Source: Tridacna crocea
Lineage: Eukaryota; Mollusca; Bivalvia; Cardiida; Cardiidae
Length of the DNA stretch: 64,000 nt
Assembly (NCBI GenBank): GCA_943736015.1
Contig: OX031069.1
Location: 20,465,235-20,529,234 of the forward strand
Reading direction: 5' to 3'
In this document: piece after piece, positions 1-64,000 of the stretch
Layout: every line of letters begins with the position of its first letter
How positions within the stretch are numbered: position 1 is the stretch's first letter
Notes under the pieces: model-generated
The model's database searches: none
What the model was told of the DNA's origin: nothing
The model's input: only the letters and a program-made list of their open reading frames with translations
Position numbers and translations under genes: made by a program

Positions 1-530
1 TTCTCCTTTTTCCAACAATGTCTTCTACTAAATGGAGGCACATTTCATGTTTTGAGCGACATTTAATTTGTTGTCTATCACTTTCAATTTGGATCTGTCT
101 CAATTTATAAGATGTGGTAAAGAGTTTTTAAACTCTATAGCAGAAAACAAAATTATAGATTGTTCCATGGATATTTTAAACTTTTTTCAGACAACAAATT
201 ATTGACTAAATGCTGCAAAATTGATTAGAACTGTGATTAAAAATGTAAAAAACATTATGGAAAAAGTGCTATTCTACCGGTACTTTTCAATACTATGACA
301 TTTCACAGCCTATGTAGCTGGTAGCTATGCACAAAATTTCAGTAGATCTAATAAAAAAAAAAACTACTGATTATTCTTATTGAAGATGCACTCCTAGCTC
401 CAACCTTCTCCCCCCAGCCCCACAAAAAAAAAACCACTTGATCTACGTAGGCAAAACTTGCAACTAGGGGATAAGGCTTTTGTCCGTCTGTCTATGGCTG
501 TCAGAAACATTGTAGTATGGCTTCATTAGT
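1..530. other. AT-rich sequence, nothing recognised
   Basis: Short homopolymers and no convincing reading frame. The first 30 bases resemble the right part of a TTAA-HP hairpin (CTCCTTTTTCC..AATGTcTTCT), so a copy may straddle the window edge. Confidence 0.4.
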
Positions 531-1036
531 GGTACAGTCAGGTGGCAGGGGACTTGGAAACTTGTTCATGGCTGTGATGAATCACATCGCACTGAGCCGA
601 AGGCGAGGTGGCGACATGATTTGACACAGACGTAAACAAGTTTCCATGTCGGACCCCTGCCACCTGACCATACAACAAATTTATTTTACTGCAAAGTTTT
701 ACCCTTTCATAACATGTTAAGCGAAATTTTCCTATATTATAATCTCACAAATATGCTGACAAAATACCAGTTCCCTTCGGAGTGCCCCAATTCAATGAAA
801 ACTGACGTCACTTGAAATTGACGTCACTAAAACGTGCAGTTTGGTTTATAAATGTGCAGTCTAATGATCGATCGACGCCGCCATTTAACTTAAGATGTTG
901 TGTTGCAAATGTAGTGATGTTTATGGGGCACTCAAATGGGAACGTGGCTTTACATGGTTTTTGCCAGGGAACATGATATATGTTCCCGGCATGTTAACCA
1001 ATCAGATCACGAGGAATTTCTTTGCGGTAGATCTAC
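531..1036 (+). mobile_element. Foldback element FB1, half-length copy
   Basis: Opens with a hairpin of about 140 bp (531-675) whose arms read GGTGGCAGGGGACTTGGAAA and its complement. About 360 bp of unique tail follow, ending near the AACCAATCAGATCACGAG motif. The same 480-bp unit recurs at 10258-10750 and as an inverted pair at 52425-53210. It carries two CRE-like TGACGTCA octamers (803-829). No coding capacity. Confidence 0.75.
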
Positions 1037-1070
1037 AATAAAACTTAAAAGTTCATGTCTCTGGAGCCTG

Positions 1071-1303
1071 TTTAGCCCTTTATCCCATGTCAAAGCATTT
1101 CTAGGGTATCTCTAATTGACCCTAAATAACAGCAAGAATGAAGCCATTTCTTATGTGTATATTACACTTTTTGATAGCACAGAAAACATTGTGGCAAAAA
1201 GTGAAATTGCTCGTCATGAGCAATTTCACCTTTTGCCACAATGTTTTCCAAAGGCTCCTACAAGCAATGCCTAGAAATGAGTATCTGTGGAATAAAGGGT
1301 TAA
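1071..1303 (-). mobile_element. TTAA-HP repeat, subfamily C
   Basis: Subfamily C differs from the main family in outer arms (TGACCCTAAATAACAGC and GCCTAGAAATGAGTATC) and in hairpin sequence: GGCAAAAGGTGAAATTGCTC and its complement around CGTCATG. Ends in TTAA. Confidence 0.8.
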
Positions 1304-1791
1304 GCTCTTCATTTCTTAATAAAGCGGAAGGTCATATATCGACAGAGTAAAAGAGGAAACGTATGTACTAAGGATACATGTTGTTCCAATCCTAATCTTC
1401 GTGATCTTTGACATAATCCAGAGCTCGCACGCAGGGAACCATAACTCTTCGTTAGCGTAGATCTACTGTATGTTTCTTCTTCCTGAGCCAACGCAAAACG
1501 ATTTCAAGAAAATTCCATGAAAATACACAATCTTTGAGTTTGTATAACTAGAAATGGTACAAAGCCACTAAGTCAATATTTCCAGGGTTATTTTTTCAAA
1601 TAGAGAAAAAAAATGTAAGGAAATTAAACGAAATTAAATGAATCATTCCTTACTGCTTCGCGGTTGGTTCCGTTTCCAATGTATTTCGTTTTGTATCCAC
1701 CTACTTTCAGTTTGAACTAGTAGCTTCACGTGACATGCCACCGTCAGTGGACTTTGATTTAGTGTGACACACCTAAAACTTATAAAGGAAT

Positions 1792-2009
1792 TTAACCCTT
1801 TTCCAAATGACAAATTTTAGACTGCCCCACCCTCAAAGTGTTTGCAAATGACAATTTCGAATTTGATGAGAACGATAGAAAGTTTTCCGATAGGCTAGAA
1901 AACACTTGGGAAAAGGAGAAATTGAGCAATTTCTCCTTTTCCCACAGTGTTTTCTAAAGACTTGTACTGCAGACACGTAAAAACCAGGGCTTGTTTGCGA
2001 AAGAGTTAA
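1792..2009 (-). mobile_element. TTAA-HP repeat, subfamily B
   Basis: Subfamily B has the hairpin GGGAAAAGGAGAAATTG..CAATTTCTCCTTTTCCC and the right arm ACTTGTACTGCAGACACGTA. TTAA at both ends; the hairpin loop is shortened here. Confidence 0.8.
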
Positions 2010-2071
2010 ACCCAAATGTTGCAAATTCATCTGGGGCTGGGGTTTGGATGGGGTGGGTTGATCTCTTGCTC

Positions 2072-2136
2072 GGATAGTGTAGATCCAATATCAGACTTTG
2101 CTGTCGATTTAGATTGATCTTAATCTACACTGTCCG
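2072..2136. repeat. Short hairpin repeat GATC-SH
   Basis: About 65 bp with arms AGTGTAGATC..TCAGAC and TGATCTTAATCTACACTGTCC. The same hairpin recurs about a dozen times in the window, with arms GTGTAGATCAAGATCAGACT and complement around a GCACAGAACGTGC loop. Confidence 0.6.
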
Positions 2137-2246
2137 CGCAAAAGGATCACTGCATGAGTCGAGCTTATCAGCCTAAGGGTTAATTAATTACCTGAGAAAC
2201 TTGAATTCTAATGGACCCGTGGATTTTAACTTCAAAACGATAAGAA

Positions 2247-2501
2247 GAGGCTGGATAGCTTAGTGGCTAGCCCATGGGCCACATGACCTGGTGGTCATCA
2301 GTTCAATACTCGATCGCTTAGATTAAGGCAAACTTTTTCCCCGGCGGCTGTTCGCCTCTGATGCTTGTGAAAAAAAAAAAGTCAGTGGAATGGAACAAAT
2401 ATTACGCCAGTACCCGTTGGTGTAGGAAAGCAAGGTAACGCATGCGGAAGTCTGCCTGTGTGCCGGTTGCGGTGACTTGATTAAAGCTGTTCAAGCAGCG
2501 A
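2247..2501 (+). mobile_element. tRNA-derived SINE
   Basis: Head has an A-box-like TAGCTTAGTGGCTAG and a B-box-like CAGTTCAATAC about 35 bp later, then a body with a GCGGCTGTTCGCC motif, an A run and CGGTTGCGGTGACTTG. Structure typical of mollusc SINEs; the exact family was not identified. Confidence 0.6.
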
Positions 2502-2509
2502 CAAACTCC

Positions 2510-3450
2510 AGTGTCCTCTAGACCGTGCTATCGATGATTTCAGTCCTCTAAGGACTTCTCGGAATGGGTACTCTGGAACTATATAGTCACTGATTGCTTT
2601 AGGATGTTAACCTACTGGGGTTACTGATGGTTTCAATTAGGCCTACCTATGGAGTGATCGAGGGACCGCTTTGACTGGTCATCTGTAGTCTCGGGGACTT
2701 CATCCTATTGAAATGATTCAGGGACTTCTAGGACTGGTTACTGATAGTCTCAAGCAATTAATCTTGGAATGGTCTAGGGATGCCTTGATCAGGTTATTGG
2801 TGGTGTCGGGTATTAACCTTGAAAAAGCTTTAGGATCTTTAGGGCTGGGCACTCGTGGCCGAAAAATTGTAGATGAAATGAACTATATGGAATCTAAGAT
2901 TGGTCACTGCTTGCTTCGGAAAATTCATCATAAAATGAAGCCACAAACCAATATCATTGTTTAGATCGCATTGTTTAATTCCATATCATTGTCAAGGTGA
3001 ACTCCTTAAAACATTCTGTGGTCAGTACAAGAAGAACCTTGACGTTTTCGGCAGAAGTTCATCGAGTACATCAATAACCAATGTCAGGGATCATGTTTAA
3101 AAAGGTCTTTCAACCATTTCTAGGTCAATCCCTTTAGGTTGTTTATAGCCAATTCTAAAAGTCGATATACCATGCATCAGGTCATTTCCTCGGGGAGAAC
3201 CGCTATTTGAACGGTTACTGAACTAATTTCAATGTCAATTTCAAGCGGCTGATTCTCCGAGGACCTCGGTTGCCAGTCCTTGATCTCCCTAGACCATTTT
3301 CAGCGCAAGTTCACCCAGGCCATCGGTCTTAAAAGTCCCTCGACCACTTTTTATGAGGTTATTTTTTGTAGGGCTATCAGCGATCAGTGGTAAAAGTCCT
3401 GTACCATTTTCAAACTTAATTCATCGAGGCCATCAGTGACCAATGTTCTG
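2510..3450. repeat. Degenerate minisatellite, apparently inverted halves
   Basis: Loose repeats of about 80-90 bp. In 2960-3450 phrases such as CATCAGTGACCAATGTT, AAAAGTCC and TTCATCGAGG recur; in 2520-2960 the complements appear (GGACTTCTAGGACTGGTTACTG). Identity is low, so unit borders are uncertain. The 83-codon frame at 2713-2964 lies inside it and is not taken as a gene. Confidence 0.4.
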
Positions 3451-3583
3451 CATTGCTGAGTGGTTAGGTTTAATAGGGCTCGTAACCTGGAGAATTTGGG
3501 ATTGAGACTCACTAGATTTACTGGGTTCCTAGTGAATTTCCTTCGGCAAGAAACTTGAACAGAGACATAGCTAGGCTTGTTCT

Positions 3584-3781
3584 GGGTCCGTATTCACCAA
3601 CCATTCTTAAGAAAGTTCTTGGTCTTATTCTTCAAAATTTCCCGACTGTGAAAGTAACAGAGCTTCTGATTGGCTAAACCATTTGGTTTAGCCAATCAGA
3701 AGTTCTGTTACTTTCACATCGACAATATTCTGAAGAATAAGACTAAGAATGTTCTTAAGAATGGTTGGTGAATACGGACCC
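3584..3781. mobile_element. 198-bp palindromic MITE
   Basis: Arms GGGTCCGTATTCACCAACCA and its complement pair over almost the whole length, with the axis near 3683 (ACCATTTGGTTT). The inner arms CTGATTGGCTAAACCA pair perfectly. No coding capacity; resembles non-autonomous foldback elements. Confidence 0.75.
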
Positions 3782-3789
3782 TGGTGAAC

Positions 3790-4784
3790 CCAGATTTTAC
3801 ATAAATATATGAGTTGTAGCCGTGCTATGAATGAACTTTATACCGGTAGTACTTAGCGTAAAACACCCTCCAATCAATTAACAAATGCAAAAGGAGACTA
3901 GTACTTGAGGTTCCTGGATCAAAGTCAGTTCAGCAGTACGGTAGTACTTAGTTCTATCCCAGATGCTCAACCCCACACTCTTGGATGGGACACAAAATGA
4001 TTGCTAACAAACGTCCAGAAAGAACGAGGGATATATTTAAAGCAGAGATTTATGATAATCGCCGGTAAACTTTTTAGAAACATGTAGATCTATAAATGGG
4101 TCATGCTAGCTGAAAAAAGGTAGTTTAATGCATAGATCTGCTAAAAGTATCGACCTATAGTTTGCGCAAGTTGACACTGGTCACTTTTTTCTATAAGTAA
4201 ATTTAATTTTCTGCAAGTCAAGGAACAAATCTGTCTCATGATTTAAAAACTTTTTAAACAAAATCTTTCGTGCGACGACTAGACTGGTGTCAGTCCGTTA
4301 AATAGAGCCTTTTCATTAAAACAAAATCATCAAGTAAAACTGCAAAACGAAATCTCTGTGTTCTCAATGTTCTGATGTCTGATTTAACGCTTGTATTTCA
4401 GAAGAAGGGCAAGTAACAACACATGTTTCTATGAGTTGATGTTTGTGTACCTTGTTTATTAGAATGACTTAAATGCAGGGCCTGAATGCCAGGCTATGCG
4501 ACGACTTGCATTATGAGGACGCATTAAACGCTCACCTTCCTAGAGCGCTAACTTTCTATCGTTACATGTCTATCTTCGCCAAAGGTCTCTCAAAACTCAC
4601 CGAACTGTGCAATATTTGAAATTTATTGATAATTTAGGGGTGTCTTACATTGATTTCATTAGACGCCCCAAGGGTCATGACCTTTCGGGAAATCACTAGT
4701 TAAATCGTCCCCTGGAATATTCATCCCCGAATATGTATTAGAGGCCAGAAATTGAAGGACATAACTTCTGGAGCAAATGAAAAT
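3790..4784. other. Upstream flank of the peptidase gene
   Basis: No repeat family was recognised and no frame is supported. There is no TATA box at a sensible distance from 4785, and I cannot place a promoter. Confidence 0.4.
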
Positions 4785-18513
<13,729 letters not shown>

Positions 18514-18548
18514 TTGCATGGTCTTTATATGCAGTTATTATTTTAAGT

Positions 18549-18783
18549 ATTAACACTTTAGCAAACAACAAATTTTTAGACTGGTCCAAATTGAAAGCAA
18601 TTGCAGATGACCAAGAAAAAAAAACAAAATTCAAAAACTGAAATTTTTTTCTAGTAGGGTAGAAAACAATGTGGGAAAAGGAGAAAATGCTGGTGACCAG
18701 CATTTTCTTCTTTTCCCACAATGTTTTCGAAAGGGCATTCCTTCAAATTGTCAAAAGTCGTGATTAAGTGGTAAAAGAATTAA
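18549..18783 (-). mobile_element. TTAA-HP repeat, subfamily A
   Basis: Begins 36 bp after the peptidase stop codon, so it may lie in the 3' UTR. Hairpin around GCTGGTGACCAGC. Confidence 0.85.
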
Positions 18784-18842
18784 TTACCATAGTCGGTACT
18801 TCATGCTTCCAAGACAATCTCACAACCCTGTTAGAATAAGTT

Positions 18843-19071
18843 TTAATCCATTACCACACAATCCTTACTTTTGACGACCCTGAGAAAGAAGCCTTTAGAA
18901 AACAATGTGGAAAAAGGAGATAATGCTGGTGACCAGCATTTTCTCCTTTTCCCACAATGTTTTCTACCCTTTACAAATCAAATTTCAAATTTTCACTCAC
19001 TTTTATTTTGTCGTCTGCAAATGCTTTCGATTTGGACAACCCTAAAATATTGTCGTTTCGTAACGAGTTAA
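18843..19071 (+). mobile_element. TTAA-HP repeat, subfamily A
   Basis: 229 bp, TTAA to TTAA. A further decayed hairpin remnant follows at 19075-19215. Confidence 0.88.
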
Positions 19072-19288
19072 ACAATGGAATTTATATTTCAAAAAGAAGA
19101 AAACATGGTGGAAAAAGGAGAAATCACTCATTTTTTCCGTGTCCCTCAATGTTTTCACACATTTACTCCTTCAGGATTTTTTAAAACATGGCATTGATTT
19201 GTAAACTATAGTTAACAGTCTAGTCATGTTTAGTACAGCTGAGCACAATGTCCTGGGTTTAAGAATTTCACTTCATTTGGCTTTGTTT

Positions 19289-19516
19289 TTAACTCATTAC
19301 CAAACGACAATATTTTAGACTTGTCCAAATCAAAAGCATTTGCAGATGACAACATAAGAGTGACTGAAAATTTGAAATTTGTTTTGTGAAGGGTAGAAGG
19401 CATTGTGGGAAAAGGAGAAAATGCTGGTTACCAGCATTTTCTCCTTTTCCCACAATGTTTTTTGAAGGCTTCTTTCTCAGGGGCGTCAAATGTAGGGATT
19501 GTGTGGTAATGGGTTA
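19289..19516 (-). mobile_element. TTAA-HP repeat, subfamily A
   Basis: Close to consensus; perfect hairpin GGAAAAGGAGAAAATGCTGG with TTACCAGCA centre. Confidence 0.9.
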
Positions 19517-19613
19517 AGTAGCCATGAAGATGTATTGCACTAGCTAGCCCCAGCATTAGCATCAGCCTATGCTTTGGTCATGGGTGGTTGAGTTTGTGGC
19601 TATTTGGTGCGTT

Positions 19614-19848
19614 ATGGGTAAACTCTTTGTCAAATGAGAAAATACCAGAATTGTCCAAATTGAGAGCATTTGCACACTACAAAATAGATGTAACTGAAAA
19701 ATTGTAATTTGGTTTGGAAAAGGTGGAAAACATTGTGGGAAAAGGAGAAAATGCTGGTCACTGGCATTTTCTCCTTTTGCCACAATGTTTTCAAAAGGCT
19801 TCTTTCTCAGGGTCATCAAAAGTTGGGTTTGTGTAGTAAAGAGTTACA
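19614..19848 (-). mobile_element. TTAA-HP repeat, subfamily A
   Basis: Hairpin centre GCTGGTCACTGGC; ends TAAA and TTAC. Confidence 0.83.
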
Positions 19849-20125
19849 GACTTAGAGTTATTATCTTTTATATGTAGTACTAGTATTTTGTTTACAAGGC
19901 TGTTCTATTTATTTCTTGCATATGAGTCAATTCTCAGGCTTAATAAGTAGTGTCTTAGAAGGAGGTGTTTTGTTAAACCTCTTGTCAGAATTCCACAAAA
20001 TGTAATGTCTTTTTTTTGGTTCATGTATTTTGTTTTACATAATGTATTCTGGATGCCAGTACATATATCTTTTTTTTATCTTTATTGCAATAGTATTTTC
20101 CATATATTTTATATCTGAATTTGTT

Positions 20126-20600
20126 TTTAGCTGAGAGCACAAAGTGCTCAAGGTGAGCCCTTTTGATTGTTCTGTGTCTGTACCTTACGAACGCTCTAGT
20201 GGCCACATTTTCAGTCCTGTACTAATGAAATTGTACTTATCTTGTGCTTGTCTTGATAATATGTCGGACAAGTTCGAAATGATTTGTGTTGTGAATGCCA
20301 TGGAGGCCACATGAATGGATTAAGTATTGTCAAAACTAGGTCACAAGGTCAAACTCTAGAAATACCTTTCAAATGCTCAAATATTTGTTTGAATGTTTTT
20401 CTTGACGATATTCTAGAGAACTTTGAAAATGGGTCACATTGGGTTAAAAATTAGGTCACAAAGTCAAATCTTTGGAGAAAGCTTTGGGCCACATTTTCAG
20501 TACAATACTGATGGAATTTTGTTCGAATGTTTGTCGTGACGGTATCACAGACAAGTGTCATATATGCCATTTTTAATGACATATTTAGAAACATGGTAAG
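20126..20600 (+). mobile_element. AGCTGAGAGCACAAAGTGCTCA element, 5' part
   Basis: Start TTTTTAGCTGAGAGCACAAA then GTGCTCAAGGTGAGCCC, and repeated phrases GTCACAAGGTCAAACTC and GTCACAAAGTCAAATC. This is a class of repeat I know as very common in bivalves. Truncated or decayed to the right. Confidence 0.55.
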
Positions 20601-20685
20601 ATCGATATTTTGGTATGTACATGTATCAACAATAAGTGCTTCTTTGACAAAGATATACATGTATATATTGTTGTTGTTGTGTTGT

Positions 20686-20751
20686 TTATGTCCGAAACTT
20701 CGTAACTACAGCTTGTGACAAGCTGTAGTTATGAGGATTTGGACGTAAACC
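20686..20751. repeat. Isolated 66-bp hairpin
   Basis: Arms TTTATGTCCGAAACTTCGTA and complement meet at AGCTTGTGACAAGCT with few mismatches. Not related to the other families here. Confidence 0.75.
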
Positions 20752-21034
20752 GACGATATGCAGTTTTTAATTATCCTCTATGTCAAATAGTGAGTGGGAC
20801 TGCATAGTCCTATTTTAGGATTGTCTCCAGGATAAATGGGGGAAGGCTTAATTAGTTTATTTTGTTCTTTTTTTCTGTCTAAACTCTACAGACACCTTTT
20901 ATGATTTATCATGAACCCTTTAGCGAAATTACTAAAATTTCAATGAAAATGAGCGTTTGATATACATATGGTTATACATGATATTGGTATTATGCTATTA
21001 TGAATTCAGGGAAGTGATTTTTTTTTCAATCAAC

Positions 21035-22910
21035 TTTTTATACGCCCGTCGAAGACGGGACTTATTATGGGATCACCCGTGGCGGGCGGGCGGGCGGGTG
21101 GGCGTCCGGCGTCCAGTTCTTTGTCCGGGGCATATCTCCAAAACTATTCTAGCTAGGGTTATGAAATTTCATGGGTGGATAGATCTCATGGAGGGGGAGT
21201 GCAGTGCGCAGGAATCATAATTCTTGCTCGCTTAATTTTTGAGTTATTGCCTTTTGTTGTTTTTCATACTTGAATTTTGTCCGGGGCATATCTCCAAAAC
21301 CATACTAGCTAGGGTTATGAAATTTCATGGGTGGATAGATTTCATAGAGGGGGAGTGCAGTGCGCAGTAATCATAACTCTTGCTCGCTTAATTTTTGAGT
21401 TATTGCCCTTTGTTGTTTTCCATACTTGAATTTTGTCTGGAGCATATCTCCAAAACTATACTAGCTAGGGTTATGAAATTTCATGGGTGGATAGATCTCA
21501 TAGAGGGGGAGTGCAGTGCGCAGGAATCATAACTCTTGCTCACTTAATTTTTGAGTTATTGCCCTTTGTTGTTTTTCATACTTGAATTTTGTCCGGAGCA
21601 TATCTCCAGAAGTATTCTAGCAAGGGTTATGAAATTTCATGGGTGGATAGATCTCATTGAGGGGGAGTGCAGTGCGCAGGAATCATAACTCTTGCTTGCT
21701 TAATTTTTGAGTTATTGCCCTTTGTTGTTTTTCATACTTGAATTTTGTCAGGTGAATATCTCAAAAATTATACTACCTACGGTTATGAAATTTCATTGGA
21801 GGATAGATCTCATACAGCGGGAGTGCAGGGCGCAGGAATCATAACTCTTGCTTGCTTAATTTTTGAGTTATTGCCCTTTGTTGTTTTTCATACTTGAATT
21901 TTGTCCAGAGCATATCTCCAAAACTATACTAGCTAGGGTTATGAAATTTCATGGGTGGATAGATCTCATGGAGGGGGAGTGCAGTGTGCAGGAATCATAA
22001 CTCTTGCTCGCTTAATTTTTGAGTTATTGCCCTTTGTTGTTTTTCATAATTGAATTTTGTCCGGAGCATATCTCCAAAACTATACTAGCTAGGGTTATGA
22101 AATTTCATGGGTGGATAGATCTCATGGAGGGGGAGTGCAGTGCGCAGGAATCATAACTCTTGCTTGCTTAATTTTTGAGTTATTGCCCTTTGTTGTTTTT
22201 CATACTTGAATTTTGTCCGGAGCATATCTCCAGAAGTATTCTAGCAAGGGTTATGAAATTTCATGGGTGGATAGATCTCATTGAGGGGGAGTGCAGTGCG
22301 CAGGAATCATAACTCTTGCTTGCTTAATTTTTGAGTTATTGCCCTTTGTTGTTTTTCATACTTGAATTTTGTCAGGTGAATATCTCCAAAATTATACTAC
22401 CTACGGTTATGAAATTTCATTGGTGGATAGATCTTATACAGCGGGAGTGCAGTGCACAGGAATCATAACTCTTGCTCGCTTAATGTTTGAGTTATTGCCC
22501 TTTGTTGTTTTTCATACTTGAATTTTGTCCGGAGCATATCTCCAAAACTATACTAGCTAGGGTTATGAAATTTCATGGGTGGATAGATCTCATGGAGGGG
22601 GAGTGCAGTGCACACGAATCATAACTCTTGCTTGCTTAATTTTTGAGTTATTGCCCTTTGTTGTTTTTCATAATTGAATTTTGTCCGGAGCATATCTCCA
22701 AAACTATACTAGCTAGGGTTATGAAATTTCATGGCTGGATAGATCTCATCAAGGGTGAGTGCAGTGCACACGAATCATAACTGTTGGTGGCTTAATTTTT
22801 AGTTATTGCCCTTTGTTGTTTTTCATAATTGAATTTTGTCCTATGCATGCCCCAGCTTTACAACTTGGGGTAAGACAGGCGTATCTTGCGACAGTTTGCC
22901 GCTCTTGTTT
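21035..22910 (+). mobile_element. Element with 11 x 156-bp tandem core
   Basis: Header TTTTTATACGCCCGTCGAAG and GCGGGCGGGCGGGCG, then units starting TTGTCCGGAGCATATCTCC at 21121, 21277, 21433, 21589, 21745, 21901, 22057, 22213, 22369, 22525 and 22681, each 156 bp apart, then a tail CATGCCCCAGCTTTACAACT ending in GACAGGCGTATCTTGCGACA. Ends share an inverted ATACGCC(C/T)GTC. The 156-bp period leaves open frames, but I see no protein signature. Confidence 0.85.
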
Positions 22911-23011
22911 TTATTGTATTTTACATTTTGATTTAAATATGACATGAAGATTGTATTAGATGGGTTCATATACATATTGATATATATATAGATTTTTTTT
23001 TTCAATCAATT

Positions 23012-23515
23012 TTTAGGCCAGGGAATCCCTCTCAAGGATTTACGGATGTTTCAGTGACAAATGAGTTCGGTAACATAGACTCATAGAGTAAACCGACTGG
23101 ATGCTTCGGTAACAAAGCAATTATGTAGTGTTTATCGTGATGTTCTTTACACCCAACGCATGGCTTTATTTCGCTATTTAAAACTTTAATTTGTAATTTC
23201 CACTATGTTTCATAAATATTTTTCCGTTATGTACCTCATCTCATGCTGTATGTATTGACCATGTGGATTGCCTATCTTTCAAGTGAAAGAGGGTGGAAAG
23301 TGAAAAAAATAAAAGGTTTGAACCTATCTATCAAAGGGATAACTGAGTGAAAAGTGCAAAAGTAAAAGTTTTGAACATAACAAAGCCATACGTTAGGTGT
23401 TACAGGACACAAACACAATATAACTGCTTTGTTACCGAAACATCCAATCGATTTACTCTACAAGTCTATGTTACTGAACTTGTCTGTTACCGAAACATCT
23501 GTCACCCCTTGCCTA
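23012..23515. mobile_element. Foldback element with about 105-bp inverted ends
   Basis: Left arm 23016-23126 (GTTCGGTAACATAGACTC, GGTAACAAAGCAATTATGTA) pairs with right arm 23400-23513 (ACTGCTTTGTTACCGAAACA). About 275 bp of unique centre. Confidence 0.7.
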
Positions 23516-23519
23516 TAGC

Positions 23520-25690
23520 GATCGTAAGCTGCCTTTTCAGACAAAAATGTTGAACGGTGTGTCCACTTTATATCGCTGAGTCCGCCAAAACAACTAGTTT
23601 CCCAAGTATATACAGAGATTGCTTATCACACGCTGTGAATGCTTTCTTTTCCTCAAAGCTTTCATCTGCAAAATGCCATGGAATTGCAAGCGTATTACGA
23701 CCCTTTAATAACTGACGAGTGTGTGTTTTTTATCCCGTTTTGTCATCAACACTGACCGAATAAAGGGGTAACATAATAAACTTAGCTTTATCCGGCAGTT
23801 GTACACGTATTCCTAAACGGTACATACGGTTGTTGCAAGGCGACATCAGTCGCAGTGTATATATTGACAGTTTATCTCCCTGTCCATGGATTAACTACGC
23901 ACAGAAATCTCCCTTCGATTTTTGCGGCGTTATTTATGAAATATTTTCATTACCCGAATCATATTTGACTAAAACATAGATTTTGCCGATTCTTTGTATA
24001 CCTGATATTGTCTACATAATTATGTCATTATATTTTATTCATGCCTCATAATTATTGTAGTATTCAGTAAATAAAGAATATGTTTACGGATATGAGGAAT
24101 TCCTTCAGTTAAAAGTTTAAGCGCGTCCTGCACATGCGCAGACGGTATCCGGATAAAATGTCCCACAGTCAAAACGTCCCACTTTTGGTTAAAACGTCCC
24201 TATTTCTACTGCAAATTGGTTAAATCCAGGGTTCGAAGTAAACACTAGCGAACTCGCAAAATACAAGTGGAAAATTGATTTTGCGAGTAGATTTTACGAC
24301 CACTTGCATTTTTTGGCGAGTAGAAATGAAAATTCATTTGCAGGGTCCAAAAAAAAACACTTGTATAAATTTACGAGTAAGAAATGGATGAGGACGAGTG
24401 AAATATCTGCCATACTAGTCCGGTAGAACAAGTGGTGAATAGGAGATGGTAAAAGAAGTTTAGTTTTTCAGACGAATATTTAACTTACGCAAGACAAAAC
24501 GGCCATTCAATTATTGAATAAGCAAATCAAGGGTATTTAGGAAATCAAATTTTGAAACAGAACATAAAACATGCTGACATGCTGGTTCCCCCCCCCCCCC
24601 CCAATAAAGACCGGTTTCAATTCTGCGTAATGATATAACCCGGGACCTTTCATGCCAAACAAAAATCTTGGAATATGCTTTGAGTGGACCTTATTCAATA
24701 TGAGCGACTTTGCTAATTATTGAAACGAACGATATTAAGATTAACGCAAATACTTTCCCGATACCACTCGAAAAACTGCGTTCTTTTGGCTTTATTGATT
24801 TCTGTAACATAGCCGGATACCAGTTTTTAAGACCTGGTATTTATGGTTTGTTGTAACGTAACCGTTTCGTCTGAAAAAAAAACAAAAACGTCAGAGTCCA
24901 ATTTTGAAAGGGTTTTTCTTGTCGGACGAATGTAGATTGAAGCAAGGCCAGTCTTTTTTTCAAGGTCATTTGTCCTACACGATGAGTGCCTTTTCTGGAA
25001 ATTTTTGGACCCTGGTTTGCCGACTGTAATGACCAAGTTGTGACTGGTTTGCGTTTTATAGGCTACCATGACGACAATCCTAATCTTAGCTCTAAACTTT
25101 TTTAATCACTTTAAACAATTTATTCATGAGAGAAAAACAGTACAATAATAATGATTTGTAACAATAAAGTCAATAGACAAAAAAAAACATCAAAAGAACC
25201 TGCTCCCAGCAGGAAAAACATACTTTAAATACTGTTGAAAAGACTGAAATGATGATTATTTGCATTTGTCGTTTTTAATGGTGTTAAGAAATGTTTCACT
25301 CTCATTGTCGTTAAGACTTCAGATTGTTTGGATAAAGGTTAAATGGAAACTCTACACATAAATATCAGTTAGAATGATGTAGACAGGGAGGCGTGTTAGC
25401 CAGTCCAGGAGGCGTTTTAGCATGTCGATTAAATATTTGTGTATATAGAGAGACGACAGGGCCTAATCCTTAACCTACATCATATAAAATCTTGAATTGA
25501 ACAAAGCAGCAACAAACAACATTTTACTACAGCTCTAATGGTACATGTGGTCTACAAAAGCGCTACTGGAAGGCGAGATGGTTTGGTACCGGCTTTTCCT
25601 ATTTCTTTACTCAATGGCCTCAAAAAACTTTTCTTCAGTGTCGATAAGACATGGGATTGTTTAAAGGGCAGCCTGGTTTCAGTCCAATCA
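23520..25690. other. Unassigned non-coding sequence
   Basis: No exon supported. Includes CAAAACGTCCCACTTTTGGT (24160-24210), a poly-C run at 24590-24602 and a stretch rich in CGAGTAGA. Probably old repeats. Confidence 0.4.
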
Positions 25691-25698
25691 TTTTCTCC

Positions 25699-26323
25699 TT
25701 TTTATACGCCTGTCAAAAAAGGGATGTATTATGGGATCACCCGTGGCGGGCGGGCGGGCGTCCGGGCGGCGTCCAGTTCTTTGTCCGGAGCATATCTCCA
25801 AAACTATTCTAGCTAGGGTTATGAAATTTCATGGGTGGATAGATCTCATCAAGGGGAAGTGCAGTGCGCAGAAATCATAACTCTTGCTTGCTTAATTTTT
25901 GAGTTATTGCCCTTTGTTGTTTTTCATACTTGAATTTTGTCAGGAGCATATCTCCAAAACTATACTAGCTAGGGTTTTGAAATTTAATGGGTGGATAGAT
26001 CTCATCAAGGGGGAGTGCAGTGCACAGGAATCATAACTCTTGCTTGCTTAATTTTTGAGTTAGTGCCCTTTGTTGTTTTTCATACTTGAATTTTGTCAAG
26101 AGCGTATCTCCGAAACTATACTAGCTAGGGTTATGAAATTTAATAGGTGGATAGATCTCATCAAGGGGGAGTGCAGTGCGAAGGAATCATAACTCTTGCT
26201 TGCTTAAATTTTGAGTTATTGCCCTTTGTCATTTTTCTTACTTGAATTTTGTCCGGTGCATGCCCCAGCTTTACAACTTGGGGTAAGACGGGCGTATCTT
26301 GTGACAATTTGCCGCTCTTGTTT
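25699..26323 (+). mobile_element. Element with 3 x 156-bp tandem core
   Basis: Same header, tail and unit as the element at 21035, but only three units (starts 25781, 25937, 26093) before the tail at 26249. Ends TATACGCCTGTC and GACGGGCGTATC form the terminal inverted repeat. Confidence 0.85.
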
Positions 26324-26874
26324 ATATGGTGACATTACTTTGTCAAAAATAGGCATCATTAAAAAAAAAGGGGTGGAAATAAAATAAATCGAACTGTAAC
26401 CCAGGCTGTGTAAAGGGTTAGATGTAAAATCAAATTTGTCACACTTAAAGGTGGCCCTTCAGATTTTGGGTGGAAAATTGTACAAAAATGCAAAAAAATC
26501 AAACCACACACCTGTTGTATTTATTTCAATGATGCAATATTGTCTTATGGGAAAAGGTGGCTTAAAGGAGGCCTAGTGGGCCTATTGTCCTCTACAAGTG
26601 TCCGACATCTTTTGAAAATTGTCATTTCAACAATTAAATGTCATCCAAATACTGAGATATGTCTTGGAATGGATAGAAAAGATTGTGAGAAAAGCAGAAA
26701 ATGCTAATTACCAGTATTTTTCTCCTTTTTCCTCATTGTTTAAAAGCTTTCATCCACTGGGTTAATAAAACAGGGGATTATGTGGTAAACGTTAAATACC
26801 TGCTGGTACAGTTGATTGTTTTGATTGTATGGTGTTTAGAGCCACTTTCAATATTATTTCAGTTGCGTCGCAGT

Positions 26875-27176
26875 GGCTAGTTCACCTATCCATGCTTTCC
26901 TGGAGTCTCTTTTACCAGTAGTCTACACAGATTTCTTTCTAAACCAATGGCTGCTTTCCCACATAATCATCGTCAGGACAATAGCCAGTGTTGGGAGCAT
27001 AATGAGGCTAAACTAAAATGGCAGTACAATAAATCGCATTTTAGTTTGACTGAATAATGATTCCTGTGGCAATGAATATCAGCAATACCCTAAAAGAAAT
27101 TGGTCGAGCCAGGGATCAAACCCACGACCTTTTGTTCCCAAGTCCTGCGTGCTACCGAATGAGCTACCAGGGCTTG
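26875..27176 (-). mobile_element. tRNA-derived SINE (copy 1)
   Basis: The minus strand begins with the tRNA-like GCCCTGGTAGCTCATTCGGT and a B box near 27110, followed by a body containing GATTATGTGGGAAAGCAGCC. A 50-bp piece at 26999-27056, absent from copy 2, forms its own small hairpin (AACTAAAATG..CATTTTAGTT). Confidence 0.7.
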
Positions 27177-27389
27177 GCTTCCCTTAGGTATAAAGCTTTT
27201 GAAAAAATTATGGGAAAGAGAAAAATGTGGACCTACATGTTATACAAATAAGAATCCCTTGATCTATATGTCAGTTGCAAATACTGTCAACATATTTTGT
27301 TAGTTAGAATATTAGCTTCAGGTTCAAGAAAAGTGAAAATGTATACACTGATTTACTTTTTTAAACAGGAATACAAATTTACTGGTTTT

Positions 27390-27589
27390 TGTGTGCCTGA
27401 GATAGAAGCCTTTTGAAAATATTGTTGGAAAAGGAGAAAAAGCTGGTAACCAGCATTTTCCTCTTTTCCCACAATGTTTTCTACCCGTCACAAAACAAAT
27501 TTCAATTTTTCAATCACTTTTATTTTGTCGTCTGCAAATACTTTCAATTTGGACCAGCCAAAAAATATTGTTGTTTGGTAAAGGGTTAA
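27390..27589 (+). mobile_element. TTAA-HP, left end lost
   Basis: Orthologous to 41757-41986 in the second duplication copy, so it predates the duplication. Confidence 0.75.
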
Positions 27590-27813
27590 CCCTTTCCCAA
27601 ACGACAAATTTTCGACTTTTCCAAACTCAAAGAGTTTGCAGACGACAATTTCAAATTTGATATAAATGGCAGACAGTTCTCCAAATGGGTAGAAAACACT
27701 GTGGGAAGAGGAGAAATTGCTCGTTACGAGCAATTTCTCCTTTTCCCACAGTGTTTTCAAAAGACTTGTACTGCAGACACGTAAAAACAATGGCTTGTTT
27801 TGGAAAGGGTTAA
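27586..27813 (-). mobile_element. TTAA-HP repeat, subfamily B, copy-specific
   Basis: Inserted at the TTAA that ends the previous element; absent from the matching place near 41986. Perfect hairpin around CTCGTTACGAG. Confidence 0.88.
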
Positions 27814-28050
27814 TAATGATTTTTAAGCAATCACACACACAGAACTTAATATTTTTGTTAAATACATGTATATATATGCACAGAACTGCATTGTAAAATA
27901 AAATGAGGTTTATTTTATGAATTTCTGTCTTTCTATATTGTCATTCCTTTTAACCTTACCACACAATCCTGAGTTTTAATAATCCTGAATAGAGAAGGCT
28001 TTTGAAAACACTGTAGGCTTTCTAAAACATTGTAGGAAAAGAAGAAAATG

Positions 28051-28263
28051 TTTTACCACTCAATAACGACTTTCAACACCCTTGAGGAAGAAGCCTTCTG
28101 AAAGTACTGTGTGGAAAGGATAAAATACTGGTAACCAGCATTTTCACTTTTTTCCCAGAGTGTGTTCTACCCTATCAGGATCAGATTTCATTATTTGTGT
28201 CACATATAAATTGTTGTCTGCAAATACTTTCAATTTGGACCAGGTTGTCTGATAAAGAGTTAA
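28051..28263 (+). mobile_element. TTAA-HP repeat, diverged, shared by both copies
   Basis: Matches 42260-42478. Hairpin decayed; right arm TTGTTGTCTGCAAATACTTT retained. Confidence 0.7.
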
Positions 28264-28378
28264 ACCATTGAAGGTTTTTGAAAATATTGTAGGAAAAGAA
28301 GAAAATGCTGGTGACCAGAAGAGAAGCCTTCTGAGAAAGAGACAACTTTTAACAACATTGTGGGAAAATATGAAAATG

Positions 28379-28640
28379 CCTGTAGCTAAGCCAGTAACAA
28401 CATTTGAGGGAGCATGTTTCTGGTACATAATTCCAGCTTGCCAATTTCTTCTCAGAGAATTTATGATAGTCATTGCAACAGGATACATTCCTATCTTGCT
28501 TCTGAATAACCTGTGTATGATGGCCTAGATGATTATGTGGGAAAGCAGCCAATGACTTAGGAACACCATAGCAAGAGGTGCTGGGGAAAAAAAGAAAAAT
28601 GGGAGAGCATGTATAGGTGAAGTGGTTGCAGCTGTTATAT
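28379..28640 (+). mobile_element. tRNA-derived SINE, shared by both copies
   Basis: Begins TGTAGCTAAGCCAGTAACAA, contains GATTATGTGGGAAAGCAGCC. Orthologue at 42671-42932 keeps a better A box (TGTAGCTCAGCTGGTAAC). Confidence 0.6.
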
Positions 28641-28724
28641 CATTGACAGTATTTTATTGTATTAACCCTTCAAGCAATGCGTAGAAATGAGTATCTGTGG
28701 AGTAAAGTGTTAACTCTTAGGCTG

Positions 28725-28953
28725 TTAACCCTTTACTCCATAGATGCTCATTTCTACACATGACTTGTAGGAGCCTTTGGAAAATATTGTGGCAAAAGGT
28801 GAAATTGCTCGTGACGAGCAATTTCACCTTTTGCCACAATGTTTTCTATGCTATCAAAAGGTGCCATATACAAATAAGAAACAGCTTCATCCTTGCTGTT
28901 ATTTAGGTTTAATTAGAGATATTATAGAAATGCCTTATAGGGTAAAGGGTTAA
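28725..28953 (+). mobile_element. TTAA-HP repeat, subfamily C, copy-specific
   Basis: TTAA duplicated at both ends; the second duplication copy has the empty site GGCTGTTAAGTGCAACTC at 42960. Perfect hairpin around CTCGTGACGAG. A solo end fragment of the same subfamily lies at 28661-28713. Confidence 0.93.
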
Positions 28954-28982
28954 GTGCAACTCAAGGACCTTTTACAGACAGT

Positions 28983-29040
28983 ATTGATCAAGATCAGATT
29001 GCACAGCACATATAGTCTGATCTTTGATCTACACTGTCCA
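28983..29040. repeat. GATC-SH hairpin
   Basis: TGATCAAGATCAGATTGCAC and complement ending TTTGATCTACACTGTCC. Orthologue at 42995-43053. Confidence 0.65.
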
Positions 29041-29049
29041 ATAAGGGGA

Positions 29050-31257
29050 TGTCTAATCCTGAAAAAAATACCTTTGAAATAGCCAAATTTTGGGTTTTAC
29101 TATCAGTTTGAAGGTTTTATCTCAGTTACATGGTAGGATAAGGGTTAAATTCTTAACCAACAAATCTACCAAACTATAAAAGTTTTGTAGCCTTTGGTTT
29201 TAAATAGCATCTGCAGATGGGATCTACTGTTTGATCAAAAGTTTCTCAATAGAAGGACTTTGCGAAGGATATGAAATCGTTGTGGCAGAAGGAAAATTGC
29301 TTGTAACCAGCAGTTTTTCTCAAGATTCCCAACATGTTTTCCAAAAGCCTAAGTAGTGTCCTTAAATATCCGGACTGTCATGTGAAGGGCTAAATTGCAT
29401 GAGAATTATTCGATAAAAAATGTATAAGAAATATAATCATATACAAGCATTCTATTGATTTAAAACTACGGCATAGTCTACATAATTATGTGTAAATATG
29501 ATTTTCCTTGATTCACATTTGACGAAAAAAATGGATAAATAGTCATTTTTCTCAATTAGATACTGTTAATTTACTATATCGAATTGTATCCTTAACCAAT
29601 CGACCGAATAAATGAAGCCTATAGACCCGTAATGCAAAACTGTCGCAGTTGGGATTTTTTAAAAAAAATTGTGGTCTAGGGGAGAAAACTCGTACTGCCT
29701 AAGAGTAAGAGAAAACCAAGAGTAATCTCCCTTATAATGATCTGCTCTCCCCCCCCCCTTTTCATCATTTCTCCTGGACGCTTGACGGATCAAAGTACTT
29801 AACACAACACTGGGGGGAAAGTGACATGCATGTGTCGGTTTTAATCTGTTTTTAATGAAGATTTCCATTAATTTTAACAAGAGAGCTTCATTGACATTGA
29901 TTTCGATACAATAACGCTAGAATCTAATTTTTTAAGAAAGAACATTTCCGGCTTTATTTCTTGAAATTCGAATGGAATCATCGAGAAAGGTTTGAATCCT
30001 GGAAAATCGCCATTTTCAAAGTTATGAGATTTGCGGACTGCATTCAGTATCATACTCCATACAATGTACGATCTGATTCTCTGTTTACATAGTCCGCTTG
30101 TTTTGTTGAACCTATGTAGTGTTAAAATCTCTACAAGATACATTTAATGGACTGTAGAGTCTATATATTTAAACCGTCGAAAGAGGTCCACATGTAGGCG
30201 CGAAAACACTTCAAAGCGCCATATACAATAATAGTTGTCTTTGCAACCCGTGTAGATTAAGATAAGATTGCACAGAACGTTCAGTCTAGTCTTGATCTAC
30301 ACTGTCCGCTTTGCTTAGACATTCTTCACAAAAGCAATTAACCTTGATAATGTAACTGTTTGGGAGAAGATTCTAGACTGAACATTTCTGTTGGGTTTAT
30401 TTGACGCCCTAGATAGTTGTCAGTATAGGGACAGCTTTAGAGGTCAATTTTGAATCTACCTCATATTTCTACAAACCAGAAGTTTTGCTTTGAACTAGTT
30501 TATAAGATGAAGTTTTAATATTAGGCGGTATCTGTCAACATTGTCTGTAAATGAAAACATATTTTTGTTGGTAAGTGTGCGTTTAGTTATCATTGTGATA
30601 TCATATACTCTCTAATTTCATTTCAAGTTAATATCTGTTACCTTAGAGATATGTTGCCAAATGATGCATTGTTATTCTAGTGAAATCTTACCTCAATTCC
30701 AAATTCAAATATTGGCGTTATAAATTGTCATGAAATAAAAGGGAGCCTTGCTATCGCCTGTTTTGACATATAATATGTCTAACTGAATTATATTCTCTCG
30801 GGTGGCATGTCGTTTTTAGAATAATTAAAATTAATAATTTTACAATACGAACTGATTCAAAGTCGTTACAGCTACATGAAAAATTATCGCTTGTCAAACC
30901 GATCGTCTCTACAGACGTTACCGTGTTTATTCGTCCTCGGTTTTACGCTTGCTCTGTGCTGGCATTTTTTGTAAGGTGCACAGGCATATAAGGATCACAT
31001 CCATGAAGAGGAGGTTCCATGTCCCGCCTACTGCTTCTACCATTCAGGTACTGTAGCTGCAGTCATTTAGCACTACCGGAAAAAGCCAAAGCGAGGCTTT
31101 GGGTGGAGCCTGTCTCTTGTAGGGAACGACGTGAAGCAGTCAGAAATAAGCACTTTCCTCTTCAATAAGGGAAGCAACTCTGACATTACTAATAACAAAT
31201 TTTGTACGAGTTGTCTCCCATTGACCATTGGTAGTTCATCATTCTATCGCAATGGCC
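29050..31257. other. Non-coding body of duplication copy 1
   Basis: A decayed TTAA-HP at 29222-29393 and a GATC-SH hairpin at 30250-30308. The block 30880-31200 is unusually well conserved between copies (CGATCGTCTCTACAGACG, TTATTCGTCCTCGGTTTTA, TGTAAGGTGCACAGGCAT) but has no open frame shared by both. Confidence 0.5.
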
Positions 31258-31486
31258 TTAACCCATTACCAAACGACAATATTTTAGACTGGTCCAAATT
31301 GAAAGCATTTGCAGACGACAAAATAAAAGTGACTGAAAAATTGAAATTTGTTTCCTGAGGGATAGAAAACATTGTGGGAAAAGGAGAAAATGCTGGTTAC
31401 CAGCATTTTCTCCTTTTCCCACAATGTTTTCTAAAGGCTTCTTTCTTGGGGGCATCAAAAGTAGGGATTGTGTGGTAATGGATTAA
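31258..31486 (-). mobile_element. TTAA-HP repeat, subfamily A, near consensus
   Basis: 229 bp, TTAA both ends, perfect hairpin of 33-bp arms around GCTGGTTACCAGC. One of the best copies in the window. Confidence 0.92.
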
Positions 31487-32221
31487 ATTGTGAAAGAAAA
31501 TCAGTTTAGAACAAAATACCAAGCACAAGCGCAGGTAAGTGGAATAAATAAACGAAGGGAGGGAGCAAGAGAGTAAATAAAACAATGGACAAAAAATACA
31601 TGATAATGTTTAACAAATATCAGTTGAAACGGGGTCCCCCTAAACACAGAACCTAACCGAACCTTAGCTATTTTTACCGAACCTAAGTTGTTTTTGGGCC
31701 ATACAGTGTTTGCATGATCTTAAAAAGTATATTTTCTATTTCAGAAACAGTTTGATAGTTATAATTAGAAAGAAAATGCAGCCCTTTGTGATATATAACG
31801 ATATATTAGGACCTTATTGTTCAACGAACCTAAAAATCTCGCAGAACTGACCGCCATATTGGAGGCTATTATAACCCGGGAATGCTATACACCGGTACCA
31901 TCCGGTCTTTGCGTGATATTTGTCTACGATATCCGGATTACCTTCTTAATAAAGACTTATTGTGAATTTTTAGTTTGTTTTATGTCCCCATATTAATTTC
32001 CTCGTGTCTGTTTATATTTTTGCTTTTATTGAAAATATGGAAATGTAGAACTTGAAGGATATCAGACATCTGGACCACAGACCATCTAGACCGCTTAAAT
32101 TTTGGACCCTGCGATCTATAAAACCCATGTTTCGCTGAGACTAATAGACCCCTTATTTCAAGAAAATATAACTAATTGTGTTGTTGAAATGTGACAAAAT
32201 GTTCTTTTGTTCTTAACATAA

Positions 32222-32435
32222 AATAACCGTTACCACAGCTGAAAAGACAGCATTTTGGAAAACATTGTAGGAAAAGGCTAAAAAATGGTAACCGGCTTTT
32301 TCACATTTTCCTACAATGTTTTTTCATTTATCCAATGAAAAAGACAACACGTTAAGTCACAGGTAGGGCTATTTTGTTGTCAGCAAATGCTTTCAATGTG
32401 AGGAGCGAAAAAATTCTGTCCAGAGGTAATCTCTA
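32222..32435 (+). mobile_element. TTAA-HP repeat, diverged
   Basis: Hairpin arms both carry GTAGGAAAA and end around GGTAACCGG; right arm TTGTTGTCAGCAAATGCTTT. Confidence 0.7.
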
Positions 32436-32561
32436 AATTAATGCTATGTGCAGATGGTAATGAGTTAAGGGGTGTTTTGGAAGATGTTTCATAAGCTCCC
32501 AGAGTTCCTCTTCTCTTAACCCTTATCCTGCCGTTCTTGACTATGGACTAATTTTGCGGAG

Positions 32562-32621
32562 AGTGTGGATCAAGATCAGCATGCACATACGTGCAGTCTG
32601 ACCTTGCTCCACACTCCTCGA
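32562..32621. repeat. GATC-SH hairpin
   Basis: GTGTGGATCAAGATCAGCAT and complement TGACCTTGCTCCACAC; loop GCACATACGTGC. Confidence 0.65.
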
Positions 32622-32916
32622 TGCTCTTTCAATAGTTTACGGCAGCGAAATCACACCCAATGCCATTTAAATAATTGAACTCAGGTTTTATGTCCGTCAA
32701 ATATTTCGATTCGGCAAGAAAAGGGTAATCCCCATACTGACTAGAAAAGGACAATAAATTGTATTACAGGGATAATATTAGGATCATTTCAATTTCAAAC
32801 CATGTCTGTCCATTCTTGGTTGTCGGTCACTTTGACTACCCATCCAATTACCAACCTATCCGTCTTTCCTTCCTTGCGTTCCTTCCTCCCTGACAAAATT
32901 TTGACATTGTCCTAAT

Positions 32917-33096
32917 TTAACCCATTACCACATAATCCCTACTTTTGACGCTCCTGAGAAAGACGCCTTCAGAAAACATTGTGGGAAAAGGAGAAAATGC
33001 TGGTAACCAACATTGTCTTTTCCCACAGTGTTTTCTACCCTTCACAAAACAAATTTCAAATTTTCAGTCATTTTGTCGTCTGCTAATGCTTTCGTG
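32917..33096 (+). mobile_element. TTAA-HP repeat, right end replaced
   Basis: Intact to the right arm (TTTTGTCGTCTGCTAATGCT), where a subfamily B copy begins. Confidence 0.75.
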
Positions 33097-33294
33097 TTAA
33101 CTCTCTCTCAAACAAGCCCTGATTTTTACGTGTCTGCAGTAAAAGTGTATTGAAAACACTGTGGGAAAAGGAGAAATTGCTCGTAACGAGTGTTTTGTAC
33201 CCTTTTTGAGAATTTTCTACCATTTTCTCCAAATCTAAAATAGTTGTCTGCAAACTCTTTTGGGTCCAAAATTTGTCGTTTGGGAAAGGGTTAA
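33097..33294 (+). mobile_element. TTAA-HP repeat, subfamily B
   Basis: TTAA ends; hairpin truncated after CTCGTAACGAG. Confidence 0.78.
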
Positions 33295-33778
33295 AGCATT
33301 TGAAGACGACAAGTGAAGACCATGTATAACATGATAAATGGATCAATTATCACTTCTCTCCACAGTTTTCAACCCTATGAGTAAAACATGTTCAATTTGT
33401 TGGTACACACAAAACATTGTTTGAAATTAAGTGGTGGCATTCTTTTGAAAATCATTGTGCAAATACTCGTGTTTGTTGATACCTACAAAGGACTGGGGAA
33501 TAACAACAGTCATTGAAATATTTTTGACTTGTGCAAATTGATTATTATATGATACAATACAGTAATTCAATTCAATTCAATAAGCTTTATTTTATCCACG
33601 TATGTACAACATACAGTATGGAAATGTAATAAATAAATAAATGACATAGAAATAATAATGTGATTGGACCTTGAGAGTTTAAAAAAAGAGAAAGAGTAGA
33701 AAGTTTAAAGAAAGATTAACATAAATTGTCTAAATTGGGAAAATCAGTAATTTTAAGCTTGTAACAGGTACATAACTG

Positions 33779-35500
33779 TTTACCAAACGTCACAATTTTC
33801 AACTAGTCCAAACTGAAGGCATTTGCAGACGACAAAATAAATGTAAATATACTGTATTGTTTATAAATTAATTGATAGCAATTGATAGCAATAAAAGTTG
33901 CAGGAAATGCCCTTATTACATCAAACTGTTATTGACTGATTGCATAATCATGATTAAAACTTTGACTCGTAAAAAAACAGTATGCACAAAAATGATTGCA
34001 TGACGGAATTTCTCATTTTTCCACAATGTCTTCTACACTAAGATATTTATTCTTCAATTCAAACTCAACTCGTCTTGTCCAGACATCTTTCAAACTGGAA
34101 AATTGTGTTGTATGGGACAGGGTTAAATATTTAGAGAACCTGCATACAACACACTCAAGATAGCATATGGAACAGTGTGGGAAAACAAGAAATTGCCTGT
34201 TTTCCGTCTCCTAAAATGTGTTCAAGAGTCAGCAGCTGAAGACTTGGAACGTTGTATTACGATCATTTCCCCTTATCAAAGAACTAATTTAAGAGTCTTG
34301 CAACGATTGCGTGGGAAAAGAATTACTAGACTTTCAAACCCATCTTTTCGTACAATGTTTCTACTTTATATTTTTTGGGGGAGTTTCGTACCTCTGGTTT
34401 TGTAACCCATGTTCAGAATGGAAGGCATAATCGTGCAAAAGATTTTTCATGAATACAACTAACTTTTCTTTTCTTTGTACGATAAAAATGAACAAATACT
34501 TCTTTTTCAACATTGTTTTCTAAGCACCATAGGCATGTGTATGGAAAGATCAAGGGTTTAATATAAATTTAGGTTGATTCAACTCTTGTGCCAAGTATTG
34601 TTATCAAACAGCGTTGCAAATCTGTCTTGCAGCGGGTATTGTGTTTTCCGCGATAACATGTTACTTAAAGAAACAATTAGAATTACAGTGATATACTGTA
34701 TCTCCCTTGTTTCCGTTGAATGAATTATGATTATGCGATCTGAATTGACACCTTGCATATATATACATACGTACAATTTACAAGCTAGCCAAAAATGATG
34801 GAAACGTTATCCAGAAGGATAATCTTCTACCTCACACATGATTCGTCTGCTCCTTTTGATAATTACGGTTACGTTAGAGTACAGCATATTTTGGATATAT
34901 TCAATATAACAAAACGCCAGCTATCGGATGTCATCAAACAAAGACTAAGAGTCTGATCAGAAGTTGTTATATCCCTGAACGTGAAGAATTATTTGAAAGC
35001 CGGCCTTAAGCTTTACAGCCATTTTTTTTTTTTTTCAAATTTGAAGTTTTTGTCTACAAACTCGTCCTTTTTGGAAGAGTGTAAAATTTGACGTTTGGGA
35101 AAGGGTTAGAATTAATGATACTCCTTTTAAGTTGACCTTGACATGAAACACTCATGACCACATTGTGAGAAAGGAGAAATTGCTCAACAATACCAACTTC
35201 TCAAATTTCCATCAGACTCTTATTCCTATACTCTATATAAAACTGATTTGTATAAGCGTAAATATTGTCTTCTGCAAATACTTTCAAATTCTATGAGCAT
35301 TAAATTAACGTTGTCATCTGCAAATACTTTAAATTTTGGACAACATTGTGAGAAGAGGAGAAAATGCTCAACTATAAGACCTTCTAAATTTCCAATACTC
35401 CACATAAAACTGCATGGTTTCTACCATAATAAACATTGTTGTCTGCAAATACTTTCGATTTCGGACGGTGTAGAAATTGGTGTTTGGAAATGGGTTAGAA
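33779..35500. repeat. Scattered TTAA-HP arm fragments inside the long-TIR element
   Basis: Left arm at 33779-33846, right arms at 35036-35110, 35262-35285, 35310-35340 and 35440-35495 (TTGTCTGCAAATACTTTC and variants), with decayed hairpin pieces between. No exon seen in the rest. Confidence 0.5.
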
Positions 35501-36854
35501 AATTAAAGAATTCATTCAGATTTAGAAATTTCACAATTTCATCAAGATGCATTGTATGTAGTGAATTCGACTGCTACTCTGATAAAAAAAGACTGAAAAT
35601 TTGAAGTGGATGGAAACAATGCAATATACAATATCCGGGAAAAACGGGCTGTTACCGGTGTATATAGCATTCCCGGGTTATAATCAATCTCCGAGCAGAG
35701 TTGTCGTTCGTTACCTCACATACATCTCTGCGATGGGCTAAATGACAAGAATCTTGTCAAACCGAGGAAAAGATGTTTTGTTACTGTTTAACTGTTTCAT
35801 ATGTAAAATTGTAAGTTAGACAAAGGAAATATGATTCTGGGTACATTATAGGTGCGTTCAAACTGATGAATTTGCCTGTATTAAATGGAACTATTTTTCT
35901 TTTAGCCTCTTCACTTTTAAGAATCTTACGCCGATTGTAACAAAAATAGATGCGCCTATTAATGATGACAACTGATTTGACACACCGCTGGATCTAAGTT
36001 TGTACGATTAAAAATCAGGTTATCGTCCTATAAAGATATTTAGGCTTTTCAGAAAGTCCCTCTTGTGTTCATTAACTATCGTTTAAGTCTGATTGGTCCC
36101 ATGCTGTTTAAACAGCACACGAAACAATCGGTATTGGTCTTTCTTTCACCGGCATTTGTGTAGCTATTTTGAGTTATGGTCATGTGACAAAAATATGACG
36201 TAATGACGGTCTACTTTCTGAGCCCACTACAGAGGTAAATGTAATGATCCGGAGTGCAAGAGAGTGGGTTATAATAGCCTCCAATATGGCGGACAGTCCT
36301 GCGAGTTTTTAGGTTCGTTGAACGATATGGTCCAAATATATCGTTATATATCACAAAAGGCTGCATTTTCTTTCGAATTATAACTATCAAACTGTTTCTG
36401 AAATAGAAAATATACTTGTTAAGGTTATACAAACACTGTATGGCCCAAAAACAACTTAGGTTCGGTAAAAATAGCTAAGGTTCGGTTAGGTTCTGTGTTT
36501 AGGGGGACCGGTTGAAACGACATGAAGGAACCGGAAATAAACAAACACAAGGAGACGAGATAGTTTTCCTTGATTTCTTGTGATTTGACGGGTGCTTCTT
36601 GTTGTTTAATCGTACATTTCATAATCTAACACAGAAAAATCGCGTGTATCTTCACATATAAACCGTAAAACAATCCACAAAATACTGGAGTCATTGACGT
36701 GTTTTATTTTCACAGTGTCCGGGTTGTACATATATTCGGATAAAAGTTTGGCTTTGTAGAAGTAGCGTAAAAGTTCTGTTCTTAAAACACTTCATTTAAG
36801 TTCTGAAAAATAAGTAACGCAAAAAATGGAGGAAAAGTTTGGTAAACATTTAAC

Positions 36855-37045
36855 TATTTAGAAGATGACAAACTTTAGGCCTGCATCAAATTAGAAGCAA
36901 TTTAGCAGACGACAAATCTAAAAGTTGGTCAAAATGACTTCTCTCTTTGATAGGATAGGAAAAATGAAATGATAGGAAAAACCAGAAAATGTTGGATAAT
37001 AGTATTTCATCCTATTTCTATAGTGGTTTCAAAAGAACATAGAGT
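36855..37045 (-). mobile_element. TTAA-HP remnant
   Basis: Left arm ..GCAGACGACAAATCTAAAAG and a decayed hairpin; both ends lost. Confidence 0.5.
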
Positions 37046-37114
37046 TCTCAACAGGCCCGTCGGAAGGAAATTTCATTTGGTCCTGCCAGTATGGTGAGCG
37101 ACGAAGTCGCGAAG

Positions 37115-37800
37115 CCATGCTGGGGGGGGGGGGGGTTCCGGGGTCATGCTCCCCTGAAAAAAAAAAATGAAAATAAGACGCTCTCTGGTGCATTCTGGCG
37201 CATTTTTTGACTGTTTACTAGTATATTACGCATTTAACTCATTACCAAATAACAATATTTTGGGCTTGTCCAAATTGAAAGCATTTACAGACGACAGAGT
37301 AAATGTGACTGAAAAATTTAAATTTGTTTTGTGAAGGGTAAAAAACATTGTGGGAAAAGGAGAAAATGCTGGTTACCAGCATTTTCTCCTTTTCCCACAA
37401 TGTTTTCTAAAGGCTTCTTTCTCAGGGGTGTCAAAAAGTAGGGATTGTGTGGTAATGGGTTAAGCCATGCTAGGGGGGTCAGGGGCATGCTCCCCCGGAA
37501 AAAAATTGAAAATAAGACGCTCTCTCGTGCATTTTTGCGCATTTTTTTAGGTTTATATTACGCATTTAAGCCATGCTAGGGAGGGTCCGGGGCATGCTCC
37601 CCCGGAAAATTTTTGAAAAATAAGACGCTCCCTGGTGCATTCTGGCGCATTTTTTTGAGGTTTATATTACGCATTTAAGCCATGCTAGGGGGGTTCTGGG
37701 GGCATGCTCCCCAGGAAATATTTTGAAAATAAGATGCACTCTGGTGCATTCTGGCCTATTTTTTGAGGTTTATATTGCGCATTTTTTCGAAAATTGGTCT
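37115..37800 (+). repeat. Tandem repeat of about 110 bp, four units
   Basis: Units begin CCATGCTAGGGGG and contain GGGGCATGCTCCCCCGGAAA, AATAAGACGCTCTCT and TTTATATTACGCATTTAAG. The first unit is interrupted by the TTAA-HP at 37234-37463. A 14-base G run occurs in the first unit. Confidence 0.8.
37234..37463 (-). mobile_element. TTAA-HP repeat with internal proof of target site
   Basis: Sits in ACGCATTTAA / TTAAGCCATGCTAGG; neighbouring tandem units show the uninterrupted ACGCATTTAAGCCATGCTAG. Perfect hairpin around GCTGGTTACCAGC. Confidence 0.95.
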
Positions 37801-38470
37801 GGCCATTTTTCATTTTCGGCCGAAAATTTGGTCCGGCCATGGCCGGACCGGCCAGACCGCTTCCAACGGCCTTGCTCAAGGATGTATTTTGAAGCTGGGG
37901 ACTGTGTACCTAAGCTGGGGACTGTGTACCTTCAGTCCAACTCTGAAGGCTTGCTGCGATGCTGTTGTTGTTATTTAGTCTCTGCTGTGGAGACCAAATA
38001 ACAAAAATAGCATTCCCAGAGCAAGCATGCAACCACTAGGCTTTGTATATACCTGTAGACTGAAGAATTTCCCAGGTGTTATTTTGTAATTGGGTCTCAG
38101 AGAGGAGAAACATTTAAAAAAATGGCATCGAAGCTCCCCTTTGGATCGAATGTAGGCTTTGTACATAGATCCTTTTCTTATTGACTAACAAATCTAAAGT
38201 CAGTTCTATAACATGATATCAAACCATACTTTCAGACTGAAGAAAACATTTTGTATGTTTTGTTTTAGCCACAGGGTTCTGAATCATTGTCAGCCCATGG
38301 ATACATGTAGATGATTTCTTTATCTGTAAAATACAATGTGATTGGAATGATGAAATTTGCCATAAAAGGGGTAGAAAAACCTTGTTGGAAAAGGAGAAAA
38401 TGCCATTTATTATGGTGGTTTGAAAACAATGAATGTCTTCAAAAACGATGGCTTGTTGCGTACAAGATAC

Positions 38471-38705
38471 TTAACCCATTACCACACTATCCCTACTTTT
38501 GACGACCCTGAGAAAGAAGCCTTTAGAAAACATTGTGGGAAAAGGAGAAAATGCTGATAATCATTACCAGCATTTTCTCCTTTTCCCACAATGTTTTCTA
38601 CCCGTCACAAAACAAATTTCAAATTTCAAGTCACTTTTATCTTGTCGTCTTCAAATGCTTTCGATTTGGACAAGCCTAATACATTGTCGTATAGTAATAA
38701 GTTAA
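38471..38705 (+). mobile_element. TTAA-HP repeat, subfamily A
   Basis: Hairpin loop enlarged to GCTGATAATCATTACCAGC; otherwise conserved. Confidence 0.87.
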
Positions 38706-39059
38706 ATAGAAACATCGAAATCTTTTTAGGGCTCAGAATGAAGTAAGATAATGAAAAGTAACCAGGCAAGCAATTACCTTTTTGTCATCACTGTTGTTTT
38801 GTTTGGGTGATGCTCGGTGCTCGTAAATAATGGTTTCATAATGTTCAAGAAAATATGGCGGCAAGGGCCTGCCAATAAGCGTGTGAATATTTTTTACAAA
38901 TCGCAAATTAAAATCAATTTGTTCTATCTAAGTATGTACAAAGAAGTAGGTCAAATGCCAGTGCATTCAGCTGCCTTCCAAAAAAAACCTTTACCTCATG
39001 GGTGTATTTTTTACTGATACAGTGTGTGAAAGGTTTGAAAATTTCTTTTTTCATTTCAG

Positions 39060-39235
39060 ATTTTCAGTACAGAATTGCTTGGGGAGTTAATTGTAGTCCA
39101 GTAATTTTTGCAGCACTTAAACTTCACGAACGTTCAATAAGAAACATGTGGAACACTGAAGAAACAGAATTCAGACGTCTACCATATTATAGAACCGTTG
39201 TGAAGTCATTTATAAAGAAACAGAACCAGCTAGTG
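39060..39235 (+). CDS. Candidate exon of unknown family
   Basis: A frame bounded by a good acceptor (TTTTTTCATTTCAG, ends 39059) and donor (GTATGT at 39236) reads FQYRIAWGVNCSPVIFAALK followed by LHERSIRNMWNTEETEFRRL and PYYRTVVKSFIKKQNQLV. Its composition is protein-like, and unlike the surrounding repeats it shows no palindrome. Entry phase needs one preceding base and exit is phase 0. The next plus-strand exon I recognise (49115) needs two preceding bases, so the two are not direct neighbours; an unseen exon or a separate gene is required. I do not recognise the family. Confidence 0.4.
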
Positions 39236-39312
39236 GTATGTCCCTCTCATAAGAAGATAACTACCATGTGTTGAAACTCAGTATTTTGATTCTGTAACAA
39301 AAGAACAAAATG

Positions 39313-39543
39313 CCTTACCCTTTACCAAACAATCCCTGGTTTGTATGACCCTGAGATAGAAGCCTTTTGAACACATTATGGCTAAAGGAGAAAAGGCTGG
39401 TTACCACCATTTTCTCCTTTTCCCACTATATTTCTACCCTGCTGGAAACATATTTCAATTTTTCAATTAGGTATTTATTTTGTCTTCTGCAAGTGCTTTC
39501 AATTTGGACCAGTCTAAAATTTTGTCGTTTGGAATAGGGTTAA
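39313..39543 (+). mobile_element. TTAA-HP repeat, subfamily A
   Basis: About 80 bp after the candidate exon 39060-39235. Hairpin with mismatches. Confidence 0.8.
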
Positions 39544-39576
39544 CTTATGATAACTGAGACTACAAAATTGTCCAGG

Positions 39577-39803
39577 TTAACCCTTTAACACAAAATGTCG
39601 ACTTTTGATCCTCCTGGAAAAGAAGCCTTTCGAAAACGTGGGAAAAGGAGAAAATGCTGGTAACCACTATTTTCTCTTTTTCCCACAATGTTTTCTACCC
39701 TATCAAAGAAAATTTGCACAACTGAAGACACTTTGAAATTGTCGTCTGCAAATGCTTTCAATTTGGACAAAGGCTAAAATTTTTTTGTCTAGTAAAAGGT
39801 TAA
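39577..39803 (+). mobile_element. TTAA-HP repeat, subfamily A
   Basis: TTAA ends; left hairpin arm shortened by loss of a few bases. Confidence 0.83.
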
Positions 39804-39984
39804 AAGGTTTTGCATTCTGTAAATTACATATAGCTTAAGTTATGAGATTCATGATTTAAAAAAGCAGAAAAACACTGATGGAAAAGGAGGAAATGCTGGT
39901 ATCTATGGTTTTTCTCCTTTCGTCGTTCAATATTTTCAAATCTCAAAACATGAAGCTAAATTTAAACTGTCCTCTTCCACTGCT

Positions 39985-40213
39985 TTAACAGAATACCAAG
40001 CCATCCCGACTTTTAACAATTATGTTACAGAAGGCTTCTGAAAACGTTGTGGGAAAAGAAGAAAATGCTGGTAACCAGCATGTTCTCTTTTTCCCACAGT
40101 GTTTCCTACCCTGCTGAAAACAAATTTCAATTTTTGAGATTTGTTTATTTTGTTATCTGCAAATGCTTTCAGTTTGGACAAGACTAGAATTTTGTTGTTT
40201 GGTGAAGAATTAA
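39985..40213 (+). mobile_element. TTAA-HP repeat, subfamily A
   Basis: TTAA ends, 229 bp; another decayed hairpin precedes it at 39865-39925. Confidence 0.82.
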
Positions 40214-40241
40214 ATTATGGATGACTGACATGGATTAATTC

Positions 40242-40463
40242 TTAACCACACGATCCCGACTTTTGACGACCCCAAGACAGAAAACCTTTAGAAACATTGT
40301 GGGAAAAGGAGAAAATGCTGGTTACCAGCATTTTCTCCTTTTCCCACAATGTTTTCTACCTTTCCAAATAAAATTTCAGTTTTTGGGTCATGCTTATTAT
40401 GTTGTCTGCAAATGCTTTCAAGTTGGACTAGTCCAAAATTTTGTAATCTGGTAAAGAAATAAG
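40242..40463 (+). mobile_element. TTAA-HP repeat, subfamily A
   Basis: Perfect hairpin AACATTGTGGGAAAAGGAGA and complement around GCTGGTTACCAGC; ends degraded. Confidence 0.84.
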
Positions 40464-41003
40464 ATATATTGCAAATTAACAATTTGTAGCTAAAGGAATA
40501 TTTGAGTAGGGAAAAGGCAAATAATGACTGAAAGGAAAACAGGAAAAGTATTAGAGTAGGTATTCACTGAGGTTAATACCGGTAGTCTCTTTTAGCTCTT
40601 TACAATGAAAAAAAAATAAAGGATGGTCAAAACTGAAAGCATTTGCAGAAGACGAATCACATGGTGCACAGAATAGAAAAGTTTTCTTTGAAAGAATAGA
40701 AAACATTGTGGGGAAATGAGAGAATACTGCCTTTTAGACCAGTACATACTGAAATCATTTGCAGACAACAAATTAAATGTCAACCAAATGTTGAGATATG
40801 TCTTGGAATGGATAGAAAACATTGTGAGAAAAGCACAAAATGCTAATTACCAGTGCATCTCTCCCTTTTCCTCATTATTTTCTAAAGCCTCCATCCTCAG
40901 GGTTAATAAAACAGGGGATTATGTGGTAAAAGTTTAATACCTGCTGGTACAATTGATTGTTTTGATTGTATGGTGTTTAGAGCCACTTTCAGTATTATTT
41001 CAG

Positions 41004-41260
41004 TTATGTCACAGTGGCCAGTTCACCTATTCATGCTTTCCGAGAGTCTCCTTTATCAGTAATCCACACACTTTTCTTTTCCAAACCACTGGCTGCTTTC
41101 CCACATAACCATTGTCAGGACAATAGCCAGTGTTGGGAGAATGATGATTCCTGTGGCAATGGCTATCAGCAATCCCCTAAAAGAAATTGGTCGAGCCAGG
41201 GATCGAGCCCACAACCTTTTGTTCCCAAGTCCTGCATGCTACCAAATGAGCTACCAGGGC
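41004..41260 (-). mobile_element. tRNA-derived SINE (copy 2)
   Basis: Minus strand: TAGCTCATTTGGTAGCATGC (A box) and GTGGGCTCGATCCCTGG (B box), then a body with GGTTATGTGGGAAAGCAGCC. Orthologue of 26875-27176. Confidence 0.75.
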
Positions 41261-41482
41261 TTGGCTTCCCTTAGGTATAAAGCTTTTGAAAAGATTATGG
41301 GAAAAGAGGAAAATGTAGATGACCTACATGTTGTTTTTCCCCAAGTTTTTTTTTTTAACAACTCAAAACAGTAACCATCCCTTGACCTATATTTGTCAGT
41401 TGCAGATGCTTTCAGTATTGTTTGTTAAAGTATTAGCTTCAGGTTCAGGAAATAGTGAGAATGTAAACACTGATTTAAATTT

Positions 41483-41710
41483 TTAAATCTTTACCAAACT
41501 ACATAATTTTATACTTGTCCAAGTTGAAAGCTTTTGCAGACAACAAAGTAAATGTAACTCAAAAATTGAAATTTGTTTTCAGCAGGGTAGCAAACATTGT
41601 GGGAAAAGGAGAAAATACTGGTTATCGGCATTTTCTCCTTTTCCCATAATGTTTTAAAACTGCTTCTTTCACAGGTTGTTAAAAGTTGGGATTTTGTGGT
41701 AAAGGTTTAA
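41483..41710 (-). mobile_element. TTAA-HP repeat, copy-2-specific
   Basis: TTAA on both sides; the empty site in copy 1 is CTTTTTTAAACAGGAATA at 27355-27372. Confidence 0.92.
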
Positions 41711-41756
41711 ACAGGAATATGAATTTACTGACTTCACTTTGTTTTAATGATAATTC

Positions 41757-41986
41757 TTAACCCTTTACTGTACAATCCCTGGTTTTTATGACCCTGAGGG
41801 AGAAGCCTTTTGAAAACATTGTGGGAAAAAGAGAGAATGCTGGTAACCAGCATTTTCTCCTTTGCCCACAATATTTTCTACCCTGCTGGAAACAAATTTC
41901 AAATTTCCAGTTAATTTTATATTGTCGTCTGCAAGTGCTTTCAATTTGGACCAGTCTAAAATTTTGTTGTTGGTAAAGAGTATAAT
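41757..41986 (+). mobile_element. TTAA-HP repeat, shared with copy 1
   Basis: Hairpin nearly perfect; right end GTTGGTAAAGAGTATAA, orthologous to 27390-27589. Confidence 0.82.
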
Positions 41987-42259
41987 AATTACACCAAGAG
42001 AACTGAATATTTTTGTAAAATACATGTATATATACATGTATATGCACAGAACTGTATTGTTGAATAAATAAGGTTCGTTTTATGAATTTCTATCTTTTTA
42101 TCTTGTCATTCCTTTTACCCCATTCCACACAATCCTGAGTTTTAACAACCGCAAGTAAAGAAGGCTTTTGAAAACACTGTAGGCTTTCTAAAACATTGTA
42201 GGAAAAGAAAAAAATGTTGGTAACCAGACAGGATGCCTTTGAAGAAAAAGAAGTTTTTT

Positions 42260-42478
42260 TTAACCCTTTACCACTCAATAACGACTTTAAACACCACTTG
42301 AGGAAGAAGCCTTTTGAAAGCACTGTGGGAAAAGGAGAAAATGCTGTGTTTTCTCTTTCCCATAGTGTTTTCTACCCTATCAGAATCAAATTTCATTATT
42401 TGAGTCACATTTAAATTGTTGTCTCCAAATACTTTCAAGTTGGGCAAGGTCAAAACTTTGTCGTCTGGTAAAGAGTTG
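42260..42478 (+). mobile_element. TTAA-HP repeat, shared with copy 1
   Basis: Left arm TTTACCACTCAATAACGACT; hairpin reduced to a GCTGTG loop. Confidence 0.78.
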
Positions 42479-42670
42479 AAATATTGGAGGTTTTTGAAAA
42501 CATTGTGGGAAAAGAAGAAAATGCTGGTGACCAGAAGAGAAGTCTTTCAGATAAAGAGATGGCTTTTGAAAACATTGTTGGAAAAAAAGAAAAAGCTTGT
42601 GACCAGAAAAGGAGAATTCTTCTGAGAAATTGACAGCTTATGAAAACATTGTGGGAAAAGACGAAAATGC

Positions 42671-42932
42671 TCTGTAGCTCAGCTGGTAACAACATTTGAG
42701 CAAGCATGTGGCTGGTACAGAATTCCAGCTTACCAATTTCTGTCAGAGAATTTATAATAGTCATTTCAACAGGATACATTCCTATCTTGCTTCTGAATAA
42801 CCTGTGTATGATGCCGTAGATGGTTATGTGGGAAAGCAGCCAATGGATTGGGAAGAACATAGTGAGAAGTGCTGGAAAAGAAATGCTGGGAAAGCATAGA
42901 TAGGTGAAGTGGCTGCAGCTGTGATATCATTA
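42671..42932 (+). mobile_element. tRNA-derived SINE
   Basis: TCTGTAGCTCAGCTGGTAAC head and the core GGTTATGTGGGAAAGCAGCC also found in the reverse-oriented SINE at 41004. Confidence 0.65.
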
Positions 42933-42994
42933 AAAATATTTGAACAGTATCAACTCTTGGCTGTTAAGTGCAACTCAAGGACCTTTTGCAGACA

Positions 42995-43053
42995 TTGTTG
43001 ATCAAGATAAGACTGCACAGATCATATAGTCTGATCTTTGATCTACAATGTCT
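42995..43053. repeat. GATC-SH hairpin
   Basis: Orthologue of 28983-29040 in duplication copy 2. Confidence 0.62.
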
Positions 43054-44239
43054 TTTAAGGGGATGTCTGATCCTGAAAAAATACCTTTGAAATAGCCAAA
43101 TTTTGGTGTTTACTATCAGTTTGAAGGTTTTATCTGTTACTTAGTAGGATAAGGGTTGAATTTTAAAAAAACAAATCTGCCAAACTATAAAAGTTCTGTA
43201 CTATTTAGTATTAATAACATTTACAGATCGTGTTTGATCAATAGTTTCTCAAAAGAAGGACATTGCGAAGGATATCAAATTATTGTGGCAAAAGGAAAAT
43301 AGCATGCAACCAGCAGTTTTCCTCAAGATTTTCATCATGTTTTCCAAAAGCCTAAACAGTGTCTCTAAGTATCGGGACTGTATTGTAAAGGGTTAAATTG
43401 CACGAGAATTATTTGATTAAAATGTATAAGAAAGAGTCATATACAAGCACATACTGTTTGACAAAATTTTTCATTGATTTAAATAAGCTACAGTGTAGTC
43501 TACATAATTATGTGCAAATATGATTTTTCTTGATTCATATATGACGTAAAAAATAGATAAATAGCCATTTTTCTCAATTAGATACAGTTTACTTACAATA
43601 TCGAATTATATCTTTTATCAATCAACCCAATAAATGATGCCAATAGACTCGTACTGCAAAACTATCGCAGCTGGGATATTTTAAGAAAAATTATGGTCTA
43701 GGGGAGAAAACTCGTACTGTCTAAGAGTAAGAGTAAAGCAAGAGTAGTCTCCCTTATAATGATCCCCGCCCTCCATCATTTCTCATAGACGCTTGACGGA
43801 TCAAAGTACTAAACACAACACTAGGAAAAAGGTGACGTGCATGTAACGTTTTTAATCTGTTTTTGATGAAGATTTCAATTAATTTTAACAAAAGAGTGTC
43901 ACTGATATTGATTTTAATACAAAACATTAAAATCTAAGTTTTAAATAAGATTATATCCTGCTTTTTCTACTTGAAATTCGAATGGGATCACCGAGAAAGG
44001 TTTTAATCTTCGAAAATCGCCATTTGCAAAAGTATGAGGTTTGCGGACGGCATAGTTTAAAATGACGCTTCACAGAATGTACGATCTGATTCCGAGTCTA
44101 CACAGTTTACTTGTTTCGTACCTTTCTGTGCAAGATAAAAAAAACCCCTCAAATTCCAGCGGACGGCTATAAATACAATCTATTGAAACACACTTTACTG
44201 TGAAGATTTTGATTGTATAGGCTTGACTACACCAGGGGA

Positions 44240-44312
44240 TGACATAAATCAAGGATCAGATTGCACGTTCTGTACACGTTCTGTACAGTCTGATCTTGAT
44301 CTATGCCGTCCG
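44240..44312. repeat. GATC-SH hairpin with tandemly doubled loop
   Basis: AAGGATCAGATTGCACGTTCTGTACACGTTCTGTACAGTCTGATCTT arrangement: the CACGTTCTGTA loop is repeated. Flanks match 12460-12584. Confidence 0.6.
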
Positions 44313-44499
44313 CAAAAGTCTCTGCTTTCCCCTATGGCGCCGAAAGGGTTAAGCTTATTTGGATAGTATTAAATATTTACAAGATAGATCTAGTTCTGGT
44401 AGACTGTTCAAATCGTCGACAGAGGTTCGATGTCTACCTTAGGGGCGTAAAAACGAAAACTTCAAAGTGCCATATACAATAAAAGTTGCCTTTACAGTC

Positions 44500-44571
44500 T
44501 GTGTTGATCATGATCAGACTGCACAGAACATGCAGACTGATCTTTGATCTACACCGACCACTTTCCTAAGA
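44500..44571. repeat. GATC-SH hairpin
   Basis: GTTGATCATGATCAGACTGC and complement; orthologue of 30250-30308. Confidence 0.62.
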
Positions 44572-45999
44572 CTTTCTGTACAATTTTAAGCAACTTTAAA
44601 ACCTTAATTGCTGAACATCTATTACCTCAATGATATCTGTTACAAAATATTGCATTTTTATTGTAGCGCGATCTTGCAATGAATTCCAAATTCAAATATT
44701 GGCGGTTATAATTAACTTGAAATAAAAAGGAGACTACCTGCCGCCTGTTAAGAAAAATAATAAGTTTGACCGATTTTTTTTTTGTCTGGTGGCATGCATG
44801 TCGTTTTTAGAACGGTTAAAATTAACAAGTTGACCACATGAACTGGTTGATATTCGTTACACCTAGATGAAAATTCATCGTTTATCCAACGGATCGTCTC
44901 TACAGACGTTACCGTGCTTATTCGTCCTCGGTTTTATGCTTGCTCTTGGCTGGCATTTTTTTGTAAGGTGCACAGGCATAAAGGACCACAGATAGGAAGA
45001 GGAGCTAGGTTTCATGTCCCGCCTACTGCACATACTGTAGCCGTAGTAATTTAGCACCTCCGGAAGTAGCCAAAGCGAGGTTTTGGGCGGAGTTTTCGTT
45101 TTGTAGGCGTACCATTCAATGGTATGCACGTACTTACGACGCGAAGCAGTCAGAAATAAGCCTTTTCCTCTCCAATAAGGGAGACAACTGTAGCATTACT
45201 AATTACAAAATTTTGTACGAGTTGTTTCCCTTTGACCATTGGTCGTTCATCATTGTCTTGCAAGACCCTTGTATTTCGAATGAATATCAGCCCGGAATAA
45301 AAAGCAAAGCAAAAGCGCAGATAAAATGGGCGGAAATAAGCGATAGTAGCAATAAATTAAACAAATTGAGGAGAAAAAGCAATGTAAATTGGTGTTACAA
45401 ACAAAAATTGATGCGAAAGGAATAAACCGGAAATAGCAAATAAGCTTGGTAGAGAAGATATGACACTATTTCCTTGATTTCTTTACGATTATACGGGTGC
45501 CGATGGTTGTTAGTCGCATGTTTTTTTTAACAGTTAAGTAAACACGTGTATATCTTTGCATATGAACCACATCAAACTCAAATGCAATAAAACAGTAAAC
45601 ATGAACGAGATTCATCTGTTCAGTATCCGGATTGTAGATATATTCGGATAAAAGTTTGAATTGTGAGAAAAATTTGAAATTTATTCAATACAACACGTTT
45701 GTTGGAAAGAAAATAAAGCAAAAAGCATAGTTGAGAGAGGTTAGTATAAATACAGTTGTAAAAACTTGTTTCTATCGAATGGCAGTCATTTGAACACCCG
45801 GTAATTTCGACACCCCAGGTGGAGTCATTTCATCACATTTTGGTCATTTCGATACCCGATGGAAAACTTTAGTCATATCGACTTCTTACTTTTTTAGAGC
45901 ACTTTTGAAACTCGACTTTTTATTATCAAGTTACTTTAGTTTCTTTTAAAGATGTCATATCATTATAATTTTTTGTGGGTGTGTGATCAAAACATGTTT

Positions 46000-46285
46000 T
46001 TAACCCTTTCCCAAAGAAACTTTTGGACTAAACCAAATTGAAAACATTTTCAGACGACAATCCAACTCTTGCTGAAAAGATGACTTCTGTCTATGACAGG
46101 GAAGAAGACATTGTGGGAAAAGGAGAAAATGCTGGTTACCAGCATTTTCTCCTTTTCCTGCAATGTTTTCAAAAGGCTACCATTCCAGACCGGAAGAACC
46201 AGCATTTTCTCCTTTTCCCACAATGTTTTCAAAAGGCTACTATGACAGACCGATAAAAACAAGGGATTGTTTGGGAAAGGGTTAA
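46000..46285 (-). mobile_element. TTAA-HP repeat with duplicated right hairpin arm
   Basis: Full element plus a second copy of the segment CAGCATTTTCTCCTTTTCC..GGCTACTATGACAGACCG, giving 286 bp. TTAA ends. Confidence 0.87.
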
Positions 46286-46289
46286 ATAA

Positions 46290-48430
46290 CTTATTCAAGG
46301 GGAATTACTCCGAGTATGGGTGTATCTGTACAATTTTCTGTATTCTACTCTGCCTTTTTAGGAAGAGATTAATATGCAGTGTAATATTTATCACACCTTC
46401 ACCTGTCTTTAACTGTGTTTGACTTTAAGTTTTTATCAATCAGAATAAATCATAATTAATGAAAATCCTACTAAATATAACAAATGCCCAGACTAGACCA
46501 CCTAAAAAAATTAAGAAAACATATATCCTTCACACATTCAAGATAAAAATGTATCTACATACAGTACGTCCATTTTATTTAATCTGTAATTTACAGAAAC
46601 CCTTTTACGTCCAGCACAGCTGAATTTTTTGTCATGCAGTGAGGTAACCTTTGAAAGCATTGTGGCAGTGAGATTTATTTATACGAGCAACGCCAATGCA
46701 GACTTTGTGAGCCATTTGGACCACATGCCAAACTATAAGTTAAAGAATGTTTGATAAATAATTGAGTTCTTCTAAAACCCTTTACAACACAATCCCAACA
46801 TTTAACAACCCTGAAAAAGAAATCTTTTGAAGACATTTTGGGAAAAGGAGAAAATGCTGGTTAGTACAAACTACTTCTATAGAAACTACAAAAAATGAGA
46901 AATTCTTGTAACCCCCCCCCCCCCCCATTAAAATGAATGTTTTCGGGGTATACTGGAATCATCCTGTTTGTCTGTGTGTCTGTCCGTCTGAGTACAAAAT
47001 ACCAGTAATTTTGTGTCCCAAACTCCTCCTACAGTTTTTCCTTCAACTGTATTGAAACTTTGCACATACATTAATCATCTATCGAAAATTGCAAGATGCA
47101 CTTTTCATGTGTCAACTCTTCCAAGTTGAAGAATTATCTCCCCTTGAATTTGACCTCTTTATTGCCTCTTTATTGATAATCTTGAGATGTCAGTTCTAAA
47201 TGTTTGTAGATAAGTCCATGTTGATATTTCTACCTTGTAAAGAATTCTGTAAACATTGGTCCTTGTTGATATTTGTACCATGTAAAGAATTCGGTAAACA
47301 TTGACAGAAGTTATTCTCTGTATTCCCTCATTGGTGAGGGGTTACACAATATAACACGATTTTCGTAATACATGTACATGATATTTGAAATTATGTTTAC
47401 CAACATAAAATTTGATAAAAGAATTTTTTTTCGAGACAATTTAGAGTTAATTCTTAAAATTATTTTGATTTTTTTTTTTGTACAGTACTTACTATTTCAG
47501 AAATATAACAATATATGTAGATCTAGGCCTACATGTAGATTTACATCAGGGAGAGATAGAAGGGATCTACGTTTGTGAAATACTTTTTTGCTGTTTACCA
47601 TGTACACATGATTCAGTTAATGCAAAAATTCATATACATATCATTCAAAATGTACATGTAGTGTATTTCTTTATTGTTTGGTATGTTGCAATGGAAGGCC
47701 ATCAAACTATTCCGCCAAATAAAGACGAGTTACTAGTATTTGCCTTTTGACACTGAACCAAAGTATTGAGAAAGTGTCTACAAATGCGTTGGGGAATCGT
47801 CATGGAACTGTCATAGAACTGTCTCAAAAACTTGTGACATAGAAATGTACAATGTATTGTTGTGATATCGTCTTGTTCCCAAATTAGTTAGTTTCACATT
47901 TTGTTGTTTGTTTTTCTTATGGTTTTAATCGAATTGTACTATAGATCTAAGGAGATCTGATATTTAAATGAAGATTCCTTCCTGTCAGAGTATTAGTGTT
48001 ATAAGACTAGGAGAGGGTTGAAGGAATATAGCTATATATTTTATTGAAATTGTAATGCAAATGTGTCTAATAAGATACTGTCACACTGCATGAAGTAACT
48101 AGCAAGTTAAATACATGTAGTGTTCGTGTCATTCTGGTTGAAATTTACTGGTTTTAAAGGATTCTTTTAGATTGGGATCAAAACAGCCCGCTCCCAAAAT
48201 GGCCAATTACCGAAATGTCCCAGTGCCAAAACTGAAAATTACTGTAACAGCCCTCTTTTTTTTTTGCCATTACTTAAAACCATTCTGAGTACTTTAAAAA
48301 TACTGTTATTTGGATAATTCAGTTTTACTGATCTATATTCATATGAGCCATGCTTTGTAACAAGTGGGCTTAATGCATCTTTGAAAAATATCGACCAATT
48401 TTCTGTATGTCAAGGGAATAACCTACCACA
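46290..48430. other. Non-coding AT-rich stretch with old repeats
   Basis: TTAA-HP left part at 46776-46870, a poly-C run at 46913-46926, and a decayed repeat with CTGTGTGTCTGTCCGTCTGA and CTCCTACAGTTTTTCC (46960-47300; relative at 53720-53840). Nothing is seen in 47300-48430. Confidence 0.45.
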
Positions 48431-48433
48431 TGA

Positions 48434-48650
48434 TTAACAACAAAAGTTTAGGTTTGTCCAAATCGAAAGCATTTGCAGATGACAAAATAAAAGTGACTTA
48501 AGATTTGAAATTTGTTTTGTAAAGGGTAGAAAACATTGTGGGAAAAGGAGAAAATGCTGGTTACCAGCATTTTCTCTTTTTCCTACAATGTTTTCTAAAG
48601 GCTTCTTTCTCGGGGGCGTCAAAAGTAGGGATTGTGAGGTAATGGGTTAA
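48434..48650 (-). mobile_element. TTAA-HP repeat, subfamily A
   Basis: First 12 bp of the left end lost or altered; hairpin one mismatch. Confidence 0.84.
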
Positions 48651-48718
48651 CTTGTGTGTTTGAAGAATTGGCTATTATGGATCCAAAATTATGTGATGAC
48701 TAGGGCTAGTGTAGTGCA

Positions 48719-48930
48719 TTAGCTCTTTACCAAATGACAAAATTTTAGACTGGTCCAAATTAAAAGCACTTACAGATGACAAAAGAACTGTAACTCAAAA
48801 ATTGACATTGGTTTCCAGCAAGGTAGAAAACGTCATGGGAAAAGGAGAAAATGGTGGTTACCAGCATTTTCTCATTTTCCCACAATGTTTTCAAAAAGCC
48901 TTCTTTCTCAGGGTCATAAAAGCCAGGCTC
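48719..48930 (-). mobile_element. TTAA-HP repeat, right end truncated
   Basis: Ends at AAAGCCAGG without the terminal TTAA; 185 bp before the ballast-domain exon. Confidence 0.8.
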
Positions 48931-49114
48931 AGAATATAGATTTTGCACAAGTTGGCATTCAAGGTCTTGGTCTGGGCCATTTTCTAAGTGGGCTGCTTTG
49001 AACCTATCCTTTTACATAAAAGTAAAAGAGGCCTTGTATATTTCCTATGATAATTCTAAGGCTTAAGCAGTACACTGAAACTTTTGTCCTCATTCTCCTT
49101 ATTTTTTTTAACAG

Positions 49115-49336
49115 GTGCCAGTGTAACAACTGTGCTAATATGGATACCGCCACAGAAGCAAAGTGCTGCAGAACCACAAATGTAGTAGATGGGAAGGTAG
49201 AAGTTGAGGGTCTGAACTGTATTATAGAACACGAAGGATTTAGAGTGAATTGTCTGAATATCCATGTGTTGGAAGTGGCATATTATGACCATGTACAGCA
49301 GTTAGGTCCACCTGAGGAAGACCAAATAATTCATGA
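49115..49336 (+). CDS. P2X7 ballast-like domain, penultimate exon
   Basis: The acceptor TTTTTTTTAACAG ends at 49114 and the donor GTAAGT starts at 49337. The translation opens with the cysteine cluster CQCNNC, then EAKCCR, then a run ending LNCIIEHEGFRVNCLNIHVL. In P2X7 receptors the same order of W-C-x-C-x-x-C, CC and C-x-x-x-H-x-x-F-x-x-x-C forms the intracellular zinc- and guanine nucleotide-binding ballast domain (established). No P2X channel part (two membrane helices, cysteine-rich ectodomain) is visible in the window, so this is likely a stand-alone ballast-domain protein, as occurs in invertebrates. The upstream exon supplying the first tryptophan was not found. Confidence 0.78.
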
Positions 49337-49479
49337 GTAAGTAAATTAAGAAAAAAAATGCAAGCTTGAAATCTCATTTTTAATGCTATATTCATTCACA
49401 TTATGCCAACTTCTGCTTTTTCAGTAAATGTAGTCAAAATTTAATGGTAGTGTGAAAGTCATCCTTGCCTTGCTACATA

Positions 49480-49562
49480 GCCATTATTTTCAGCAACATG
49501 ACAGAGTGTTTGCCTTGTGCACTGCAGGTTGCAGGTTCAATCCTGAGGCAGTTTATTAAATA
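49480..49562 (+). repeat. tRNA-like SINE head
   Basis: CAACATGACAGAGTGTTTGC followed by GGTTGCAGGTTCAATCCTGA resembles A and B boxes. Between the two ballast-domain exons. Confidence 0.45.
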
Positions 49563-49756
49563 GCACAGAGAAAAATTTCCTCCGTCTTGATAGGTGCATG
49601 AAAATTAGTACAATTACGATATTCAGATGAATGGTGAAGGTATTTTCACAAACAATGTTGTAAGATTCTTATATGGGAAACTGGTGCTGCATTGCAATAG
49701 AGTTAAAACCACAAGTGCTTCTGATTGAGGAAAATATAAATTTTGAAAATTGTTTT

Positions 49757-49956
49757 TTAACTCTTTACTGAATGAAAACATTTTAGACTTGAATAAATTA
49801 CAAATATTTGCAGATAACAATAGAAATGTAACACTATAATAGAAACATGTTCCCAGCAGGTTAGAAAAAATTGAGGGAACAGCAGAAGATACTGCTTACC
49901 AGTGTTTACAAAAAGCTACTATGACAGAGTCATGAAAACCAATAATTGTTTAGTTA
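49757..49956 (-). mobile_element. TTAA-HP repeat, diverged
   Basis: Hairpin shortened; its last TTAA is the first TTAA of the next element. Confidence 0.75.
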
Positions 49957-50188
49957 ACCCATTAACATACCATCCCTACTTTTGATGACCCTGAGAAAGA
50001 AGCCTTTGGAAAAACACTGTGGCAAAAGGAGAAAATGCTGGTAGCAGCAAACAGCATTTTCTCTTTCTCCCATAATGTTTTCTACCCTTCACAAAACAAT
50101 TTCAAATTTTCAGTCTCTTTCATATAGTCGTTTGCAAATGCTTTTGATGTGAACAAACCATAAAATTTTGTCAGTTAGTAATGAGTTA
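49953..50188 (+). mobile_element. TTAA-HP repeat, abutting the previous one
   Basis: Shares TTAA 49953-49956 with its neighbour, opposite orientation, showing insertion into an existing element end. Confidence 0.85.
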
Positions 50189-50305
50189 AAGTGTTAAACC
50201 TTTTATATCCAAAATTGGTCAGAAACCCATACATGTGAAAGATTGGCTATTCTATAAATGACAGTTTTCTTCACTTCATCCTTGTTACATTGTTTTATAT
50301 TTCAG

Positions 50306-50528
50306 ACTGTATAGACACCTTGCCTACAGAAGATTTGTAAGATGGGTATATGGACTGCTGGGAAAAGGAGTGAGGAAAGTTGTACCTTCCTGTGCAGTGA
50401 CGGCTGTTAGAAATGCCTTTCCTTCAGAAAATTACTGTGGTTTTAAATACCCCACAGTAACTTGGGGAAATATAAGTTATCAAGGGATAATTCATGGAGT
50501 TTGTGTGTTTCTTAATTTCCTACAGTAA
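50306..50528 (+). CDS. P2X7 ballast-like domain, terminal exon
   Basis: The acceptor TTTATATTTCAG ends at 50305, and the phase joins exactly to the exon ending at 49336. The frame reads LYRHLAYRRFVRWVYGLLGK, then VRKVVPSCAVTAVRNAFPSE and CGFKYPTV, followed by a tail and TAA at 50526-50528. AYRxFVxW, hGxGxRxVhPSCxVxxIRxxFP and YxGF are the signature of the C-terminal half of the P2X7 ballast. The 73-residue segment is undamaged. The 0.97-kb intron before it carries two back-to-back TTAA-HP repeats. Confidence 0.8.
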
Positions 50529-50614
50529 TTTATACCCTTTCACAAACTATCCTTATTTCATATGCAATGACCTTCAATTTGGATAAATGTAAGATTTTGT
50601 AGTCTTGTAATGAA

Positions 50615-50842
50615 TTAACCCATTACCACACAATCCCTACTTTTGACGCCTCTGAAAAAGAAGCCTTTTGAAACCATTGTGGGAAAAGGAGAAAATGCTG
50701 GTAACCAGCATTTTCTCCTTTTCCCACAATGTTTTCTCTCTTCTCTGATATAAATTTCAAATTTTCAGTCACTTTTATTTTGACGTCTACAAATGCTTTG
50801 AATTTGGACCAGTCTAAATTTTGTCGCTTGGTAAAGAGTTAA
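50615..50842 (+). mobile_element. TTAA-HP repeat, subfamily A
   Basis: Starts 87 bp after the ballast-gene stop; perfect hairpin. Preceded by an old right arm (50545-50612), so probably also inserted into an element end. Confidence 0.87.
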
Positions 50843-50856
50843 TATGTTCTTCATCA

Positions 50857-51037
50857 ACTCTTTAACACAGGACAAATGACTGAAAATTAGAAATTTGTTT
50901 TGTGAAGGGTCGATAACATTGCAAGAAAAGCAGACAGAAAATGCTGGATACCAGCATTTTCTCCTTTTCAAACACAGTTTTCGATAGGCTTCTTTTAAAA
51001 GGTCATTTAAAGCCAGGATCCTGTGGTGAACAGTTAA
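50857..51037 (-). mobile_element. TTAA-HP repeat with internal deletion of the left arm
   Basis: CAACTCTTTAACACAGGACA runs directly into TGACTGAAAATTAGAAATTT. Confidence 0.7.
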
Positions 51038-51064
51038 GTTGATCATGATTACAAATTTTAACAG

Positions 51065-51293
51065 TTAACCCCTTCCCAAACGACAAATTTTTGGACTAGA
51101 CCAAATTGAAAGCATTTGCAGATGACAATTCAACTCTTGCTGAAAAGATGATTTCTGTCTGTGATAGGGTAGAAAACATTGTGGGAAAAGGAGAAAATGC
51201 TGGTTACCAGCATTTTCTCCTTTTCCCACAATGTTTTCAAAAGGCTACTATTTCAGACCCGTAAAAACCAGGGATTGTTTGGGAAAGGGTTAA
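51065..51293 (-). mobile_element. TTAA-HP repeat, variant D
   Basis: Left arm CAATTCAACTCTTGCTGAAA and right arm GGCTACTATTTCAGACCCGT define a variant also seen at 9486 and 46000. Perfect hairpin of 33-bp arms, 229 bp. Confidence 0.9.
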
Positions 51294-51507
51294 TTACACT
51301 AAAAAATCTGGGTCAGCAATGTTTTTTAGATATACAGCAGTATTTTTTTATCTTATACATGTGTGAGACAAGAACATTTTGTAATTTCTGTATTATATGG
51401 GAAACAAGGGGAGTTATGTGACAAAAAGTAAAGCCTACATAAATTTTTGGCCCTTTACTAAAACAAACAGGTGATCAGCAGTGAACACTTCACAATACAT
51501 TTTATCA

Positions 51508-51992
51508 ACCAATTGCCATACAATTCTGAGTTTTAATGGGCCTGAAAAAAATTTTGAAAACATTATGGGAAAAGTGGTGATGCTAGTAACCAGCATGTAT
51601 TCCTTTTCCCACCATGTTTTCTTTTCAAAGGAAAGTGTCACCATTTGAACCAACTTTGATGGTTGTCTACAAATGCTATAAATTTGGACAAGTCTGAAAT
51701 TTTGTTTTGGTACAGAGTTAGAAGAAATTGCTTGTAATGAACAATTTCTTCTTTTTCGGCACTATTTTATTTATTGTCAACAAAGTGCAGCTTTTAAGGA
51801 ATAGAATGGTCATCCACACATTCAGTCCGAACTTTTGAGGACCTGTTGGATTAAGGCATATGAAAACCTTGGACGAAAAGTGTAAAAAGCAGGTAACCTG
51901 CATTGTTTTCTATGCTCAGTGGAAAATTTTTTTGAGGCAGTGTTGCTTATAATGCGAACAAGTCTTTAATTTTGTTGTCAGGCTTTGAGTTA
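51508..51992 (+). mobile_element. Two decayed TTAA-HP copies in series
   Basis: 51508-51721 and 51812-51992, both with left arm ..AATTCTGAGTTTTAA or AGTCCGAACTTTTGAG, weak hairpins and right ends near GAGTTA. Confidence 0.6.
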
Positions 51993-52218
51993 ACTCTGTA
52001 CCACACAAATGATTTTTAGACCAGTCCAATTTGAAAGAAGTTGCTGACAACAAAATAAACTTAACTAAAAAATAGAAATTTGTTGCCAGTGGGGTAGAAA
52101 ACTTTGGGTGAAAAGAAGAACATGCTGGTTACCAGCATTTCCTCTTTTTCCCACAATGTTTTCAAAAGGCTTCCATCTAAGGGTCGTAAAAAACAGGGAT
52201 TGTTTGGCACAGGGTTGA
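51990..52218 (-). mobile_element. TTAA-HP repeat, subfamily A
   Basis: 229 bp; hairpin with several mismatches (GAAAAGAAGAACATGCTGGT). Confidence 0.78.
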
Positions 52219-52424
52219 AACAGTGAAACATAAAAAATAGAGAATGTTTATAAATTACATGAAGAAAAAATGAATGTTTGAAGTTTGTTTTTTTTGAAAC
52301 AAGTATTTATAATATAAGTTTTTACCACACCTTTATATGATTGTAATGCTCTAAAATCTTTACCAAAAAAAAAATCACATCATTTTTTGACTCGTGCAGC
52401 GAAGCCTTTCGGAAACATTGTGGC

Positions 52425-53210
52425 AGTTCACGGCTGTGGTGAATCATGTGGCTGAAGGCTCAGGGCGACATAATTCACCACAGCCGTGAACAAATTTCAA
52501 AGTCCCCTGCCACCTGACCGTATAACAAATTTATTATACTGCAAAGTTTACTCTTTCAAAGCTCATTAAATGGATTTTTCCTGTTTTGTAATTTCACGAA
52601 TCAAGTAGTTGAATGGGGCACTCAAAAGGGAAACTGGCTTTACATGGTTTTTGCCAGGATACATGATATATATGTTCCCGGCCTGTTAACCAATCAGATC
52701 ACAAGAAATTTCTTTGCAGAATAATAATTTTATTATACTGCAAAGAAATTTCTCGTGATATGATTGGTTAATATACCAGAAACATATATATCATGTTCCC
52801 TGGCAAAAACCACATCAAGCCATTTTCCCTTTTGAGTGCCCCGTAAACATCACTGCGCATGCAACACAAAATCCAAAACGGCTGCATCGATCCATCACCA
52901 GACTGCAGATTTATGCACCAAACCAGTGACGTCAGTTTTCATTGAGTTGGGGCACTCAGAAGGAAATTTCTATTTCGTCAGCATACTCGATTTGTGAGAT
53001 TATAATACAGGAAAATTTTGCTTAACACGCTTTGAAAGGGTAAAACTTTGCAGTATAATAAATTCCTTGTACGGGCAGGGCACTTGAAAACTTGTTCACT
53101 GCTGTATTGAATCATGTTGCCACCTCGCCTTCGGTTCCATATGACATGATTCACCACAGCTGTGAACAAGTTTCCAAGTCCCCTGCCACCTGACTGTACA
53201 ACTAATATTG
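52425..53210. mobile_element. Inverted pair of FB1 foldback elements
   Basis: Two FB1 copies face each other around 52725-52735 (CTTTGCAGAATAATAATTTTATTATACTGCAAAG), giving a roughly 780-bp palindrome. Each half again carries its own 140-bp hairpin. The left half lacks about 120 bp present in the right. It lies between the 3' ends of two convergent genes. Confidence 0.82.
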
Positions 53211-53315
53211 TTTTTGTGTAATAGAACCTTTACATCAACAGAATGTTACAATAGAGAAATCCATCAAAATGGCCTTGTAAAGGAAACAAAACTATAAACT
53301 CAAATCAGCCAGTTA

Positions 53316-53497
53316 TCATCTTGTGAATCTTGCCCTGTGAGCTTTAACAATTTCATCTTTTTTGGGTCTTGGTGTACTGCAGGCTATTGGTTTTGGTTTT
53401 TCTGACACCTGCTCATCATTTGCTTTTCTAGCCCTCAAATAGCTGTTATTCTCTTTGTGATTTTCAAGCAGATAGTCCATGAGTTCATCAACATAAC
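53316..53497 (-). CDS. Transposase-like gene, terminal exon
   Basis: Acceptor TTTTTTTTTTAG (reverse strand). Begins GYVDELMDYLLENHKENN and ends KKDEIVKAHRARFTR with TGA at 53318-53316. The basic RxRF ending is the normal terminus of the family. The stop lies about 100 bp from the large inverted foldback repeat 52425-53210; the gene runs tail-to-tail with the ballast-domain gene. Confidence 0.8.
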
Positions 53498-56400
53498 CTA
53501 AAAAAAAAAAAGGAACTGAATGTTTATTTCCATCTTGGGTATTATTCTAGTTATACTATGGCAAACAATTTTGCTAATTCAAGGTCTTGTTGATGCGACC
53601 AACTGTTCATTCTTGATCATCTATCCAGTCTTAATGCTTACTTTTAACAAGAATACCATAGAGGGAGTTCATAACCACAGTACTTGTGATATAACCAAAG
53701 GGTCTTACTATGTGATGGCCCTGGTTGTCTATCTGTCTGTCTGTCAATTCGTCCCTTTGCAATTTCTTGCGTGTGCAACTTCTCCTACAGTTTCCGTTGG
53801 AACAAGTTCAGACTTTCCACAATGAATCTCTAAAATGTGTGGTTGGGCATTTGACTCTTAAAATTTGGATCGCATAGGTGTTCTTGATTTAAACCCATTT
53901 CAATGACAAACCCATGCAGGTGTAACGCAAAAAAATGACCCCCATTACAAAATGACCCCCGGGTCATTTCTCGACGTAGAATAATGACCCGGGTCATTTT
54001 TCTACGTTGAAAAATGACCCATGGGTCATTCCTCTACGTCGAGAAATGACCCGTGGGTCATTTTGTAATGGGGGTCATTTTTCTGCTTTACACAGGCATA
54101 TATACGCCGCTCTGCAAAGCTCTTGTTGTCCTTGGTATGATGTGGTGTAAGGCTGAAACCTTGCTTTGAACATGAATACAGTTGAATACCTTGCACCAAC
54201 CAATGCCATCTTCAAACTATCCAGAGAAAGAATGCTTTTGAAAACATGTGAACATGAGAAAATGTTTGTAACCAGCTCATTTTCCATTTGCACAATGTAT
54301 ATTACTGTTTGAGATAGAAATTTCATGTTTTGAATAAACATCAGTATGTCACATTACCAACTACCTTACCAAATGTTGCTTCTTTTTTCACTTCTTTAGC
54401 AATTGCTGCACCTTTCCTTGATTTCGGAAATGATATTCTCCATTGTAAATTCCCATCTTTTGTCACTGCTTGAGTTTGTGAGGAATTTTCATTACAATGA
54501 AGTGCAGCTAGAGCAAGTCTGAAATGAAATATATACGTTTTCCTTACAAGTCACCAATTTAAAACTATTACCAATTCAGTGTTTTATAAACATATCTGCA
54601 GTAGAAGTCCTAACAATATCGTGGGAAAAGGAACAGTTGCCCATGACAAACAATTGCTAATTCCCACCATGTTTCCTACAATATTGGAGCACTATGTACC
54701 AGTTTCAGGAATGATCTGTAAGCAGCAAAGTCTTTCAATTTAGGATGCTGCATCTTTTTATATATAGTCAGAAAAAAGGTTGAATATGATTTTCATTCAA
54801 CAGTTTGATGAAATGCACAGGACTGATAGGTGTAAGTTACAAATGTTTTTCCAAGTTTAGTATTCAATTGTCTAACGATTTTATTCTAACACAAATTATT
54901 AACCCATTACCACACAATACCTACTTTTGATGACCCTGAGAAAAAAAGCCTTTAGGAAACAATGTGGGAAAAGGAGAAAACGCTGGTTACCAGCATTTTC
55001 TCATTTTCCCACAATGTTTTCTACCCTTCACAAAACTTTCTAATTTCCAGTCACTTTACTTTTGTTGTCTGCAAATGCTTCTGATTTGGACAAACCTAAA
55101 ATTTTCTTGTTTTGCAAAGAGTCAACCATCTACATTACGGAGAATCTGGGCAAAAACTTGGACAATTACAACACAAGTTACCTTGCTTCCATCTGTGCAT
55201 AGAAGTAATGTACCGACTTCGAAGTAAACTGGCAAACAACATTATGAAAAGACTCAAGTGTAGATGTCTGTTCAGTTTGTGACAGCTTTTTTACATCTTG
55301 CACAAGCAGTCTTCCTATGACAATTTTTCCATTTCAACATATGGTTTAAAACCTGCCAAAAACAAAATACAATTACAGATAAAAGATTCCAGATCTGTCA
55401 AGACCTAATTCGGATTCCAGTTTGGTTAGGCAGACTGAAAATCTGCTCAGATCAAATTGGAATATTTCCTTGTGAAATAGTGTGACTACCTGTAAACCAT
55501 CTCAATTCATTTGGTTCCCAGAATAGAGGTTTCAATCAGATATTCAGTTAAAATTGACTTTTAAAAGTGTTCTACTTTAGTGGCAAAAACAATTATGAAA
55601 AACACAGAATTTGTATGGAAAAAGAGTAGAAATCATAATGTCTTATGGGAGGATGAAAATAAAAATTGAAGTACACTCTTCTATGTATTTTGAGTTGTAT
55701 TTTTTCCTATGGAAGAGCTTTTGTTTAGCAGATCAAAGATAAAACAGAAAATAAGAACCAAATTGAGTATTTATGTACCTTTTTTCATCCAGTCTCTGTC
55801 ATCTAGCTGCCCATGTTCACAATGTGGAAACTTCTCTCCATGTCCACTGTGAATATTTGCCACATGGTTGAGAACTGATAGCCACTTCTGTTGCACAAGC
55901 TCACCATCACAACCACTACTTGCAGCACACCAGTACATATGGTTACTTATGGACCTTGCCCAGTCCTTCACTTTTTGCCATCCTTTTTTCTTGCCAGCCG
56001 CTTCAAGTTTCTTGTAGACACCTGTGAAAAAAAGAAAAACAAAATAGTCATTTCAATTAACTCTTTACCAAACAAGAAAACTTTAGACTTGTCCATTGAA
56101 ATTGAAAGCATTTGCAGCCAACAAAGTAAATATGACTTGAAAATTGAAATTTGTATTAGGATGGGTAGAAAACAATGTGGGAAAAGAAGAAAATGCTGTT
56201 TACCAGCATTTTCTCCTTTTCCAACATTTTTTTCAAAAGGCCTCTTTCCCAGGGTCTGTAAAAGTCGTGATTGTGTTGGAAATTTTTAAACTTTGAAATC
56301 TCAAAGATCCAAAGCCAAAGGTCAATCTTACATTTCTCACAAATTTGTGAATCTGTCTTTCTCTTTGTCAGTTCAACCACCTGTCTGCCCATCTTTTTTT

Positions 56401-59400
56401 CATTTCCATGCTCTAACTCAAAATCTATTTGACCTGGGACCCTGAAACTTTATCCAAGTGTTTCTCATGACCCAAGGAGGTGTCGTATTGTTTTTGGTTC
56501 ACGTTGGTCATCTGACAAGGTGCTGGTGGACGCATTAGTCCGCTTTGCAGTAGATTTAGTTTGGTGTTTTAAGCTGCATGGTATTTTACTCTGCTTTCAA
56601 TCTGATATTTAACAGTATCACCATAAAAGCTCACTTATTCATGCATGTGCTGGTTTTCACCAGTATTCCCAAGGACACTCCCATGAAAAACGCAGTGCTT
56701 ACAGTAAGGCTTAAACCTGGGATCTTCACAAGTCTTGTATTTAAGCACTTAGTCATGCCAGACCTCTTTTTCATAGTATTTATAGTATATATCAAATTAC
56801 TCTGTAAAGTTATTGTGATAAAGTATGATGCTGTCGACTATATAAATTTAACTTAAATATTAAATCACCAATATTTTGTGTTAAAATTGATTTCTGCAAA
56901 ACCTTTCACAAAAGAATTGTCTTTGCAGCCATTTTAGATTAAGATAAGACTGCACAAAGTAATCAGTCTGATCTTAGTTAAGCTGTGTTTATTTATGCCA
57001 AGATCTCCTTGCATAAGAGAATCTTAAGACTTCAGATGTCTATTTTCTTATTTTGCTTTGCGTTTGGCTTGGGTCAGAAGCAAGGGTATTCCTTTCTTTG
57101 GAATGAAACAATAGCAGGCTGTAGTGCATGTGAGATTGCCTCTTACATGTATGTTTTACATTTTATCAAGTATATATCATCAAAAGGAAAAAAGAAATTT
57201 ATTTTTTATTCTGACAGCTGTACAACAATAAACAAAAACAGGTTCTATGTATCAATGCTGTGGCATTGCATACATACAGTTTACTATGGATGTATAGTCA
57301 ATTTCCCACAAGTACTCTGAAAAAGGTCTTACACAAAATGAAAATTACTCAATGCATTCTGGATCTGTCAATTGCATAATGCATTGAGAGACCCAGGCGA
57401 AAAATTGAAATATATAGTACTGCTGAAGGGGCTGCAGTGATTTGATGTGCATGATGAAAAAAAAACATTCAAGGTACAAATGATGGATCAAACAAACTTT
57501 TATGATTTAAAGCAGATGTCTGAAACTTAAAAAAATTTTGAATACATAACTGAGAAGGAGAGAGTTACATGCAAAAATATCTGGGTGATTTCCTTCTCAG
57601 ATGAGCACAAATTCTCTTTCTTCTTCAAGTATCATTATGATACTGATTTTCACAGTGTCAGTTTACTCGATCTCTACTCAACAAGGTCAGACTCCACACC
57701 AGAGATAGATATGTCTGCTATGAAATTAAACAAACTCAAAGACAATTTAATTCCAATATCATCAAAAAATTATGATGACCTTGTGTCCCTCATAATGTGT
57801 AAATGACATACCGGTATTCCAAAAAGTCATCACTCGTTTCATCTACTTCTGCCTCATCTTTAAAGATTGTCTACAAACTTTTGCCTGTTTCAGTCAAATT
57901 AGCCCAACTCTTTACCAAACAACAAAATTTCATACTGGTCTAAATTCAAAGCATTTGCAGAAGACAAATGTAACTGAAATGACGATTTCCCTCTTCAACA
58001 GGGTGGAAAATATTGTGGGAAAAGGAGAAAAATGCTAGTAACAAGCATTTACTCCTTTGCCCATAATGTTTTCCAAAGGCTTTTTTCCCAGGTCATGAAT
58101 ACCTGGGATTGATTGGTAATTATTCCAGAATTTCTGTCCAATTCATCTTTTATGACAGTTTCGTTGAAAAAAGTGACAGTTTTTGTGTCTATTGAAATAC
58201 AACATGATACAAATATAGCATATTATTTACAAGAATTGTGAACAATAGCAATATATTTTATAAAATTTGTTGTGCTGTTTTGTTATACATTTTTCTTGTT
58301 ACAAAGATACATATATCATGTGTATTGATAACTGCACTGTTATGTTGCTGTGTTCAAAATGTGGTTACATGTATTTATTAATTGAAAAATGAATGATAAA
58401 AAATGCCTAATTATTCTCTCATATCCCAGATAGCCAAAAAATGAAATGGACACTTTCATTCCGTAAAATGCCTGACCTTTCTGGGACTAAATGACTGAAA
58501 TGGACAATTTCAGTCAAATGACTGAAATGGACAGTTTCAGTCAAGACTATTTCTGTTTTTTTGCCTGCATATCTGGCAGTAAAGCAGACAGTGTAGATTT
58601 TAAATTGGACTGCAGGCTCTGTGCAGTCTGATTCAGGTATACACTCTCTATAAAGTAATTGCTGAATCTTGTTTCAGCATAACACAACTTAATTACATAT
58701 TACAATCTCAATGATGTTTGACCAAAATCTACCAAAATAATTATGTCACATCATACCCCCAGGACCAGACCTTGATCTACTCTGTCCATAAAAGCTTGTA
58801 TATGCTTGGCAGTCTGGGGAACTTTAAATCTTTGGAATCGAGAATTTTTGATAAACAGAAATTGTTATCTGGCTAAAAGTCAGGATTGTCCCATATAGGG
58901 CTAATATGGAGTGTTTGATACTTGCACTTTAATTCTCGAGGTTGAGAAGGAGAAGTAACCTACTGTTCTACTGGTTTGAAAATCTATAGTTCCAGTTTGG
59001 TTTCATTAACCCATTACCACACAATCCCTACTTTTGACGCCCCCGAGAAAGAAGCCTTCAGAAAACAATGTGGGAAAAGGAGAAAATGCTGGTAACCAGC
59101 ATTTTCTCCTTTTCCCACACTGTTTTCTACCCTTCACAAAACAAATTTCAAATTTTTAGTCAGTTTTATTTTGTTGTCTGCAAATGCTTTCAATTTGGAC
59201 AAGTCTATAATTTTGTCGTTTGGTAATGGGTTAAACATCTTGCTAAAAAGACTGTTAAGTTACAGGAAAAAGAGTAGAACAAAATTTTGATTGCAGTGTC
59301 CATTAAATGGCCCTGAATTGCTTGCAGATAGTTGTTGTTAGTTAATCTCAATAAAACAAACATCTTTTAACAACCAAGAATCAAGTTACACAAACTGACT

Positions 59401-62400
59401 GTGGGTTCTGTATGATTTGCATGGCTTTGTGGTAGATCTATACTTGTAAGCCTTTGGTTTGTAAAGCACTATTTACTTCAGAACCCTGGCCTTGGCCTGG
59501 TGAAGCCAAGGACACATATAAGTTACCTGTCACAGTGAAATCACTGAAGTAATGATGAAAGTGATGAAAAACACAGACATACATACAGTATGCTGCCTGT
59601 GAGTTGCTTGCAATTATTCTTTGAAGGGTTCTAACCTGGCTTATTGATTAAAAGTGTTCATTTGTCTTCCATACCTCCCAGATTCATTCCTAGGCTATAG
59701 TGCTGATACTTGAGAGCTTTCTCAGAAAAGTAGTGCAGAGCCTTTAGAAGCCTACTGCTGACAAAACACATTAATCACTTGAATAAGAAAAACTGAAATA
59801 CTGTTGAACAAACATAAATTTACTTATACCAAACATGTCAGCAATTAAAAATCGATCAAGCCCAACCCTGCTGAAGCAGGAACTGAAAACTTCCATGACA
59901 AGAGTATGACAATTCTACTGCACTTGAACACCAATTTAGCACATAACCACATGTGGAAAATTGATCAAATCTTCATTGAATCAACTCTTTACAACCCAAC
60001 AAAATTTAAGCCAAGACTAATCAAAACCATTTTGAAGATGACAAAGTAAATGTGACTAAAAAGTATTTTTTTTCTTGACAGGTAAGAAAATGTGAAAATG
60101 CCTGAAAAGGCCGGTTAACTAGAATTTCATATCTCCCCACAATGTTTTCAAAAACTGTCTTCCCCAGGATCGTTAAAAGTTGGGATTATCTGATAAAGGG
60201 TTAAAGATAAAAAAAAATCTAATACTTATATACCAGTTTTCCACATTATATTCATAATTTTACATTACAATCAGTTTAGCAAAGAGATAGCAGAATGCAA
60301 GTCAACAGCAATTTCTTCTCTCCAATGCAATATCTATCCTTTCTATAATGCTGTTGCACTGTAAGCCTCTATAAGCACATTTTCAGCAACAATCTGTTAT
60401 CTCAAAGAACATAATACTTTTTGTGAATTGAAAAAAACTTCAAATTTGTTTAAATTCTATGTAAACAATGCAAATACCATAGTTCCATACTAAAGATGAT
60501 TTCTGTAAAACACCATTTTTCTTGGTGTGAAACTATTGTAAGTGACATTCCATTAAAAAGCAGAAAATTCAATTTGTTTTTTCTTAAAATGATTTTTGTT
60601 ATTAACACAACTTTCTGAAATACAAATCATATCTAAGTGTTTATCCAGCTTAAGCTTTAATAATGAAATGAAACATTTTTTTCCTTCTCCTGTAAAATTT
60701 TGGAAAATGCAGATACCATAGTTTCACTCTAACCCAGCATGAAAATGTTCATACAGACAACACTCACTTTCAAAACCCCTCTCAGATGTTGAAAGTTTAC
60801 AAACCATTACCTTTTGCAACATGCCAAACATCAAACCAGTGCTGAATACAGGGCCTTTCTTCACGCAAATGCTTCTTTATGGAGCTGTGACGGACTGTTA
60901 CTAGGTCCGCCACGTTTAGGTCCTGTATCTCTATGAGCCATCCAAGTCCTCTCTTTAACCCCTCCATTTCCATGGCATGGGAGTTTCGGACTTCATTGCT
61001 CTGAAAACATTAGCAGTAATGTGTAAATATACTCCTTTCTGAACTTCAAGGAAGTTCAGTTACAGATGCAGTAACCTACATGTATTAGAGATGCTCTGCA
61101 TGTGAATATGTATGTATTTCATATGCATTGCAAGAAATTATGTTGGATTGGACTGAAAAAATAGCAAAACTCTGGTCCATTCAAAATTCATAGCCTATTA
61201 TTTAGCATTTTAAACATGGGTCAAATTATCAGATTCTTCTCATGCAAGAGTAGTCAACATTGTGGTAAAGAGAGAAAATGCTGGTTTTAAAAACCCTCTC
61301 CTTCATGCTGATGAAATTCAAAAATGGTGGTAAAGGGCTCATGTGCTAATATGAATTATGAAAACATTAGAATTTTCACAAACATACCTGAACCAGCTGA
61401 AAATCCAAAACTTGGTTTGCTTCTAGGTCTATCATTGTGTAAGAGCCATATTTTGCTGTATGACCTGGGGTGCAACATCTCAAATCTCCAGCCAGCTTCA
61501 GTGATTTACCATGGCTCCTTATCTCCCTGACCATGGACTGTTGGTGCTTTTTCCAAACTGACATTATAGTTGGTGTTAAATAAACCGACTGTATCAAATT
61601 AAAAGTACTGTTGCTTATACATGTATTTTGTATTGAAGCAAAGTCTAGCGCTCTCAGTACTTTCACTGGACTCACACCACAAAACATGACTGCTGCACTC
61701 AAAATTAAGTTTCCCAATGGCATGTTACCGCATAGTGGCTGACTTCGCCATGTTGTCTCCTGCTCACAGTTGAAGCACTTAATGTCACATACCAGACATG
61801 TTCCTACAGTCTTCTTGTTCACACAAGTGATAGCTCCACAGACAGAACACTTGTTTAATAAACTGTAGAGACATGATTCAAACACAATGTACTTTCTTTC
61901 TTTGGCAATATTTGTATCACAATCCTTGATTTCATTACCACTGTCTTCAATTGGATGCCACTCAGGATCTCTAGTGTTGTCTGATACTAATGGCAACAGG
62001 GATTCATTCAAACTTTCATTCATATGTGGTTCATTCATATTCATACCCTTCATATGAGGCTGTATGTCATGTTCTTTACTCAGGGGAATGGAGGTTGTTT
62101 GGGTGCCTTTATTTTCTGTCTGCACAACTGGACATTGGATCAAAACACTCCTTCTTTTCTGTTGAAGAAAAATTACAATGTTCAGATAAAATTAATGTTA
62201 TAACACTAAAGCTGCTAAGGACGACTCGGGCTCCTTTTGTGGACAGTGTAGATGAATATCAGAATAGAAAATTGTGCAGTCTGATCTTGGATCTACACTG
62301 TCCAAGAGGGAGACAGCTTTCTTCCACAAAATCTAAACTTGAATAGCAATTTTGGGTTTTTAACTCCAAACGAGAAAAGTTAGATGGGTCTATACTGAAA

Positions 62401-63034
62401 GCATATGCAGATGACAAATAAAACGCAACTGGAGAATTGAAATATTGTTCCCAGCAGGGTAGAGATCACAATGATTTCAGCTGTCAGTAGCTGGCATTGC
62501 ATTAAGTTTGGTTATCAAAGAGCATAGCTCATAATAGATATATCCAGTTCAGTAATTGAAATTTACTTTGAGGAAAGGAGTATGCATTTTTGAGATGTCA
62601 TTTACTTTTTATTGCCTAATCTACAACCATTCTCTTAGCTTTAACTCTTTATCAAATGACAAAATTTTCAACTCCCCTCAATGAGTGCATTTGCAATTGC
62701 ATGGTACATGCTATTGAAAGCATGATGTGAAATGGAGACTACCGTATGCTGGTTACCAGTATTTTCTCCTTCTTCCACATTGTTTTGAAAAGGTTTGTTC
62801 CTCAGGGTCATTAAAACTTGAAACTGTGTGGCAAAAATTTCATGCATAAACAAAGTGAAACTTACGGCAAGGTTGTAAGCTGTCTGTGTGGCTGTTGAAA
62901 ATGTTTGTTGACTGGTGAGAGTTTGGCTTGGCAGTCCATTTTCATCGGAGCCTATCGGGTTGATCTGGTGGGTTGTAGATAACTGTGCCTGTTGATTTGT
63001 TGACAGTTTGGAAGTGATTTTGTTCAAGTTGTCT
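53316..63034 (-). CDS. Transposase-like gene (Kolobok-like), seven exons, probably decayed or domesticated
   Basis: Minus-strand exons 62866-63034, 61388-62158, 60811-61000, 55779-56021, 55182-55352, 54370-54518 and 53316-53497 follow the order of a large animal family of DDE-type transposase-like proteins. Its recognised segments are RKYIVFESCL, a C-x2-C zinc-ribbon-like region, LAGDxR..PGHTAKYGSYT, NEVRNS..MEMEGLKRGL, HWFDVWHVAKG, NHMYWCAAS, QTSTLESFH, LALAALHCNEN and a basic C-terminus RARFTR. I assign it to Kolobok-like from memory; that superfamily targets TTAA. Oddities: VTDRH is VTVRH here, the normal GDGRxDSPG is GDLRCCTPG, and exon 55182-55352 is one base short of frame. Introns interrupt the catalytic core, unlike in a fresh transposon. 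The 5' start is not resolved. Confidence 0.75.
53935..54078. repeat. 144-bp palindrome of ATGACCC units
   Basis: ATGACCCCCATTACAAAATG at the left pairs exactly with the right end; inside, CCCGGGTCATT, GACCCGGGTC and ACCCATGGGT form smaller palindromes. Minus-strand gene intron just after the last exon junction. Confidence 0.85.
54370..54518 (-). CDS. Transposase-like gene, exon LAALHCNEN
   Basis: Acceptor ATTTCATTTCAG and donor GTAAGG (reverse strand). Reads LALAALHCNENSSQTQAVTK, then WRISFPKSRKGAAIAK. LAALHxNEN and KSRKG are conserved in the family. Phases fit both neighbours. Confidence 0.8.
54899..55125 (+). mobile_element. TTAA-HP repeat, subfamily A
   Basis: In the intron between exons 55182 and 54518 of the minus-strand gene; hairpin GCTGGTTACCAGC with one mismatch. 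Confidence 0.85.
55182..55352 (-). pseudogene. Transposase-like gene, exon with LESFH motif, one base out of frame
   Basis: Acceptor TTTTTGGCAG and donor GTAACT (reverse strand). The first 10 codons (FKPYVEMEK) and the rest (VIGRLLVQDVKKLSQTEQTS, then LESFHNVVCQF and YAQMEAR) are in different frames. The exon is 171 nt, whereas flanking phases demand 172. The shift falls at a run of five A's (plus-strand T run 55324-55328), so either a true 1-nt loss or an assembly error. The Glu of LESFH is the likely third catalytic acid. Confidence 0.72.
55779..56021 (-). CDS. Transposase-like gene, exon with NHMYWCA motif
   Basis: Acceptor TTTTCACAG and donor GTACAT (reverse strand). 80 full codons: VYKKLEAAGKKKGWQKVKDW, SISNHMYWCAASSGCDGELV, KWLSVLNHVANIHSGHGEKF and HCEHGQLDDRDWMKKG. 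This is the helical insertion region of the family, with conserved Cys/His (W..A, H..GH, C.HG). Frame intact. Confidence 0.82.
56057..56289 (-). mobile_element. TTAA-HP repeat, subfamily A
   Basis: TTAA ends; 36 bp from the acceptor of the minus-strand exon at 56021. Confidence 0.84.
56300..57039. other. Intronic sequence with a GATC-SH hairpin
   Basis: AGATTAAGATAAGACTGCAC and complement at 56934-56987. The rest (AAATCTATTTGACCTGGGAC ..) looks like old repeat. Confidence 0.45.
57040..57860 (+). pseudogene. Broken copy of the SDxCxxxNKN gene family
   Basis: Recognisable in order: a segment with YSFLWNETIAGCSACEIASY, then FIFYSDSCTTINKNRFYVSM, then TQNENYSMHS (family TQNENDSMHS), then MDQTNFYDLKQMSE, and finally FSFFFKYHYDTDF and PISSKNYDDLVSLI. 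This order matches a widespread uncharacterised animal family, probably mobile-element derived, that I know from its (F)SDNCxGQNKN motif; I cannot name it further. The copy lacks its N-terminal half and is clearly broken in several places. It lies on the opposite strand inside a 4.8-kb intron of the transposase-like gene. Confidence 0.65.
57903..58123 (-). mobile_element. TTAA-HP repeat, subfamily A
   Basis: Follows the broken SDxCxxxNKN copy by about 45 bp. Hairpin with mismatches, ends degraded. Confidence 0.78.
58130..59005. other. Intronic sequence
   Basis: A GATC-SH hairpin at 58590-58644 and a local repeat of AAATGGACA(C/A/G)TTTCA (58443-58550). No exon seen. Confidence 0.45.
59006..59234 (+). 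mobile_element. TTAA-HP repeat, subfamily A, near consensus
   Basis: 229 bp between TTAA copies; both terminal 13-mers (TTAACCCATTACC / GGTAATGGGTTAA) are exact inverted repeats. Confidence 0.92.
59693..59757 (-). pseudogene. Possible orphan exon resembling the LAALH exon
   Basis: On the minus strand, after TTTTGTCAG, a short frame reads SRLLKALHYFSEKALKYQHY before a GT. It resembles the RLxLAALHxNENAxRxQ segment of the same transposase family, but lies in the wrong order, inside the intron between the exons at 60811 and 56021. It may be a relic of an older copy or chance. Confidence 0.3.
59981..60204 (-). mobile_element. TTAA-HP repeat, strongly diverged
   Basis: Only the outer arms and a weak centre GGCCGGTTAACTAG remain. 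Confidence 0.65.
60205..60810. other. Intronic sequence
   Basis: AT-rich; nothing recognised. Confidence 0.4.
60811..61000 (-). CDS. Transposase-like gene, exon with DVWH motif
   Basis: Acceptor ATGTTTTCAG and donor GTAATG (reverse strand). Reads SNEVRNSHAMEMEGLKRGLG, then LVTVRHSSIKK and QHWFDVWHVAKG. In the relatives I know, the middle motif is VTDRH; the valine replaces what is probably the second catalytic Asp. Phase 1 at the end joins the exon starting 56021. Confidence 0.82.
61388..62158 (-). CDS. Transposase-like gene, large exon: zinc ribbon and first catalytic Asp
   Basis: 257 codons, phase 0 to 0, acceptor CTTCAACAG and donor GTATGT. After an acidic, Met/Asn-rich linker come DPEWHPIED, RKYIVFESCLYSLL, then four Cys pairs (CSVC, CLVC, CFNC and nearby Cys) typical of the family zinc-binding part, and TTWRSQPLCGNMPLGNLILS. 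The C-terminal part has KLAGDLRCCTPGHTAKYGSY; the Asp of GD is the first expected catalytic acid and is present, although the flanking GRxDS is altered. No stop or frameshift in 771 nt argues for recent function or selection. Confidence 0.82.
62240..62308. repeat. GATC-SH hairpin
   Basis: TGGACAGTGTAGATGAATAT and complement CTTGGATCTACACTGTCCA; in the intron between the two most 5' minus-strand exons. Confidence 0.7.
62357..62465 (-). mobile_element. TTAA-HP left arm
   Basis: AACTCCAAACGAGAAAAGTT..CAGCAGGGTAGA, broken at the hairpin. Confidence 0.6.
62641..62838 (-). mobile_element. TTAA-HP repeat, diverged
   Basis: Left hairpin arm mostly lost; right arm CATTGTTTTGAAAAGG present. Ends 28 bp before the minus-strand exon 62866. 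Confidence 0.7.
62866..63034 (-). CDS. Transposase-like gene, 5'-most readable exon
   Basis: Donor GTAAGT (reverse strand) at 62865-62860 and phase 0 match the next exon. The frame is open back to a stop at 63088-63090, and I place the left edge at the CAACAG acceptor giving start 63034. The translation, ending TFSTATQTAYNLA, is low-complexity and Gln/Thr-rich as in family N-terminal linkers. It contains no ATG, so a start exon lies further upstream; frames open at 63072-63314 may contribute. Confidence 0.45.
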
Positions 63035-63039
63035 CTGTT

Positions 63040-63330
63040 GGAACTTGGATTCAGATGAAAATGTAGAGAGCTTAGGTAAAGAACTTGTTAAATCTGCAAA
63101 CCACGTCAATGAACAAGGGTAAGACTGGCAGGTCTGAGGATTCATTGTAGATGACACTGCTGTAGTTGTGATGATGGAAGTGGTTGTACATAGCAGCTAT
63201 TGAGGGGCAAGCAGTCACACAAGAGGAAAGTGGAACTGCTGTGTAAACTTCTCCAAAATGGTCTGTGTTTGTCTCTGCTAAACATGGATTCCTTTCTTTT
63301 TGTCTGAGCATCAAAGTTGAGTTTATCTAA
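63040..63330 (-). other. Open but unresolved upstream sequence of the transposase-like gene
   Basis: Minus-strand frames such as SSVIYNESSDLPVLPLFIDV and LTWFADLTSSLPKLSTFSSE look protein-like but lie in different frames without obvious junctions. A good acceptor (GAATTTTTAG) lies at 63330-63320. They may be parts of the N-terminal region. Confidence 0.35.
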
Positions 63331-63473
63331 AAATTCAATGGCAAAACATTGAAATCAAAGTTGCATGTTATCCATATGGGTAAAAAATACATTAGGGTTT
63401 ATTCTTGAAATGTTATCCAGTTTAGCTGAGGAGTAGCAGCAGTAGTGTTAGGCATTTGTCATTTGGTAAAGTG

Positions 63474-63684
63474 TTAACTCTTTACCAAATGACAAAATTT
63501 TAGACTGGTCCAAATTGAAAGCATTTGCAGACGACAAAATGAATGTGATCAAAGAATTGAAATTTGTTTTAGGAAGGGAAAAAAACATTGTTGGAAATGG
63601 AGAAAATGCTGGTTCCTAGAATGTTTTCAAAAGGCTTCTTTCACAGGGGGTGTTCAGAGTAGGGACTGTGTGGTAAAAGGTTAA
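63474..63684 (-). mobile_element. TTAA-HP repeat, hairpin half deleted
   Basis: TTAA ends; the right hairpin arm is lost. Shares its last TTAA with the next copy. Confidence 0.82.
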
Positions 63685-63850
63685 CTCTTTAATACACAAT
63701 CCTGACTTTTAGAGAATCAGAGAATTTCCCACAATGTTTTCTGCCCTTCCAAACTCAAATTTCGATTTTTTAGTGACATTCATTTTGTCATCTTCAAATA
63801 CTTTCAATTTGGACTTGTCTGTAATTTTGTTGTTTGGTAAGGAGTCAAAC
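63681..63850 (+). mobile_element. TTAA-HP repeat, abutting, hairpin mostly lost
   Basis: TTAACTCTTTAATACACAAT left arm, right arm TTTTGTCATCTTCAAATACT, end GGAGTCAAAC. Confidence 0.75.
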
Positions 63851-64000
63851 ATGGGACAAAATTTCCAAGTGGTAAAACTTGAATACCAAAAGTAAATGGG
63901 AGTCAAAAGATGGAATATTTTACTGAAAGACTTTGTAATATTTTGGCAAGAGGACAAAATACATGTACCAGCATTTTTACCTTCCTCTAAATTGAATTTA

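Follow-up and report, generated by a model that had tools for sequence, protein, structure and literature searches.

The window analysed here, a stretch of 64,000 nucleotides from the bivalve Tridacna crocea, is occupied from end to end by copies of a short, TTAA-bounded element that carries a hairpin in its middle. An iterated profile search, seeded with the copy at 31258-31486, gave 169 raw matches that extend over positions 1-63,985 and cover 17,268 bases (27.0% of the window). A laxer cut-off brings the coverage to 27.5%, against 0 matches when the window was reversed without being complemented, and resolves 105 distinct copies, 43 of which are near full length (Table 1). The original prediction, which had counted more than 50 copies making up a sixth of the sequence between positions 1071 and 63850, therefore fell short in number and share, and its range was slightly too narrow. 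Four pairs of adjacent copies among the 105 have intact facing ends and are candidates for a shared TTAA.

Table 1. Near-full-length copies of the family in the window (43, from the profile search; subfamily labels from clustering) and the type example of the central hairpin
Feature	Position	Strand	Basis
Copy, subfamily C	1072..1303	+	profile, clustering
Copy, subfamily B, TTAA both ends	1792..2009	+	profile, clustering
Copy, TTAA both ends	7101..7330	-	profile
Copy, subfamily C, TTAA both ends	8199..8428	+	profile, clustering
Copy, subfamily C	9237..9465	+	profile, clustering
Copy, TTAA both ends	11367..11595	-	profile
Copy, subfamily E	12135..12362	+	profile, clustering
Copy	12636..12863	+	profile
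Copy	13259..13484	+	profile
Copy	14337..14552	+	profile
Copy, subfamily E	15561..15790	+	profile, clustering
Copy	16234..16456	-	profile
Copy, TTAA both ends, nested in older family copy	17908..18133	+	profile, joined flanks
Copy	18550..18782	+	profile
Copy, TTAA both ends	18843..19071	-	profile
Copy, TTAA both ends	19289..19517	+	profile
Copy	19619..19847	+	profile
Copy, subfamily B, TTAA both ends	27586..27813	+	profile, clustering
Copy	28045..28263	-	profile
Copy, subfamily C, TTAA both ends	28725..28953	-	profile, clustering
Copy, subfamily A, TTAA both ends, genome-search query	31258..31486	+	profile, clustering
Type example of the central hairpin (31258 copy), two arms of 33 bp around a 1-base centre	31365..31431	+	
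Copy, subfamily B, TTAA both ends	33097..33294	-	profile, clustering
Copy, TTAA both ends, at TTAA of 108-bp tandem array	37234..37463	+	profile, empty site
Copy, TTAA both ends	38471..38705	-	profile
Copy	39314..39543	-	profile
Copy, subfamily E, TTAA both ends	39577..39803	-	profile, clustering
Copy, TTAA both ends	39985..40213	-	profile
Copy	40235..40462	-	profile
Copy, TTAA both ends	41483..41710	+	profile
Copy	41757..41984	-	profile
Copy	42260..42479	-	profile
Copy, TTAA both ends	49954..50189	-	profile
Copy, TTAA both ends	50615..50842	-	profile
Copy, TTAA both ends	51065..51293	+	profile
Copy	51505..51721	-	profile
Copy	51990..52218	+	profile
Copy	54899..55125	-	profile
Copy, TTAA both ends	56057..56289	+	profile
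Copy	57904..58127	+	profile
Copy, subfamily A, TTAA both ends	59006..59234	-	profile, clustering
Copy	59981..60204	+	profile
Copy, diverged	62641..62842	+	profile, clustering
Copy, TTAA both ends	63474..63684	+	profile

Clustering was carried out on 130 full copies from the window and from fetched loci, with 33 of the 163 at hand left out as near-identical copies carried by larger repeats. It yields four groups of at least seven members, A (75), B (10), E (9) and C (7), among which A is over-represented because the loci that best match one A copy are among those fetched. What had been predicted as one element is indeed one TTAA-bounded MITE family, although it is made of several subfamilies rather than of a single sequence. 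The announced length of 229 bp is found in three of the four main consensuses, the other one measuring 228 bp. Their common layout is also the predicted one: after the TTAA and a terminal inverted repeat (TIR) come about 90 bp of left arm, then the 67-bp hairpin, in which one central base separates two 33-bp arms, then about 40 bp of right arm, the second TIR, and TTAA. In the A, B, and E consensuses the hairpin arms are perfect over 33-35 bp on either side of the single central base, and the motif GCTGGT(A/T)ACCAGC occurs exactly 20 times in the window.

The TIRs reach at least 13-14 bp in the A, B, C, and E consensuses, within the 12-19 bp of piggyBac elements, when the TTAA is counted; with the TTAA excluded the perfect inverted repeat is shorter in A and C, at about 10 bp with one mismatch. 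In the A consensus the outer 13 bp read TTAACTC(A/T)TTACC at the left end and TTAACCCATTACC at the right end, and are the inverted repeats expected from the first reading. TIR sequence varies between subfamilies, with both ends changing together: after the TTAA, B, C, and E start with CCCT at both ends, and A starts with CTC[AT] and CCCA. The usual piggyBac terminal motif is CC[C/T]T, and a piggyBac named AmiPB4 has CCCATT (PMC2872659, accessible text); since both AmiPB4 and the piggyBac element that matches A deviate from it, the motif is usual rather than defining. Within A, one diagnostic base at each end separates copies of CATTACC type at both ends (28/75) from those of CTTTACC type at both ends (26/75), with 18 mixed and 3 other, and the types are concordant across the two ends (Fisher p 1.7e-5). 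Both ends retain the entire heptamer in 19/75 (CATTACC) and 7/75 (CTTTACC) A copies.

Outside the hairpin, the copies align within subfamilies as had been predicted, but the left arm of C resembles those of A and B no more than shuffles do (z 0.4 and 0.6) and that of E at most weakly (z 2.2). The right arms of A and C, and likewise of B and C, have a weak similarity (z 3.4 for both). The possibility that the hairpin is a foreign palindrome inserted into the element was considered and is unlikely: in the window and random loci, 115 of 174 distinct hits have the hairpin together with both arms, and only 4 have the hairpin alone, three of these lying inside one rearranged stretch at 42.2-42.6 kb.

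Family copies insert at TTAA. The tetranucleotide is present at the left end of 28 and the right end of 30 of the 43 near-full copies in the window, and at both ends of 22, on a background of 489 TTAA in 64,000 positions; that the ends fall at TTAA, as claimed, is also borne out by empty sites with a single TTAA. These were sought by joining the two flanks of each of 62 copies bounded by TTAA on both sides and comparing the result to a small part of the genome, in which most of the insertions have no empty counterpart; three sites were read base by base. The piggyBac element that hosts the L031 insertion has nine sister copies that lack it (93-98% identical across some 164 bp); eight of them have one intact TTAA, and the ninth has an altered site. 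For the 37234 copy, two other units of the 108-bp tandem array (37460-37784) represent the empty site with one TTAA, in an alignment of about 86% identity with gaps. The insertion at L033 is missing from seven sister copies, but it is not a clean case of a TTAA target, because the site reads TTTA, one base off, in 7/7. When the flanks of the 17908 copy are joined, they align to further members of the family, which places this copy inside an older one.

How far does the family extend beyond this window? The genome consists of 18 large contigs totalling 1,048.8 Mb, and 40 places were drawn from it at random (20 of 2,000 bases and 20 of 1,200, 64 kb in total; GC 36%). The family covers 18.8% of this sample (bootstrap 95% interval 13.2-24.6%), with matches in 29 of the 40 loci and 72 distinct copies, 31 of them full. 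Scaled from these 64 kb to the 1.05-Gb genome, this corresponds to about 19% of the genome, some 1.2 million fragments and some 0.5 million full copies. The 31-base hairpin core occurs exactly 183,553 times genome-wide and 0 times in the reversed control; together with consensuses of 228-229 bp, this amounts to the short, uniform length and very high copy number of a MITE. At 13-25% of a 1-Gb genome, one 229-bp element is a main contributor to genome size.

The piggyBac domain PF13843 has at least 118 matches in the genome, including several families of near-identical copies with open frames. One element of 7,203 bp is 99.9% identical at two places with different flanks, one of which lacks the TTAA at its right end, and its 491-aa frame matches DDE_Tnp_1_7 at E 2.7e-88. 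Its ends, TTAACCCATTACC and TTAACTCATTACCA, have the TIR and the C/T asymmetry of the A consensus. Of 40 bases compared, 31 are identical between its left end and the right end of the MITE; beyond the TIR the count is 18 of 27, a value reached by 3 of 100,000 shuffles. Its right end agrees with the MITE left end at 18/40, only through the TIR. Six other piggyBac elements score 12-23 in any pairing. The A copies bearing the TIR of the 7,203-bp element, those of CATTACC type, are the younger ones, with a hairpin self-mismatch of 3.0% vs. 5.1% for the CTTTACC type. From the shared ends and these younger matching copies, the element is therefore a candidate source of transposase for A.

Such an autonomous partner is found for young A copies only, and none was found for subfamilies B, C, and E among the piggyBac elements compared. 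A parent was also sought among the best 30 piggyBac loci, without the ends of L009, L010, L012, L024, L030, and L036, and the placeable families were rejected, as they have other TIRs (TTAACCCTTTATATAC, TTAACCCTAGTCATGC, TTAACCCTTTCAGTGC, and others). The ends of the L025-L029 family fitted the MITE once the outer flanks of two copies were added. In the search for a B parent, the L013/L023 flank was seen to carry a right arm of B type that has no hairpin; within a further 2.5 kb on the L013 side, the sole open frame of at least 90 codons has 104. The copies are very probably non-autonomous piggyBac transposons, so that the predicted TTAA-bounded MITE family gains a piggyBac affiliation through the ends that it has in common with the 7.2-kb element.

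The hairpin itself holds the part that is new, namely that it is kept paired across subfamilies. The six stem bases that differ between A and B make up three pairs, all re-paired. A and C differ by four re-paired pairs, by the centre, and by one loop-adjacent base that leaves a G.T; B and C differ by three re-paired pairs, the centre, and the same loop-adjacent base. Over the three subfamilies, 27 of the 33 pairs show no difference; in five, both sides have changed and the pairing is preserved, and in one, a single side has changed. The near-perfect hairpin predicted in mid-element is thus confirmed, and is in addition maintained by paired changes between subfamilies. Taken over every hairpin found in the window and at random loci (80, of which 76 are distinct), 90.2% of the cells form a pair. 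The covariation score is 0.145, compared with 0.089 after shuffling and no more than 0.067 after sliding; two-sided changes occupy 62 cells, where shuffling gives 15.9 and sliding 21-36. Because the hairpin sequences are related, the shuffle figures are not probabilities. The number of pairs with any two-sided change (15/33) lies within the slid controls (11-17). A hand-chosen subset of 60 of the 80 hairpins gives a covariation of 0.135 vs. 0.073.

If the hairpin was perfect at insertion, the mismatch between its two arms dates each copy. In A hairpins 180 of 2,386 pairs are mismatched, or about 3.8% per site, and divergence from the A consensus is 13.0% in the arms and 4.5% in the hairpins. 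Once 3.8% is subtracted, on the assumption of equal mutation rates in hairpin and arms, the arms retain 9.2% (8.0-10.4) of shared variation, and the hairpin 0.7% (0.4-1.0). In the closest copy pairs, the ratio of hairpin to arm differences is 0.31 (53 pairs). A lower mutation rate or a slow arm-to-arm correction could in part be behind the low hairpin divergence, in which case the clock value would be too low. The difference between hairpin and arms persists when CpG-like sites are left out (5.7% vs. 11.0%). Singleton variants are about equal in hairpin and arms, and are not used as a measure of recent mutation because they are saturated at such divergence. Decay after insertion thus seems ordinary, and the peculiarity lies in what the source lineages hand down.

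A palindrome that stays paired amid drifting arms suggests that it matters for the spread of the element. The best explanation overall, to which we give a probability of roughly 0.55, is a piggyBac MITE whose palindrome is a cis-acting core kept in the amplifying sources. That the palindrome is maintained in source lineages, rather than being incidental, is probable; that a role in transposition is the reason for this is a more tentative proposal, with the odds somewhat against it. Transposase would come in trans from the 7.2-kb element or its close relatives; the older subfamilies, whose TIRs differ, would have relied on earlier piggyBac transposases. The central 67-bp palindrome would be the cis-acting part of the mobile unit, retained in amplifying source copies; in source lineages, a change in one of its arms would reach fixation only if the other arm acquired the matching change. 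Its most likely role would be that of a two-fold symmetric platform that loads a dimeric transposase or a host factor and joins two close ends; in a 229-bp element a central palindrome, within reach of both tips, could serve as a shared loading site. The piggyBac and piggyBat transposases do bind short palindromes via dimers of their C-terminal zinc domains and bend DNA, according to the accessible text of the two sources (PMC7351741; PMC11707139). Counting against a transposase platform, the long frame of the candidate partner gave no Pfam match to a C-terminal zinc domain, the only two palindromes of comparable strength in the whole 7.2-kb element both lie within nested MITE copies, and the palindromes known from piggyBac are short and close to the ends, unlike this one.

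The serious rival to selection in the sources is homogenisation at the DNA level, in which the palindrome has no function and template switching within the hairpin or repair of an extruded cruciform occasionally copies one arm onto the other, so that the sources stay palindromic by mutation. Four of the five re-paired differences between subfamilies are transversion swaps (G:C to C:G, A:T to T:A), with no possible passage through a G.T wobble, and the mismatches in A hairpins are about equally G.T (51) and A.C (43), without the wobble preference of an RNA; both facts favour pairing at the DNA rather than the RNA level. Among the copies listed, all from contig C1, three stem pairs have 94, 99, and 95 variant copies (288), of which 6, 1, and 5 are two-sided and 4, 1, and 4 complementary. 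Twelve two-sided variants, nine of them complementary, thus stand against about 2.7 of any kind expected under independence from the one-sided rates in the whole counts, a small excess that is inflated because the copies are of mixed age, that includes three non-complementary cases, and that is absent at the second pair (1/99). A fully paired intermediate between A and B also exists among the copies listed (2/53, alongside 46 B copies and 5 one-sided variants). These observations fit both selection on DNA structure in the sources and arm-to-arm copying. Yet one-sided variants dominate (276 of the 288 listed), so correction after insertion is rare, and correction alone leaves the 27 identical pairs unexplained while the arms lose their similarity. 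Homogenisation is a rather unlikely account of the whole, if a serious one.

Less likely again is the idea that the palindrome is itself the persistent unit, a core that would have been acquired in turn by different piggyBac-type ends. It is based on subfamily C, which has other TIRs, a shuffle-like left arm, and the same core with four pairs swapped relative to A, and it is weakened by the slight similarity between the left arms of C and E. If true, it would let a tiny element serve successive transposases, which would explain its spread to about a fifth of a gigabase genome.

Could the hairpin act instead as RNA, its 33-bp stem feeding a small-RNA pathway or protecting a transcript? A near-perfect stem with covariation would suit such a role, which is nevertheless improbable: the mismatches just described have no wobble preference, 0 Rfam families match the window at the gathering threshold, and a DNA element that moves by cut-and-paste does not depend on making an RNA. 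As for the mobilising enzyme, Kolobok-type transposases likewise use TTAA, and the window holds a transposase-like exon (61376-62191) that we take to be Kolobok-like, known in seven copies, the window's own included, that are 95-100% identical. Mobilisation by this type of enzyme rather than by piggyBac is still very improbable, as the exon has no significant Pfam match and the MITE ends match the piggyBac element at 31 of 40 bases, with the same end asymmetry.

Helitrons have no target site duplication, no TIR, and a hairpin near the 3′ end, so that a rolling-circle or hairpin-ended element merely appearing TTAA-bounded is scarcely credible here, where a full copy has TTAA at both ends and the empty site one TTAA, where TIRs are present, and where the hairpin is central. 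Two published annotations of T. crocea disagree strongly on this point, the accessible text of one giving 22.48% of rolling-circle elements, a share like that of this family (PMC11700175), and that of the other 1.03% of Helitron and 34.9% of “Unknown” DNA elements (PMC10858879). The clam MITE family could be what the two label differently, in which case claims about an element class expanding with photosymbiosis would need revision.

Among known systems, the closest in spirit are the CMITE families of Acropora, piggyBac-type MITEs with TTAA duplications whose internal region is suspected by its authors of aiding transposition (Wang et al., 2010; PMC2872659, accessible text). As in the clam, there are several families whose TIRs differ while the internal region is conserved, and one CMITE family has its TIR in common with a piggyBac element (PMC2872659). 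At about 100 bp and some 1,600 copies, the coral elements are however shorter and far fewer than those of the clam (229 bp, about 0.5 million copies), and the accessible part of that paper mentions neither a hairpin nor paired changes, both present in the clam element. The 60-bp CMITE internal consensus has no similarity to the clam element (score 14, shuffled mean 15.5, 245 of 300 shuffles scoring as high). The ends of piggyBac and piggyBat offer a second parallel, with a TTAA target, a TIR at the tip, a palindrome, and asymmetric ends, but in the accessible text their palindromes measure 14-19 bp and are found close to the tips of elements of full length, that of piggyBat on the left end only, whereas here there is a single central one of 67 bp (PMC7351741; PMC11707139). 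MITE-like repeats of Anopheles are also non-coding and palindromic; there, as far as the accessible text goes, the palindrome makes up either the entire repeat or the ends that flank it, the clusters measuring 430-1678 nt, and is not a core within non-palindromic arms (PMC3212995). In the accessible parts of the open literature surveyed, with Repbase, Dfam, and subscription journals outside its scope, there is no description of the clam element or of a piggyBac MITE built around a central hairpin. Why the internal region of a MITE should outlast its ends was left open in the CMITE paper (PMC2872659, accessible text), and the clam family offers hundreds of thousands of copies, with a distinct structural signature, in which to pursue the question. 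A piggyBac MITE is in itself a known kind of element, and it is abundance and a central palindrome kept paired across subfamilies that set this one apart as a variant of its own, akin in spirit to the CMITEs of corals.

Several piggyBac families with near-identical open frames are found genome-wide, among them the group at loci L014-L017, elsewhere in the genome, with its 624-aa frame at 99.4-99.9% identity. These near-identical frames suggest that piggyBac families have recently been active in the genome. At another locus, L013 (positions 758-817 within it), a right arm of MITE subfamily B without the hairpin adjoins a piggyBac element, and the same hairpin-less arm recurs at the equivalent position of L023; this could be an end of a longer relative of subfamily B.

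The window also carries a transposase-like exon, which we take to be Kolobok-like. Pfam gave nothing significant for it, and its copies, the window's own counted, are 95-100% identical.

Features in the window and at other loci of the genome (L-numbered; coordinates within the locus)
Feature	Position	Strand	Details
Alpha/beta hydrolase exon	9729-10061	+	Abhydrolase_1, E 1.5e-14
Transposase-like exon	61376-62191	-	7 genomic copies
Near-perfect palindromic repeat	3647-3718		GATTGGCTAAACCA...GGTTTAGCCAATC
Near-perfect palindromic repeat	L076:523-592		GATTGGCTAAACCA...GGTTTAGCCAATC
Near-perfect palindromic repeat	L080:591-676		GATTGGCTAAACCA...GGTTTAGCCAATC
Near-perfect palindromic repeat	L097:1050-1137		GATTGGCTAAACCA...GGTTTAGCCAATC
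Short palindrome	52686-52771		TTAA at start and end
Tandem array	21120-22841		156-bp units, closely similar
Tandem array	25780-26261		156-bp units, closely similar

The near-perfect palindromes look like a second repeat family of the genome, unrelated to the MITE. The short palindrome is perhaps another small TTAA element. A MITE profile search of the window returned zero matches across ~5.6 kb (19,848-25,503), a stretch that encloses the first tandem array.

As for published T. crocea annotations, PMC11700175, whose text and table differ in their T. maxima values, puts the rolling-circle share at 22.48%; PMC10858879 gives 1.03% for Helitron and 34.9% for unknown DNA elements.
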